A model generated the notes under the pieces. It worked only from the letters and a program-made list of their open reading frames with translations. It was not told where the DNA came from and did not search any database. Below, in pieces: positions 1 to 64,000 of a stretch of DNA of 64,000 bases. The translations under genes and the position numbers were made by a program. Source of the stretch: Flavobacterium eburneipallidum (GTDB lineage: Bacteria; Bacteroidota; Bacteroidia; Flavobacteriales; Flavobacteriaceae); NCBI RefSeq assembly GCF_027111355.2, contig NZ_CP114291.2, positions 3,286,001-3,350,000 of the forward strand, read 5' to 3'. Position 1 is the first letter of the stretch; each line of letters begins with the position of its first letter.

Positions 1-313
1 TCGGGTTTGTCTTTTTGTTATTTTACTTTTATTTGAGGTTTGTTGTCCAACATTTTCTTAAAAGCCAACAACTGTGCCAATAATTTTAAATTAACAATTA
101 ATTATATTTTTTTTGATAAATTTCATTTTCTTATAAGAAGCAAAAAAAGGACAAGATTTTAATATCTGCCCTTTTTAAACTTTAATTTGTGCCTAAAAGA
201 GCTTTAATATCAATTACGAATTACGCTAAAAGTAAGACAATTAAACACTAAAAACGTATTAGTAAATAATTGTATTTACTTACTACACTTTTATGGTAAT
301 TATTTTTGATGAT
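1..313. other. Non-coding left edge
   Basis: I see no convincing gene in this AT-rich stretch. The only structure is an imperfect hairpin at about 142-176 (AAAAAGG paired with CCTTTTT, with weaker inner pairing). It may end transcription of the leftward csbD-like unit. It could equally be the 3' flank of a gene lying to the left of the window. Confidence 0.35.
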
Positions 314-466
314 TTATAATCTTTTTCCTTGAATTATTCTCAACAAAACAGCAATAACGGCTATTACTAGAAGAATGTGAATAATTGATCCTGCGCTATA
401 AGCAAAGAATCCGATGGCCCAAAAAAGGACTAAAATAATGGCGAGGGTGTAAAGTAAATTGCTCAT
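314..466 (-). CDS. 50-residue membrane peptide, lmo0937/DUF5670-like
   Basis: A short reading frame starts at the ATG complementary to 464-466 and ends with TAA at 314-316. The product has two hydrophobic helices: roughly residues 3-22, followed by an AYSAGS turn, and residues 28-43. It ends in a basic tail (RIIQGKRL). This size, helix-turn-helix layout and basic tail match the tiny 'lmo0937 family' membrane proteins that often sit beside CsbD-like stress genes. It begins 17 nt after the stop of the lipoprotein gene and is probably the last gene of the same unit. The family has no established biochemical role. A stress-related membrane function is inferred from the neighbours. Confidence 0.75.
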   Translation of the reverse strand: MSNLLYTLAIILVLFWAIGFFAYSAGSIIHILLVIAVIAVLLRIIQGKRL

Positions 467-483
467 GTTTTCTATTTTTTTAA

Positions 484-927
484 TTATTTTTTATTGTTAA
501 CGGTTAAATCTTTTAATGCACTGCCTAATTCATCCATATCGTGGTTGAATTCTGTTTTAAATTCTTTCCAATCAGCATTTGCATCGTTTTTATAGTCTTT
601 CATTTTTGCCTTAAGTGCTTTGTTTTTTTCTTCTAAAGCGGCAATGTTTTCTTTGTACTTAGCATCCATTGAATTGCCGGTTGCTTTCATTTTGAGTTTC
701 AATTCGGCTATTCGTGCTTCATTGATGTCAATAACAGAATCTCCAGATTTTTTGAATGCTTCCCATTCTGCTGCTGTGGCTTGTTTTTTAGCTTCGATTA
801 ATTCTGTATTGGCTTCTTTTACCTTTTCGGTAGCTTCTACTTCATCTTTTGTAGCAGGCTTGCAACTTGTGAATACTGTTGTGCTAATCATTATTGATGT
901 AACGAGGATTGCGATTGTGTTTTTCAT
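484..927 (-). CDS. Helical lipoprotein in stress unit
   Basis: The 147-residue product begins with a lipoprotein signal: basic start, hydrophobic stretch, then the lipobox TVFTSC with Cys22. It should be a lipid-anchored envelope protein. From about residue 28 to the end it is rich in Lys, Glu and Ala with a regular pattern expected for a long coiled-coil-like helix, and no enzyme motif is visible. It lies 19 nt downstream of the CsbD-like gene and 17 nt upstream of the small membrane peptide, so the three are probably co-transcribed from the promoter near 1201-1238. Similar helical proteins in other bacteria are annotated only as stress-response or hypothetical. I cannot assign a molecular function. 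Confidence 0.7.
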   Translation of the reverse strand: MKNTIAILVTSIMISTTVFTSCKPATKDEVEATEKVKEANTELIEAKKQATAAEWEAFKKSGDSVIDINEARIAELKLKMKATGNSMDAKYKENIAALEEKNKALKAKMKDYKNDANADWKEFKTEFNHDMDELGSALKDLTVNNKK

Positions 928-946
928 TTCTTGAGTTTTTTGTGGT

Positions 947-1135
947 TTATAATGCTTTGATGATTTTATATAATTCTTCTTTGGTTTTGCCCAACTTCAT
1001 TTGAAGTTTAACTAACATTTCTTCTTTTTTTCCTTCTAGAAATAACAAATCAGAATCTGTTAAGGCGGCAAATTTTAGTTTCAATTCTCCTTTTTGTTGT
1101 TCCCAATTTCCGCTTATTCCTATAGTACTTCTCAT
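947..1135 (-). CDS. CsbD-like stress protein
   Basis: The 62-residue product contains the pattern typical of CsbD proteins: GNWEQQKGELKLKFAALTDSDL, here residues 9-30, then EGKKEEM and a C-terminal KLGKTKEELYK segment. CsbD proteins are small general-stress proteins of unknown mechanism, first known from the sigma-B regulon of Bacillus. No signal peptide is present, so it should be cytoplasmic. It is the first gene of a probable three-gene unit running leftward to 314. A conserved 38-nt element lies 65 nt upstream (1201-1238) and is shared with the upstream unknown gene, dps and the AraC operon. The small size is normal for the family. Confidence 0.85.
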   Translation of the reverse strand: MRSTIGISGNWEQQKGELKLKFAALTDSDLLFLEGKKEEMLVKLQMKLGKTKEELYKIIKAL

Positions 1136-1200
1136 TGTGTTTTATTTTATACTGCGAAAGCTTTTCACAATTACAAAGTTGGTTTTAATCTCAAAAAAAA

Positions 1201-1238
1201 CTGTTACATAACTTTAAGAAGAACTTACATCATTCACA
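1201..1238 (-). promoter_or_regulatory. Stress-regulon element, copy 1
   Basis: Read on the minus strand it starts TGTGAAT and contains the inverted pair GTAAGTTC and TTAAAGTTAT, ending in GTAACAG. It lies 65 nt upstream of the CsbD-like gene. This copy has the weakest left arm of the four. It is also immediately downstream of the stop of the 135-residue gene, so the csbD unit probably has its own promoter. Confidence 0.65.
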
Positions 1239-1243
1239 GATTA

Positions 1244-1651
1244 TCACTTTGAGATTGCAGTTTGATTGCTAACATATTTTTGCATCAGTTCTTCTAAAGA
1301 TTTGTAGTAATCCTGTAGAACTTTGAGATTGATTTTAGGATTTTCTACATTCGGAACGGTAATAGGCATTTCTAAAGCGTATTTTGACAGTTCAGGAAAT
1401 TGCTCTTTTATTTTCATTGTAATTTTTAAAATAGCATCATTTATCTTTTTTTCAGCTTTACTAATAAAGGCATCGTTCTTTATTAAGCCCAAATAATTTC
1501 TGTTTTCTTTAAGCATTGGCTTGTAATCATAAAGATTCTTTTCTTGTGGCTTTACAGAACATCCGCTTGCTTTTGTATAGTATTGCTCTAATTGATTGTC
1601 AACAACAGCTTTTTTATTTTCGACAGTTTTTACATTATTTTTCATATTCAT
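1244..1651 (-). CDS. Unknown 135-residue protein in stress cluster
   Basis: The product has no signal peptide or membrane segment and should be cytoplasmic. It is rich in Lys, Glu and Asn and looks mostly helical. A Met at residue 3 (MKNNVK) is an equally possible start. I do not recognise a family: there is no nucleotide-binding, metal-binding or catalytic motif, and Cys31 is single. Copy 2 of the shared element lies 109 nt upstream and copy 1 directly follows its stop, so it appears to be a separate transcript of the same regulon as csbD and dps. A stress-related role is inferred from that context only. Confidence 0.6.
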   Translation of the reverse strand: MNMKNNVKTVENKKAVVDNQLEQYYTKASGCSVKPQEKNLYDYKPMLKENRNYLGLIKNDAFISKAEKKINDAILKITMKIKEQFPELSKYALEMPITVPNVENPKINLKVLQDYYKSLEELMQKYVSNQTAISK

Positions 1652-1760
1652 TTTTTATTTTGATTGATAAAATCTTTCGCCTTTTTGCAATTTTGTGTTT
1701 TTGTATCTTCACAAACAACTAATTTACTGCGATATAAAATTAATCCTCTGAAGATAGAAT

Positions 1761-1798
1761 CTGTTATACAACTTTTTAAATAAGTTATACTATTCACA
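1761..1798 (-). promoter_or_regulatory. Stress-regulon element, copy 2
   Basis: On the minus strand it reads TGTGAATAGTATAACTT, a short spacer, then AAAAAGTTGTATAACAG. The arms TATAACTT and AAGTTGTA form an imperfect inverted repeat. It lies 109 nt upstream of the unknown 135-residue gene. Confidence 0.65.
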
Positions 1799-1821
1799 CT
1801 TACAATTATTTGCACAAAAAA

Positions 1822-1848
1822 GTGGCTGCCTTAAAAAAAGACAGCCAC
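1822..1848 (-). terminator. Terminator of dps
   Basis: A GTGGCTG/CAGCCAC stem encloses an A/T-rich loop. On the minus strand it is followed by a run of T. It lies 41 nt after the dps stop and should end that transcript. Confidence 0.85.
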
Positions 1849-1889
1849 CAAACTAACTACTAACTAAACGACTCTTTGTTGGCTAAATA

Positions 1890-2363
1890 TTAACCTAAAT
1901 ATCTTCTCAAAACCCAAGCAATTGTTTCGTGTTGCTGTAATATACCTGTAAGCAAATCAGCAGTTCCTGCATCGTGATTTTCTTCATCAGATTTGTCTAT
2001 ATCTTTTCTTAATTCGGCAATTACAGTTTCATGATCGGCTAATAATTCAGAAAGCATTGATTTTTGAACAGGGTATTTATTTGGATTTTCTTTGATTCGA
2101 GTAAGTTTTGAAAACTCATTCATGGTTCCAATGGTTTTTCCGCCTAATTTACCAATGCGTTCTGCAACTTCGTCGATAATAAGTTCTAATTGGGTGTATT
2201 GCTCTTCGAATAGTTTATGCAATTCCATAAAACTAGGTCCAACTACGTTCCAATGAAATTTTCTGGTTTTGACATACAAAGTCATTTCGTCTGATAAAAC
2301 AACGGAAAGCAAATTGGTTGCTTTCTCTAAATTTTTCTCGGTAATTCCAATTTTTGGCATCAT
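1890..2363 (-). CDS. dps: Dps ferritin-like DNA-protection protein
   Basis: Dps proteins form 12-subunit cages that oxidise and store iron, using up hydrogen peroxide and protecting DNA during stress. The 157-residue length is normal. Ferroxidase residues of the inter-subunit site are visible as His37 (KFHWNVVG), His49 (ELHKLFEEQ), Asp64 and Glu68 (DEVAERI). The spacing of 12, 15 and 4 residues is the same as H31, H43, D58, E62 of Listeria Dps. There is no Lys-rich N-terminal tail, so direct DNA binding through such a tail is doubtful. ATG codons are available at residues 1 and 2. The shared stress element lies 116 nt upstream and a strong terminator follows, so it is probably a single-gene transcript. 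Confidence 0.95.
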   Translation of the reverse strand: MMPKIGITEKNLEKATNLLSVVLSDEMTLYVKTRKFHWNVVGPSFMELHKLFEEQYTQLELIIDEVAERIGKLGGKTIGTMNEFSKLTRIKENPNKYPVQKSMLSELLADHETVIAELRKDIDKSDEENHDAGTADLLTGILQQHETIAWVLRRYLG

Positions 2364-2479
2364 AATATTTCTTTTAAGTATTGTTTCGAATTTCGATTAA
2401 CCAACTGATAATTATCAAAAACACAATCAACAGTTCTTGGTTTTCAATATTGTAAAATTCGAAAAAACTAAAGACGAAA

Positions 2480-2517
2480 CAGTTACATAACTTTTAACAA
2501 AAGTTATATCATTCACA
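2480..2517 (-). promoter_or_regulatory. Stress-regulon element, copy 3
   Basis: This is the best copy. On the minus strand it reads TGTGAATGATATAACTTTT, a short gap, then AAAAGTTATGTAACTG. The arms ATAACTTTT and AAAAGTTAT form a 9-bp inverted repeat. It lies 116 nt upstream of dps. Confidence 0.7.
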
Positions 2518-2572
2518 CCTTTTGATTTTAAGGCTATTTTTTATTCTTTTCATAACTTTTAAAAACAAAAAA

Positions 2573-2592
2573 AGCTGTCTAAAAAGACAGCT
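2573..2592 (-). terminator. Terminator of L,D-transpeptidase gene
   Basis: A perfect AGCTGTCT/AGACAGCT stem with a 4-nt loop is followed on the minus strand by seven T. It lies 22 nt after the stop at 2615. Confidence 0.88.
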
Positions 2593-2614
2593 CTAGATTT
2601 ATAAAAAAAAGGGT

Positions 2615-4285
2615 TTATTTGCCAAAAATTTCATTTTCCAGCTGATGATCTAAATTATAAATATCATTCCTAAAATTTAATTCCCCATTACTATCTACCC
2701 AAGAAGTGAAATAGACAATATATACGGGTACTGTGGGTTTTATTCGAATGCCAAATTCTTTATCCGAATTTAAAATTTCATCCACCTTTTCTGTTGTCCA
2801 AGCAGTATCTTTTCGAAGAAAGTGTAGCAATAATTTTTTAGGATTCTCCACTCGAATACAGCCGTGACTGAAAGCTCTTTTGGATTCATTAAAAAGACTT
2901 TTGGACGGTGTGTCGTGCAAATAAATGCTGTATTGATTGGGAAACAGAAACTTCATTTTGCCTAAAGCATTATTTTTACCCGGTTTTTGTCGGATGATAA
3001 AAGGAACCCCTTTTTTGTATTTGTCCCAATTTATACTCGAAGAAGAAACCACTTTATTGCCCCAAACAATTTCCATATTACTGTTTTGGATATAATTTAG
3101 ATTCCTTTTGATGTGCGGAATAATCTCTTTCATGATGATACTATTAGGAACATTCCAATACGGATTGAGTACAATTCGGGAAATATTGCCATGAAAAATA
3201 GTAGTTCGATTTACATTTTTCCCTACCACTACATTAGTTGTCCATGAAGGCTTATTATTTTCAATAACGTGCAACTTAAATTCGGGAATGTTTACCAATA
3301 AATACTCGCTTTCCATTTGAACAGGAACCCATCTCAAACGTTCTAAATTCACCATGATTTGTTTGATTCTGAAATCGATTGGTTTGTTTAATTCGGTAAT
3401 GGTTTGCTGGTTCAATTTACCGCTTTCTCGCAACCCCATTCGATGCTGAAAATTTTTGACAGCTTTTTCTAATTCGGCTGTATAAAGAAGTGTAGTGTCG
3501 CTTTCTTTTAAATCTTTAGTCAAAAACAAATGCTGTTTTACGGCTCTTAAACAAGAATCGGTTTCGGTAACGGACAATAATTTTTTGTCGGTTGTTACAA
3601 TTGGAAAATCTCCTTTTTTGGCTATTTTTCGATACTCTCGGAGTTTTTCTTTCAGTCGAACATAATACTGATTGACGGGTTCGGCAATACTATCGCCTTT
3701 ACCCAAAACGACCAATGAATCCAAAAGTGCTTGATAATTTTTCTTTTTTCGAGGAATAAACCATTCGAGTTCGTGGGGATTTTTATCAATACCACCATAC
3801 ACTTCTTTGGAGTATTTGAAGAAAGTGGTGGTAAGTAATAATTCTAATTCTTTATTGCGATTTCCGTTAACACTGGTTGGCTTTTTATCAGCCGAAGCGA
3901 GCGCAATGAGTGAATCTAACTGAACATTGACAAAGGTTTTACTGTCAAAATCGGCACTGTAATTTTGTATTTTACTATAAAAAATAGGAACAGCTGCCGT
4001 CATTCCTTTTTTATTGAACCAAGCAAATTGGTATTCTCTATTTTTATAAAATTGATAAACTTCCTTTTTGATGGAGTCATTTTCGGGAAAAGCCTTGAAA
4101 TAGGAATTCAAAGCAGCTTCGTCCAGCACCAAATCGGAATAATTTTGTTTGGTAAAAATGGTAGTTTCTAAATTCTCTCTTTCTTTTTTGTTGCAAGCCG
4201 ATAGCAGAATAAGAAACAGTATCAGGATGATTTTACTTTTGAATGCTAACTTAAAAACAGATGCAATAGTACTATTTGAACGCAT
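2615..4285 (-). CDS. L,D-transpeptidase lipoprotein (YkuD, YcbB-like)
   Basis: L,D-transpeptidases make 3-3 cross-links in peptidoglycan or attach proteins to it in the periplasm. The 556-residue protein has a lipoprotein signal ending LLSAC (Cys31). A long N-terminal region resembles the scaffold of YcbB-type enzymes, with a peptidoglycan-binding-like helical segment at about 240-305 (NFQHRMGLRESGKLNQQT). The catalytic YkuD domain spans about 325-510. Its active site is seen as His457 (YLHDTP) and the SHGCIRV motif with His474 and nucleophile Cys476. It has its own terminator. It lacks the shared stress element in the 130 nt upstream, so inclusion in that regulon is not supported. The YcbB-like call rests on domain order and length. 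Confidence 0.9.
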   Translation of the reverse strand: MRSNSTIASVFKLAFKSKIILILFLILLSACNKKERENLETTIFTKQNYSDLVLDEAALNSYFKAFPENDSIKKEVYQFYKNREYQFAWFNKKGMTAAVPIFYSKIQNYSADFDSKTFVNVQLDSLIALASADKKPTSVNGNRNKELELLLTTTFFKYSKEVYGGIDKNPHELEWFIPRKKKNYQALLDSLVVLGKGDSIAEPVNQYYVRLKEKLREYRKIAKKGDFPIVTTDKKLLSVTETDSCLRAVKQHLFLTKDLKESDTTLLYTAELEKAVKNFQHRMGLRESGKLNQQTITELNKPIDFRIKQIMVNLERLRWVPVQMESEYLLVNIPEFKLHVIENNKPSWTTNVVVGKNVNRTTIFHGNISRIVLNPYWNVPNSIIMKEIIPHIKRNLNYIQNSNMEIVWGNKVVSSSSINWDKYKKGVPFIIRQKPGKNNALGKMKFLFPNQYSIYLHDTPSKSLFNESKRAFSHGCIRVENPKKLLLHFLRKDTAWTTEKVDEILNSDKEFGIRIKPTVPVYIVYFTSWVDSNGELNFRNDIYNLDHQLENEIFGK

Positions 4286-4417
4286 ATTTATTATTTTACG
4301 ATTAGACTTGGATGGATTCCTTGGTTAAAATTACTATTTACCTTTGATTTATCTGTAAAAAATATTTTTTTATTTGGATTTTAATTTCCCAAGTTCTTAA
4401 ATAATAGTGTTTTATAT

Positions 4418-4867
4418 TTACATTCTATCCATATACCAACTCAATTCTTTTTCCATTTTTTTGTATTGAAAAATGGTCGTAATAATTTTTTGCAAACGCA
4501 TAAAAGCGGTTTCACTTTTGACAACATAATCAAAAGATTTGTGGTGCATACAGTTGATAGCCACCTCTATTTTATCCTGTGACGATAGCATTATTACGGG
4601 AATATCCTGATTGAAAGCTTTTATTTTATCTAGTGTTTCTAGACCATTCATAGCCGTTTTTTCAATACCATCCAGATGATAATCCAGAATAATCACGTCT
4701 GGCTCGTGGGACAAATTTTCTAGACAAAGCTCGCCCGTGGCATAGGTTTCGATGCTGTAACCTTCTTCGGTAAAATCGGCATGCTCGGTAAATTCTATTT
4801 CTAATGCTTTCAAAAACAAGGCATCATCATCGACCAAGAATAGTTTTATTTTATTTTCATTTTTCAC
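4418..4867 (-). CDS. Single-domain response regulator
   Basis: The 149-residue product is a lone receiver domain. It has the acidic pocket VDDD near the start, the phospho-acceptor Asp62 (VIILDYHLDG), a Ser/Thr switch position (MLSS) and Lys117 in the VVKSE motif. There is no DNA-binding or enzymatic output domain, only a short helical C-terminus, so it probably acts by protein contact. The start codon overlaps the stop of the hybrid kinase by 4 nt (ATGA type), indicating translational coupling. It may accept phosphate from the kinase's HPt domain, although a lone receiver could also compete for phosphate. No terminator is evident after it. Confidence 0.9.
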   Translation of the reverse strand: MKNENKIKLFLVDDDALFLKALEIEFTEHADFTEEGYSIETYATGELCLENLSHEPDVIILDYHLDGIEKTAMNGLETLDKIKAFNQDIPVIMLSSQDKIEVAINCMHHKSFDYVVKSETAFMRLQKIITTIFQYKKMEKELSWYMDRM

Positions 4868-7509
4868 GATACAGTATTTTTAATAAGGTTTAATTCTATT
4901 TCTAGCTCTTCGCAAGCTTGCTGGCAAACGGTTTCGAGTTCAACAACCATTTTTGCCGTTTCGTCTGTAAATTGATTGGCATTAATGGCGTACTGTATTT
5001 TTTTTGCTATTTGTTCTAAATCGGGACTCATTCCCATTATCGAAAAAGACGGAATCAGTTTGTGCACCGAAGCGCCTAATAATTCCCAATCTTTGTTGGA
5101 AAGACTTTGTTTCATGGCTACAATTAGAGGTCTTGTTTGCTGGAGAAAAATAGTGATCATTTCGACCATCAATTTCGAATTGGATTTGGTTCGAATTTTT
5201 AAATAATCCAAATTTGTAACTTTTGTTTTTGGGCTTTTGGGTAGCTTTTTGACTGTTTTAGAATTTCTTTTATTTTTTATAGCACTTATAATTTTACTGT
5301 ATAATAAGCGTTCGTCAACTGGTTTGGCAATATAATCGTTCATACCAACAGCTTTGCATTTGGCTAAATCAACGGTGGTTACATCGGCAGTTAAGGCAAT
5401 AATTGGAATGTCTAATTTTAATGTATTTCGAATGTATTCTGTGGCATCAAATCCATTCATGATAGGCATTTGCAAATCCATCAAAACCACATCATAAGTT
5501 TCGCTTTGAAGTTTTTCGATGGCTATTTGACCATTTTCGGCAATAGCCCGTTCAAAACCAAAATCATCCAAAAGCGTTTTCATCAGCAGTTGATTCAGTG
5601 GCATATCTTCGACCACTAATATTTTTATATTTTTAATTTCGGTTTCTAATGCAACTAATTCGGTTTCGTTTTCAGCTGCTTCATTGGTTTTCAGAAAACG
5701 CAGTACGAAACTAAAAGTAGAGCCTTCTTTGATAGTACTTTTTACACTTACCGTTCCGCCTTGTGGCTCGACCAGTTGTTTGACGATGGCTAAACCTAAA
5801 CCTGTTCCGCCGTATAATCTAGAAGTTCCGCTGGTAGCTTGCTGAAAATCGTCAAAAATAGTATCAATTTTACTTTCGTGAATTCCTATTCCTGTGTCGG
5901 CAATAGCAAATTCGACTGTAACACTTTCTTCGTCTTCTTTGAGCAGCTGGACGCTAACCGTAATTTTTCCTTTAGAAGTAAACTTTATGGCATTGCTTAC
6001 TAAATTTAAAATAATTTGGTGCAAACGAACGGGATCGCCCAGTAATACTTTGGGAATTTTAGCATCATATTCTGTAACTAATTTTAGGTTTTTTTCCTGA
6101 ATTTTTGTTTCAAAAATGTGTAACATTGCCGATATGGAAGCCGATAATTTGAAAGGCACTTTCTCGAATGTCATTTTTCCTGCATCTACTTTTGCTAAAT
6201 CTAGAATATCATTTATAAGCACAATCAAGGCATCACCACTCATTTTTATGGCCGACAAATATTCTTTTTGTTTCTCTGTCAATTCGGTTTTCAAAACCAC
6301 TTTGGTAAATCCGATAATGGCATTCATCGGGGTTCGAATTTCGTGACTCATATTCGACAAAAACTGTTGTTTTGCTTTTACGGCATTTTCGGCAATTAGT
6401 GTGGCTGCTTGAGCATTTCGCTTTTCACCTTCGGCAATTTCGGTGGCGAGTTCGGCAAAAATTCTAGCCTCGATCAATTCAGTGGCAATTCTTTTTTGAT
6501 CAGTAACATCTCTTGCCACAATTACTACTCCCATAACATTTTGCTGTTCGTCTTTATAAACCGAACCATTACACAAAACATCAGTTAGCTTTCCGTCTTT
6601 ATGACGCAAAGTAAGCGGAGAATCGGCAACCGAACCTTTATCAAAAACTTCTTCATAGACTTCGCGTGCAATTTGAGGTTCAGTAAAATAATCAAAAAAA
6701 TAAGAACCCGTTAAAGCTTCTCGCTCCATACCTGTAATTCTTACTAATGCTTGATTCATATCCATAATTTTACCCGTAACACTGATGGTAACCAATGGGT
6801 CGAGGCTGGCTTCGATAAGACTTAAAGAGTATTGAGACGCTATTTTTTGATCGGCTGTATCAATTTCCAAAACGCTCTGTTTTACTTTTTGGTTGTTGAT
6901 GATGAGTACAACAAAAATAAAAATGGCAACCAAAAAAATGAGTAGCAATAAAAAAAGTAATCCCGAAAATTGATTGCTATTTTCGTTTTCTATTTTACGA
7001 ACTTTCAACAATCCGAATTGCTCGTTATTAATAGCATTAATACTATTTCTTATTTTGTCAGTAAGAACTTTGCCTTCTTGAATAATAGCTTTTTTTTGAA
7101 GATTATTCAATAAAACAGGTTTCTCATTGGTTACATATTTTTCTATCAAAACCAACCTTTGAGTCAATGATTGATTTAAAACCTCAATTCTATCTTGCTG
7201 TCTTTTACTATCTTTAGTAAGCAATACCAAATGGTCTATATTAGTGTTGGTCTTGGATTTGAACTTGTTATAAGGTTCTAAAAATTGAGCATCGCCTGAT
7301 AGCAAATAACCACGAAAACCAGTCTCGATAGTAAGAACATCTAACAAAACCTCATTGCTCTTGCTAATTACCTCTTGAGTGTGAATTAATTTTTTAGTAA
7401 CAGCTTTGTCTTTTTGATTATTCAAGTAAAAAATAGCCAAAACAGTACTCAATAAGATTGCGGAGAGAATATAAAAAAGGAACGCTTTTTTTTCGAAAAT
7501 GAATTTCAT
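4864..7509 (-). CDS. Hybrid sensor histidine kinase (CHASE3-PAS-HK-REC-HPt)
   Basis: This 881-residue inner-membrane kinase contains a full phosphorelay. The order is TM1 (about 10-29), CHASE3 sensor domain (about 35-175, with ETGFRGYLLSG), TM2 (about 183-205) and PAS domain (about 225-345). Next come HisKA with phospho-acceptor His389 (SHEIRTP), HATPase (N box LVSNAIKF, G boxes DTGIGI and GGTGLGLAI) and receiver domain (about 627-745, Asp678 in LMDLQMP). A C-terminal HPt domain follows, with His816 (SVHKL). It starts 20 nt after the AraC-type gene and overlaps the response regulator by 4 nt. The operon is preceded by the shared stress element. The signal sensed by CHASE3 cannot be read from sequence. 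Confidence 0.95.
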   Translation of the reverse strand: MKFIFEKKAFLFYILSAILLSTVLAIFYLNNQKDKAVTKKLIHTQEVISKSNEVLLDVLTIETGFRGYLLSGDAQFLEPYNKFKSKTNTNIDHLVLLTKDSKRQQDRIEVLNQSLTQRLVLIEKYVTNEKPVLLNNLQKKAIIQEGKVLTDKIRNSINAINNEQFGLLKVRKIENENSNQFSGLLFLLLLIFLVAIFIFVVLIINNQKVKQSVLEIDTADQKIASQYSLSLIEASLDPLVTISVTGKIMDMNQALVRITGMEREALTGSYFFDYFTEPQIAREVYEEVFDKGSVADSPLTLRHKDGKLTDVLCNGSVYKDEQQNVMGVVIVARDVTDQKRIATELIEARIFAELATEIAEGEKRNAQAATLIAENAVKAKQQFLSNMSHEIRTPMNAIIGFTKVVLKTELTEKQKEYLSAIKMSGDALIVLINDILDLAKVDAGKMTFEKVPFKLSASISAMLHIFETKIQEKNLKLVTEYDAKIPKVLLGDPVRLHQIILNLVSNAIKFTSKGKITVSVQLLKEDEESVTVEFAIADTGIGIHESKIDTIFDDFQQATSGTSRLYGGTGLGLAIVKQLVEPQGGTVSVKSTIKEGSTFSFVLRFLKTNEAAENETELVALETEIKNIKILVVEDMPLNQLLMKTLLDDFGFERAIAENGQIAIEKLQSETYDVVLMDLQMPIMNGFDATEYIRNTLKLDIPIIALTADVTTVDLAKCKAVGMNDYIAKPVDERLLYSKIISAIKNKRNSKTVKKLPKSPKTKVTNLDYLKIRTKSNSKLMVEMITIFLQQTRPLIVAMKQSLSNKDWELLGASVHKLIPSFSIMGMSPDLEQIAKKIQYAINANQFTDETAKMVVELETVCQQACEELEIELNLIKNTVS

Positions 7510-7529
7510 AATACTTTTAAAAAATTAAT

Positions 7530-8105
7530 TTAGGCTTTTGCATTACCTATTTCTTCTAATGGACTTCTTCTTTTGTCTTTCAATTGTTTGAAATGCGAAG
7601 GCGAAAGGCCCGTTACTTTCTTGAACTGACTTGACAAATGCGCAACACTGCTATAGCCCATTTTCCAGGCAATTTCAGTAATATTGTGTTCGCCATAAAT
7701 AATTAATTCTTTGATGCGTTCTGTTTTATGAGAAATGATAAAATGCTCGATCGTAGTTCCTTGTACTTCTGAAAATAAATTAGACAAATAAGTATAATCG
7801 TGATTCATTTTTTCGCTTAAATAATCCGAAAAATTAATTTTTATTACTTCGTCGGAATAATGCACCATTTGTATAATGATATTTTTAATTTTCTCGATCA
7901 ACATCGATTTTTTGTCATCCATTAATTCGAGTCCTGACTCAAGCAAATTGGCTTTAAGTTGCAGTCTTTGCGACATAGAAATATTCTCCATAATATCGAC
8001 TTCGCCTAAATCGACAACTATAAAGTGTAAACCAAGTTTTTTTAATTCTTCTTTTACGGCCATTTTGCAACGATTGCTGACCATGTATTTAATGTATAAT
8101 TTCAA
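7530..8105 (-). CDS. Small AraC-type regulator with ferredoxin-like N-terminus
   Basis: The 191-residue product carries an AraC/XylS DNA-binding domain at about 85-180. The two helix-turn-helix units are seen as NITEIAWKMGYSSVAHLSSQFKK and the end signature TGLSPSHFKQL. The first 60-70 residues (MVSNRCKMAVKEELKKLGL, then VDLGEVDI and SGLELMDD) look like a compact beta-alpha-beta fold similar to HMA-type domains, but only a single Cys is present. This short form is widespread in Flavobacteriia and differs from sugar-sensing AraC proteins. It is the first gene of the AraC-kinase-response regulator operon. The shared element lies 51 nt upstream, so it may be autoregulated. It is a natural candidate for the protein that binds that element; this is inference. 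Confidence 0.85.
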   Translation of the reverse strand: MKLYIKYMVSNRCKMAVKEELKKLGLHFIVVDLGEVDIMENISMSQRLQLKANLLESGLELMDDKKSMLIEKIKNIIIQMVHYSDEVIKINFSDYLSEKMNHDYTYLSNLFSEVQGTTIEHFIISHKTERIKELIIYGEHNITEIAWKMGYSSVAHLSSQFKKVTGLSPSHFKQLKDKRRSPLEEIGNAKA

Positions 8106-8156
8106 ATTATTTTATTTTTTTAGATGATGTAAAGGTCGAACGATTCGAGAGATAAC

Positions 8157-8194
8157 AACTTGTGTAACTTTAGATAAAAGTTGTATAATTCACA
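8157..8194 (-). promoter_or_regulatory. Stress-regulon element, copy 4
   Basis: On the minus strand it reads TGTGAATTATACAACTTTT, a short gap, then TAAAGTTACACAAG. It lies 51 nt upstream of the AraC-type gene. The flanking bases GTGACAATC on the upstream side resemble GTGATAATC beside copy 1, which extends the similarity between these two copies. The rest of 8195-8373 shows nothing I can name. Confidence 0.65.
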
Positions 8195-8373
8195 GATTGT
8201 CACTTTTGAAGGTGATTTTAAATTTGGAATTTATACTAAAAGGAAGGTATAAAATGAATCTTTTTTGGTAAGGTACGAATTAAAGCAGCATCACAAGACT
8301 AGTTTACTGATTTTAAATACTATGATTCAAAAACAGACACTCGTTTATTTGACAGCTTTTAATCAAAAAGTAA

Positions 8374-8844
8374 TTATTTATATTGAAAAGAAGCCGACCA
8401 ATCCATAGTTTTTATGGAAGAAACTTTATGCTCTTGGTTGAGCGTTACTCGAAGTTCTTTATTGGCATTAATACGCTCATACAACGCTTTATAACGAAAT
8501 AAAATTTCATTATCCGCAGTATTTTTATAAATTTCGACCAATTTAATATCTTTAAAACTGCCGTATCTGGTTCTGAATTTCAAACATATTTCCGAGTGCT
8601 TTTCCAAAGTGGTATTTTTGATAACAGATGGCGTTGCTTCCGATTCTTTAAAAGGAATAAATTTAGAAGTGTTGCAAATCATCAAAACTCTTTTGCCTAA
8701 ATCATAGGCTTTTTTCTTTTGATAAGCATCAACTTCTGAAAGGGATACTTTTATATATTCAACAGCAACTGGTATTACAACCACGGGTTTTGATTTGCAA
8801 CCTATCAATAAAACGAAACATAAAAAGAGAATGGTGTTTTTCAT
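8374..8844 (-). CDS. Small lipoprotein of unknown function
   Basis: The 156-residue product has a clear lipoprotein signal (MKNTILFLCFVLLIGCKSK, Cys16) and should be anchored in the envelope. The mature part is about 140 residues with mixed alpha/beta character. The C-terminal half (residues about 85-150) has alternating patterns compatible with an NTF2-like or DUF-type small barrel, but I cannot name a family. The gene stands alone between the AraC operon and a long non-coding stretch. A strong 15-bp hairpin ends only 16 nt upstream of the ATG, which is unusual. Confidence 0.7.
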   Translation of the reverse strand: MKNTILFLCFVLLIGCKSKPVVVIPVAVEYIKVSLSEVDAYQKKKAYDLGKRVLMICNTSKFIPFKESEATPSVIKNTTLEKHSEICLKFRTRYGSFKDIKLVEIYKNTADNEILFRYKALYERINANKELRVTLNQEHKVSSIKTMDWSASFQYK

Positions 8845-8860
8845 AGTAGGTTGTATTAAA

Positions 8861-8905
8861 AAAAGTTGACCGTTAAAAACTTTAGATTTCTAACGGTCAA
8901 CTTTT
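8861..8905. terminator. 15-bp hairpin just upstream of lipoprotein start
   Basis: A perfect 15-bp stem (AAAAGTTGACCGTTA with TAACGGTCAACTTTT) encloses a 15-nt loop, and T-runs follow on both strands. It could terminate leftward transcripts arriving from the accessory region. Because it ends 16 nt before the lipoprotein ATG it could also act as an attenuator in that gene's leader. Confidence 0.75.
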
Positions 8906-9191
8906 GTTTTAAGTATAAAATCCAACGGTTTTATAACACCTGAATTGTATTTGCCTCCTTATTTAAGATTTTACAATCAAAATAGTTGGTGTATTGTTAA
9001 GCCAACGTTCTGGCACTACCGCAGGTTTGGGACTAAATTATGACCATTCTTCGGATTTACCAAATCATACCAAATACAAAACCAATTTCAAATTAAGCCA
9101 ATTGCTCAAGTAGTATCTATGATAACTAATGTTTGGACTAGCGGGGCTCAAAAGTGAAGGAAAACACTATAAAACCAAATAAAAACTAGTC
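8906..9191. other. Non-coding stretch left of accessory gene
   Basis: No reading frame of note, RNA gene or repeat is visible here. Together with 11268-11490 it makes the DUF6119-type gene stand apart from both neighbours. Confidence 0.4.
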
Positions 9192-9216
9192 AAAAAAAAG
9201 AGGACTATAAATCCTC
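9192..9216 (-). terminator. Terminator of DUF6119-type gene
   Basis: On the minus strand a short GAGGA/TCCTC stem is followed by seven T. It lies about 125 nt after the stop of the gene at 9342-11123, and two other hairpins lie in between. Confidence 0.7.
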
Positions 9217-9254
9217 GTGCTATTCTCTCTAAAACTCTTACGATAAGTACATAG

Positions 9255-9324
9255 GTTGACGGACGTGTAATCGGTTCCGTTCAACAGGAGTTTCATTGTT
9301 CGTGCTGCGCACGCAACGAAACTC
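9255..9324. repeat. Two adjacent hairpins after DUF6119-type gene
   Basis: Hairpin 1 pairs GTTGACGGA (9255-9263) with TCCGTTCAAC (9276-9285), with one bulged base. Hairpin 2 (9288-9324) pairs GAGTTTC with GAAACTC, TTG with CAA and CGTGC with GCACG around a TGC loop. The compact, partly mismatched folds recall integron attC sites or cassette ends, but the diagnostic attC core is not clear. They may simply be part of the 3' untranslated region. Confidence 0.45.
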
Positions 9325-9341
9325 TAGCTGTTACCAGCAGT

Positions 9342-11123
9342 TTATATTTTTGAGATGTCGATGACTTTAATTCCAAAACTTCTGAAACTTCTCATTTCAC
9401 GAACAGTTTGAACTAAAGAATACTTTGCAATATTAGAATCACTTAATTCAATTTTATCGGCTGGTAAGTTACCTTTATAAGAGTAATTATTATATGCCAT
9501 AACAAATTCAATTTTTAAATCATTATCAATTATTCTTTGGTATAAATCTTTAGTATTAATCGAGGTCTTATATTTTTTATTATATTTTTCAAGTGTTTTA
9601 ATGAAGTAACTGCTTCCTGTGTTATTGAATAAATCATTATTTAGCCTTTTAGCTGATAAAATCACTTGAATATAAAGATTTCTCATTTGTGTTGTAAATC
9701 CATTTTTTACGTGAACAAAGTATAAGGTGTTATCTTCAATAATTAAAATATCACATAACTCAATATTATCCTCTATAAGCTTATCAAGAATGAAATAATT
9801 ACTTTTTTTATGGCTTAAATTGTATGTGTCCTCATCCCAATCATTTTCCCATTTATTAAGAGGTTTTTCAGATAATTCATTTTGCTTATATGTGTTTATT
9901 GCATCTTTATTTATTCTCTCTAAAAATTTATTGTCTAAATAATACCAATTACTATCTACTCTAAAATATTTTTTCCCTAGATAAGTTCGTTCACAAACTA
10001 TGTGTGAATAAAAATTGCCAAAAGTTGATTCTTTGTCGCCGATTAAACCAATTACGTCTAAATCAAATAACTTGATTTTAATTTCTTTTCTGTTGGTAAA
10101 ATCTTCGAGACTTTTAAATATGTGTTCTGTACATTCAAAATATAAATCTTCTTTGTCTTTTACTGTTCTATCGCTCTTACTCCTAGTTTTTTTGAATCTA
10201 ACTTTAAACTTATCACATTCATAAAATTTCTCAAGTCTTTTCGGATTTATTACTTCTATAATCCCTTCTTTAATTTTATGTAATTCTTGAGGTGAATTAT
10301 GCAATATAATATCATCAGTAATTTTTTCTTTTAAGCCATTATCTAATTCTGAAATTAATTTATCGTCAACTATTTTTGAGAATAAAGTTAATTGTGTGTA
10401 ATTTAATTTATCTGACTTGATATTATTAATGTCAATGATTAGTTCTTTAAGTTCCTCAAAAGTTATTTTTTTTCTGAGCGAAAAATAAGAACCAATTTCC
10501 ATTATTGCTTTTTCATCATCTAAATTGTATTTTTTGAAGATTCCTTTTTTTAATTCTTTACGAACCAATATTTTAATTTTTTTTGGAATTTCTGAATATT
10601 CTAAAGATTCACTAATTCTTTGGTCATAAGTATAAGTATTGTCTTTTTGAGAGATATTACTTGCAACACCTCTTGTGCCTACTTTTAAAATTATATCTTC
10701 TTCAGGTTTAGCGAAATGTTGATAAAGATCTATACCAAAATTACTGTCTATGAAAGTGTTGATAACATTAAAACCACTTCCTCCAACTGTACAATATATG
10801 TTTGATTTATAAATTACAAATAGAACAAAAGAAAATTCGACTATTTCGAAATTTTGATTATCAGCTAACTCATCTGGAAGAAATAATTTCCAATAATTTT
10901 GGGTCTTTGGTTGATTATAGCAGTAAGTATAAAATTCAAAATCATTTTCTGTAAAATGATTTAAAGTAGGCTTAACAATTTCTAAATCTGTTTCTTGTGC
11001 GTGCAAGCCTTTTTTGTGGTTGTCTTTTATAAAATTTATTATTTCGTTATTACTTTTCCCTTTTAATAAATAGAAATTCTTGTCAACAAGAAAAATTTTT
11101 AGATTGAATTTCATTTTATCCAT
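9342..11123 (-). CDS. DUF6119/TIGR04141 'sporadically distributed' protein
   Basis: The 593-residue product has no signal peptide or membrane segment. I recognise the layout of the TIGR04141 (DUF6119) family. An N-terminal region has GGSGFNVINTFIDSNFGIDL at about 114-133 and KVGTRGVASN just after. A C-terminal block DILIIEDNTLYFVHVKNG at about 458-475 is followed by LSAKRL. The Asp458...Val-His-Val-Lys473 pattern recalls nuclease-like folds, but this is a weak resemblance. Members are scattered among bacteria and often occur in accessory or defence-rich DNA. The gene has its own promoter and terminator, very high A/T and Lys/Asn content, and no partner gene. A defence role is possible but unproven. 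A second Met (residue 4) is an alternative start. Confidence 0.7.
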   Translation of the reverse strand: MDKMKFNLKIFLVDKNFYLLKGKSNNEIINFIKDNHKKGLHAQETDLEIVKPTLNHFTENDFEFYTYCYNQPKTQNYWKLFLPDELADNQNFEIVEFSFVLFVIYKSNIYCTVGGSGFNVINTFIDSNFGIDLYQHFAKPEEDIILKVGTRGVASNISQKDNTYTYDQRISESLEYSEIPKKIKILVRKELKKGIFKKYNLDDEKAIMEIGSYFSLRKKITFEELKELIIDINNIKSDKLNYTQLTLFSKIVDDKLISELDNGLKEKITDDIILHNSPQELHKIKEGIIEVINPKRLEKFYECDKFKVRFKKTRSKSDRTVKDKEDLYFECTEHIFKSLEDFTNRKEIKIKLFDLDVIGLIGDKESTFGNFYSHIVCERTYLGKKYFRVDSNWYYLDNKFLERINKDAINTYKQNELSEKPLNKWENDWDEDTYNLSHKKSNYFILDKLIEDNIELCDILIIEDNTLYFVHVKNGFTTQMRNLYIQVILSAKRLNNDLFNNTGSSYFIKTLEKYNKKYKTSINTKDLYQRIIDNDLKIEFVMAYNNYSYKGNLPADKIELSDSNIAKYSLVQTVREMRSFRSFGIKVIDISKI

Positions 11124-11239
11124 TTATTGCTTGTTTAGGATTAAATTTCTGGTAACTTGTATATATGTCTGACTCTATCCGACTTATCCACCCAAAATAG
11201 GTTAGCTTTGTCTGACAAACGTCAGTATTTATTTGTTTC

Positions 11240-11267
11240 CAAATATAGTTATTTTTTCCAAAGTCAA
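11240..11267 (-). promoter_or_regulatory. Promoter of DUF6119-type gene
   Basis: On the minus strand TTG (11265-11267) is followed after 17 nt by TATATTTG (11240-11247), a full match to the Bacteroidota -7 element TAnnTTTG. It would give a leader of about 110 nt. Confidence 0.6.
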
Positions 11268-11291
11268 GAATTTTCCTAAATGTAAAGCATA

Positions 11292-11323
11292 AAAAAACCT
11301 CTAAATTTCTTTAAAGGTTTTTT
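11292..11323. terminator. Orphan bidirectional terminator
   Basis: AAAAAACCT pairs with AGGTTTTTT around a 14-nt loop, giving a T-run on either strand. No adjacent gene ends here, so it may be left from a gene lost or displaced before the accessory gene arrived. The sequence from 11324 to 11489 shows nothing I can name. Confidence 0.6.
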
Positions 11324-11489
11324 GCTTTTAGCGGGAAACATCCAAATATCTAACCGAAATTATGAAGATTCAATAACTCTGGATACTTCAAGAACAGTTA
11401 CCAAATAAGGATTCGTCGATAAGAATTTCTCAAATGAATTTCAATACTTGCTAGATTTGAATCCGTTATAAATATTTTAAAAGATCCTT

Positions 11490-11757
11490 GATTAATGCAA
11501 AAACACTATACCTTTTTGAGTCACTTCATTTAGCAATGATTTGACTCTCATATGGAAGAATTATCAATAATAATACAATAAGTATCTATTTTTTTAAATC
11601 ACCTTCATATATGGGATATTTGCTAATTTTTACACATTTTTTTTTACGAATACAAAAAATATGATAATTTATTTTTTATTATACTTCAATGTTTTATTTT
11701 TACACAACCGATTGTGTTTTAAATAAATCTTTAAAAACCTAAAAAAACAATGAAGAA
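11490..11757 (+). repeat. Duplicated promoter region, copy A
   Basis: This segment is closely similar to 14657-14955 over about 265 bp, with small insertions and deletions. Shared blocks include AACACTATACCTTTTTGA, GGAAGAATTATCAATAATAA, ATATATGGG, TTTTTACGAATACAAAA and ATTATACTTCAATGTTTTA, then the operator, and finally an ATGAAGAA at 11750. The real gene starts 75 bp further on at 11825. The region after the operator is shorter than in copy B and has no clear -7 box. Confidence 0.9.
11702..11717 (+). promoter_or_regulatory. LacI-type operator, site 1
   Basis: ACACAACCGATTGTGT is a 16-nt palindrome with two central mismatches (arms ACACAA and TTGTGT around CCGA). A central CG within A/T-flanked arms is typical of LacI-family operators. 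It lies 107 nt upstream of the 913-residue envelope protein. Confidence 0.7.
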
Positions 11758-11824
11758 GTGTTGATTAGAAGACTTCTTTTGAAAACAAATTGGCTGTAAT
11801 AAGAGTTTTTGGTACATTGAAAAT

Positions 11825-14566
11825 ATGAAAAAAACATCCTGCAAAGTTTTTACAAAAATAATAATCATCCTTTTTTGGGCTTTATTGTTATTACCAATAA
11901 ATACTAAAGCACAAGATGGAAATTTATTTGTTTCAAATGCTTCCTTTGCTGAAAAAATATACCTACAATTGGATCGAAAAATATATTCCAACAGTGATAC
12001 TATTTGGTTTAAATGCATTGTTTCAAACGCATCCGAACATACTCCTTCGGTATTGAGTGGTGTATTATATGTTGAATTAATTGGATTCAACCAAAATATT
12101 CTCCAAAAAAAATTGATTAAAATTGAAGATGGTATTGGTCAAGGCAATTTTGATTTAGATAAAAACATTCCAAAAGGCAATTACCACATTAGAGCCTACA
12201 CACAATGGAATCAAAATTTTGACAATGATTTTATTTTTGAAGAATATATTCAAGTGTTTACAAATGAAAATCAAAATAGAAACCCAATTACTTCTATTAA
12301 ACTCATCAAAGAAGAAGTTGCTAGCGATCATTTGGAAGTGCTTTTTAATCCCCAAGTTATTGATTCTCTACAAAAAAACAAACTAACAGTATTTATTACT
12401 GTCGATAATAAAAGAGATTCTTTACTCGTTAAAAAACAAAATGATAACAAATACAGTCTTGATTATAGTATTAAAAAAGAAAGTCAATTTGTTATTCTGA
12501 AAATTCAAACTGAAAACAATAAAACATTTACTAAAACAGTTGCTCTAAACAAAGATTACATCGATTTACAATTTTTTCCAGAAAGTGGACAATTAGTAAA
12601 TGGAATAAGTAGCAAAGTGGGTTTTAAAGCTGTTGATGCCAATGGAAAAGGAAAATTTATTGAAGGCGATATTGTGGATGAAAAACAAACGATACTAACT
12701 TCTTTTAAAAGTAATACCCTCGGAATGGGCAGTTTCTTTATTAATAATGCAGATTGTACTAAAAAATATTATGCTAGAGTAAAACCATCCTCCATACAAA
12801 ACCAATCAGCAATTCAATTTCCACTACCTAAAGTTGCTGCTACAGGTACTATTTTAGAGGCAACAAAACAAGGAGATAATGTAATCATCAAAGCTATGTC
12901 AAACTATATGATGAATGACAGTCTCTTTTTAAAAATTTCTTTTAGAGGAATTGAATTATATGAGAAAAAAGTAACTTTCAATCAAGGTCTTTCTAAATTA
13001 ACAATCTCAACTAGTTTAATTCCAGAAGGAATCGTTGCTTTTGCAATTTTGGATAAGAACAAAAAAACTATTGCAGAAAGACTCTATTTTAATGAAAAAC
13101 CAGAAAGTAGAATAAAGATTGCTCTTTCAACAGATAAGTCAAAATACGGAAAGCGAGGATTGACGAATCTTAATATTCAAACCACAAATACTAATGACGA
13201 ACCCATAAAAGCAAACACATCCTTGCTTGTAATCAACAAAAAAGAAATAGGGACGATGCAAAACTTACGTCAAAACATACTCTCCTATTTTCTGATAGAC
13301 TCTGAATTGAAAGGAAACATAGAGAATCCGGGGTTTTATTTTAAAAATAACACAAGTAGTTTTAATGATTTAGAAGCGCTTATACTTACGCAGGGATGGA
13401 GTAAATACAACTATTCCAAACCCTATTCAATCCTTGATATCAATCCTGAAAAAACACTAACGGTATCTGGTAGAGTCAACAATCTATTTTCAGAAAAAAA
13501 AGGCAAAAAAGATGTGCAATTAACTATGATAGCCTCTGGAAAAAATAAATCAATTTATAATCAAGTAACTGACAGTCTAGGCAAGTTTAAATTTAATTTA
13601 AATGATGAGTATGGAAAGGAAATCGATTTACTGTTTCAAACGAGCAAAAAATCAGAGCAAAAAACAAACAACACTGTTGTTTTAGATCAAAAAAAATCAC
13701 CTTTAATTTCTTTTGAATACGACAACTCTATTGAGCAAATAGACAGTATCGTTGCTCCATTTATAAACAAAAGTATCAAACAAAAAGAAATTAATGATAA
13801 ATTTAATATGCAATTTGATGGCATTCTTTTAAATGAGGTTAACATTAGTGCTAAAATGGCGCCCATTAAACAAAAAGTGACAGATAGGTTTGGAAAACCT
13901 AAAACCATTATTAGTGGCAAAGAAATTCGTTCTAAAGAAGAAAAATGGTCTTATGGATTATACAGTGTATTATTGTTTAATTTTCCTGATAAAGTTAGAA
14001 TAGAAAAAGATACTACAAACGGATATTTACAAGCCATTGTCAACAATATACAGACTCTAGTGGTTATTGATGGCGTTCCTGTTTTGTTTCGTGATTATTT
14101 ACATATTCCTAATATATCCCCAACTGAAGTAAGCAGTTTTGAAATTATTGAATACGCTAGTGGCTTTGGACAACTGTATTGTGAAGTACATAATGAACTT
14201 TCGAATTGTATTCCCCCTATGAATCCTTCATATGGTAATGTTATAGCGATATATACACATTCAGGCATAGGTCTTTCAGGGGCATTCAAACCAAAAGGAC
14301 TAACTCAAACAACAGTTCCTGCATTTGCTACACCAAAAGAATTTTATGCTCCAAAGTATGAAAATATTCGAACTGACGATTGGAAACAAGCAGACATAAG
14401 AACCATAATACACTGGCAACCGATAGTACAAACAGATGACTCAGGCAAAGCATCTACTTCTTTTTACAATACCGACAACAAAGGAGATATGACAGTAATT
14501 GTTGAAGCTATTTCAGATAAAGGAGAAATTGGTTATCAAGAACTTGATTATGAAATAAGTGATTAA
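11825..14566 (+). CDS. Macroglobulin/plug-type envelope protein
   Basis: The 913-residue product has a signal peptide (cleavage about residue 29, TKAQ). The N-terminal part (about 35-150, EKIYLQLDRKIYSNSDTIWFK) looks like an alpha-2-macroglobulin MG2 domain. Further beta-sandwich repeats follow. At about 720-800 there is a segment resembling a TonB-receptor plug (VVIDGVPV, then EIIEYASGFG). The end (WQPIVQTDDSGKASTSFYNTDN) resembles the C-terminal part of macroglobulin-like proteins. There is no outer-membrane barrel, so it is not itself a transporter. Such proteins are common in Flavobacteriia and of unknown function. The xylan-type operator upstream suggests co-regulation with the locus, perhaps for sensing or handling at the outer membrane. 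An ATG at 11750 opens only MKKC. Confidence 0.7.
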   Translation: MKKTSCKVFTKIIIILFWALLLLPINTKAQDGNLFVSNASFAEKIYLQLDRKIYSNSDTIWFKCIVSNASEHTPSVLSGVLYVELIGFNQNILQKKLIKIEDGIGQGNFDLDKNIPKGNYHIRAYTQWNQNFDNDFIFEEYIQVFTNENQNRNPITSIKLIKEEVASDHLEVLFNPQVIDSLQKNKLTVFITVDNKRDSLLVKKQNDNKYSLDYSIKKESQFVILKIQTENNKTFTKTVALNKDYIDLQFFPESGQLVNGISSKVGFKAVDANGKGKFIEGDIVDEKQTILTSFKSNTLGMGSFFINNADCTKKYYARVKPSSIQNQSAIQFPLPKVAATGTILEATKQGDNVIIKAMSNYMMNDSLFLKISFRGIELYEKKVTFNQGLSKLTISTSLIPEGIVAFAILDKNKKTIAERLYFNEKPESRIKIALSTDKSKYGKRGLTNLNIQTTNTNDEPIKANTSLLVINKKEIGTMQNLRQNILSYFLIDSELKGNIENPGFYFKNNTSSFNDLEALILTQGWSKYNYSKPYSILDINPEKTLTVSGRVNNLFSEKKGKKDVQLTMIASGKNKSIYNQVTDSLGKFKFNLNDEYGKEIDLLFQTSKKSEQKTNNTVVLDQKKSPLISFEYDNSIEQIDSIVAPFINKSIKQKEINDKFNMQFDGILLNEVNISAKMAPIKQKVTDRFGKPKTIISGKEIRSKEEKWSYGLYSVLLFNFPDKVRIEKDTTNGYLQAIVNNIQTLVVIDGVPVLFRDYLHIPNISPTEVSSFEIIEYASGFGQLYCEVHNELSNCIPPMNPSYGNVIAIYTHSGIGLSGAFKPKGLTQTTVPAFATPKEFYAPKYENIRTDDWKQADIRTIIHWQPIVQTDDSGKASTSFYNTDNKGDMTVIVEAISDKGEIGYQELDYEISD

Positions 14567-14656
14567 TTCAAAACAAATAGATTAGCTTATATATACCTAC
14601 AATCTAAAGAGATTCTAACTAATATAAATGAAAAATAGAAATACAACCTCTGCCAT

Positions 14657-14955
14657 TTAATGCAAAAACACCATCGTTTTTAAAAAACACTATACCTTTT
14701 TGAATCACTTCATTTACCAATGATTTGACTCTTGTATGGAAGAATTATCAATAATAATGTAATAAGCATCTATTTTTTGAAATTACCATCATATATGGGT
14801 TATTTGCTAATTTTTACGTATTTTTTTTACGAATACAAAAAAAATATGATAATTTTTTTTTTATTATACTTCAATGTTTTACTTTTACACAACCGATTGC
14901 AGGTATAAATAAAAAAAAGTCTATTTGTAAAAATCCAAAAAAGCATAATGAAGAA
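14657..14955 (+). repeat. Duplicated promoter region, copy B
   Basis: This is the second copy of the segment at 11490-11757. It contains the operator (14887-14900) and again ends at an ATGAAGAA, here at 14948. The duplicated block therefore appears to end at an ancestral MKK start codon, with different genes joined downstream. The bases 14567-14656 before it hold nothing I can name. Confidence 0.9.
14887..14927 (+). promoter_or_regulatory. LacI-type operator site 2 and promoter of GH67 operon
   Basis: ACACAACCGATTGC (14887-14900) is the operator. Its TTG (14897-14899) can serve as the -33 element, because TCTATTTG (14920-14927, one mismatch to TAnnTTTG) follows after 20 nt. A repressor on the operator would cover the -33 region. 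Confidence 0.65.
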
Positions 14956-15043
14956 AGGATATTCTATTTATTTCGCTTTCTCATTATATGGATTTGATAC
15001 AATAAAAGACTTACAAACAAAATATGAATCGACTACCCAATAA
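14948..15043 (+). CDS. Possible 31-residue leader peptide
   Basis: An ATGAAGAAAGGA start just after the predicted transcription start opens a 31-residue frame that ends inside the first codons of the GH67 gene (overlap 15024-15043, different frame). The peptide begins MKKGYSIYFAFSLYG. It may be a remnant of the gene that once followed the duplicated promoter, or a translated leader. Nothing shows that it is expressed. Confidence 0.25.
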   Translation: MKKGYSIYFAFSLYGFDTIKDLQTKYESTTQ

Positions 15044-17192
15044 TTACATTTTTTTTCTACTGTCTTTTTTGATGGTATCTATCAATTTATCTGCACAAGC
15101 AGATTATAAATTATGGCTCCAATATGCAAAAGTCCAAAATACTAAATGGACAACTGAATATCAATCAAAAATTAAAGGAATTTTTGCCTTGGGAAATTCC
15201 GAAACCATTCAAGCTGCTACAAAGGAATTACAATTAGGACTTTCAGGTTTATTAGACACAAAAATTACAGTTCAACAAAACATTGAAGACGAAAATATTT
15301 TGATTTTGGGTTCAAAATCTTCTCTAAATGAAGAAACACTAAAAAACCTAAAAAATGAATTGAATCAAATTAATGACGAGGGCTACATCATTAAAACCAT
15401 TTCAATAAAAAACAGAAAAAAGATGATTATCGCTGGTAAAACCGATATCGGAGTTTTGTATGGAGTATATAATTTCTTAAGATTGCTTCAAACGAACAAA
15501 TCCATCGAAAATTTAAAAATTGTTGACGCACCAAAAATAAACATCCGAATTTTAAATCATTGGGACAATCTAAACGGAACAGTAGAACGTGGCTATGCAG
15601 GTTCTTCGCTTTGGAATTGGCAAAAATTACCCGATTTTATCGACCAACGCTATATAGATTATGCACGTGCCAATGCTTCGATAGGCATTAACGGAACGGT
15701 TTTAAACAATGTAAATGCCAATGCCTTAATATTAACTCCTCAATATTTAGAAAAAGTAGAAGCTTTGGCAAAAGTATTCCGACCTTATGGAATCAAAGTC
15801 TATTTGACAGCAAGATTTTCTGCTCCAATAGAAATAGGGAAACTTAAAACTGCAGACCCTTATGATGCTAATGTCAAAAATTGGTGGAAAGAAAAAGCAA
15901 AGGAAATTTACAAAAGGATTCCAGATTTTGGTGGATTTTTGGTAAAAGCCAATTCCGAAGGACAACCTGGCCCACAAAATTACAACAGAAACCACGTTGA
16001 CGGAGCCAACATGCTTGCTGATGCCGTTGCTCCTTTTGGTGGCATCGTGATGTGGAGAGCCTTTGTATATTCGGAACACGATGTAAATGATCGAGCCAAG
16101 CAAGCTTATAGCGAATTTGTTCCTTATGACGGACAATTCAGGAATAACGTGATTGTTCAGGTCAAAAATGGTGCAATAGATTTTCAACCGAGAGAACCTT
16201 TCCATCCAATATTTGGCGCAATGCCAAAAACACCTTTGATGATGGAATTCCAAATTACGCAAGAATATTTGGGTTTCAGCACACACTTGGTTTATCTACC
16301 GAAATTATATCAAGAAGTCTTGGAATCAGATACCTTTAGTAAAGGAAAAGGTTCGACAGTTGCCAAAGTAATCGATGGTTCGTTGAACAATCATAAAATT
16401 ACTGGAATAGCTGGAGTAGCAAATATTGGTAGCGACATCAACTGGACGGGACATCCTTTTGCACAAGCGAATTGGTATGGCTTTGGGCGATTGGCCTGGG
16501 ATCCTTATTTAGATTCAGAAACTATAGCCGAAGATTGGTTGCGCATGACTTTTTCTAACGATGAAAACTTTGTCAATCCTGTCAAAGAAATGATGCTACA
16601 ATCTAGAGAAGCCGTTGTCAATTACATGACGCCACTTGGTTTACATCATATAATGGACACTGGTCATCATTATGGCCCTGGTCCGTGGGTGAGCAATCTA
16701 TCAAGACCTGAATGGAACCCTATATATTATCATAAAGCCGATAAAAACGGCATTGGATTTGACCGATCTAAAACAGGAAGCAATGCCACAGCACAATATG
16801 CTCCAGAAATTGCTAAACTATTTGACGATGTCAAAACTTGTCCAGAGAAAGACTTATTATGGTTTCATCATTTGCCTTGGGATTATAAACTAAAAAATGG
16901 TCAGCCCCTTTGGAATGGAATAGCTCTCAAATACCAAGAAGGTGTTGATGAAGTAGCTTCAATGCAAACGACTTGGAATAGAATGGGTAATTATGTGGAC
17001 GAAACCAGATTCAAGGAAGTTCAAATGCTTTTGAACATTCAACACAAAGAAGCTAAATGGTGGCGGGATGCTTGTTTGCTTTATTTTCAACAATTTTCTG
17101 GAAAAGAATTGCCAAAAGGAGTTGAAAAACCAACACAAACATTAGAATATTTTGAATCCCTAAAATTTCCGTTTGCACCTGGAAATAATTAA
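15024..17192 (+). CDS. aguA: GH67 alpha-glucuronidase
   Basis: GH67 enzymes remove 4-O-methyl-glucuronic acid from the non-reducing end of xylo-oligosaccharides, complementing GH115, which acts on internal positions. The 722-residue length is typical. The acid Glu312 (NSEGQPGP) and bases Asp386 (AIDFQPRE) and Glu414 (ITQEYLG) have almost the same spacing as E292, D365, E393 of Cellvibrio GlcA67A. Other family marks are MWRAFVYSEHDVNDRAKQ and GPGPWVSN. A signal peptide ends near residue 25 (LSAQ), so it is exported, probably to the periplasm. It is the first gene of the GH67-GH10-GPH-GH43 operon. The overlapping leader frame starting at 14948 is an oddity. Confidence 0.95.
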   Translation: MNRLPNNYIFFLLSFLMVSINLSAQADYKLWLQYAKVQNTKWTTEYQSKIKGIFALGNSETIQAATKELQLGLSGLLDTKITVQQNIEDENILILGSKSSLNEETLKNLKNELNQINDEGYIIKTISIKNRKKMIIAGKTDIGVLYGVYNFLRLLQTNKSIENLKIVDAPKINIRILNHWDNLNGTVERGYAGSSLWNWQKLPDFIDQRYIDYARANASIGINGTVLNNVNANALILTPQYLEKVEALAKVFRPYGIKVYLTARFSAPIEIGKLKTADPYDANVKNWWKEKAKEIYKRIPDFGGFLVKANSEGQPGPQNYNRNHVDGANMLADAVAPFGGIVMWRAFVYSEHDVNDRAKQAYSEFVPYDGQFRNNVIVQVKNGAIDFQPREPFHPIFGAMPKTPLMMEFQITQEYLGFSTHLVYLPKLYQEVLESDTFSKGKGSTVAKVIDGSLNNHKITGIAGVANIGSDINWTGHPFAQANWYGFGRLAWDPYLDSETIAEDWLRMTFSNDENFVNPVKEMMLQSREAVVNYMTPLGLHHIMDTGHHYGPGPWVSNLSRPEWNPIYYHKADKNGIGFDRSKTGSNATAQYAPEIAKLFDDVKTCPEKDLLWFHHLPWDYKLKNGQPLWNGIALKYQEGVDEVASMQTTWNRMGNYVDETRFKEVQMLLNIQHKEAKWWRDACLLYFQQFSGKELPKGVEKPTQTLEYFESLKFPFAPGNN

Positions 17193-17214
17193 AACCTATA
17201 AATTAATTTAAAAA

Positions 17215-18336
17215 ATGAACATAGCAAAACCATTCTTATTGATGGCAACCATTCTTCTAGTGAGTAGTTGCAATTCTGTACAAAAACACACCGATGCGAC
17301 AGTCTCACTAAAAAATGCTTATAAAGATAATTTTTATATAGGAGCTGCATTGGACACCAATCAAATAAAGGAAACTGACACGATGGTGGCTAGTTTGATT
17401 GCAAAAGAATTCAACAGTATCACTCCCGAAAATTGTATGAAATCAATGTTTTTGCATCCAGAAAAAGATAAATTTGATTTCAAAATGGCAGATAAGTTTA
17501 TTGCTTTGGGAGAAAAACACAATATGTTTATCCACGGTCATACTCTAATTTGGCATAGTCAATTGGCACCTTGGTTCACTCAAATAAAAGATAGCGTGAC
17601 GATGTCGGCCGCATTAAACAATCACATTACTACTATTGTTAAGAATTACAAAGGAAGAATTGACTCTTGGGATGTTGTAAATGAAGCTTTAAATGAAGAT
17701 GGAACTTTGAGAAAAACAGTGTTTCTAGATACTTATGGGAAAGATTATTTGACATTGGCTTTTAAATTAGCGGCAAAAGCAGACCCAAAAGTCGATTTAT
17801 ACTATAACGACTACAACTTATGTAATGCAAAAAAACGTAAAGGAGCTGTTGCCTTAGTAAAAAATCTACAAAAAAATGGAGCAAAAATAGATGGTGTTGG
17901 AGAACAAGGACATTGGAACTTAATCACTCCTTCACTAGATGAAATTGAGCAAACCATACTTGATTTTTCTGCGCTTGGCGTTAAAGTTTCTTTTACAGAA
18001 TTGGACATTAGTGTTTTACCGAATCCTTGGGACGTAGTTGGAGCCGATGTAAATCAAAAATCGGAAGCCAGCGAAAAAATGAATCCATATCCTAAAAGTT
18101 TGCCAGATTCAATCCAAACTCAATTGGCAGAGCGCTATGAAGCCATTTTCAAATTATTCCTCAAACATCAAGACAAAATTGATAGAATTACGCTTTGGGG
18201 TGTTAATGACGGTCAATCCTGGCTTAATGATTGGCCAATCAAAGGGAGATCCAATTATCCTTTGCTTTTTGACCGTGAATTCAAAGCTAAAAAAGCATAC
18301 AATAACATTATGAATCTAAAAGAAATCAAGAGATAA
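17215..18336 (+). CDS. GH10 endo-beta-1,4-xylanase, lipoprotein
   Basis: This 373-residue enzyme should cut xylan or xylo-oligosaccharide backbones. It has a lipoprotein signal (LLVSSC, Cys19). The single GH10 barrel shows GHTLIWHSQLAPWF at about 108-121, acid/base Glu157 (WDVVNEAL) and nucleophile Glu262 (FTELDISVL). The length is that of a catalytic domain alone, with no carbohydrate-binding module. It follows the GH67 gene by 22 nt and precedes the GPH symporter by 56 nt, so it probably works on short oligosaccharides together with them. It is one of three GH10 genes in the window. The lipid anchor could face the periplasm or the cell surface; no export signal I can read decides this. Confidence 0.95.
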   Translation: MNIAKPFLLMATILLVSSCNSVQKHTDATVSLKNAYKDNFYIGAALDTNQIKETDTMVASLIAKEFNSITPENCMKSMFLHPEKDKFDFKMADKFIALGEKHNMFIHGHTLIWHSQLAPWFTQIKDSVTMSAALNNHITTIVKNYKGRIDSWDVVNEALNEDGTLRKTVFLDTYGKDYLTLAFKLAAKADPKVDLYYNDYNLCNAKKRKGAVALVKNLQKNGAKIDGVGEQGHWNLITPSLDEIEQTILDFSALGVKVSFTELDISVLPNPWDVVGADVNQKSEASEKMNPYPKSLPDSIQTQLAERYEAIFKLFLKHQDKIDRITLWGVNDGQSWLNDWPIKGRSNYPLLFDREFKAKKAYNNIMNLKEIKR

Positions 18337-18392
18337 AAATAATATCCTTATTTAAATTTCAAATTAAGGCTACTAATTAATATAAAAATAAA

Positions 18393-19826
18393 ATGAATTT
18401 TACTTCCCAAAAACTATCCGTAAAAGAAAAAATTGGATACAGTTTAGGTGACCTTGCTGCTAACTTGGTTTTCCAGACATTAATGACCTATCTTGCTTAT
18501 TTCTATACGGACATATACGGATTATCACCTACACACTCCTCCATAATAATGTTAGTGGTAGGACTAATTGCAGCATTTGTTTTCAACCCAATTATCGGAG
18601 CCATTGCCGATCGAACCAATTCAAGATGGGGAAAATTTCGACCTTGGATTTTATGGACAGCCGTACCGCTTGGCGTCATTGCACTTTTAGCTTTTACCAC
18701 TCCTAATTTTTCTTATCAAGGTAAAGTAATTTATGCTGTCGTTACCTATTCACTTTTGCTATTATTTTATGCTAGTAATAACTTGCCTTATTCCGCATTG
18801 AGTGGTGTCATCACAGGTGACATGTCCGAAAGAAATAGTCTTTCGTCCTATCGATTTGTGGCAGTGATGTTCGCTCAATTCTTTGTTCAAGTTTTTATGC
18901 TCGGCATCATCAAAAGTGCTGGAAATGGCGACAAATCCATTGGAATTGAAAAAGTAATGACTATTCTGGCGATCGTCGGAACCATTATGTTGCTTATTAC
19001 TTTTTTTACAACCAAAGAACGTATTATTCCTAAACCAGAACAAAAATCAAGTGTAAAAGAGGATTTAGGTGATTTGGTAAAAAACAAACCTTGGCTAATA
19101 ATGCTTACTCTTACTTTATTGGTATTTATTACACTGGCTATGAAAGGTGGTTCTTATGTGTATTATTTCGAAAACTATGTTAACAAGGAACAATTAGCCA
19201 TTTTCATCCAACCTATCTTAAATTTTCTTTTAAATATTGGAATTAATCCTTTTGGTAATGATCCCATTTCTGCTGGATTTGGATTATTTAATGCTGGTGG
19301 AATTATTTTTATGATTGTTGGAATTACGTTGTCTAAAAATTTAGCCGATAAATATGGAAAAAGAAACGTCTTTGGTTTTTTCCTATTCATCTCCACATTA
19401 TTTATCATCGCCTTTTATCTATTCTCACCAAAATCGATTGCTTTAATGTTTTTTTCACAGATTCTTCACGGATTCTTTTACGGCATCACAATTCCACTTC
19501 TTTGGGCTATGATTGCCGATGTAGCCGACTACTCGGAATGGAAAAATAACCGTCGGGCTACCGCCATTATTTTCTCTGCTATGATGGTTGGATTAAAAGC
19601 AGGTTTGAGTATTGGAGGCTCCTTGACAACATCAATTTTGGGTCATTTTGATTATGTTCCCAATTCATTGGCTCAACCAGAAAGTGCTATTAACGGAATA
19701 AAATTATTGATAAGTATCTTCCCAGCAATACCCTTTCTAATTGGAGTTGGCCTTTTGTTTTTCTATGAAATCAATAAAGAAATGGAAGTCCAAATAGAAT
19801 CTGATTTAAAAAACAGAAGAACCTAA
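18393..19826 (+). CDS. GPH-family sugar:cation symporter (xylo-oligosaccharide/xyloside)
   Basis: This 477-residue inner-membrane protein has about 12 hydrophobic segments and the signature DRTNSRWGKFRPWIL after the second one, typical of the glycoside-pentoside-hexuronide:cation symporter family (XynP, UidB, MelB group). Family members import xylosides or oligosaccharides with a cation. The neighbours, GH67 and GH10 upstream and a cytoplasmic GH43 34 nt downstream, point to uptake of short xylo-oligosaccharides. It is the only transporter gene in the window. The substrate is inferred from context. Confidence 0.92.
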   Translation: MNFTSQKLSVKEKIGYSLGDLAANLVFQTLMTYLAYFYTDIYGLSPTHSSIIMLVVGLIAAFVFNPIIGAIADRTNSRWGKFRPWILWTAVPLGVIALLAFTTPNFSYQGKVIYAVVTYSLLLLFYASNNLPYSALSGVITGDMSERNSLSSYRFVAVMFAQFFVQVFMLGIIKSAGNGDKSIGIEKVMTILAIVGTIMLLITFFTTKERIIPKPEQKSSVKEDLGDLVKNKPWLIMLTLTLLVFITLAMKGGSYVYYFENYVNKEQLAIFIQPILNFLLNIGINPFGNDPISAGFGLFNAGGIIFMIVGITLSKNLADKYGKRNVFGFFLFISTLFIIAFYLFSPKSIALMFFSQILHGFFYGITIPLLWAMIADVADYSEWKNNRRATAIIFSAMMVGLKAGLSIGGSLTTSILGHFDYVPNSLAQPESAINGIKLLISIFPAIPFLIGVGLLFFYEINKEMEVQIESDLKNRRT

Positions 19827-19859
19827 TCTATCACATTAAATATAAAATACCTCATAATT

Positions 19860-20882
19860 ATGCCTGAAGATAATATTAAACAAATTGATTTTGAAATAAT
19901 TAGCAAAACAGCCATTTCGCAACCGCTGGTTTCACATATATACACTGCCGATCCATCTGCTCACGTATTCGATGGCAAAATTTACATTTATCCTTCGCAT
20001 GATATTGATGCCGGAATTCCTTTTAACGACAATGGAGATCATTTTGGAATGGAAGATTATCATGTCCTTTCGATGACTGATGTCAATTCTGAAACCATTG
20101 ACAATGGTGTGGCGTTACATGTAAAAGATGTGGCCTGGGCTGAACGTCAAATGTGGGCTCCAGATGCTGCACATAAAAACGGAAAATACTATTTATATTT
20201 CCCTGCCAAACGTGCCAATGGAATTTTTCAAATTGGGGTAGCCATAAGTGATTCTCCTGTTGGACCCTTTATTCCCGAACCTGAAGCCATCGAAGGAAGT
20301 TACTCCATTGATCCAGCCGTATTTGAAGATGAAGACGGTAAATACTATATGTATTTTGGAGGTATTTGGGGTGGTCAACTTCAAAAATATCGTAACAACC
20401 AATATACAGAAGAAAACGAAGAACCTTTAGCAAACGAACCCGCATTAGGACCTATTGTTGCTTTGCTTTCTGACGAAATGAAGCAATTTGCCGAAGAACC
20501 AAAAGAAATCAAAATTCTGGATGAAAATGGAAAAGTTTTGTTGGCTGGAGACAACAATCGAAGATTTTTCGAAGCTTCATGGGTGCATAAATACAAAGGA
20601 AAATACTACTTCTCTTATTCTACAGGTGACACCCATTTTATTTGTTATGCAACAGGAGACACTCCTTATGGCCCATTTACTTTTCAAGGAAAAATATTGA
20701 ATCCTGTTATTGGCTGGACTTCGCATCATTCTATTTGTAAAGTGGATGAAAAATGGTATTTATTTTATCACGATTCGAGTCTTTCAAAGGGGGTCACGCA
20801 TTTAAGATCAATAAAAGTAACTGAAATTACTTACAATGAAGATGGATCGATAGTGACCATAAACCCATACAGCATAATTTAA
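19860..20882 (+). CDS. Cytoplasmic GH43 beta-xylosidase/arabinofuranosidase
   Basis: This 340-residue single-domain GH43 enzyme has no signal peptide, unlike every other enzyme here, and so should act in the cytoplasm. The five-bladed propeller residues are visible: base Asp31 (YTADPSAHVF), pKa modulator Asp151 (SIDPAVFED) and acid Glu238 (RRFFEASWVHK). As last gene of the operon, behind the symporter, it probably hydrolyses imported xylo-oligosaccharides to xylose. Arabinofuranosidase activity cannot be excluded because GH43 specificity is not readable from these motifs. The first 20 residues before the catalytic domain are polar and non-conserved. Confidence 0.9.
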   Translation: MPEDNIKQIDFEIISKTAISQPLVSHIYTADPSAHVFDGKIYIYPSHDIDAGIPFNDNGDHFGMEDYHVLSMTDVNSETIDNGVALHVKDVAWAERQMWAPDAAHKNGKYYLYFPAKRANGIFQIGVAISDSPVGPFIPEPEAIEGSYSIDPAVFEDEDGKYYMYFGGIWGGQLQKYRNNQYTEENEEPLANEPALGPIVALLSDEMKQFAEEPKEIKILDENGKVLLAGDNNRRFFEASWVHKYKGKYYFSYSTGDTHFICYATGDTPYGPFTFQGKILNPVIGWTSHHSICKVDEKWYLFYHDSSLSKGVTHLRSIKVTEITYNEDGSIVTINPYSII

Positions 20883-20904
20883 CTGTTTAAAATGTTAAAT
20901 TTAA

Positions 20905-20945
20905 ACACAACCGATTGTATTTTTTATATATTTTTAGTATATTTA
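20905..20945 (+). promoter_or_regulatory. LacI-type operator site 3 with promoter, no gene after it
   Basis: ACACAACCGATTGT (20905-20918) begins 23 nt after the GH43 stop. Its TTG (20915-20917), a 20-nt spacer and TATATTTA (20938-20945) form a good rightward promoter of the same build as at the GH67 operon. The next coding sequence downstream is convergent. Confidence 0.6.
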
Positions 20946-20952
20946 TAGAGTT

Positions 20953-21112
20953 AATCATTTCAATGATTGCTTAATGGTAAAATTTAAAATATTGGTAATG
21001 AAAATTATTTGAATCATTTACATTCAAAAAATATTTACCAAAACAATTTTAAATTTAGTAGTTAGTTTTTTTACACCAGAAGATCGGGAGAGTGGTTACT
21101 CCCGATTTTTTT
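20953..21112 (+). ncRNA. Candidate small RNA under the xylan operator
   Basis: From the predicted start (about 20953) to the terminator at 21083-21112 is about 160 nt without a credible gene. The longest ATG frame is 12 codons (20974-21012, MVKFKILVMKII). Operator-controlled promoter plus strong terminator is the layout of a small regulatory RNA. Small RNAs are known from Bacteroides polysaccharide loci, but this one is predicted only from the arrangement. It could also be merely the 3' end of the GH43 operon. Confidence 0.4.
21083..21112 (+). terminator. Strong rightward terminator
   Basis: ATCGGGAG pairs perfectly with CTCCCGAT around an 8-nt loop, followed by seven T. It ends the candidate small RNA and any read-through from the GH67-GH43 operon. 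Confidence 0.9.
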
Positions 21113-21115
21113 GGT

Positions 21116-21148
21116 CTTTTATTTAGCATAAATGATGCTAAATAAAAG
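21116..21148. repeat. Perfect 14-bp inverted repeat
   Basis: CTTTTATTTAGCAT and ATGCTAAATAAAAG are separated by 5 nt, directly after the preceding terminator. No T-run follows, so it is either a weak second terminator or a protein site. Confidence 0.7.
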
Positions 21149-21323
21149 CATCAAGACCTAGTTAAAAAGATTAAAAATAAAAGCAATAGAATTAAGTTGA
21201 ACCCTATTTAATTGTAAAATTTACCCCAAAATAAGAGCAATTTGCACCTCATCAAATTTGGATTACATTTCCATTTTATCAACATTACAAACTAAAAATC
21301 CGATCCAAGTTTTACCCATAAAA

Positions 21324-21357
21324 AAAAGTGTATTGAAATTTGTTTCAATACACTTTT
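21324..21357. terminator. Bidirectional hairpin in convergent gap
   Basis: AAAAGTGTATTGAAA pairs with TTTCAATACACTTTT around a 4-nt loop. Its A and T ends allow termination in either direction. It is one of four hairpins in the 626-nt gap between the convergent GH43 and GH30 genes. Confidence 0.8.
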
Positions 21358-21428
21358 CTGTTACTACCATATTTTATAAATACTAAAAGAGTTTTTAACA
21401 ACTATTTTTGACCACATTACCAACAAAA

Positions 21429-21465
21429 AAACATCCCAAAAAGTTAGACACTTTTTGAGATGTTT
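21429..21465 (-). terminator. Terminator of GH30 gene
   Basis: AAACATC and CCAAAAAG pair with CTTTTTGA and GATGTTT around a short loop. On the minus strand a T-run follows. It lies 43 nt after the GH30 stop. Confidence 0.85.
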
Positions 21466-21508
21466 AGCATAATTAAGTTCTTTGCTTTTAAATAACTTAA
21501 TAATAAAC

Positions 21509-24226
21509 TTATTGCTTAATAAATTTTCTATTTACTTTTTGTTTCCCGTCAGTAGCATTTAGATAATAAATTCCCACAGGCAATGACTCTATTTTAATCT
21601 CATTTTTACCCGATTTCAAAGTTCCAGAATTCATCAAGCGGCCTTCTGCATTATAAATTTTATAATTAAAATTTGACACAGCCACATCTACAAAAATTTC
21701 TTCTTTAGCAGGATTTGGATATAGTTTAAAATCTGATTCTTTTAAATCATTTTCTACCGTACTTAAAGTTGTAAATTCTAATGGAAGTACATTCGCAGTA
21801 TAGCCGCTTTTATCAGAAAGATAAACTTTAAAAGGAGACACAATTGGCTCACTTCCAGCTAAAACAGGATAAAACCCCGTAATACCATTTAGGGTTTTTA
21901 GCGTATAACTTCCTGCTGGAGCTTTAATACTTATATACACTGGATTGATTTGATTAACGGTCAAAGCTTTTGGAGTAGAGACAATTCCTGTTCCAGTGAA
22001 AAGGAAAGTTCCAGAACCATTTATTAGAACAGGTGTATTTGCTGGAATGGTAGTTTCAATTTTAGTACAAACTATCTTAGTTGAAGTAGATTGCATAGTA
22101 TATGCTGTAATTCCTTGAGGAATACTTGCTTCAAAAGGAAGCACTAAAACATCATATCCTAAAATGGTTTTACTGAAAGATGCTGCAGTAGCCGAGAAAC
22201 TGAAAGGAACGTTAAAATCACCTCCCAGATCACTAATATTTAAACTGTTACATACAGCTCCTGCAACGACATTGGTTGTTGAATTGTTTGAACTTACATA
22301 AAAAAGACTATTTTTATTTGTTGACTTGGCATACCAATTTTGCGATGACGTAATACCACTTGTGTTTCTAAAATCGAGTGAGGTATAGTTGTTGCTTTCG
22401 AGTGCATCCATTAGGGCACTGTCATCATCTGAATATGTTCCTCCAAATTCGACCGCTTTTTCGTTACCAATAGTAAAATATACATCGCCCAAGTTTAAGG
22501 TAAGTACTGAACTGTAATTAGAATTACGCAGCCCTACAATTCCTGTACAACCATCTGTAAGTACCGCTTTAGAAATATCAAACGTCATATCAAATTCACC
22601 ACTTGTTGGAAAAGTTATTTTTCCGTAGTTTTTAGACTTCACTTCACCATTATTGTTTATATAATATAGGGTTGTATTGTCAGTGTTTCCTTGATTTGCT
22701 GTTGTAAAACTATTAACGTGCATTATGAATTTATTATATCGATCATCCAGCTTCAAATATCCGTTGGAAATAGTTGTATTAGTGCTTATTAAAGGTGATC
22801 CGTTAGAGAAAGTTACGGTCTTATTGCTCATTTGATAAGTGGTTCCAAATGCTAAATTGGTAGTCGTCTGACTTTCGATTTTGTTATAATACACATTCTT
22901 TCCTGTCATTTGCGACACAACTCTCTCGCGGCTTTTATTGAATATTATAGTAGTAAAACTAGACGCATCTACAGTCACTATAGGGCGAAAAGTTTCTGAA
23001 CTAAAAGTCAAAGGAGTTTCTCCCATATCAATACTTTGGTTGGTAAGTATTTTTCTAGCGGTTGTTGCATAAAAAGGTAAATCTACCGTTAGATTGTAGG
23101 TGGATTGCGATGGATTAATGATGGTGAGGATAACTTTGTCTCCAGCATCATTGATATAAGAAGACCCTTTAAGTTGAGAACTAACATCATTCCAAGTGGC
23201 TTTAATGCGAGTAGTCCCTGTGGTATGTTTAGCATAATGCGAAAGAATATGTCCTCTTTTAGTAATTACTCCAGCAGGTATTCCGTTTGTTCCATCTCCC
23301 ATTAGCGCATAATAGCGTTTGGTTGCATAGTGTATCCAAGCATTTACGTTTCCTAACATCGCATCATTCACACTGTTTGCAAAACTAAAAGCATCGATAC
23401 CCCAATTAAAATCACGTGGAGCTATTGCTGAATTAGAATTCCAATTAATAAGATATTCTGTCATCCAGATTTCTTTATTGTAATTCTGAAATTCTTTGTA
23501 TTTAGATTGAATGCCTCCATATTGATGAACTCCATAGACTTCAAAGTTTTGCATCACATTTGTGTCTAAAAAAGCATTGGCATAACTATCCGAATAGCCA
23601 ACGCTTTCTGGAGCAATAACTTTACAATTAATGATATGTCCATAATTTTTTACAAAAGTAGCCAATTCCTGAGGTGTCCAGATACAACCCGAATAGGTTG
23701 ATTTTTCATCAGGCTCATTTTGAATAGAGATATAATCCAATTCCACTCCATTATCACGAAGATAAGTTACAAAGCGATTCAGATACAGTGCATAATCTTG
23801 ATAGTATTCTACTTTTAGATGTCCAATTTGTTCAACTCCATTTGCATCTGTATAAACAGCAGCGTCATTATTATTAGTTTTCCATTCTGCTGGCATTGAC
23901 CATGGACTGGCAAAAATGGTCAATCCTAATTCGTTCTTGGCTAATTGTGCTGTTGCAAGTGCGGAAGGCCAGTTACTTTCTCCTGATATAAACAAACGCA
24001 TAATATTGTAGCCAGCTTCGCTATTGGTTCCCCACATTTTTCTAATTTCATCAGGCGTCATGTGATTATATCCAAACTGTGGACTACATACAAAACCTCC
24101 GAAACCGGTAACTTTCTGATAGGTTTGACTTTTGTCAATTTGCACTTTGGCGTTTTGTGCATTTACTTGCAGCGAAAACATTAATACAACTAGCATGGCT
24201 AGGTTCAATTGTAATTTTTTCTTCAT
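21509..24226 (-). CDS. GH30 xylanase with T9SS sorting domain
   Basis: This 905-residue secreted enzyme has a signal peptide to about residue 24. The GH30 barrel shows FGGFVCSPQFGYNHMT near 42, acid/base Glu171 (SIQNEPDEKS) and nucleophile Glu257 (WMTEYLINW), followed by the usual beta-domain to about 430. It looks like the GH30_8 glucuronoxylanase group, which cuts xylan beside glucuronic acid side chains; the subfamily call is inference. Residues about 440-600 and 600-820 form two further beta-rich domains of unknown role, possibly carbohydrate binding. The last 80 residues (FKLYPNPAKEEIFVDV, ending KVNRKFIKQ) are a type A type IX secretion sorting domain, so the enzyme is surface-attached or released. 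Operator site 4 lies 98 nt upstream. Confidence 0.92.
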   Translation of the reverse strand: MKKKLQLNLAMLVVLMFSLQVNAQNAKVQIDKSQTYQKVTGFGGFVCSPQFGYNHMTPDEIRKMWGTNSEAGYNIMRLFISGESNWPSALATAQLAKNELGLTIFASPWSMPAEWKTNNNDAAVYTDANGVEQIGHLKVEYYQDYALYLNRFVTYLRDNGVELDYISIQNEPDEKSTYSGCIWTPQELATFVKNYGHIINCKVIAPESVGYSDSYANAFLDTNVMQNFEVYGVHQYGGIQSKYKEFQNYNKEIWMTEYLINWNSNSAIAPRDFNWGIDAFSFANSVNDAMLGNVNAWIHYATKRYYALMGDGTNGIPAGVITKRGHILSHYAKHTTGTTRIKATWNDVSSQLKGSSYINDAGDKVILTIINPSQSTYNLTVDLPFYATTARKILTNQSIDMGETPLTFSSETFRPIVTVDASSFTTIIFNKSRERVVSQMTGKNVYYNKIESQTTTNLAFGTTYQMSNKTVTFSNGSPLISTNTTISNGYLKLDDRYNKFIMHVNSFTTANQGNTDNTTLYYINNNGEVKSKNYGKITFPTSGEFDMTFDISKAVLTDGCTGIVGLRNSNYSSVLTLNLGDVYFTIGNEKAVEFGGTYSDDDSALMDALESNNYTSLDFRNTSGITSSQNWYAKSTNKNSLFYVSSNNSTTNVVAGAVCNSLNISDLGGDFNVPFSFSATAASFSKTILGYDVLVLPFEASIPQGITAYTMQSTSTKIVCTKIETTIPANTPVLINGSGTFLFTGTGIVSTPKALTVNQINPVYISIKAPAGSYTLKTLNGITGFYPVLAGSEPIVSPFKVYLSDKSGYTANVLPLEFTTLSTVENDLKESDFKLYPNPAKEEIFVDVAVSNFNYKIYNAEGRLMNSGTLKSGKNEIKIESLPVGIYYLNATDGKQKVNRKFIKQ

Positions 24227-24300
24227 TCTGATTTTGGATTTAAAATAGTATTAAAATTTAGTTGATTTCGAAATTTAATAATGCGCTTGGCAATACATTT

Positions 24301-24338
24301 CAAATATAAACAAAAAATGCATCTACACAACCGATTGT
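24301..24338 (-). promoter_or_regulatory. LacI-type operator site 4 and promoter of GH30 gene
   Basis: The operator (24325-24338, ACACAACCGATTGT on the plus strand) overlaps the -33 TTG (24328-24330 complement). After 19 nt comes TATATTTG (24301-24308 complement), a full match to TAnnTTTG. This is the clearest promoter in the xylan region, and the overlap fits repression. Confidence 0.75.
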
Positions 24339-24486
24339 TTTAATATTTTTTTACGAATAACAAAATAAATATGCTTTATAATTATATTATAATACAATTA
24401 AAAGCCAAATACTAACAAATAGATGACTGTGTGATTTCAGATTTAGCTCGGTTTTTAATTTAATAACCAGTTGGAATTACTAAAAA

Positions 24487-24520
24487 AAATACCCCAAAAG
24501 TGTATGCTTTTGGGGTATTT
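24487..24520 (-). terminator. Terminator of GH115-esterase gene run
   Basis: A perfect 14-bp stem (AAATACCCCAAAAG with CTTTTGGGGTATTT) around 6 nt is followed on the minus strand by a T-run. It lies 20 nt after the GH115 stop and separates that gene from the GH30 promoter. Confidence 0.92.
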
Positions 24521-24540
24521 GGTATGTGACTTTGAATTCT

Positions 24541-27066
24541 TTAATTTTTCATTTCACTTTCTGGAGCGCCTAGATAACTTGGTTTTAATCCTCCGGTATT
24601 GATTAAAATCCTTTGTAAAACAATTCCTGGTTCTAAAACACGAATACGAAGTTTATGCATTCCTTGTTTCGAAATAGTATGTTTTGTTGAAGAACGTATT
24701 ATGTGTTCAGCCTGCCATTTTCCTAATTCTCCACGATAATGTCCATTGAAATTGACAGTTTGTGGTTTTTCTCCATCAAATGAAATCTCATATCGTAGTC
24801 CTTTATTACTATTGAAATTAAGTGTTGGCGCCAACAAGAGTTGCACATCAAATTCCGCTGTGGAATCAAAGTGAATATCATATTCAACAAAGATATTTTC
24901 ATCTGCTTTCGGATACCCATTTTGAGGAAAAGTAGTTATTCCAGATTTTGTCTTTCCGAAATCAGGAATCACTTCCCAATGAATTCTTTTGGAATTATTA
25001 GAAGTCGAAAAATGTTCTGCTTCAATTGCAACATAACCATTACTTTCTTTAAATATCTTGCTGGTATTCATTTCTTTTTCAGAAACATAAGTAACTTCTG
25101 GTAACACATTTTTGCGCAAATCGTTCCAAGCTTTATATCCAATCCTCATTTGATCCATTATGTGAGTCCATTTTCCTCCGGCAATTTTATTGTTATACTT
25201 ATCCTGAAGAATCGAATCTCGTGCAAAAAAAGTTTTCACTTGGTTAGCATAATCATTAGCCAAAATATTTTTCTCAGCAGCAAGTTTTCTGTTTTTTGCC
25301 TGTGCAAAATACATTTCATACAGATTACTACAAGCGTCAATCGGATAAAGCACTAATTGAAAATAGGCGTCTTTATACTGATTTGGAATTTCATCATTAA
25401 TACGATACGCATCAAGTGCCAAATTTTTATAGTCTTTAACAACCGCTTCAAATTCATAATAATTTTCTAGACTATAGGTTTTACTGTCTAGCGTTTCTGG
25501 AGTAACTCGGCGATTGTATTTTGGATAAGTGTTTAATAGTTTGGCAATTTCTTTGGCGTGTTGCTTTCCGAATTGTTGAGCTGCCCAATTTTGAGTATAT
25601 TCAAAAAGATTCTGCGAATTGAATTCTTTAGGATTCCAAGCCATATCTAAAAAGAAACTAATCGGAAATTCCATAGGTTTGAGATCGCCAACATTTACAA
25701 TCCAAATTTTATCTACACCGTGCTCATAACTTAGGTTCATTTGTTCCCAAACCCTTTGAATTGGACTGATGTTAATCCATTTAGAGTTTCTTGGTGCTCC
25801 AACATAATCAAAGTGATAATACATTCCGTAACCACCTTTATGTAAAGGTTTGGTTGGATCTGGAAGCTTGCGCACATTTCCCCAATTGTCATCACAAAAC
25901 AGTAATGTTACATCATCTGGAACACGCATTCCCTTATCATAATAATCCTGAACCTCTTTGTATAAAGCCCAAAGCTGTGGTGTTTTCTCCGCTTTTTGAC
26001 CCGTTACTTTTTCAATAATCTGACGTTGATTTTTTACAATATTTTCGAGTAAAGCCGTATTTGTTCCTTCGCTCATTGCTTCATCTCCGTCACCTCGCAT
26101 TCCAATGGTAACTAATTTCTCCCAATTTTTACTGCGCTCGATTCCTGTTTTCCAAAATTCATCCAAAACCGTTTTGTTCTTTGAATAATCCCAAACATTT
26201 GGCAGGTTATTTTTTTTGATATATCTACGCCAATCCTGCTGTGCCAATGCCATTGGCTCGTGATGAGAGGTTCCCATCACAATTCCCATTTCGTTTGCCA
26301 AAGGTCCGCTGGCGACATCATCATCATAAAAAGCATTGCCCCACATTGCAGGCCACATATAATTGGCTTTGGAGCGAAGTAATAATTCAAAAACTTTTTC
26401 GTAAAACTGACTATTGAAACCTCCAAAAGTAGCTTTAGACCAACCACTTAAGGCTGGAGCCTCGTCATTTAGGAAAATCCCTCTGTATTTCACGGCAGGT
26501 TCACCATCGGTATAAATCCCTTTTTTGAAATAAATATTTTCTTTTTGTTTAACAGGAACATCTGCCCAATAATGCCAAGGTGAAACTCCAATTTGCTTGG
26601 ACAATTCATAAATTCCATAAATCGTTCCGCGTTTGTCGCTTCCAGCAATTACAAGGGCATCTTCCACTCCTTTAAATGGATTTTTAATATTCAGAATGAT
26701 AAATTTTTCGTTTTTACCTTTGAGTTGATTGCCATCAATTTTCTTTTGTTTGATTAAATCATCAATTATAGAATTGGTGCCAATTGTTCCAATTATAATT
26801 AGTGGCGAATTTTGATTTGGATTTTGATTAAAAATAGTGGGGTTATCTCCTGTTACTTTTTCAAAATCAGTTTGCAAATTATTTACTGCGCGCAGGATTC
26901 CTTTGTCCACTCCATCGTTCAAGAACAAAGAAAGACGTAATGATTTCTCTTTAATAATCACTACATCTGAACTTTTTTCAGTTGTAACAAAAGGCTCCGC
27001 AGCCTTTGTCGAACTAAAAATACAGATTGTGACTAATGTCAAAATATATTTTGAAAATTTTTTCAT
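24541..27066 (-). CDS. GH115 alpha-glucuronidase (short form)
   Basis: GH115 enzymes remove (methyl-)glucuronic acid from internal and terminal xylose of xylan. This 841-residue copy has a signal peptide to about residue 23. The family core shows VAGSDKRGTIYGIY-type residues at about 139-154, KYRGIFLNDEAPALSGW at 193-209, GTSHHEPM, GMRGDGDEAMSEGT at 322-335 and LFCDDNWGN. The C-terminal part (HWEVIPDFGKTKSGITTFP onward) is the terminal beta-sandwich. Compared with the other two GH115 genes it lacks about 100 residues between the helical region and that sandwich, where the others carry a BACON-like beta domain. It is the last gene before a strong terminator. Confidence 0.95.
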   Translation of the reverse strand: MKKFSKYILTLVTICIFSSTKAAEPFVTTEKSSDVVIIKEKSLRLSLFLNDGVDKGILRAVNNLQTDFEKVTGDNPTIFNQNPNQNSPLIIIGTIGTNSIIDDLIKQKKIDGNQLKGKNEKFIILNIKNPFKGVEDALVIAGSDKRGTIYGIYELSKQIGVSPWHYWADVPVKQKENIYFKKGIYTDGEPAVKYRGIFLNDEAPALSGWSKATFGGFNSQFYEKVFELLLRSKANYMWPAMWGNAFYDDDVASGPLANEMGIVMGTSHHEPMALAQQDWRRYIKKNNLPNVWDYSKNKTVLDEFWKTGIERSKNWEKLVTIGMRGDGDEAMSEGTNTALLENIVKNQRQIIEKVTGQKAEKTPQLWALYKEVQDYYDKGMRVPDDVTLLFCDDNWGNVRKLPDPTKPLHKGGYGMYYHFDYVGAPRNSKWINISPIQRVWEQMNLSYEHGVDKIWIVNVGDLKPMEFPISFFLDMAWNPKEFNSQNLFEYTQNWAAQQFGKQHAKEIAKLLNTYPKYNRRVTPETLDSKTYSLENYYEFEAVVKDYKNLALDAYRINDEIPNQYKDAYFQLVLYPIDACSNLYEMYFAQAKNRKLAAEKNILANDYANQVKTFFARDSILQDKYNNKIAGGKWTHIMDQMRIGYKAWNDLRKNVLPEVTYVSEKEMNTSKIFKESNGYVAIEAEHFSTSNNSKRIHWEVIPDFGKTKSGITTFPQNGYPKADENIFVEYDIHFDSTAEFDVQLLLAPTLNFNSNKGLRYEISFDGEKPQTVNFNGHYRGELGKWQAEHIIRSSTKHTISKQGMHKLRIRVLEPGIVLQRILINTGGLKPSYLGAPESEMKN

Positions 27067-27126
27067 TGTGTTTTTTTTACTCTTTCAAACCTCTCTTGAA
27101 AATTAAGATCTGAAGTTAATACTCTT

Positions 27127-29067
<1,941 letters not shown>

Positions 29068-29094
29068 TTATAATTAGTTAATAGAATCTGGTTC

Positions 29095-30282
<1,188 letters not shown>

Positions 30283-30363
30283 CTAATGGATGAAATTCAT
30301 CAGATTGGTACTATTCTTTCTGCTTGTTTCACACAATGAGTTGGTTAAAAGCTTAACTAAAAT

Positions 30364-31503
<1,140 letters not shown>

Positions 31504-31561
31504 TTAATAGTACTTCTGATTTTCTTCTCTTTTATATTTATGCCTTTTATTGTTAAAAAAT

Positions 31562-32851
31562 CTAATTGGCTTTTGAAGTGATAATTTGATAATTCCCGCT
31601 TAAATGCATCAAACTAAAAAGATACATCAAACCGTCATAGTAAGGGTCGAAATACCCATCCTCATAAGGTTCTAGTTTAGCATTCCAAACAGCGTGTACA
31701 AAATCTAAACTCCCTTTTTCATCATTTATTAATGCTGTTGTTGCGGCTGTAGAAACTAATCCAATCGAATGTCTTAATTTTTTTACTGGACCTGCTTGCA
31801 AAATAAATTCTGGCGTTGAACCATCAAGATTGAATTGATCTTCATAAGTATCCATTCCTTTTGATCTTAAAAAATTTTGAAACCGTACAGCATATTCTTT
31901 CTGCCATTTTTTATCCTTGCCAAACCAAGCATAATCCATAGCAATGTTCATAGGAACTCGCCAAGAATCATAACGGAATCCTGCTGGCATCCAACGTGTA
32001 GGATGCGGTTCTCCATTGAATTCGGTATAGTCGGAATTAAGAGCTGTTACAGGATGCGTTGCCCTATGAAAAAACACTCTTGAAGTATCTGCACACGCTT
32101 TATAAAATTCTTGATGTCCATCTTTTGCATATTCAGACCAAACTTCATAAAAAGCAGGTAAATGGTAGGATGGATCTGTCCAATTATAACTATTTCCTTC
32201 AGGAACAAAAGTTATTTGTTTGTGTTCCGTATTAATAAGATTATAGATATTGTCCGTCCCATCTTTTTTCCACATCGCATCTAATATTCTTCTGGCTTCT
32301 TTGTAATAATCTATTCCTGTGTCATTTCCCCATTTATTAGCAGCAAACAAAAGACTAGTTATATAATACAATTCCCCATCAGATGCTGATCCAGGCGAGT
32401 TTTGTTTCATAGTGACTGGATTTAAACTCCAAGCAAAATAGCCTTCTCGTGAACCGCTTTGATGTTGTAGATACGCTTTAGAAAATCTCCAAATTTTATC
32501 AAAAACCTCTTTTTTATTTAACTGAACTGCTACCATCATTCCATAAGACATTCCTTCGGTTCTTGCGTCCTTGTTTTTTACATCAGAAACATAAGCCATC
32601 GTATCATTCACAGTAAAATAAACTCGATTAGGGCCTTCGAAAACATCATAATAAGCTTTTGAAAGTTTCTTATCGATATCAGCCTTTTTGTAACCTGCTT
32701 CTTTAAAAACATTTCTATACTTTATAGACTCAAAAGAACCTTTTGATTTTTTCTTTTCTTGAGCAAAAACAATGGTCGAAGAGAAAAAAACAATCAATAA
32801 AGACAGACCTATTTTAGAAACATATAAATGCAAATATTTTTGGTTTTTCAT
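31562..32851 (-). CDS. GH8 xylanase / reducing-end oligoxylanase
   Basis: This 429-residue enzyme has a signal peptide to about residue 30. The GH8 (alpha/alpha)6-barrel shows acid Glu99 in ARTEGMSYGMM, the conserved Asp158 in GSASDGELYY and a further candidate catalytic Asp in RYDSWRVPMNIAMDYAW. In xylan loci GH8 enzymes are usually reducing-end xylose-releasing exo-oligoxylanases (Rex) or endo-xylanases; family GH8 also contains cellulases and chitosanases. Rex enzymes have a loop blocking the glycone end, which I cannot judge by eye. Export suggests periplasmic action on oligosaccharides released by the GH10 and GH30 enzymes. Confidence 0.9.
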   Translation of the reverse strand: MKNQKYLHLYVSKIGLSLLIVFFSSTIVFAQEKKKSKGSFESIKYRNVFKEAGYKKADIDKKLSKAYYDVFEGPNRVYFTVNDTMAYVSDVKNKDARTEGMSYGMMVAVQLNKKEVFDKIWRFSKAYLQHQSGSREGYFAWSLNPVTMKQNSPGSASDGELYYITSLLFAANKWGNDTGIDYYKEARRILDAMWKKDGTDNIYNLINTEHKQITFVPEGNSYNWTDPSYHLPAFYEVWSEYAKDGHQEFYKACADTSRVFFHRATHPVTALNSDYTEFNGEPHPTRWMPAGFRYDSWRVPMNIAMDYAWFGKDKKWQKEYAVRFQNFLRSKGMDTYEDQFNLDGSTPEFILQAGPVKKLRHSIGLVSTAATTALINDEKGSLDFVHAVWNAKLEPYEDGYFDPYYDGLMYLFSLMHLSGNYQIITSKAN

Positions 32852-32886
32852 ATTTTGTAATGGTTAAATTTTATTTGAATAACAAA

Positions 32887-33810
32887 TCATTTTTTTAGCC
32901 AAGCATTACTTTCAAGCCAATCTAACAATGGATTCATCCAATTAGGGTGCTTAAAAATAAATCCGTGTCCTCCTTTTGGATAAATGTGCATTTCGGCATC
33001 CACTTTATTATGCCTTAATTTTTCAAAATATTGAATGCTATTATCAACATCAACTGTGGTATCATCAGCAGTATGGGTTAGATAAGTAATTGGCGTATTC
33101 GCTTTTACTTGAAGTTCATTAGAAAACAAATCAACCTCTTCATTTGTTGGATTTTTTCCTAATAAATTATCTCTTGAACCTGTATGAGTCAAAGCTGTTG
33201 TCATACTAATAACTGGATACACTAAAATCTGGAAATCAGGACGCAGACTGGTATTTTCTTTATTTTCTATATAGGATTTCTCAAAATGAGTCGCTGCTGT
33301 CGAAGCTAAATGTCCACCTGCCGAAAAACCCATAATGCCAATTTTATTTTTGTCCAATCCCCATTTTTGAGCATTGTCCCTAACTAATTTAATGGCCTGT
33401 TGCGCATCTTGTAATGGTCCTATTTTTTTGTCAACCATTATGGCTTCATTGGGCAATCTGTATTTAAGTACAAAGGCTGCAATACCTTTTTCTGCCAATG
33501 CTTTGGCCGTACTTACTCCTTCGCCATTATAAACCACTACCGAATAGCCGCCACCCGGAACAATGATTACGGCTACTCCCGAAGCATTTTCGGCATTGGG
33601 TTTAAAATATTCAAGTGTTGGGATGGTTACATCTTTATACATTCCTGCACCCGACTCTTTTAGGGTTGATGGTTTTGAGTTAGGAATTTTAGAAGGGTAT
33701 AAAGTGATTATCTCTTGTGCATTAATAACCACAGAAAAGAATAGAAAATGCAATACTAAAAATAGCTTTCCTTGTGTATTATCCCGAAAACCTTTATTTG
33801 CTCTTTTCAT
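32887..33810 (-). CDS. Alpha/beta-hydrolase xylan esterase (BD-FAE/Axe-like)
   Basis: The 307-residue product has an atypically long N-terminus before the signal-peptide core, ending at about residue 32 (NAQE). The hydrolase fold shows the oxyanion motif VPGGGYS near 84-90, nucleophile Ser163 in GFSAGGHLAS and a C-terminal His (KGGHGFIFKHP). Proteins of this type in Bacteroidota are often labelled endo-xylanase B or acetylxylan esterase and include feruloyl and acetyl esterases. The context of CE1, CE6 and GH115 genes supports deacylation of xylan. It lies 35 nt downstream of the GH8 gene on the template, so the order of transcription is this gene first, then GH8. Confidence 0.85.
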   Translation of the reverse strand: MKRANKGFRDNTQGKLFLVLHFLFFSVVINAQEIITLYPSKIPNSKPSTLKESGAGMYKDVTIPTLEYFKPNAENASGVAVIIVPGGGYSVVVYNGEGVSTAKALAEKGIAAFVLKYRLPNEAIMVDKKIGPLQDAQQAIKLVRDNAQKWGLDKNKIGIMGFSAGGHLASTAATHFEKSYIENKENTSLRPDFQILVYPVISMTTALTHTGSRDNLLGKNPTNEEVDLFSNELQVKANTPITYLTHTADDTTVDVDNSIQYFEKLRHNKVDAEMHIYPKGGHGFIFKHPNWMNPLLDWLESNAWLKK

Positions 33811-33867
33811 TAAATAAAATTCATTTGGTTGGTTATAAATAGTATTTCTTTTCTAATCTTTACAAGC

Positions 33868-36747
33868 TTATTTAGCCTTCACATTTACACTTTCTATTGG
33901 CCCCAAATAACTCGGTTTTAGTCCTCCTGCATCAATCACAAATTTTTGAAAAACAATACCTGGATCAATCATCCATATTTTGAGAGTATGCTTGCCTGGC
34001 TTATCCATTTTATGCGTTGAGTTTTTTATTTTGATATGATCGCCAACCGATTTTGACCACCAATCTGCATATTCATAATCTGGTTTAACTTCACCTTCGT
34101 TCATATTAATGATTTGCGGTTGTCCCTCATCAATAGAAATAGCATATCGCAATCCGTCTTTTTTATGGAAGTCTTGAGTTGGCGATAAGTAAGTTTCGAT
34201 TGCTAAATTTCCTTCTTTGAAAACAGTAAAATCATATTCAATACTTGGTGAATTAGGACTCAAAGTTTGTCTGTTTGCCGTTACAGGCTCAACAATAATT
34301 GACGAATCCGTTCTTCCGAAATTTGGAACTACCGTCCAATGAACCTCTTTGGAGTCTGTTTTTCTAGTAAAATTTGCAGCTTCGAATGCTATTACGCCTT
34401 CATTTTCTACAAAACCTGATGCTTTTGAAAGCGTGTAGTGTATAGGAACTTTAACCACATATTCTTTTCCAGTTCCGGATATAATGATTTCGCCAATAAT
34501 ATCTTTTTTCGGTGCTTTTTCCCAATCAATACTTACATACACTTTTTCGTCAAACTGTATGGTTCCTTGTTCCTTGGAAAGCTTAATCCAATTGTCTTTT
34601 CCTTTAATGGTATAGTTTAACTTTTCCTCGCCTCGATTGATGATATCAACATAATAATTCTGGTTATTGATTGGATCAAATTGTGGCAGTTCCTCACTAA
34701 AAGCCCATTGTGCCTCCACACCAAGCCATCCCCATTGTGGTTTTTTTCCATATTCCAACAAATAGCCCAATTCAGCTGGTTTGTGAATTTGAACATAAGA
34801 AACAGCAGGCATCATATTCAATGGAGGGTGATCCCAATACGTATAACCAATATGGGTTTGTGACATCATATGGTTCCATTTTCCGTCTTTTAGTTCATGG
34901 TAGGCTTTTGCTAATTCAGCATCTTTTTCGAATAATTCTTTTACTTTATCCGCATAGTAATTTGCAGATGCTGCACCACGCTCGCCATAATATTTGTTTT
35001 TAGCTGCAGCAACATACATTTCGTTAACGTTTGCAGACATTTCAATTGGAGAAAGCACCAATTGATAAAATGCCGTTTTATATTTTTCTGCAAGCTTTCC
35101 ATAAACTTTTCTGCTCTTTTCGACCAGTGTATTGTATTCGTCAACAATTCTATCTGCTTCTCTATAATTTTCAAGGCTATAGGTATTTGGCGTTACCATT
35201 TCTGGAGTACGTCTAGCATTGTATTTTGTATAAAGTGAAAGCAGTTCTGCAATTTCATTAGTATATTCATTACCAAATTGCTGCTTTGACCAATTGGCAT
35301 AGTACTTTGGCAAATCTTCGGCTTGAATGGCATCTGGGTTCCAAGCATAATCCATAAAAAAACTGATAGGCAATTCCATAGGCTTGATATCGCCAACATT
35401 CGCTATCCATAAATTTTTCACACCGTGTTCATATGTGAGTTTCATTTGTTCCCAAACCCGCTCAATTTGGGTAGTGTTCAGCCATTTGTATGAAACCGGA
35501 GCACCCACATAATCAAAATGATAATACATACCGTATCCACCGGAACGATTTAAATCTTCTTTTTTAGGAAGATAGCGTATGTTTCCCCAGTTATCATCAC
35601 TGAATAGAATTGTTATATCATCATCTACCCGCATTCCTTTATCATAGTAATCCTGTACCTCTTTATAAATAGCCCATACTTGAGGTGTTTTTTCGGCTGG
35701 TTTGCCTGTTACCTCGGCAATAATTTCACGCTGATCTTTAATGATAGTTTTCAAAAGATCCACAGCAGTTCCTTCAGACATTCCTGCATCGCCATCGCCA
35801 CGCATTCCAATAGTAATAGCGCTTTCATAGTTTTTGTTCCGTTCAACTCCTCCTCGCCAAAAGTATTGAAGTTGCTTTTTATTGGTTTGATAATCCCAAG
35901 CACCTCCTTTGAACAACGACCATTCATTATGAGCTCGCATCATCGGTTCATGATGACTAGTTGACACAACAATTCCAAATTCATCGGCCGTTTTAGGATT
36001 CAATGGATCATCGACGTTAAACATAGTAGGCAACCACATTGAAGGCCATAAGTAGTTGGCTCTGTTTCGCAAAAGCAATTCGAATATTTTTTCATAGGTT
36101 TTGTGGTTAATACCTCCAAATTTTTCAACTGCCCAATTTCTGAATGACGGTGATTCATCGTTTATGAATATTCCACGGTATTTTACCGCTGGTCCATTCG
36201 AAACATAGTTGCATTTTTCAAGATATATTTCATCCTTTTTCACAATCGGTGCATCTGCCCACCAATACCAAGGCGAAACTCCAATTTCTTTGGAAATGCT
36301 AAAAACCCCATAAGCAGCTCCTCTACGATCACTTCCAACTATAACTAAAGCCTTTTTTACCCCAGGAAATGGGTTATCAACTGTTTGAATACTAAAACTT
36401 TCCCATTGTCCTTTAAGAGCGTCAAGGTTTATTTTCTTTTCAACAACTAATTGGTTTATCATACGATTGTTGCCAATTGTTCCAATGATAATAACATTAT
36501 TCTCCTGCAAATTATCAGCAAAAGAAACGACTGGTCGCTTACCTGAAACTTTCTCAATGTCGTCTGCAAAAAAATCGGACGCTTTTTTTACTAATATGTT
36601 CTCTGAGCTGTCGTAAAAAATAGCGGCAACATCTCTCTTTCCAACAATTGAAAAATTAGCGTTTTTTTTATCAATGGTGTTGCTTACAATTATTTGGGCA
36701 AATGATAAATAAGGCAATAATACCAGCAGTATTAAAAATCTTTTCAT
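33868..36747 (-). CDS. GH115 alpha-glucuronidase (long form)
   Basis: This 959-residue enzyme has a signal peptide to about residue 18 (LSFAQ). The core carries KYRGIFINDESPSF, GMRGDGDAGMSEGT and LFSDDNWGNIRYLP, all close to the family pattern, and the MYYHFDYVGAP segment. After the helical region it has an extra beta domain of about 100 residues (from VDIINRGEEKLNYTIKG) that resembles BACON domains and is absent from the copy at 24541. The C-terminal sandwich follows (HWTVVPNFGRTDS). It should release methyl-glucuronic acid from xylan polymer or oligomers. It is preceded by the CE6 gene by 82 nt. Confidence 0.95.
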   Translation of the reverse strand: MKRFLILLVLLPYLSFAQIIVSNTIDKKNANFSIVGKRDVAAIFYDSSENILVKKASDFFADDIEKVSGKRPVVSFADNLQENNVIIIGTIGNNRMINQLVVEKKINLDALKGQWESFSIQTVDNPFPGVKKALVIVGSDRRGAAYGVFSISKEIGVSPWYWWADAPIVKKDEIYLEKCNYVSNGPAVKYRGIFINDESPSFRNWAVEKFGGINHKTYEKIFELLLRNRANYLWPSMWLPTMFNVDDPLNPKTADEFGIVVSTSHHEPMMRAHNEWSLFKGGAWDYQTNKKQLQYFWRGGVERNKNYESAITIGMRGDGDAGMSEGTAVDLLKTIIKDQREIIAEVTGKPAEKTPQVWAIYKEVQDYYDKGMRVDDDITILFSDDNWGNIRYLPKKEDLNRSGGYGMYYHFDYVGAPVSYKWLNTTQIERVWEQMKLTYEHGVKNLWIANVGDIKPMELPISFFMDYAWNPDAIQAEDLPKYYANWSKQQFGNEYTNEIAELLSLYTKYNARRTPEMVTPNTYSLENYREADRIVDEYNTLVEKSRKVYGKLAEKYKTAFYQLVLSPIEMSANVNEMYVAAAKNKYYGERGAASANYYADKVKELFEKDAELAKAYHELKDGKWNHMMSQTHIGYTYWDHPPLNMMPAVSYVQIHKPAELGYLLEYGKKPQWGWLGVEAQWAFSEELPQFDPINNQNYYVDIINRGEEKLNYTIKGKDNWIKLSKEQGTIQFDEKVYVSIDWEKAPKKDIIGEIIISGTGKEYVVKVPIHYTLSKASGFVENEGVIAFEAANFTRKTDSKEVHWTVVPNFGRTDSSIIVEPVTANRQTLSPNSPSIEYDFTVFKEGNLAIETYLSPTQDFHKKDGLRYAISIDEGQPQIINMNEGEVKPDYEYADWWSKSVGDHIKIKNSTHKMDKPGKHTLKIWMIDPGIVFQKFVIDAGGLKPSYLGPIESVNVKAK

Positions 36748-36829
36748 TATTTATTTTTTAAAACATTTTCTAAAATTTCTCAATAAATGGTTTTATTGAT
36801 TTATTAGTAATTAACACAAACCCCCTATA

Positions 36830-37744
<915 letters not shown>

Positions 37745-37750
37745 CTATTG

Positions 37751-38986
37751 TTATTTAAATAAATCTAAATCTATCATTTCGCCCATTCTTTTATACCCCA
37801 ATTCATTTGGATGCAAAAAATCATTATCGTGCATATTGGATAAAATAGTCTTAGAGTCAGGTTCTGAAACCATTGCTTTATCAAAATCAATTACAGCATC
37901 AAAACCGCTGTTTTTATTTCGGATCCACGCATTTACAATATCTCTTGCTTCTTGTTTGAATGGAGCGTCATAAAAAGATTTTGCAAACGGCAAAATAGTA
38001 CAGCCGTATACTTTAATTCCTTTAGTATGTGCCTTTTCAATCATTACTTTATAAGCATCAATAAGTTCTTGTGCTCTAACTGGGGCATCTTCGGCTTTTC
38101 TAATTCCTCCAATATCATTTATTCCTTCGAGTAAAACCAACCATTTTACACCTTCTTGAGATAATACATCTCTATTAAAACGATCTAATGCCGTTGGTCC
38201 TAATCCGCCACGAACCACACAGTTTCCTCCAATTCCTAAATTCAAAACTCCAATATTCTCTGTACTTTTATTGGCTAACAAACGAGCTGATACTATATCG
38301 GTCCATCTATTTTGTTTATTTGTTCCTGATCCACGACCGTCAGTAATTGAATTTCCTAAACATACTATGGTCGCCGATTTTTTAGTAGCAATGACATCCA
38401 ATCCCATAATAGAATACCAATGATCTGTTTTTACTGCTCCAGCAAAATCTACATTATTTACCTGATCTCCTTGCAAAATATAAGAAGTGGTGCGGGAACC
38501 AGGATGTCCTGATGTTTTTTGAGAAGTAACTCCATAATGAATGGTAATAGCTAAAAGCTGATTGGGCTGCAATGCAAAATCAAAAGCATCTGAAAACACT
38601 TCCTGCTTCGGATTCATTGTTATACCAGCATTTCCATTGAAGCTAAGAATCTTTTGAGTTTTTCCATCAATGGTTGATCCCTCAACAACATTGGCTACAC
38701 TCACTGATTTTAAAACTGTAGCTTCATCACTAAAAATATTCGAAAAACGCAATCGCATACGCTTTCCTCCTATTGAAACTCTTATAATTTGTCGAAGAGT
38801 ATTATCCGTAAGGCCTGGAGCTGGAGGCATATTGTTTGGTTCAACTAACATCTGAGCGGTAGCCCAAGTGCCCACCCAATTTTGATTAGTTACTTTCTCG
38901 GTTGTTACTGTTTGATTGGATTTGCATCCCAAAACAAAAATGAGAAGACTAAAAAACAAAAAACATTTGATATGTTGCTTTTTCAT
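37751..38986 (-). CDS. SGNH/GDSL esterase lipoprotein
   Basis: The 411-residue product has a lipoprotein signal (FVLGC, Cys21). An N-terminal beta domain (about 35-195, VGTWATAQMLVEPNNMPP, RFSNIF) precedes the GDSL domain, with nucleophile Ser213 in CLGNSITDGRGSG, a GxND-like block (LLEGINDIGG) and the Asp/His pair in DFLHPNELGY. Proteins with this layout are widespread GDSL lipases/esterases. In this locus a deacetylase acting on xylan or its oligosaccharides is most likely, but no substrate is demonstrated. It follows the third GH115 gene by 12 nt and is surely co-transcribed with it. Confidence 0.88.
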   Translation of the reverse strand: MKKQHIKCFLFFSLLIFVLGCKSNQTVTTEKVTNQNWVGTWATAQMLVEPNNMPPAPGLTDNTLRQIIRVSIGGKRMRLRFSNIFSDEATVLKSVSVANVVEGSTIDGKTQKILSFNGNAGITMNPKQEVFSDAFDFALQPNQLLAITIHYGVTSQKTSGHPGSRTTSYILQGDQVNNVDFAGAVKTDHWYSIMGLDVIATKKSATIVCLGNSITDGRGSGTNKQNRWTDIVSARLLANKSTENIGVLNLGIGGNCVVRGGLGPTALDRFNRDVLSQEGVKWLVLLEGINDIGGIRKAEDAPVRAQELIDAYKVMIEKAHTKGIKVYGCTILPFAKSFYDAPFKQEARDIVNAWIRNKNSGFDAVIDFDKAMVSEPDSKTILSNMHDNDFLHPNELGYKRMGEMIDLDLFK

Positions 38987-38998
38987 ATTTTATATAAA

Positions 38999-41977
38999 TT
39001 ATTTTGCATTATGCTGGTTGGGTATTGGTCCAAAATAGCTCGGATAATTGTTGTCAGGATTTACCACTATTTTTTCAACCACTATTTCAGGATCGATCAT
39101 AATTACTTTCAGGGTATGAATTCCGGCTTCTTTGACATCCAATTCAAAGTCAAGCCAACGCATATTATCAAAAATCTCATTTCTGCGGAATTGTCCTGCA
39201 CCAATCAGCGCAATATTTTTATTGAGTAGTGGATAGGGTTTCAGAGCAGATGATCTGGCTAAAATTTCAGGTGTGTATTCTTTAAATTCATCGTAAAATC
39301 CTTTTCTCGCATCCAATACTTGAGGCGTTTGATTATCCAAAGCCACAGCAATTCTTAACCCGCGTTGTGGAAACACATCCTGTGTAGGAAGGATACCCAA
39401 ACAAACCGTAGTTTTTCCAGTTTTTGGCAGTAATAGTTTGTACTCCAGTGTGGCTCCATCGGTTGCTGCAGAACTCGGGGCTGTTACAGGGGATATTCCC
39501 ATATTGGCTTTGCCTTTTCCTAAATCAGGAAGGACAATCCATTTTGCATTTTTACTGGGTTTATTGGCGTTGAATTGATAGGCTGGAATGGTGAATTCCC
39601 CTGTAAAATTACCAAAAAATGGTTCTTTCACTTTTGGTATAGCTGCTTTTACAGCATTCACAGATACTGCTATAATTTCATTGTCTTTTTTGATTTCGAC
39701 AATGCCAGTTGATGTTCCTTCGGACAATTTTTCCCAATCAACATCTACCATAATTCGAGCATCTTTCTCTACTTTTCCTTTGTTGATACTTAATTTAATC
39801 CAAGGCTGATTTCCTTTTGCTTCAAACTCAAAAGAACCTGTCCCACGATTGAACACATCTATGTAATACGATTGCTTTTTGAGTATATCAAAAACAGGAA
39901 GTTGAGGCTTTTCTTGACTTCCCGGCCAGGCTGCTTCAGAACCTTCAACAGCAATTCCCATTGTAGGTTCGGCAAGTGGAGTCACTTCTTTTAATTCGGG
40001 TAATTTATTTTCTCTTGGCATTTGCCAACTGGTATAACCGATATGAATATCTGACATCATATTTTTCCATTTCCCATTAGACATCGGACCATTGTAATAA
40101 TCACTCAATTTTTTATCAAGAGCGAAAAGATCTCTTGCTCGCTGGGCATAATCGTTGGCACTTACCCTACCTTGTTTGGCGTAAAGTTGATTTTTACCCA
40201 CAGAAAGATACATTTCAGCAACTCCAGCAGAAGCCTTTGTTGGATATAGTACTAATTGATAATAAGTGTCTTTTAATTCGGGTGCAATTTTTGCTTCTAA
40301 TACTTCGGCTTTTTCTGCAACGTCTCGCCAAAGTTGGAGCATTCGATCCGCTTCATTATGATTTACATAACTAAAAATTTGAGGTGTTTGGACTTCCGCC
40401 TTTCTCAAAAGATTGTATTTAGAATATTTAGAAACAATATCGGCGATTTCTTCGGCCTGTTCTTTGCCAAAAATACCTTTAGCCCAGTTAATCGTATATT
40501 CCATTGTTTTGCTTGCAGGATAAGCATCCGGATTCCAGGCAAAGTGCATAATGAAGTCAATAGGAAGTTCTTTCGGTTTCAAATCTCCCACATTAACGAT
40601 CCAAATACGGTCAAGTCCACTTTGGTATGCCAAATTGAATTGCTCTTGAAGTTTAGGAATAGTAGTCGTATTTACCCATCGATCGTTATTGGGACCTCCA
40701 TTCATATCGATATGATAATACAATCCACTTCCGCCTTTTCTGTTTTTTTCTTTTGGAGGCGCAATGCGTCGGGTGTAGCCCCAATTATTATCACAAAACA
40801 ATAACGTAATGTCATCGGGAACATTGAAACCTGCATCATAGTATCTCTGCACTTCCGTAAAAATTGCCCATAATTGCGGATGATTGGCAGGATCGTCATT
40901 GTACACTTTTTGAATGATTTCACGTTGACTTTTTATTACATTCTCTAGAGTTTTAATATTGTCAAGATCATTTCCTTTTCCCATAGCTACATCACCATCA
41001 CCACGCATACTCATAGTAATCAGGTTGTCATAATTCTTATTACGATTAAGTCCTTCAAACCAGAATTTCTCAAGGTTGGCACTATTGGTAACAAAGTCCC
41101 AAGCACCTATTTCCTGCTTGCGTTTCGTATATTCTTTTTGCGAACGCATCATTGGTTCGTGATGGGAGGTTCCCATTACAATTCCGTATTCGTCAGCCAA
41201 AACCGGGCTCATTGGATCATCTTCGTTAAACGCGTTACCCCACATAGCTGGCCACAGGTAATTGGCTTTCAAACGCAAAAGCAATTCAAACATATTTACA
41301 TACATTTTGGAATTAACACCTCCAAATTTAGCATTAGCCCAACCCGTAAAAGAAGGCGATTCATCGTTGATAAAAATACCACGGTATTTTACTTTAGGAG
41401 ATTCCTGAACATATCGACCTGCTTTTACATATAATTGATTGCTTTTTGTAGCGGGAACGTCAGCCCAAAAATACCAGGGAGAAACGCCTATTTTTTCACA
41501 AATGTCATAGATTCCATAAATCGTTCCGCGTTTGTCGCTTCCGGCAACTACTAACTGTCCATCTACTGTTTGAATTAAAAAAGATTCCCATTTTCCTTTT
41601 ATGCTTGAAACATCAATTTTTTTAGTAGCAATTAATTCATCAATAATCCTGCTTTTACCAATGGTTCCTACAATAATTGAGCTTTTTTCAGGTTTTGTGC
41701 TTTCAACGACTGGAGAGGCAATTCCGGTTACTTTTCGAGCATCATCACCAAGATCTTTTGCAGCACGAATCACACCTTTCCAATCATTTGGATCAACATA
41801 AATTGAAGCCGATTTACCATTCGCAACAATTGTAAAAGCATTCGACTCCATATGATGTAAAACATAATTAGTCGGAGTTCTCTGGTCGCTTTTTTTAATG
41901 GATTGACCAAATGCACTTGCCACTAAAAACAATAATAGTGACAGCGAATAAAATTTTATTTTGGATTGAAGATCCAT
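38999..41977 (-). CDS. GH115 alpha-glucuronidase paralogue, divergent motif
   Basis: The 992-residue product is the longest of three GH115 proteins. Its signal peptide ends near residue 25 (SAFGQS). Family blocks are present (KYRGIFINDESPSFTGW, GTSHHEPM, SMRGDGDVAM, LLFCDNNWGY), as are the BACON-like insert (VDVFNRGTGSFEFEAKG) and a larger C-terminal sandwich. Two conserved motifs are altered compared with the other two copies: MSEGT becomes MGKGND, followed by extra residues, and DDNWGN becomes DNNWGY. If the Glu in MSEGT matters for substrate contact, this paralogue may differ in specificity. It is transcribed ahead of the GDSL and CE6 esterase genes. Confidence 0.93.
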   Translation of the reverse strand: MDLQSKIKFYSLSLLLFLVASAFGQSIKKSDQRTPTNYVLHHMESNAFTIVANGKSASIYVDPNDWKGVIRAAKDLGDDARKVTGIASPVVESTKPEKSSIIVGTIGKSRIIDELIATKKIDVSSIKGKWESFLIQTVDGQLVVAGSDKRGTIYGIYDICEKIGVSPWYFWADVPATKSNQLYVKAGRYVQESPKVKYRGIFINDESPSFTGWANAKFGGVNSKMYVNMFELLLRLKANYLWPAMWGNAFNEDDPMSPVLADEYGIVMGTSHHEPMMRSQKEYTKRKQEIGAWDFVTNSANLEKFWFEGLNRNKNYDNLITMSMRGDGDVAMGKGNDLDNIKTLENVIKSQREIIQKVYNDDPANHPQLWAIFTEVQRYYDAGFNVPDDITLLFCDNNWGYTRRIAPPKEKNRKGGSGLYYHIDMNGGPNNDRWVNTTTIPKLQEQFNLAYQSGLDRIWIVNVGDLKPKELPIDFIMHFAWNPDAYPASKTMEYTINWAKGIFGKEQAEEIADIVSKYSKYNLLRKAEVQTPQIFSYVNHNEADRMLQLWRDVAEKAEVLEAKIAPELKDTYYQLVLYPTKASAGVAEMYLSVGKNQLYAKQGRVSANDYAQRARDLFALDKKLSDYYNGPMSNGKWKNMMSDIHIGYTSWQMPRENKLPELKEVTPLAEPTMGIAVEGSEAAWPGSQEKPQLPVFDILKKQSYYIDVFNRGTGSFEFEAKGNQPWIKLSINKGKVEKDARIMVDVDWEKLSEGTSTGIVEIKKDNEIIAVSVNAVKAAIPKVKEPFFGNFTGEFTIPAYQFNANKPSKNAKWIVLPDLGKGKANMGISPVTAPSSAATDGATLEYKLLLPKTGKTTVCLGILPTQDVFPQRGLRIAVALDNQTPQVLDARKGFYDEFKEYTPEILARSSALKPYPLLNKNIALIGAGQFRRNEIFDNMRWLDFELDVKEAGIHTLKVIMIDPEIVVEKIVVNPDNNYPSYFGPIPNQHNAK

Positions 41978-42110
41978 ATAATTAATAATTTAATTTTTTT
42001 TTTTAAAATTTGTGATGATTCAGTACAAAATGTTATTGACATTATCGAAGCTGCATTCCTATTTTGGAAGTCTGAGATTATAGCTGAACAAGCATCGGGT
42101 ATTTGAATTC

Positions 42111-43271
42111 TTACTTTTCAGGAACATTCAAAACGGCTTCAAAAGCAGGTTTTGGTTTTTTATTTCTATCAAATAACAACGGATAATTCGTTCTTTTATC
42201 AATGGGGTAATCATTTTTCCAAGACATTCCGTCGTGTAATCCCCATACTGTAACACGATCTATTTTATCTCTTTTTTTATAAAAAATCTCAAATAATTGA
42301 GCATATCTATCGGCCAATGCTTTTTGTTGAGCTTCTGGCAATTCTTTTGGATAGGGATCTAAAAATGTCTTGAACTCCTCTAATTGAAACTGCGGATGCA
42401 ACATTCCCGTACCAATAATTTGTCCCTCTTTGGTTAAAGGCAATACATCTATATCTAACTCTGTAATCATTACTTTTACACCAAGAGAAGCAAAAGAATC
42501 TATGGCAGCTTCAATATACTCTGTTTTAGGATAATTAAGTCCCCAATGTCCTTGAATACCAACACCATCAATTCTTATTTTTTCTTTTTGAAGCATTCTT
42601 ACAAGACGCATAATACCATCTCTTTTTTCTGGTCGCCAAACATTAAAATCATTATAATAAAGTTCGGTGTTAGGTGCATATTCACTAGCAAACTTAAAAG
42701 CATTTTTGACTAATTCATCTCCGCTACCCACACTTTTTACCCAAGCTGTTGTACTTCTATAGGATCCGTCATTATCAATTACTTCATTCACCACATCCCA
42801 AGCTTGTACTTTCCCAGCATATCTTCCTGCAACTGTTTTGATATACTCACGCAAGCGTTCGATTTGAGCTTTAGGTGTATTAGGATTTCCATTTTTATCT
42901 TGAAAAAACCAAGCTGGAGTTTGATTGTGCCAAACTAAAGTATGTCCTATCGTAAACAAATGATTTTTTTGACCAAATGCAACATAGTCATCTGCTGGTT
43001 TAAAATTATAAATTCCCGGTTCAGGATTTATAACCTCCGCTTTCATTACATTTTCAGGTGTAATGGTATTAAATTGCTCTAAAATAATTTTTTGTGAAAC
43101 AGTATCTTTCCCTGAAGAAACTTCTTCATTAACAGCACACCCCATTAAAAAAGCATCTTTATAAGCACTTTCTAATGTCATGGCGTTTTTACTTTCATTC
43201 GTTTTTGTAGTACAACCTGCTAAAACTAAAATAATTAGAATTACACTTAAAAAAGATAGTTTTTTTTTCAT
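42111..43271 (-). CDS. GH10 endo-xylanase, lipoprotein, under operator
   Basis: The 386-residue product has a lipoprotein signal (LVLAGC, Cys20) and a single GH10 domain. The catalytic marks are GHTLVWHNQTPAWFF at about 109-123, acid/base Glu163 (WDVVNEVID) and nucleophile Glu271 (ITELDIDVL). It should be a lipid-anchored xylanase. A near-perfect operator (43285-43302) ends only 13 nt before the ATG. The 133-nt gap to the downstream GH115 gene contains no clear terminator, so read-through into the GH115-GDSL-CE6 run is possible. Confidence 0.95.
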   Translation of the reverse strand: MKKKLSFLSVILIILVLAGCTTKTNESKNAMTLESAYKDAFLMGCAVNEEVSSGKDTVSQKIILEQFNTITPENVMKAEVINPEPGIYNFKPADDYVAFGQKNHLFTIGHTLVWHNQTPAWFFQDKNGNPNTPKAQIERLREYIKTVAGRYAGKVQAWDVVNEVIDNDGSYRSTTAWVKSVGSGDELVKNAFKFASEYAPNTELYYNDFNVWRPEKRDGIMRLVRMLQKEKIRIDGVGIQGHWGLNYPKTEYIEAAIDSFASLGVKVMITELDIDVLPLTKEGQIIGTGMLHPQFQLEEFKTFLDPYPKELPEAQQKALADRYAQLFEIFYKKRDKIDRVTVWGLHDGMSWKNDYPIDKRTNYPLLFDRNKKPKPAFEAVLNVPEK

Positions 43272-43284
43272 ATTGATTTTTAAA

Positions 43285-43302
43285 TTACAACCGATTGTGT
43301 AA
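43285..43302 (-). promoter_or_regulatory. LacI-type operator, site 5
   Basis: TTACAACCGATTGTGTAA (plus strand) is an 18-nt near-palindrome starting 13 nt upstream of the GH10 start. On the minus strand TATATTTA, a one-mismatch -7 box, lies just upstream of it, so the operator would cover the transcription start rather than the -33 region. Confidence 0.65.
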
Positions 43303-43424
43303 ATATATAAAATATTATTGCTTAGCTTATCTATTCTACTTAATTTATTTGGTGTTAAATGATGTAATCCTACTATATGTTATCCTATTTTGCCACTGAA
43401 ACTGTTTTCAAAAATTCACAGAAT

Positions 43425-44627
43425 TTATTTATTGAGACTTGTCTCAATAACAGATTTGTAGGCTTGCTTAGGATTCAACTCTCCATCAAACAAAAGCGCA
43501 TCTTGCCCCCTGCGCCAAGACTTTGTATCGCTCAGTCCCCAGAAAGTTACACGGTCGATTACATCTGAATGTCGCATAAAAATTTCGAACAACTTTTTAT
43601 ATACTTCAGCTTGTTTTTGATAGTTCTCAGCCGGGATTTTTTTATCCCCTTGATTTACACCCATAGCCCCACTATTATCACCTGTTGCTGTAACATCAAG
43701 TTCAGTAATAGAAACTCTCAAGCCCAAAGACGCATAGTTTTCTATAGCTTTTTCAACGTCAGCAAGGTTAGTGTCCAAGTGCCAATGTCCCTGAATTCCG
43801 ACACCATTGATTGGAGCACCTTCTGCGATGAGTCGTTTGAGTAGCAACATAGAACTTGCATGTTTTCCTTTGTTTTCAACTGCGCCCTGCTCAATGTTAT
43901 AATCATTATAGTATAACTGAGCAGCAGGATCCACTTCATGTGCCCACTTAAAAGCCAGAGGCAACACTTCGGGACCAACGTATTTATACCAACTGAAAGT
44001 ACGAAGATTTTCTGTTTTACCGTCACCACCATCGGCAATCGATTCATTAAACACATCCCAGCCAATAACACGCCCTTTGTATCTTCCAGCCACAGTCATG
44101 ATATGTTTTTTTAAACGTTCTAAAACGACTTCTTTACTCGCGATCGGACCTGTAATCTCCCCCCTGTTGCGGCGAGGATTATTAGTACCAGTTGTTGGTG
44201 TAGTGGTAGGTGGGGCAGGTGCAACAGGTGGTACTATTTCTCCAGTAGCTGAACTTTTATCCTGAAAGAACCATTGCGGTGTCTGACCATGCCAGCCTAA
44301 TGTATGTCCCCAAACCTTTAAACCATTCTTCTGACACCAATCAACCATTGCATCGGTAGTCACGAAGTTGTATATATCCTCGGAAGGATGAATTGGCTGC
44401 GGTTTCATACAGTTTTCTGGAGTAACAATGTCGTATTGTGTTCTAATACTTGCCTGATAGGCCTCGGAATTCGATCTCAAATCATCGGCACATCCTATCA
44501 AAAATTTTCCTTTAAATGCTTGTTTCAAAGTCTTTAGAGGCGTCGAATTGCTATTTTCTTGAGCAAAAAGACTGGCAGTCAGCACTCCACTCAAGATAAA
44601 GCTTGTAATCCATTTATTTTTAATCAT
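43425..44627 (-). CDS. GH10 endo-xylanase with Pro/Thr-rich insertion
   Basis: I take the start at 44627 (MIKNKWITSF), giving 400 residues and a proper signal peptide ending at about residue 22. The frame extends upstream to 44768, but that extension is polar and hides the signal. GH10 marks are GHTLGWHGQTPQWFF at about 107-121, acid/base Glu195 (WDVFNESI) and nucleophile Glu309 (ITELDVTA). Between the HTLGWH block and the helix before the acid/base there is an extra stretch at about 127-160 with PPVAPAPPTTTPTT and a basic PRRNR. That is linker-like material inside a catalytic barrel, absent from the other two GH10 proteins here. It may be a flexible surface loop. Confidence 0.92.
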   Translation of the reverse strand: MIKNKWITSFILSGVLTASLFAQENSNSTPLKTLKQAFKGKFLIGCADDLRSNSEAYQASIRTQYDIVTPENCMKPQPIHPSEDIYNFVTTDAMVDWCQKNGLKVWGHTLGWHGQTPQWFFQDKSSATGEIVPPVAPAPPTTTPTTGTNNPRRNRGEITGPIASKEVVLERLKKHIMTVAGRYKGRVIGWDVFNESIADGGDGKTENLRTFSWYKYVGPEVLPLAFKWAHEVDPAAQLYYNDYNIEQGAVENKGKHASSMLLLKRLIAEGAPINGVGIQGHWHLDTNLADVEKAIENYASLGLRVSITELDVTATGDNSGAMGVNQGDKKIPAENYQKQAEVYKKLFEIFMRHSDVIDRVTFWGLSDTKSWRRGQDALLFDGELNPKQAYKSVIETSLNK

Positions 44628-44792
44628 AATTTTATTTTTTAAATTTATAAAAAAAAGTCTGTTTATACTTTGGTTGATTTGCCTGTTTTCTTCCGCATTT
44701 GAATTTTTATAATCCCAAAAACGAAATACTTGAAGCTTGTTTTTGTATTTATTCAATAACCGATACAACTAATTCATTGCAGCCAGAAGAAA

Positions 44793-45161
44793 TTATTTTA
44801 CCGGAGATAAAACAAGAGTCACATCATTTCCATTGATTGTAAAAAAAAGTTGAATCGTTTCAGCCTTTGTTTTATCGGCATCGCTCCCTTTTATTTTGCC
44901 TTTTATTTGGATTGGATTGCCCATAATGTCAATAGAAAAAGAAAGGTCTTCACCTTTAATTACACCATTGGATATTGGTCTATCACTTCCATCTGGGCCT
45001 TTTGAGGCACCAGTTAATTTTTCACCTTCCACTTTAAAGGTATAATTGATTTCGAATTGGTCATTAACCGTTCCTTTCCAGTTTCCGGTAATATCCTGAG
45101 CATATCCAAAGGTTACAAATGCCATTACCATAAATAAAGTTGTTACTGTTTTTTTGATCAT
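44793..45161 (-). CDS. Small secreted beta-rich protein
   Basis: The 122-residue product has a signal peptide to about residue 21 (FGYAQ). A compact beta-rich domain follows, beginning ITGNWKGTVNDQFEINYTFKVEGEKLTG. Alternating hydrophobic strands suggest a small lipocalin-like or lipid/sugar-binding barrel. Similar small proteins occur next to glycoside hydrolases in Bacteroidota and sometimes fused to them, but no activity is established. It sits between the GH43 (45232) and GH10 (43425) genes with short gaps and is probably co-transcribed. A role in binding xylan fragments is only a guess. Confidence 0.7.
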   Translation of the reverse strand: MIKKTVTTLFMVMAFVTFGYAQDITGNWKGTVNDQFEINYTFKVEGEKLTGASKGPDGSDRPISNGVIKGEDLSFSIDIMGNPIQIKGKIKGSDADKTKAETIQLFFTINGNDVTLVLSPVK

Positions 45162-45231
45162 AATAGTTAAATTTTTAATATTAATAATTAAGTTAATTAA
45201 ATACCCATTTCCATATTGAATAATGTGATTT

Positions 45232-47001
45232 CTATCTTTTGGACGTTAAACTTATTCCTTCGGCTGTTAAAGTGATTGGTTTTATGCTTCCATCTGGATT
45301 GAAATAAAGATATTCAGCACATACTTGTCGTCGGCAATCACCTCCCGGAGTTCCGTCTAATGGATAGGCTCCATCATGATAAAAGAAATACCATTGTCCT
45401 TTGAACTCAATTACCGCAGGATGAATGGTAAATCCGTGTTTTGCTGCTCCAGTGACAAATCCGCCATACGTCCAAGGCCCAGTGATTTTAGCTGCCGTTG
45501 AGTAACACATTTGTTCAGGTTGTACACCGGGAGCATCAGCCGCATATACGTTATAATAGAGATTATTTCGCTTGAATAACCAAGGTCCTTCGGAATAATT
45601 TTTAAAAGGAACTTTCGTAATGGCACCATCCAATTCGACCATGTTTTTGTTCAATTTTACCATATAACAATCTCCATTTCCCCAAGCTAAATAAGGGGTA
45701 CCGTCATCGTCAATGAAAACAGTGGGGTCAATATCTGAATTTGCTCTATGCGAATCGGTTGTCATTGCATCCGTAATAAGAGGTTTTCCAGGAGTTGCTT
45801 CTTTGAAAGGTCCTGTTGGAGAATCACCGACCGCTACTGTAATAAAATGACCTTCTTTTCTATCCAAAGTAACATAGAAGTAATATTTTCCATTCTTCTC
45901 CACTACTTGAGATGCCCAAGCCGAGTTGCTATTGGCATTCAAAAAATCTTTTGCTGCCAAAACAGAACCGTGCGCTGTCCAATGTTCCATATCAGTAGTG
46001 GAATAACAAAGCCATTGGGGCATATTAAACCATCCACCAGGTGTAGCTTTATCTTGCCCGACATATACATAAACGGTATTGCCTACAACCAGTGCAGTAG
46101 GATCTGCAGTAAAGGCATCTGTAAAAAGGGGGTTCTGTCCAGCGACTCTTGGCAAGGCCTCTCCAGAAATTTTCACTTCGTCAATTGCTCCATCCAGTAC
46201 GGCGAGATTATTAGCAGAACCACTAGGAAAACCACGACCAATTACCCATAATCCAGCATCACTTCGCATAGCTGGACCATTAAAAATTATAGAATTTGAT
46301 TTACTAAAGTCTTTTTCTGATGAAAGTTTTACATAAATAGTTAGTGTCGTTTTATCTTTTTTGTTATCATAATTTGCCTGTGCACGAACATCATACCATT
46401 GTCCTGCTTCAACAAATTCGCCTGCAACAATTCGGCGTGACTCACCATCAGCACACATCATTTCTACAAAATATTTCTTTTGCATATTGTCAAAACCTAT
46501 GGAAACATCTCCCCCTAACTGACCATTAGCACCTTCTTTACAGAGAAATACTTGTTCGGTTCCTAAAAGATTACACATTAAACTGGCCTCGATTGCCCAA
46601 CTTTTTCGCATATCATAATAAGCTAAAGGTCTATAAAAAGTAACTACATATTCACCACGCTTTATCGCTAGTGAACGGGTATTGGGTTTTCCATCTACTA
46701 CAGCAGTTGGAACATTTTCAGAAAAGACATTGGGTGATGGTTTGCTTCCACGAACTTGTAAATAGTTTCCTTTGCCTGAATCGTCATAAACATAAGGTTG
46801 TGGGGTACTTGGACCACGGTCAGTCGCAGTCAAAGGTTGCCCTACAGCAGCAATTGAAAGAGTATCATCATTTAGATGTTTAATTTGTTCAAAACGCCAA
46901 TGGGCTAATACTTCCCTTTGAGCATACACATCAATGGAACTTAAACCAAAGAGGAAAACGTTAAAAAGCAGTGCCCTAATATGTTTATGATTTCTTATCA
47001 T
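45232..47001 (-). CDS. LamG-GH43 enzyme
   Basis: The 589-residue secreted protein (signal peptide to about residue 28) begins with a concanavalin-like LamG domain (about 30-285, ending LDGAIDEVKISGEAL). A C-terminal GH43 propeller follows (about 290-585). Catalytic residues are Asp300 (FTADPTALV), Asp425 ([10 protein letters not shown]) and Glu471 (YSEGPWLFKR). It is likely an arabinofuranosidase or xylosidase acting on substituted xylan, with the LamG part possibly binding polysaccharide. It is the only GH43 here with the accessory domain at the N-terminus. It follows the upstream GH43 gene by 24 nt. Confidence 0.9.
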   Translation of the reverse strand: MIRNHKHIRALLFNVFLFGLSSIDVYAQREVLAHWRFEQIKHLNDDTLSIAAVGQPLTATDRGPSTPQPYVYDDSGKGNYLQVRGSKPSPNVFSENVPTAVVDGKPNTRSLAIKRGEYVVTFYRPLAYYDMRKSWAIEASLMCNLLGTEQVFLCKEGANGQLGGDVSIGFDNMQKKYFVEMMCADGESRRIVAGEFVEAGQWYDVRAQANYDNKKDKTTLTIYVKLSSEKDFSKSNSIIFNGPAMRSDAGLWVIGRGFPSGSANNLAVLDGAIDEVKISGEALPRVAGQNPLFTDAFTADPTALVVGNTVYVYVGQDKATPGGWFNMPQWLCYSTTDMEHWTAHGSVLAAKDFLNANSNSAWASQVVEKNGKYYFYVTLDRKEGHFITVAVGDSPTGPFKEATPGKPLITDAMTTDSHRANSDIDPTVFIDDDGTPYLAWGNGDCYMVKLNKNMVELDGAITKVPFKNYSEGPWLFKRNNLYYNVYAADAPGVQPEQMCYSTAAKITGPWTYGGFVTGAAKHGFTIHPAVIEFKGQWYFFYHDGAYPLDGTPGGDCRRQVCAEYLYFNPDGSIKPITLTAEGISLTSKR

Positions 47002-47025
47002 TTAGATTCGACTTTTTTATTACAA

Positions 47026-48414
47026 TTACTCTTTATTGAATATCCAATAGTCGAAATTAAATAATTCGCGACCTGCAGTAATGTTGTGACCATTAAAGCA
47101 AAAATAAATATCGTGTGTTCCTTTAATCTCTTGTGTGATTTTGGACGAAATGGTCTTAAATTTCTCCCAACCTCCAGTGCGAGGCACATCTATCGAAGCT
47201 ATAATTGGCCCCTTAATACTGTCCGCACGTACCTCTAAAATACCACCATCAAGACCTGCAGCGATAGAAGCCGAAAAAGATTTAGGAGATTGATTTTCAA
47301 AATTAACTTCTCGTACTTTAATATGCCCTTTTAGGCGAGCAGATGAAACAAATACTCCAATCTTGTCATTTTGAGAAATGGAACATTTTTCTGACCAAGC
47401 CATTGTTTCTGCTTCCACGCGTTTGAAAGGGTTTATGGAACCAACTGGTTTTACACCTTCTTTTGTAGCAGTGACTGCGGGAATAGTTCCGTCTTCATTG
47501 TAATTAAATTGCTCTACGCTTGAAGCTCTTCCATAACTTCCACCGTTAGGCAAATGTCCTGTATGGTAAAAAACATAAGAGTTGTTTTTGTAATCAATAA
47601 TTCCACCGTGATTGGTAAAACTATTGGTTTTTTGGTCTTCCATTATTTTTCCTTGGTATTTCCAAGGACCTGTCGCATCATCGCTCATAGAGTAAGAAAG
47701 TGTTTCACCTCCTTTTCCCATACCAGCAAACATCATGTAATATTTATTTTTTCGTTTGTAAAACCAAGGGCCTTCTATAAAAGTATCTTTATTTTCAATG
47801 CCTAGTTTTCTATTTTCTCTATTTCCGCCAAAGGTTTCATTGTTTAAAGGAACGGTAACAATATCGCCAGAATAAGAAATCATATCTTTGTTTAACTTCA
47901 CATAAAACAAACTACCATTTCCCCAATACATGTAGGCCTGACCATCATCGTCAATGGCAACTGTAGGATCTATGTTTGACCAGCTTCCATTTATAATTAA
48001 TGGTTTACCAATGGCATCCTTGAAAGGTCCAGTCGGACTATCAGATACTGCAACACCTATCGCCATATCATTTTTATCGCTCTGCGCACAGATGTACCAA
48101 TAAAATTTACCATTACGCTCAATGCATTGCGCTGCCCAAGCCCGATCGCGAGCCCAGCTGAAGGATTCCAACGAAATGGGAACTCCGTGATTGGTCCAGT
48201 TGACCATATCAGTTGATGAAAATACTCTCCATTTAGTCATATAATAAAAATCAAAACCTGGAATATCATCTCCTGTATAGGCATAAACTGTTCCTTTGTA
48301 AACCATTGGCGCAGGATCTGGAGAAAAATTAGTTTGTATGAAAGGGTTTTGCGCTGAAGTTTGTGCTACAAACGCAAAGGAGAAAATGAACACTAAAAAT
48401 TTTAATTTTTTCAT
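47026..48414 (-). CDS. GH43-CBM6 arabinofuranosidase/xylosidase
   Basis: The 462-residue secreted enzyme (signal peptide to about residue 22) has a GH43 propeller with Asp33 (FSPDPAPMVY), Asp149 (SNIDPTVAID) and Glu214 (FIEGPWFYKR). The C-terminal CBM6-like beta-sandwich (about 325-460) begins [15 protein letters not shown] and ends FDYWIFNKE. This architecture is typical of arabinoxylan arabinofuranohydrolases. Its first catalytic motif is SPDPAP rather than the TADPAP of the paralogues, and the blade region has a longer loop (about 193-212). It is the first gene after the inverted repeat at 48489-48515, so it may start a transcription unit. Confidence 0.92.
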   Translation of the reverse strand: MKKLKFLVFIFSFAFVAQTSAQNPFIQTNFSPDPAPMVYKGTVYAYTGDDIPGFDFYYMTKWRVFSSTDMVNWTNHGVPISLESFSWARDRAWAAQCIERNGKFYWYICAQSDKNDMAIGVAVSDSPTGPFKDAIGKPLIINGSWSNIDPTVAIDDDGQAYMYWGNGSLFYVKLNKDMISYSGDIVTVPLNNETFGGNRENRKLGIENKDTFIEGPWFYKRKNKYYMMFAGMGKGGETLSYSMSDDATGPWKYQGKIMEDQKTNSFTNHGGIIDYKNNSYVFYHTGHLPNGGSYGRASSVEQFNYNEDGTIPAVTATKEGVKPVGSINPFKRVEAETMAWSEKCSISQNDKIGVFVSSARLKGHIKVREVNFENQSPKSFSASIAAGLDGGILEVRADSIKGPIIASIDVPRTGGWEKFKTISSKITQEIKGTHDIYFCFNGHNITAGRELFNFDYWIFNKE

Positions 48415-48488
48415 AAACTACATTTTATATGATTTTATTCAATTGGCAAATCAAAGATTTATTGTAAAATTTGGCACTCCAAAAGATA

Positions 48489-48515
48489 CCTAACAGGTTT
48501 TGAAAACCTGTTAGG
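48489..48515 (-). terminator. Inverted repeat between GH43 genes
   Basis: CCTAACAGGTTT pairs perfectly with AAACCTGTTAGG around 3 nt. It lies after the stop of the GH43 gene at 48572. Only a weak T-run follows on the minus strand, so it is either a terminator or a dispersed palindromic repeat. Confidence 0.65.
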
Positions 48516-48571
48516 ATTTAGCATTAAAAAATCAATCCGTTAGAATCCCAACTATTGATTTGCATTATGTA

Positions 48572-50299
48572 TTAATTAGGCTTTGCATCATTTGTTGAAG
48601 TAGCATATAACCCAACCAATGCCCCTGTAAAACCTCCAGCAACATTAGTTGAAAGAATATCTCCAGAAACTGAGCCTCCTAAATTTGTAAAATCAACCCC
48701 ATTGATTGAATAACTAAATTCATAACTATCTCCTACTGCTTTCACTTGTAAACGAACCGGTTTTTTGATGTCTATTTTACTACTTGCAATAATTTTAGAT
48801 GCTCCTTTTTCTGTTCTCTCCAATAAAACATAAGTGTCATTTCCTTTTTTGGTTACTCCAAAAACATAATTGAATTTCTCGTTTTGCAAGCATACGATAC
48901 CTGCCAAATCTTTTTCGGAAGCAGGTTTATATTCCATTGTTGTGGCGAATGAAAAACTATTGTGTTGTTGTCTGTGAAAAAGTGTAGAAGTAGGTTTAAC
49001 TTCTTTAATGTTTACGGCAAATGGATTGATTTGTAATCCTTTTTTAGTTATCGTAGCAAAATTTTCGCGTGGCCCTCTCAAACCAATCCATCTGTAATCT
49101 AATTTTTGAGAAGTAAAGTTTTCTGTAAACGTGAAATTACCATTAGGGAAAAATCCATCTTTACCTGTTTTGTTCTCAGTAACTCCTTTAGGCATTTTTA
49201 ATTTTGGTTCCAAAGGAACTAATCCATTTTCGAAAACAGGAAACTCTCCAGACCAATCCACAGGTAAAATAAACGTTTCACGACCTGCATTTACCCTGTC
49301 TTTTTCATTTGGGCGAATTCCTAAAAACACTCCATAATACTTATCTCCAGGCCCTTTAACTAAATCGGCATGTCCAGCCCAATCAAATTTATTGGCTCTT
49401 TCTCTTGGAAAATAACGTTGTGTTAAAATTGGATTACTTGATGCAGGAATAAATGGCCCTTTTGGACTATTGCTTTTGAAAATTACTTCACTATGATTAC
49501 CTCCTGTACCTCCTTCGGCACACATTAAATAATAACTACCGTCTTTTTTATACAAATGCGGTGCTTCAATCCAAATAGGTTTTTTCGAAAGATCTACTCC
49601 TCCATCCACTATGATTTTGTCAGTTCCAGGAATTACTTTATCTGTGGCAACATCATATTCCCAAACTTTAATTACACGGTGACCATTGTATAATTCTTTT
49701 CCTTGGTCTGGAGCATCATTGTGAACGATGTACCCTTTTCCATTATCATCAAAAAATATGGAAGGATCAATTCCTCCAAATCCTAATTTAATTGGACTTC
49801 CCCAACCTTTCATGGGATCTTTTGTTTTTACGATAATGTTTCCAAGATTTCCTGAAAATGCGGTTACAATCATATAAAAAGTATCATTGTGTGGATTGTA
49901 AGTTATTCCCGGAGCATAAACTCCTGCACTAATACCGGTATCGTGTGGATTGAATTCATTTACATTATTTAAAACACCTCCTAAATCAGTCCAGTTCACT
50001 AAATCTTTAGAATGAAAAATTGGCACTCCGGGAAACATCGCAAAGGAAGAACATACCATATAATAATCATCACCTTTTTTAGTTATCGCTGGATCTGGAT
50101 AACATCCTTGCAAAATTGGAGTGTAAAACTCATCTCCTTTTAATGGATTCTTTTTATAAATTTGATCGTCTCCTTGATAAACCACTTTTGAAAATACTGC
50201 TGGATTTTTAGAAGTGCTTTTTTGAGCTTGTCCATTGACTCCAGTTAGCACAAACAAAGCCATAATGGTAGATAAAAATAATAATGTTGTGTTTTTCAT
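48572..50299 (-). CDS. GH43 with C-terminal beta-sandwich (xylosidase type)
   Basis: The 575-residue secreted enzyme (signal peptide to about residue 24) has a GH43 propeller with Asp69 (GCYPDPAI), Asp178 (FGGIDPSIFFD) and Glu245 (WIEAPHLYKK). It is followed by a C-terminal beta-sandwich (about 385-570) of the kind found in two-domain beta-xylosidase/arabinofuranosidase GH43 enzymes, where the second domain completes the active-site pocket. It differs clearly from the GH43-CBM6 group. Substrate may be xylo-oligosaccharides or arabinosyl groups. It is followed by the inverted repeat at 48489. Confidence 0.92.
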   Translation of the reverse strand: MKNTTLLFLSTIMALFVLTGVNGQAQKSTSKNPAVFSKVVYQGDDQIYKKNPLKGDEFYTPILQGCYPDPAITKKGDDYYMVCSSFAMFPGVPIFHSKDLVNWTDLGGVLNNVNEFNPHDTGISAGVYAPGITYNPHNDTFYMIVTAFSGNLGNIIVKTKDPMKGWGSPIKLGFGGIDPSIFFDDNGKGYIVHNDAPDQGKELYNGHRVIKVWEYDVATDKVIPGTDKIIVDGGVDLSKKPIWIEAPHLYKKDGSYYLMCAEGGTGGNHSEVIFKSNSPKGPFIPASSNPILTQRYFPRERANKFDWAGHADLVKGPGDKYYGVFLGIRPNEKDRVNAGRETFILPVDWSGEFPVFENGLVPLEPKLKMPKGVTENKTGKDGFFPNGNFTFTENFTSQKLDYRWIGLRGPRENFATITKKGLQINPFAVNIKEVKPTSTLFHRQQHNSFSFATTMEYKPASEKDLAGIVCLQNEKFNYVFGVTKKGNDTYVLLERTEKGASKIIASSKIDIKKPVRLQVKAVGDSYEFSYSINGVDFTNLGGSVSGDILSTNVAGGFTGALVGLYATSTNDAKPN

Positions 50300-50332
50300 T
50301 TTTTAAAATATGTGTGTTAATAATTTTTTACT

Positions 50333-51679
50333 TTATTGGAACTTTATCCAATCAATCTCAACCTGATTATCCTCTTTCGAAACAACGAACAAATTTTGAA
50401 TCCCAGAATCAAACTTTAACAATGGTGATTTCACTTCAACCCATTTACTGTTTTTAGGAACTGTAACCTCGGCAATAACAGATCCATCGATTCCCTTTGT
50501 ACGAATTTGTATTGCTCCTCCTTTTTCTGAAAAAGCTTTTATAGATACTGATTTCAATTTTTTATAGCCAAAATCAACCGTATTATATTGCATCCAAGAA
50601 TTTGCTTGATTAAAAGTTGTTTTCCAACCCATAAAAGAATTGGAACTGTCTAAAAAAGAATTTGAAATCCCTTTATCACTCATTTTTGAATATCGATCGA
50701 TTTGAATTTGATCTGTCGCCATAGTAATTCCAACCCCTCTTAAAGTAGGAATGACTTTTTGAATGCTCCCATCTGGATTGAAATGCAAATAATCAGCTCT
50801 GATTGATCTTGCTTTATCAAACTGGGGAGACAAATCGTTATGATGATAAAACAAATACCACTCTTTTTTGAATTCAATGATGGATTGATGGTTTGTCCAG
50901 CATCCTGTTGGAGATTCATCCATAATGACACCAGCAACTTTAAAAGGCCCCAATGGATTATCGGCAGTGGCATATTCCAATCGCTCAATTTTATTTTCAA
51001 CATGAGGATAAGTCAAGTAATAAATTCCGTTTCTTTCAAATAAATAAGGGCCTTCTTTTAGTCCTTTGGTTGGAAGATTTTCGATAGTTTTTACCTCTGA
51101 ATCCAATTCCGTCATATTCTCTTTTAACTTGGCTACAAAAACATTTCCACTAGACCAATACAAATAGGCCTGATTGTCTTTATCAATAAATACATTAGGA
51201 TCAATTCCTCTAATTCCTTTTATAGGATTAGGTTCTGGAATGTAAGGACCTTCAGGCTTATCGGCAATTGCCACTCCTACCGTAAAACCTTTTTTATAAT
51301 TAATGGTGTCTTTTGGCGTACTTGGAAAATAGAAATAATACTTACCATTTCTTTCAATACAATCTGGAGCCCACATACTATAACTATCAGGCTTCACCCA
51401 AGGCACTTTATTTTGTTGCACTATCATTCCGTGATCGGTCCAATCGGTTAAGTTCGCCGAAGAAAACACATGATAATCCTCCATACAAAACCAGTCTTTA
51501 CGACCTTTCCCTTCGGTGGCCAATATGTCATGAGAAGGAAAAACATAAACTCTGTCTCCAAATACTCTTGCAGAAGGGTCAGCGGTGTATTGATCTTGAA
51601 TAAGAGGGTTTTGAGCAAAAGAAATTGTGCTAATAAAAATCAGCATCATTTCGATTTTAAAAATTGATTTAAAGTTCAT
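50333..51679 (-). CDS. GH43-CBM6 enzyme
   Basis: The 448-residue secreted enzyme has a signal peptide to about residue 22. The GH43 propeller shows Asp34 (YTADPSARVF), Asp160 (RGIDPNVFID) and Glu209 (LKEGPYLFER), followed by a C-terminal CBM6-like sandwich (about 320-448, ending VEIDWIKFQ). The catalytic half is more like the cytoplasmic GH43 at 19860 (shared YPSHD, EDYHV and TADPSA phrases) than the other CBM6 enzymes, so the two may be related by duplication with gain of a signal and a CBM. It should remove xylose or arabinose from oligosaccharides in the periplasm or at the surface. Confidence 0.9.
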   Translation of the reverse strand: MNFKSIFKIEMMLIFISTISFAQNPLIQDQYTADPSARVFGDRVYVFPSHDILATEGKGRKDWFCMEDYHVFSSANLTDWTDHGMIVQQNKVPWVKPDSYSMWAPDCIERNGKYYFYFPSTPKDTINYKKGFTVGVAIADKPEGPYIPEPNPIKGIRGIDPNVFIDKDNQAYLYWSSGNVFVAKLKENMTELDSEVKTIENLPTKGLKEGPYLFERNGIYYLTYPHVENKIERLEYATADNPLGPFKVAGVIMDESPTGCWTNHQSIIEFKKEWYLFYHHNDLSPQFDKARSIRADYLHFNPDGSIQKVIPTLRGVGITMATDQIQIDRYSKMSDKGISNSFLDSSNSFMGWKTTFNQANSWMQYNTVDFGYKKLKSVSIKAFSEKGGAIQIRTKGIDGSVIAEVTVPKNSKWVEVKSPLLKFDSGIQNLFVVSKEDNQVEIDWIKFQ

Positions 51680-51703
51680 CCTATTTTTTTTAGTACTCCC
51701 TTC

Positions 51704-53647
51704 TTAATTGACCATTAACACACCTCCATTACAAGGAATTGTTATTTCAACTAATTGGTTTTTGTTCATTTTTACCGTACTCACTTTCCCGATTAATTTG
51801 TCATCATCACTATATTGCTTTAATTCAGAACCTGCAGAAATCATTGGTAATTTCATTTTAACTTTCAGGGTTTCCTTTTGAGCATTTACACCAGCTATAT
51901 ACCATTTTGCTCCTTTTCGACGAGCAAAAACCACATATTTCCCTGGATAACCATCTAAATATCTTACTTCATCCCAAGTTGTTGGTACTTCTTTCATAAA
52001 GTTTATGGCCCAATCAGGAGCGTCCGTTAGGTTGTTTGGTGCTAAAGCAAAATGCTGAACTCCACTTTGAAATAGTACTGCTGTGGCTAGAGCATAAACA
52101 TCTGAAGTCATTCGTTTTGAACCTTTATTTGGCGTATTTTCACTATTGTAAAATTCATTTAAAGCACTACCTCCAAAATCCATGCTTCCTACCACATTCC
52201 GAATAAAAGTATGAATCGAGGCATTTTTGGCTTCATTATTACAACTTCCTTGACCAAAATATAAATTTTCACTAGCCAAAACAGCTTCACTTGCAGCATA
52301 ATTTGGATACATACGTTCCCAACCTCTAGGCAAAGTACAACCATGAAAAATAACCATTATGCCAAAATCATTGGCATCGGCTAGAATGTCTTCGTATAGC
52401 TTTATGGTTACTTGTTTGTCTCCTCCAAAAAAATCTACTTTGATTCCTTTTACTCCAATACTTTTCATCCAAGCCATTTCTTTACGGCGAATAATGGTAT
52501 TGTCCATAATTCCTCTTGGGCCTTGAGGCGCATCATTCCAATAGCCATTAGAATTGTACCATAAATACAAACCAACTCCTTTACTCGCACCGTATTGAGC
52601 TAACTCCGTGATTTTATCTTTGCCTATTTGCGTGTCCCACAAGGCATCAACTAAAATGGTTTCATACCCCATTGCAGCACTAAAATCGATATATTGCTTT
52701 TGTACTGGAAATTTGGTATTGTTATCCATTTTCATAATCCAACTCCAAGATCCTTTTGTATATTTATACTCTTGAGAAGCTTCGTATTTTGGTTTAACCA
52801 AGTCAAACGGAATAGTTGTTTCTACGATTGGAGCCAATGTTTCGCCAATTGTAATTGTACGCCATGGAGTTTCACCCATAAGCGGTATTCCTGGTGCAGT
52901 TGTTCCATTACCATTATTTTCACCCGCCATAGGAAATCCAATAGTATATAATCCTTTTTCTTGACCTATTAACCTGCTTCCACAATAACCACTATCAACT
53001 CCTGTTTCGGAAATTAAAACCCATCCATTATTATTTACTTTAAAAAGACAAGGAAATGTGTATCCCTCTCCTGTTCCATTTTTTCCCATTGGAGCATCCA
53101 AAGTATAGGACGTTTCATAACTTGGCATTGTTCTGGCAAAACCTACCATTGATTTACTCTGTGGACACAAGAAAGTAGTGGTTCCTTCTGGTAGTGAAAA
53201 TCCAGAAACTTCTTCTTGAACTATACAAGAACGGGCTTCTTTTTGTGGATAAACCTTATATTTAAAACCCAAGTTATTATTGCTTAACCTAAAAATCACA
53301 TCGATAGCTTTCTTACCGTCTTTAGTAAAAGAAAATACAGCTTCGTTAGCAACATAATGCACTTTGCTTTGCTTTATATTAGGTAATTCATAGGTTTCAT
53401 CAATTTTGTTTTGAATCACATTGGCTTCTAAAACTAATCCTGAAGTAAAATCACCAACATTGGTTTTCAAACCGAGTGGAGATTTTTCTAAGAATGCTTT
53501 CCCATTAAAAGAGACACTGTAAGTTGGTAGTCCATTATTTAGAGAAACTGACACAGTAAGTTTCTCATCAGGGCTTTTCACAACCGATTGCGCATTTAAG
53601 GCAAAAAAACTGAACATACAAAAGCATAAAATATTTTTAAAGCTCAT
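51704..53647 (-). CDS. GH97 retaining-type alpha-glycosidase
   Basis: I prefer the start at 53647 (MSFKNILCFC), which gives a standard signal peptide; the frame opens at 53671. GH97 has an N-terminal beta-super-sandwich (to about residue 280), a barrel with WYNSNGYWND, IKVDFFGGD, FHGCTLPRGWERMYPN and a small C-terminal beta domain. Asp in KVDF (residue 413 counted from 53671) matches the nucleophile of retaining GH97 alpha-galactosidases rather than the inverting SusB type. It should release alpha-galactose or a similar sugar (for example beta-L-arabinopyranose) from complex xylan side chains. The operator-like word CACAACCGATTGCG lies inside its signal sequence (53579-53592). Confidence 0.9.
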   Translation of the reverse strand: MSFKNILCFCMFSFFALNAQSVVKSPDEKLTVSVSLNNGLPTYSVSFNGKAFLEKSPLGLKTNVGDFTSGLVLEANVIQNKIDETYELPNIKQSKVHYVANEAVFSFTKDGKKAIDVIFRLSNNNLGFKYKVYPQKEARSCIVQEEVSGFSLPEGTTTFLCPQSKSMVGFARTMPSYETSYTLDAPMGKNGTGEGYTFPCLFKVNNNGWVLISETGVDSGYCGSRLIGQEKGLYTIGFPMAGENNGNGTTAPGIPLMGETPWRTITIGETLAPIVETTIPFDLVKPKYEASQEYKYTKGSWSWIMKMDNNTKFPVQKQYIDFSAAMGYETILVDALWDTQIGKDKITELAQYGASKGVGLYLWYNSNGYWNDAPQGPRGIMDNTIIRRKEMAWMKSIGVKGIKVDFFGGDKQVTIKLYEDILADANDFGIMVIFHGCTLPRGWERMYPNYAASEAVLASENLYFGQGSCNNEAKNASIHTFIRNVVGSMDFGGSALNEFYNSENTPNKGSKRMTSDVYALATAVLFQSGVQHFALAPNNLTDAPDWAINFMKEVPTTWDEVRYLDGYPGKYVVFARRKGAKWYIAGVNAQKETLKVKMKLPMISAGSELKQYSDDDKLIGKVSTVKMNKNQLVEITIPCNGGVLMVN

Positions 53648-53831
53648 AATAGATTGGTAACTAATTAGCATACTTTTTTTTATTTATTTATTTTATTCTT
53701 ACTATTTATAGCAATACAACAAATTTAGACTAGATTTTCTTATATAGGTTTAATTGGTGTTACTTATTTTTAAAAAAAATAAAAACGACCTACTCAAACA
53801 CTATAAACAACTTATAATAAGTGGCTTATAA

Positions 53832-55190
53832 TTATTTAGAAAACTTCCAATAATCAAAAAACATAATTTTGCTTGCAGATTTTCCCTTATACACAAAATA
53901 AACATCATGTATTCCTGATACTTTTTTGACATCTGTTGTAACTAATGCCCATCTGTCATTTCCTCCTGTCATTGGGACTTTTACGGTTCCTATCAATTCT
54001 CCATCTATACTATCCAATCGTATTTCCATAGACACATTGCTATTATGAGTTGTGCCTAGACGTGCTGTGAATTTTGAAGCTCCTTCTTGGCGAAAATCTA
54101 CCGTTTTCACTTTTGTAAAGGCATCATTTTTCATCGCTGTGATAAAAACGCCTACTTGTTCGTTTTGCATTGACTTCACTTCTTTTGACCAAGCCATTGT
54201 TTCAGCTTCGTTTTTAAGATAAGGATTAACCGTTGCTAAACTTTTTTTAATTCCCTCGGTCATGTTCATTTGTTTGACAGTGCCGTCAGGACTGAATAAT
54301 AATTCTTCAACCGCTACGGAACGAGTAAAACCTCCACCTCCAGGCAAGGCTCCATTATGATAGAAAAAATAAGACTTCCCTTTAAAATCAATAACTCCCG
54401 GATGGTTTGTAAAACTTCCGCCTTGAGTAGGCATTACAATACCTTGATACTTCCATGGTCCTAATGGAGTTTTGCTTGTAGAATACCCAATATGTTCTGA
54501 AATTGGCCCTGCTGCAAAGAACAAATAATACAATTTATTTCTCTTATACAACCATGGCCCTTCCTCATAAGTTGTAGGTCTGCGGGCATCTTCTTTGCCT
54601 TCGCGTTTTCCAAAGGACTCGATTGAATTTGGAAATGTTTGTATCGCTCCATCATAGGAAATCATGTCTTCATTTAATTTCACATAATTACAGACAGGAT
54701 TTCCCCATAAAAGATACGCTTGTTTATCATCATCAATAAAAACAGTTGGATCAATATCGGCATTACTATTTTGGATTAGAGGTTTACCCAAAGGATCTGT
54801 AAAAGGACCATAAGGACTATTGGCAACAGCTACTCCAATACCATTTTTACCTTGATTATCGGTTATTGGCGCATATAAATAAAACTTACCCTCTCGCTCT
54901 ATGCATTGAATTGCCCAAGCATTCATCTTTGCCCAGCTAAAATTTTTATAGGATAGTACCGAACCGTGATCTGTCCAATTGACCATATCTTCGGTGGTGT
55001 ATAATTTCCAGTCATTCATGGTAAACCAAGTAGATTCGTCTTCGTCGTGTGATGTATATAAATATACTTTGCCATTATACACCATTGGCGCAGGATCGGC
55101 AGTATAATTGGTTTGAACGATAGGGTTTTGCGCCATTCCTAGCATCGGAATTACCAATGATAGTAAAAGACTGGTTTTTTTTAAATTCAT
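53832..55190 (-). CDS. GH43-CBM6 arabinofuranosidase/xylosidase
   Basis: The 452-residue secreted enzyme (signal peptide to about residue 21) has GH43 residues Asp32 ([10 protein letters not shown]), Asp147 ([10 protein letters not shown]) and Glu210 ([10 protein letters not shown]). A C-terminal CBM6-like sandwich (about 320-450) begins [12 protein letters not shown] and ends FFDYWKFSK. It is closely similar to the adjacent gene at 55237 and less so to 47026, which suggests tandem duplication. Arabinofuranosidase on arabinoxylan is the commonest activity for this layout. It lies downstream of the neighbouring copy by 46 nt in the same direction. Confidence 0.92.
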
Positions 55191-55236
55191 ATTAATTTGT
55201 ATTTTTTATTGAACATATACTGATTATGCAACACCA

Positions 55237-56574
55237 TTATTTAAACATCCACCAATCTAAATTAAACAACGATGCTCCACCTCCTTTAAAAACAAAAACT
55301 ACATTATGTACTCCTTTTATTTTTTTGATCTTAGAATTAAATTCTTTCCAAGTACCTAAACCGCCTGTGCTTTTGATATCGCAAACACCTAGAAGTTCAC
55401 CTTCTTTAGTATCTAAACGGATTTCTATTTTACCTCCCTTTATAGAAGCTGCACTTACTTGAAATCTTTTTGCTCCTTTATTAAAATCAACAGCTTGAAC
55501 TTCTATGTAATCGTTGTTGTCAATTTTAGTCACAAACACTCCTTTTTCAGTAGTTGCATCCGACTTTACACCTTCACTCCATGCCATAGTTTCCCCTTCG
55601 ACACGTTTAAAAGGGTTGATTGTTCCAACAGCTTTCGGGCCATCCACAGACCAATAAGGAAGTGTTTGTATCGTACCATCTGGATTATAAATGATTTCGT
55701 CCATATCGACAGAACGTCTTTCATAAAATGTAGTAGTTTCTCTTTTTAAAAGATCATAACTATGCCCAAAAACATAGGATTTACCTTTGTAATCAATAAT
55801 TCCGGGATGATTTCCTCTGGTTTTCTCACTCGCTTCTACCACCATTCCTTTATATTCCCATGGTCCTGTTGGAGAATTACTCATGGCATATCCAATACCT
55901 TCTGGACAACAAGTTGACGCATAAGACATATAGTAATGTCCTTTACGTTTATACATCCAAGGGCCTTCTTGATAGTTCTTTGGTTTTGTAGGTTCTTTGA
56001 CTATTTCACCTGAAGTAGAAATCATGTCTTTATTTAATTTCACGTAATATACATCCGGATTTCCCCAGTATAAATAAGCTTGTCCGTCGTCATCAATAAA
56101 TGGACTTGGGTCAATATCATTCCACAAATGATTGTCTTCAATCAGTCGTTTTCCTAGTGGATCTTTAAAGGGTCCATATGGACTATCTGAAACTAATACG
56201 CCTATTCCTTGTCCGTGCATGGGAGCATAAAGATAAAATTTCCCGTTTCTCTCTATGCATTGAATCGCCCAAGCTCCATTATCTGGTTTTACCCAACTAA
56301 AATCTTTCAAAGAGGCAACAACGCCATGCTCAGTCCAATTCACCATATCCGTTGAAGTATAAAGCAACCAATCTATCATTTTGAATCCCTTTGCATCATC
56401 CTCATCGTGTGAGGTATACAAAAACACGGTATCATTGTGTACCATCGGCGCAGGATCAGCAGTATACTTTGTTTGAATAATGGGCTTTTGCTTAATAGTG
56501 CTTTGCGCAATCCCATTGAAAACTGCCACTAAAAACAAGCAAAATGTGATCGTATAATTTATTTTTTTATTCAT
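55237..56574 (-). CDS. GH43-CBM6 arabinofuranosidase/xylosidase
   Basis: The 445-residue secreted enzyme (signal peptide to about residue 24) has Asp40 ([10 protein letters not shown]), Asp155 (NDIDPSPFID) and Glu203 (YQEGPWMYKR), followed by a CBM6-like sandwich (about 315-445, ending LDWWMFK). It shares the phrase LYTSHDEDD, the FSW.K motif and domain order with the next gene downstream, its probable tandem duplicate. Sequence differences at the second motif (PSPF versus PTVF) may reflect a changed specificity. It is transcribed directly after the GH31 gene at 56602, with 27 nt between them. Confidence 0.92.
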   Translation of the reverse strand: MNKKINYTITFCLFLVAVFNGIAQSTIKQKPIIQTKYTADPAPMVHNDTVFLYTSHDEDDAKGFKMIDWLLYTSTDMVNWTEHGVVASLKDFSWVKPDNGAWAIQCIERNGKFYLYAPMHGQGIGVLVSDSPYGPFKDPLGKRLIEDNHLWNDIDPSPFIDDDGQAYLYWGNPDVYYVKLNKDMISTSGEIVKEPTKPKNYQEGPWMYKRKGHYYMSYASTCCPEGIGYAMSNSPTGPWEYKGMVVEASEKTRGNHPGIIDYKGKSYVFGHSYDLLKRETTTFYERRSVDMDEIIYNPDGTIQTLPYWSVDGPKAVGTINPFKRVEGETMAWSEGVKSDATTEKGVFVTKIDNNDYIEVQAVDFNKGAKRFQVSAASIKGGKIEIRLDTKEGELLGVCDIKSTGGLGTWKEFNSKIKKIKGVHNVVFVFKGGGASLFNLDWWMFK

Positions 56575-56601
56575 TTTTTTATATTTTAAATAATTGAAAT
56601 T

Positions 56602-59079
56602 TTACAACTTAATTGAAATTTTACTTCCTTTATAATCAACCACTTTATCCAGTTTTTCACTAGCCTTGTCAGGTTGCTTTTGGTTTAAAGATACTTTTAC
56701 AACATTAAATTTACGTTGAGTAAGCATCCCTTTAAAAGTTCCTTTTTGCTCACTAATACTTAAAGTTTTTTTCAAATCATCCCACTTAAAAGTAATTGTT
56801 GCATACTTCCCTTTTTCATAGTTGTAATTATCGCCTTCATCTTCATAAAGTGTAAATTCTCCATCAGCTCCTTCATAAATGCGAATTTCTAAATTGTCCC
56901 ACTTCTTTTCATCGGCATACTGAACTTTTGGCCCCCAAGGAATAACACTTCCAGCTTTGATATACAAAGGAATTTCATCAATTCGGGTTTCTTGATCTAT
57001 TTCCTGACCTCCTTTATATTTCTTGTTTGTCCAGAAGTCATACCATTCAGTACCGGCAGGCAGATAGACCTTTTTCGACTTTTTCTGACTGAAATCTACT
57101 GCAACTGTTTTGGTTTTATCACTAGCGTCTTTTTTGTTCCATCCAGTATCTTCATTCGTTTTCACGACAGCCTCTGGAGTATATTGCGCATTAATAATTG
57201 GAGCTACCAATATGGATTGACCAAATAAATATTCGTTGTTCATGTCTTTGACTTTATCATCCTCAAAGTCCATCATTAAAGCACGCATCATACTAGATTG
57301 TCCATTGGTGATTTTCCAAGCATTCGAATAAATATAAGGCAGTAAGGCGTAACGCAAATTGATGGTTTTTTCGATTGCATCATAAATGGTTTCTCCTTTT
57401 TTACCAAATTGATATATCTCCCTAGGAATATCTGTACCGTGAGAACGCATCATAGGCGTAAATGCTCCAAACTGCAACCAACGCACATACAATTCTTGAT
57501 AAGAGGAGTTTCTGGATCCAGAACCATCATTCCAACTTTTGTTATAGGCTCCAGCAAAAAAACCTCCAATATCAGTATTCCAGTATGGAATTCCACATAA
57601 AGAGAAGTTTAGTCCAGCAGGTATTTGTTTGCGCAACATATCCCAGGTAGAATTAACATCGCCTGACCAAGTATTTGCTCCGTAACGCTGTTGACCCGCA
57701 AAAGCTGAACGAGTCAAAATAAAAACTCTTTTATCTGATGATACTTCACGCTGATGATCATAAACGCCGCCAACAGTCATTAATGGATAGGCATTTCTAA
57801 CCTTTCTAAATGAACCTAAAAATGTTTTGTTGTCAAAATCTTTAGGTTTAAAATCCAAATGATCTGGCTCTGTAGAATCCATCCACCAACCATCGATTCC
57901 TAAAGAAAACAATCCTTTGTTTAAGTATTTCCAATAAATATCTCTTGCTTCCGGATTATAAGCGTCATAAACTTGTACTCCCGAAGGGAAGTTCATATCT
58001 GGTGGCCAGGTTTCTTTTCCTGATTGTGGCCAAGTCTGAAAATCCATCAGCATATTTTTAGCTTTCATCTCTTGGAATTGCGGTGTTTTTGGACCAAAAG
58101 AAGACCAGATAGAAATCAATAAGTGTGCATTCAAATTATGAATGTCATCAATCATTTGTTGTGGTTTTGAAAATTCTGGATTTAAAAAATTCATTCCATT
58201 CCAATGGTAATTATCGCCCCAATATTGCCAATCTTGAATAATACCATCTAAAGGGACACCCAAATCACGGTACTTTTTCACTACCTCAACAGTTTCATTT
58301 TGACTTTTGTAACGCTCTTTACTTTGCCAGAAACCGAAAGTCCATTTAGGAAACATAGGTACCTGCCCTGTCAAATCACGCATTTCGGCAATTACGCCAT
58401 CAGCATTTTTACCACTCATGAAATAATAGTCAATTCCATCTCCGACTTCGGATTTAAAAGAAGTTTCTTCGGGATTATCGCTAAAATCCGTTGGGGAATA
58501 ATTGTCCCAAAATAATCCATATCCTTTATCCGATTGAAAAAAGGTCACAAAATCCCAAGTGTTATTCTGCACCATATGAACTTTCTGGTTTCGTTGCGAC
58601 ATTTTTCCGTTTTGGAGAATTCCCAATCCGTAAATTGATTCTTTTTTATCCAAAACAAAAGATTGAGTTATGGAATACGTTTTAGAACCTGCATCATCAA
58701 AATTTGTAAAAACGGCTCCAGAATTTTTTTCGTTCAATAACGATTTACCATCAACTGTTTTAAAATTTATAGATCCATCGTTTAAATTTAAAACAGCTTC
58801 GACGCTCTGGCTTTTCAACGAAACAGTTGTATCTTTTTTATCAATAGTGAATTTTGTGTTTTCAGCCACTTTTACCACTGACAAACTTTTCTTTTCAAAA
58901 CTTCCTCCGGCAGGATATTTTATAACTCTAACTATTTCAGGACTATAAAACTGAATTTCAACTACCGTCGAATTGATAGACGTTTTTACTCCTAAATTTG
59001 TTTTTTCATAAGATTGAGCAATACTGTTTAAGCTAGTTAAACAGAATAGTAGCGACAACAAGTAGACTTTTTGTATCAT
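56602..59079 (-). CDS. GH31 alpha-glycosidase (alpha-xylosidase-like)
   Basis: The 825-residue secreted enzyme (signal peptide to about residue 21) has the GH31 layout: N-terminal sandwich, barrel with nucleophile Asp401 (DGWWMDSTEPD) and acid/base Asp474 (WSGDVNSTWD), and C-terminal sandwiches. The WWMDSTEP motif is that of the alpha-xylosidase/bacterial GH31 subgroup. In this locus it could remove alpha-xylose from complex xylan, although alpha-glucosidase activity is also found in the family. The gene start overlaps the stop of the second GH31 gene by 4 nt, so the pair is translationally coupled. It lacks the PA14 insert of its partner. Confidence 0.92.
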   Translation of the reverse strand: MIQKVYLLSLLFCLTSLNSIAQSYEKTNLGVKTSINSTVVEIQFYSPEIVRVIKYPAGGSFEKKSLSVVKVAENTKFTIDKKDTTVSLKSQSVEAVLNLNDGSINFKTVDGKSLLNEKNSGAVFTNFDDAGSKTYSITQSFVLDKKESIYGLGILQNGKMSQRNQKVHMVQNNTWDFVTFFQSDKGYGLFWDNYSPTDFSDNPEETSFKSEVGDGIDYYFMSGKNADGVIAEMRDLTGQVPMFPKWTFGFWQSKERYKSQNETVEVVKKYRDLGVPLDGIIQDWQYWGDNYHWNGMNFLNPEFSKPQQMIDDIHNLNAHLLISIWSSFGPKTPQFQEMKAKNMLMDFQTWPQSGKETWPPDMNFPSGVQVYDAYNPEARDIYWKYLNKGLFSLGIDGWWMDSTEPDHLDFKPKDFDNKTFLGSFRKVRNAYPLMTVGGVYDHQREVSSDKRVFILTRSAFAGQQRYGANTWSGDVNSTWDMLRKQIPAGLNFSLCGIPYWNTDIGGFFAGAYNKSWNDGSGSRNSSYQELYVRWLQFGAFTPMMRSHGTDIPREIYQFGKKGETIYDAIEKTINLRYALLPYIYSNAWKITNGQSSMMRALMMDFEDDKVKDMNNEYLFGQSILVAPIINAQYTPEAVVKTNEDTGWNKKDASDKTKTVAVDFSQKKSKKVYLPAGTEWYDFWTNKKYKGGQEIDQETRIDEIPLYIKAGSVIPWGPKVQYADEKKWDNLEIRIYEGADGEFTLYEDEGDNYNYEKGKYATITFKWDDLKKTLSISEQKGTFKGMLTQRKFNVVKVSLNQKQPDKASEKLDKVVDYKGSKISIKL

Positions 59080-61670
59080 AATTTTAGACTTTGTTTTTTT
59101 CCAGTATAGGTAATTTCTCTTTTTTGTGTTTTTCCCTCCTTATTGATTAAAACAACATTGAAGTTTCTTTTAGACAGCATTCCTTTAAATTTTCCTTTTA
59201 GATCATTTATTGTCAATTGCTTTTCAGCATTTTTCCATTCGAATTTAATTTGAGAAAAAGCGCCCTTTTCATAATTGTAGTTATCTCCTTCATCTTCGTA
59301 TAATGTAAAATTACCATCGGCACCTTCGTAAATACGAATTTCAAGATTATCCCACTTTTTTTCATTAGTCGATTGTACTATTGGTCCAAAAGGGATTATA
59401 GCACCTGCTTTCACAAACAATGGTATTCTATTTAATGGTGCATTTACTTTCACTTTTTGTCCTCCGTCAAAACTGTTTCCTGTCCAGAAGTCGAACCATT
59501 TTGTATCTTTTGGCAAATAAACTTCCCAATCTGCAACACCTGATTCAACAACTGGGGCAACTAAAAATGATTTTCCAAACATATATTCATAAGGCTGACT
59601 CACTGCTTTTTCATCGTTTTGAAAATCCATTACAAGCGGTCTCATAAAAGTAGAACCTTCTTTAATTTTTGATGTTTCAGAATAGATGTACGGCATTAAT
59701 TGGTAACGAAGATTCAACATCTCTCTCATATTGTCTTCCACTTTCTGACCGTATTTCCAAGGTTCAGTTTCGGTTTGATAGCCGTGCAATCTAAATATGG
59801 TACTAAATGCTCCCCATTGAAACCATCTGGTTAACAATTCATGGAATTTTTCATCCTTGTATTGTCCACCACCCGGACGGAAAAAACCACCAATGTCGGT
59901 TGTCCAATACGGCATTCCTGTTAAGGTAAAATTCATTCCAGAAACAATTTGCTTTTTAAAACCATCCCAGGTTCCGCCAATATCACCTGACCAGTTAATA
60001 GTTCCAAAACGTTGTTGTCCTGCAAATGCAGAACGTGTTAATATGGTTACCCTTTTTTCAGGATTTGTCTTTCTCTGTCCTTCATAAACCGATTTACTTA
60101 CAAATAACGGATACGTAAGTCGGTAAAAATCGCCAGGGCCTTGATGTGTCATCGTGCCAACAAGAGCATCGTTTTCCGGCTCTGTTGCATCCATCCACCA
60201 ACCATCAACTCCATTTGAAAATAAATTTTCATTTAATGTATTCCAATAGGCTTTACCTGTTTCGGGATTAAAATAATCCAGCCATTTGGTATTCGGAATG
60301 TACATTCCGTTTTCAACATATTTTTTCCCAATTGCAGAGTTTTTATCCGGATTAGACCAAACAGAAATCACAAAATGAGAATTCAAATCGTGTAATTCCT
60401 TAATAAAACCAGAAGGATTTGGGTATTTTTTTTCGTCAAATTGTGGCACTCCCCAGCCATTATTTCCCCAATACTGCCAATCTTGTACAATTACATCTAA
60501 TGGTAATTTACGCTCACGAAATTCTTTGACTGTTTTAATCAAATGTTCGCTGGAGGTATAACGTTCACGACATTGCCAAAAACCATACGCCCATAAAGGC
60601 AACATAGGAGCCTGACCTGAAACACTTCTGTAAGTATTAATTACTTCATCCGTATCTTTTCCTTTGAAAACTACATAATCTAAAGATTTAGCATTCGAAG
60701 ATCGGAAAGTTGTCGAATTATTTGTTTTTCTAAAACTCAATTTAGGTTTATTAGTAGTATTACAAACGATTTGAACCGAATGTTCACCAGCTTTCAAATT
60801 AACCAATGCACTAATTGCAGGTGGCAACCACAAATTAGATTGATCGATAATGGTTTTATCATCAATTATAACCAAATGACGGCTGTCCATATCGCCTAAA
60901 TCTAGCATAATGGAATAGTGTCCTTCTTTTTCTACACTAAATTTCCCTGTATATAATGCTTGTCTTTGCGATACTTTTTGAGTTCCCGATGTTGTCGTTA
61001 CCTCAACTTCTTTATTGTTATCCGATGATTTTTCGCTTTTAGCAAGTGTAATCAAATTATCGTTTGGATTAAACTCGGTAAGCCCATATTGATGCCAAAG
61101 AATTCCATATCCTTTATTGGAGTATAAAAAAGGAACTGCAATTTGTGTATTCACCTGAGTTAATTTTTGGCTAATGTCTTTTAGATTATAATGTCCGTCC
61201 TGAAACTGTCCCAATCCAAAAAGAAATTCATTTTCAGGCGAATTAAAACTTTGCTCGACTACATAACAAGGATTTCCATTTACAGTACTGGAAGCCATTT
61301 TTCTACTATCTGCTTTTTCGCTTAAAAAAACATTTCCTTTGCTGTCCTTGAAATTTAATGCTTTGGTTTTTTTATTGAATAAAACCGTAATTGAAGTTGT
61401 TTTCAACTGAATTTCATCATTGTTCTCCGTAACCTTAAAAGCAGGCACTGGCAATTTATTTACAAGAATTAATTCTTCATCCTGCTTTATATTCTCTGCA
61501 TTTATCTGAATTCTAATTGAATTTACTGTTATTGGAATAATATTCAGCGTGCCTTGAGTTAGCCGAATCGAAATATGATCTTTATGCAAAGTATAACTCG
61601 TATTGATGCTCTTAAAACTGAATAGCAGTATTAAAAAAATGGGAGCAAAAAATTTCGGTTTAAAATTCAT
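59076..61670 (-). CDS. GH31 alpha-glycosidase with PA14 insert
   Basis: The 864-residue product has an N-terminal hydrophobic signal (FFAPIFLILLFSF). It is GH31 with nucleophile Asp494 (GWWMDATEPE) and acid/base Asp563 (WSGDIGGTWD). At about 215-320 a PA14 domain is inserted in the N-terminal region (ALYTGKFSVEKEGHYSIML, HLVIIDDKTIIDQ). The same insertion is known from the Cellvibrio xyloglucan alpha-xylosidase Xyl31A, where it helps bind longer oligosaccharides. It lies 9 nt after the GH97 gene and overlaps the next GH31 by 4 nt. The signal ends less sharply than in neighbours, so its location is probably but not certainly periplasmic. Confidence 0.92.
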   Translation of the reverse strand: MNFKPKFFAPIFLILLFSFKSINTSYTLHKDHISIRLTQGTLNIIPITVNSIRIQINAENIKQDEELILVNKLPVPAFKVTENNDEIQLKTTSITVLFNKKTKALNFKDSKGNVFLSEKADSRKMASSTVNGNPCYVVEQSFNSPENEFLFGLGQFQDGHYNLKDISQKLTQVNTQIAVPFLYSNKGYGILWHQYGLTEFNPNDNLITLAKSEKSSDNNKEVEVTTTSGTQKVSQRQALYTGKFSVEKEGHYSIMLDLGDMDSRHLVIIDDKTIIDQSNLWLPPAISALVNLKAGEHSVQIVCNTTNKPKLSFRKTNNSTTFRSSNAKSLDYVVFKGKDTDEVINTYRSVSGQAPMLPLWAYGFWQCRERYTSSEHLIKTVKEFRERKLPLDVIVQDWQYWGNNGWGVPQFDEKKYPNPSGFIKELHDLNSHFVISVWSNPDKNSAIGKKYVENGMYIPNTKWLDYFNPETGKAYWNTLNENLFSNGVDGWWMDATEPENDALVGTMTHQGPGDFYRLTYPLFVSKSVYEGQRKTNPEKRVTILTRSAFAGQQRFGTINWSGDIGGTWDGFKKQIVSGMNFTLTGMPYWTTDIGGFFRPGGGQYKDEKFHELLTRWFQWGAFSTIFRLHGYQTETEPWKYGQKVEDNMREMLNLRYQLMPYIYSETSKIKEGSTFMRPLVMDFQNDEKAVSQPYEYMFGKSFLVAPVVESGVADWEVYLPKDTKWFDFWTGNSFDGGQKVKVNAPLNRIPLFVKAGAIIPFGPIVQSTNEKKWDNLEIRIYEGADGNFTLYEDEGDNYNYEKGAFSQIKFEWKNAEKQLTINDLKGKFKGMLSKRNFNVVLINKEGKTQKREITYTGKKQSLKL

Positions 61671-61679
61671 AGTAATGAT

Positions 61680-63587
61680 TTATTTAATAATTTGTATTGA
61701 TGCGACAAAGCCTCCTAAGCTCAACATTTTAACATCGACAGCTGTTGTTGATTTATCCACAACTAAGTATTGCGTTGAAAAAGTTTTATCGTGAGTTCCA
61801 TCAGCAATTAATGTTAGTTTATAAGTATGTCCTTCTGGTAAAAAATCAAATTTTAAATGTTGTATTTTTTCTTTTTTTCCTGAATTAATTCCACCGATGA
61901 ACCAATTATCACCTTTTTTACGAGCAATAACTGTAAACTTTCCTGGATAACCGTCAAGCAGTTTAGTGTCATCCCAAGCTGTTGGAACATCCTTTAAAAA
62001 TGTCTTTGCTGCATCTGGCAAATTATAATAACCCTCGGGTCTATCGGCCATATGCTGGATAGCTGACTCAAAAACGATACTCAATGCCAGTTCGTGTCCA
62101 TAAGAGGTAATATGGGAAAATTGTGAATTTGTAAAAGTAACAGGTGTATAATCCATCGAACCAATTACGTTTCTTGTATAGGGCAATGTATTATTATGTT
62201 CTGCTGCTGATGTTGTTAATTCTGGTCCATTATTATACCATTCGGCTCCGCGAACTGCCTCATAAGTCATCAAATGTGGATAGGTTCTTTGCCAGCCACG
62301 AGGAACTAAACAACCGTGAAAATAGACCATAATTTTATACTTAGCGGCATCTTCTAAAATATCAAGATAATAGTTCATCATTTCTTGCTTTTCGCTTAAG
62401 AAAAAATCAACTTTTATTCCGTACACACCAAGCTTATTTAATTTTTCAAATTCTTCAACTCGATTTTTGTGTGTTAACATCCGATCCACTGGAGTTGAAG
62501 TAATCCATTTAAACTTTCCAGAATTATACCACATCAATGGTTTAATTCCTTTGGAATGGATGTATTTTATTGCATCTTCTAATTTTCCTCCATTCTCCAT
62601 TTGATCCCATTCCCAATCCAGAAGTGTATAAGGCCAATTCATCGATGCTGCCAAATCTGCAAATTCTGTAACTACTTTAAAATCTTTTGTCCCATGGTTA
62701 TTCGACCAATAATTCCACGAAGCCAGTCCGGGTTGAATCCAATCTGTATTAGTTAAAACGGAAGGCTTGGACACATCGTCAACTAAAGTGGATTCGACAA
62801 TATCAGAAAGACTTCCAATAATAACAACACGCCAAGGCGATTTCCAGGGAAGTGAAATTTTAGTCTGTGGTTCTCCTACTCCTTCGTCCTTGCCTGGAAG
62901 TGTTACTTTATATTGAGAATTGGTAGTTTTATTACTGAGTTTTGTAGCCGCATAATTTCTATCGACATCTGCCTCATGGATTAAATACCAAGCTGAAGCA
63001 TCATTGGTCTTAAACAATGCCGGATAACACCAATCTTGCTGATTAACAGCATCACTCATATTGCCATATAAACCTTCATTTGAAAGATCAAATTTTTCTA
63101 ACCAACGGTTTGTTTTATCTGGAATTGAGTATGACGTGAGTTCATCTTTTATTGTAAACTCGCCACTTTTTTCAGGAAATTCATACCTAAAAGTAACACC
63201 ATCATTGTAAGCTCTAATGATTATATTAAGTTTTGCTTTCGAAGGATTTTCAAAATATAAAACTATTTCATTGGCTGAATTGGTACACTTAGAACGTTTT
63301 CCGTGAAGTGCAGCATATTCTTCATTAATTAACAATGGCTTACCAACTTTTATCAATTTTAGTTCTGTTGAAAAGTCTTGGTCACTTCTAGAAATGCCTA
63401 GATCTATTTTAGGTAATACTTCTGAAATTTTTCCGTTAAAATTATAATTAGCTTGTAGATACCAGTTATCATTATTATCAAATACCGATACATTGATTTT
63501 TTTATTTGGAGACACTACCAATGCCTTTTGCCCAAAAGACAAAACAGTTATAAATAGAAATATAATGATATTGATTTTTGACTTCAA
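61680..63587 (-). CDS. GH97 retaining-type alpha-glycosidase
   Basis: The 635-residue secreted enzyme has a signal peptide to about residue 20 (VLSFGQ). It has the N-terminal super-sandwich of GH97 and a barrel with LLDWEWDQMENGG, IKVDFFLSEKQ and YFHGCLVPRGWQRTYPHL. The Asp in KVDF matches the retaining-type nucleophile. The second GH97 gene of this locus, at 51704, shares these motifs but is clearly different elsewhere, for example in an active-site loop (FLSE versus FGGD), suggesting distinct sugars such as alpha-galactose or beta-L-arabinopyranose. It follows the GH127 gene by 6 nt. Confidence 0.9.
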   Translation of the reverse strand: MKSKINIIIFLFITVLSFGQKALVVSPNKKINVSVFDNNDNWYLQANYNFNGKISEVLPKIDLGISRSDQDFSTELKLIKVGKPLLINEEYAALHGKRSKCTNSANEIVLYFENPSKAKLNIIIRAYNDGVTFRYEFPEKSGEFTIKDELTSYSIPDKTNRWLEKFDLSNEGLYGNMSDAVNQQDWCYPALFKTNDASAWYLIHEADVDRNYAATKLSNKTTNSQYKVTLPGKDEGVGEPQTKISLPWKSPWRVVIIGSLSDIVESTLVDDVSKPSVLTNTDWIQPGLASWNYWSNNHGTKDFKVVTEFADLAASMNWPYTLLDWEWDQMENGGKLEDAIKYIHSKGIKPLMWYNSGKFKWITSTPVDRMLTHKNRVEEFEKLNKLGVYGIKVDFFLSEKQEMMNYYLDILEDAAKYKIMVYFHGCLVPRGWQRTYPHLMTYEAVRGAEWYNNGPELTTSAAEHNNTLPYTRNVIGSMDYTPVTFTNSQFSHITSYGHELALSIVFESAIQHMADRPEGYYNLPDAAKTFLKDVPTAWDDTKLLDGYPGKFTVIARKKGDNWFIGGINSGKKEKIQHLKFDFLPEGHTYKLTLIADGTHDKTFSTQYLVVDKSTTAVDVKMLSLGGFVASIQIIK

Positions 63588-63593
63588 AATTTC

Positions 63594-64000
63594 TTAATTT
63601 AAATTTTTGATTAAACGAACATGATATATTGCACTGGTACTCGCATTTGATTGCGCTTGAAAACGCACTCTAACTTTATCTTTCCCTTTTATGATAGCAG
63701 CTGGAATTGGATAAGTGGTATCGATAAATTGGTTAATACTGTTTCTTTTAGAAGTATCTACAGATGCTAATTTTTGATCATCAATATAAATGTCAAACTT
63801 TTTTGTACCCCATTCAAATCCCCAATAACGTACAATAAGACTTAGATTAGTTTCAGAACGAGTTGCCATCAGGTAACTAAAATAGCCTTGATCCCTGGCA
63901 TCTCTCCAAAACTCATTTTCAGAATTGCCCGCATTGGATTTTGATTTTTCCATATAATGATCACTTTCTGGCTGTTGTTCTCCAGTAGCAACAAAATCAA
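63594..64000 (-). CDS. GH127-type beta-L-arabinofuranosidase, C-terminal fragment
   Basis: Only the last 135 or so residues lie in the window; the frame stays open through 64000, so the ATG at 63953 is internal. The visible part reads DFVATGEQQPESDHYME at the edge, then FWRDARDQGYFSYLM, YWGFEWGTKKFDIYIDD, YPIPAAI and VRVRFQAQ. This pattern (GEQQPE.DH, W+DA+D.GYFSY, YWG) matches the C-terminal beta domain (DUF6805-type) of GH127/DUF1680 beta-L-arabinofuranosidases. The catalytic domain, with its Zn-binding Cys/Glu site, is outside the window. It is presumably the leader of, or an early gene in, the run GH127-GH97-GH31-GH31-GH43. Confidence 0.8.
   Translation of the reverse strand, partial: DFVATGEQQPESDHYMEKSKSNAGNSENEFWRDARDQGYFSYLMATRSETNLSLIVRYWGFEWGTKKFDIYIDDQKLASVDTSKRNSINQFIDTTYPIPAAIIKGKDKVRVRFQAQSNASTSAIYHVRLIKNLN

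Follow-up and report, generated by a model that had tools for sequence, protein, structure and literature searches.

Results

The xylan locus and its candidate operators

The DNA analysed here, referred to as the window, is a stretch of 64,000 nucleotides at positions 3286001-3350000 of the single 3,845,436-bp contig that makes up the genome of Flavobacterium eburneipallidum. It contains a xylan locus, in which an MG2-domain protein gene and a run of GH67, GH10, MFS_2 transporter and GH43 genes on one strand face a GH30 gene and a long series of further xylan genes on the other (Table 1). The locus outruns the window and continues to about genome position 3385837, since further operators precede genes beyond it, namely GH95, SusC, which has two such sites, and tkt-tal. 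Among the gene names used here, tkt and xylB are strong matches and yet fall under the NCBIfam equivalog cut-offs, while the tal protein is above the cut-off of the fructose-6-phosphate aldolase/TalC model.

Table 1. Genes, predicted operators and promoter elements of the window (position 1 is the first letter of the window; operator-to-gene distances for operators 1, 2, 4 and 5 are counted from the inner 12-mer)
Feature	Position	Strand	Remarks
Duplicated promoter segment	11499..11727	+	second copy 14683-14913; 232 aligned bp, 90.5% identical
Operator 1, ACACAACCGATTGTGT	11702..11717	+	109 nt 5' of the MG2-domain protein gene
MG2-domain protein gene	11825..14566	+	Pfam MG2 31.9 bits, just under the cut-off of 32.8
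Operator 2, ACACAACCGATTGCAG	14887..14902	+	123 nt 5' of GH67
-7 box candidate TCTATTTG, 1 mismatch	14920..14927	+	20 nt after the TTG of operator 2
GH67 - GH10 - MFS_2 transporter - GH43	15024..20882	+	short gaps, all on one strand; treated as a single operon
Operator 3, ACACAACCGATTGTAT	20905..20920	+	22 nt 3' of the GH43 stop; no downstream gene
-7 box candidate TATATTTA, 1 mismatch	20938..20945	+	20 nt after the TTG of operator 3
Terminator-like hairpin and T run	21078..21111	+	behind operator 3
GH30 gene	21509..24226	-	
-7 box TATATTTG, exact	24301..24308	-	19 nt after the TTG of operator 4
Operator 4, ACACAACCGATTGTTT on the + strand	24325..24340	-	100 nt 5' of the GH30 gene
Other genes of the xylan locus within the window: GH115, esterases, GH8, GH10, GH43, GH97, GH31	24541..63587	-	
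GH10 gene behind operator 5	42111..43271	-	
Operator 5, TTACAACCGATTGTGT on the + strand	43285..43300	-	15 nt 5' of the GH10 start codon
-7 box candidate TATATTTA, 1 mismatch	43300..43307	-	directly upstream of operator 5; read from sequence
Sixth core match	53578..53593	+	within the GH97 gene near its start, codons Ala-Gln-Ser-Val-Val

A sequence-only reading of the window had reported five intergenic occurrences of one near-palindrome, four of them upstream of coding units, and had taken them to mark five promoters. Scanning the window for ACACAACCGATTGTGT with up to three mismatches returned the same five, at 11702 (0 mismatches), 20905 (1), 24325 (1), 43285 (2) and 14887 (3), all between genes; counted by strand there are nine matches, whereas 100 shuffles gave 0.54 on average and at most 5. 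The four sites with a gene behind them are those of the MG2-domain protein, the GH67-GH10-MFS-GH43 unit, GH30 and GH10, and the site at 20905, where GH43 and GH30 converge, precedes no gene. The sites are real, with some corrections: two of them belong to a duplication, one has no gene, and a sixth match that the reading did not list (53578; 3 mismatches, core exact) is intragenic and looks incidental. The motif is an even near-palindrome around a central CG, its core being asymmetric at one position, and operator 2 resembles ACGCAACCGATTGCAA, the form that relatives keep 5' of GH67. The distances from operator to start codon within the window lie in the range of 30-140 nt, where most LacI-family sites stand, at three genes (109, 123 and 100 nt) and outside it at the fourth (15 nt), as do those beyond the window, at GH95 (149 nt), tkt-tal (229 nt) and SusC (515 and 881 nt).

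Since the sites at 11702 and 14887 both lie in the duplicated promoter segment, they do not count as independent events. A second common element, TTACGAATA, is found at 11644, 14827 and 24351; as a separate element it was rejected, the promoter duplication accounting for the first two copies and only partly for the third. As for the orphan site at 20905, in several relatives an operator follows the GH43 stop at about 50 nt and stands 5' of gntR-xylB-xylA, an operon that sits elsewhere in this genome. The idea that 20905 is a relic of that operator found no support, its orientation being opposite and the nearest relatives (G320, G340, G251 and G186) having no site there. As to a possible small RNA at 20905, Rfam models at gathering threshold gave no match in the whole window.

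Confinement of the site within the genome

The reading had suggested a genome-wide scan, and in it the best matches were intergenic and limited to xylan genes and tkt-tal. All six places with at most one mismatch to the 16-mer and all seven exact copies of the inner 12-mer, ACAACCGATTGT, fall within the same 85-kb stretch, 3297702-3382494; by a rough estimate, uniform placement would put seven sites in such a span with a probability of 8e-10. Six more places have exactly two mismatches to the 16-mer, one of them in the 85-kb region. With up to three mismatches there were 61 strand-wise matches in the genome, and these weak matches carry little meaning because the reversed pattern already yields 29. 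The intergenic region between gntR and lacI_B, before the xylose operon of this genome, is without a site, and a one-mismatch 12-mer at genome position 33790, considered as a site of that operon, falls within the transporter gene.

Promoter geometry

Promoters of F. johnsoniae are described, in the part of PMC6847099 that deals with them, as following the pattern TTTG/TANNTTTG, with a weak -33 element. The set analysed here had 45 sites, nine from this genome and 36 of the 47 from relatives, mostly with one member per close pair. An exact TAnnTTTG begins 29-31 nt from the start of the 12-mer at 17 of these 45, where mononucleotide shuffles predict about 0.16, and in these 17 the operator TTG stands 18-20 nt before the -7 box; four more sites have the box at 21, 22, 42 and 42 nt. 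The spacing found at these 17 sites means that the operator overlaps many promoters. The proposal that its TTG doubles as the -33 element at three sites of the window held, with the exact box at 24325 (19 nt) and one-mismatch boxes at 14887, before GH67, and at 20905 (both 20 nt). Beyond the window, exact boxes are also present at GH95 and at the distal SusC site, and four of the nine intergenic sites of this genome (11702, 43285, the proximal SusC site and tkt) have no -7 box at the expected spacing. Both operator orientations occur before genes, as a LacI dimer would allow.

The candidate regulators

The same reading had assigned the palindrome to a LacI-family regulator and pointed to a search for its gene; the genome proved to hold seven LacI-family genes. 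One of them, LacI_A (343 aa; genome 3278470-3279501), ends 6.5 kb left of the window. Unrelated genes fill the 18 kb that part it from the first operator, so the gene stands apart from the locus; in the genus, its orthologue co-occurs with the operator (see below). A paralogue, LacI_B (genome 39312-40343), is 88% identical to LacI_A with an identical DNA-binding domain, and is divergent from the xylose operon gntR-xylB-xylA-transporter. The proposed LacI-type regulon is supported, with the correction that two paralogues with the same DNA-binding domain are present. PF00356, PF00532 and PF13377 are above cut-off in both proteins, which thus have a LacI helix-turn-helix and a periplasmic-binding-protein-like sensor of the sugar-binding type, and LacI_A groups with the LacI proteins of F. 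alvei and F. fluvii. F. johnsoniae strain CI04 has an orthologue as well. In 98 of 100 orthologue rows, some of which show one gene twice, the recognition helix keeps the residues TSTISR; this constancy fits a fixed operator core. Changes in the LacI helix were considered as the source of the ACAACCGGTTGT form as opposed to ACAACCGATTGT, and none were seen in the recognition helix.

Autoregulation is common among LacI-family regulators, though not universal. No site precedes LacI_A or LacI_B in this genome, and in the best 80 of the 115 named loci described below a core stands within 350 nt upstream of lacI in 12 of 80, and CAACCGATTG in 10 of 80. A Reg_prop search of the whole genome found no hybrid two-component system (HTCS) gene of this type nearer to the last site than about 88 kb; the 17 Reg_prop matches fall in five gene regions, the nearest of them at 3473919-3474842.

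Footprints of the operator in relatives

For comparison we used Flavobacterium loci around LacI, the best 80 of 115 named loci, some of which come from one species. In these 80, the pattern ACAAYCGRTTGT has 78 sites in 46 loci, 77 of them intergenic, and the asymmetric core is preferred over its symmetric variants at 64 of the 78 (binomial p 4e-9, with relatedness ignored); exact ACAACCGATTGT was counted 64 times, while 200 permuted 12-mers averaged 0.185 and peaked at 10. In those of the best 80 loci that show the gene start, all 52 GH67 genes have the core CAACCGATTG in their upstream 350 nt, where 100 permuted 10-mers reach at most 2, and 25 of 27 MFS transporter genes have it too. Elsewhere in the best 80 of the 115 it precedes SusC1 (2/2), GH43 (3/18) and gntR (1/13), and within 350 nt upstream it was found at none of the GH10 (0/48), GH43c (0/6), xylA (0/6), xylB (0/6), tal (0/1), tkt (0/7) and GDSL (0/3) genes. 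The strong footprint is that of GH67 and the transporter; apart from these and some SusC genes, the targets vary by species or follow in operons. In wider stretches of the relatives' genomes, sites lie 5' of SusC, GH43, gntR-xylB-xylA and lacI/GH3, and one relative (G320) has a pair of sites between tkt-tal and a GH2 gene, at distances of about 0.2 and 0.6 kb to the gene starts. UxuA and an SDR enzyme can also belong to the GH67 gene cluster; this fits glucuronoxylan as the substrate.

Co-distribution of operator and LacI gene in the genus

Among 398 Flavobacterium genomes, this one included, 86 hold an orthologue of LacI_A/B at E <=1e-130. Three or more exact 12-mers are present in 61 of these 86 holders and in 7 of the 312 other genomes (tallied by hand; Fisher p 3e-43, a statistic that shared ancestry inflates), and at least one exact 12-mer in 71 and 107, respectively. 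In G001, a non-holder with four exact sites, all three that were inspected are within ORFs. Of the 25 holders with fewer than three exact 12-mers, 15 have none; ten of these 15 were inspected at GH67, where ACGCAACCGATTGCAA was present in every case, and at least six of the 15 show ACAACCGGTTGT beside LacI. A close GH67 (>=72% identity) occurs in 84 of the 86 holders and in none of the 312 others, and five non-holders have a distant one (56% identity). At 20 further GH67 promoters, chosen mostly because LacI and GH67 seemed to lie apart or LacI was lacking, all 15 LacI holders had the core and none of the 5 non-holders did; the five GH67 genes without LacI are weak controls because of their distance (56% identity).

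Discussion

The sequence itself shows the operator, its confinement to the locus, the promoter geometry at many of its sites and the way in which it is distributed together with the LacI gene; DNA binding, repression and the effector are inferred. A LacI-family repressor, LacI_A in this genome, very probably has the near-palindrome as its operator, and probably shares it with the paralogue LacI_B. A LacI dimer would bind sites built on RCAACCGATTGY, over the -33 region or the start of the xylan promoters, and would there block RNA polymerase, promoter occlusion being the simplest reading. A breakdown product of xylan, most likely D-xylose or a short xylo-oligosaccharide, would release it and thereby allow joint expression of GH67-GH10-transporter-GH43, GH30, GH10, the MG2-domain protein, GH95, SusC/SusD and tkt-tal.

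The same protein might instead be an activator or, in the manner of CcpA, a global regulator of catabolite control. Some LacI-family members can activate, and the nearest solved relatives by sequence are CcpA chains, but an operator placed over the -33 region in many promoters, and exact sites that in this genome are limited to the xylan locus and tkt-tal, make this role unlikely next to that of a local repressor. It is very unlikely that the site belongs to another regulator of the xylose branch, such as the GntR-type protein encoded with xylB-xylA. That protein has an orthologue in 15 of 15 LacI-holding genomes of a 120-genome set, and in some relatives a site lies 5' of gntR; however, two genomes that have the GntR orthologue without this LacI (G025 and G044) have no exact ACAACCGATTGT, G025 having two matches to symmetric variants, and in G057 eight exact sites lie about 2 Mb from gntR but around lacI and GH67. 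The central CG of the palindrome, moreover, is a LacI signature according to the part of PMC4052901 that sets out such motifs. Finally, that the repeats are merely copies of one duplicated promoter segment, alike by descent and not through selection by a regulator, is very improbable, for although 11702 and 14887 share the segment and part of it also recurs near 24325, the GH30 upstream region has only short pieces in common with it, otherwise arranged, and the core is kept upstream of GH67 in 52 of 52 cases (best 80 of the 115 named loci) where permuted 10-mers are not.

By its anatomy, the system is a local LacI-family sugar regulon. A palindrome shared by xylose and xylan genes is also known from Caulobacter and Xanthomonas, where the regulator is the LacI-type XylR. 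The regulons collected by Ravcheev et al. 2014 (PMC4052901) have the same helix-turn-helix with a sugar-binding sensor, the same even palindrome with a central CG, which the motif of our window fits as the sequence-only reading had held, and sites 5' of catabolic genes; that collection covers a single Bacteroides group, and the term Flavobact is absent from its text. In comparison with those regulons, as far as the sampled text describes them, the core here is kept asymmetric, as CAACCGATTG, and several sites are farther upstream than usual. The Caulobacter/Xanthomonas system, in the sections of PMC1790865 concerned, likewise has one palindrome across TonB-dependent receptor and xylose genes, but it belongs to another phylum and has a 20-bp motif; the likeness is one of function. 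Xylan PULs of Gramella flava are flavobacterial too, with xylA/xylB nearby, an annotated lacI and genes induced by xylan; the excerpted text of PMC5306329 names no operator or regulon.

Other regulator families serve a similar coordinated control of xylan and xylose genes in Bacteroidota, namely HTCS and the NrtR-type XylR BT0791, to which xylose control in Bacteroides is assigned in the portion of PMC3878776 consulted. The reading had considered a LacI-type regulon notable, HTCS or AraC-type control being usual. In its favour, the nearest HTCS gene of the Reg_prop type is about 88 kb from the last site, and the pertinent part of PMC10766802 describes HTCS or ECF-sigma control for most hemicellulose systems of Bacteroidota; a LacI regulator is nevertheless less alien to xylan systems than supposed, since LacI control of xylan genes is already mentioned there and also in PMC12125979, whose relevant passage assigns the xylan systems of B. 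ovatus, P. bryantii and X. campestris to LacI-family regulators or HTCS. Among the open-licence papers searched we found none on a LacI xylan regulon in Flavobacterium. For this genus, the outcome is a concrete operator, a named candidate regulator and a list of targets, and the operator offers a genus-wide marker to predict genes for glucuronoxylan use.

A wider picture can be put forward more tentatively, and we consider it plausible but somewhat short of an even bet: the conserved LacI may be the main xylan switch in glucuronoxylan-degrading Flavobacterium, governing outer-membrane uptake, the hydrolases, xylose/glucuronate catabolism and a pentose-phosphate step, and standing above gntR, NrtR-type and HTCS genes in some species. 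It would act through an operator that is asymmetric by nature and lends its TTG to the promoter as the -33 element, and through paired operators at fixed distances.

Looping between such paired operators is possible. In the best 80 of the 115 named loci, 15 loci have a pair spaced by exactly 78 bp, which in 14 of them lies before the transporter, and pairs about 300-370 bp apart are found 5' of SusC in several species and in this genome; spacings of 113 and about 400 bp were seen as well.

Promoter segments and the operator at 20905

The regions preceding the MG2-domain protein gene (11499-11727) and GH67 (14683-14913) are one duplicated promoter segment, with 90.5% identity over 232 aligned bp, and part of this segment, including the 9-mer TTACGAATA, is found again near the GH30 promoter. 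No further copy of the 9-mer was found in the window or in nine other 20-kb stretches of the same genome.

At 20905-21111, the operator is accompanied by a promoter-like box and a terminator-like hairpin, and the stretch between them contains no notable ORF; this region could yield a transcript of roughly 130-160 nt.

Coordinates of the shared 9-mer and the LacI paralogue
Feature	Position	Remark
9-mer TTACGAATA	11644, 14827, 24351	window matches
LacI_B, LacI paralogue with identical HTH	G000:C1 39312-40343 (own genome's contig; = L042:9312-10343)	adjoins xylose operon

lacI genes and operators in relatives

While several relatives have the operator upstream of the xylose operon, the upstream region of the operon beside LacI_B in this genome has none. 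In two relatives (L254 and L258), lacI gene remnants adjoin GH67, and both retain another lacI copy elsewhere. Operators also lie before or inside other regulator genes of relatives, which by Pfam are NrtR-type (L114:8828-9562) and HTCS (L109:5551-9687); at L140:9924 the candidate is an ORF of similar size. An identical intragenic match, GCACAATCGGTTGTGG, occurs within an esterase gene in two species (L118:6689 and L125:7736).
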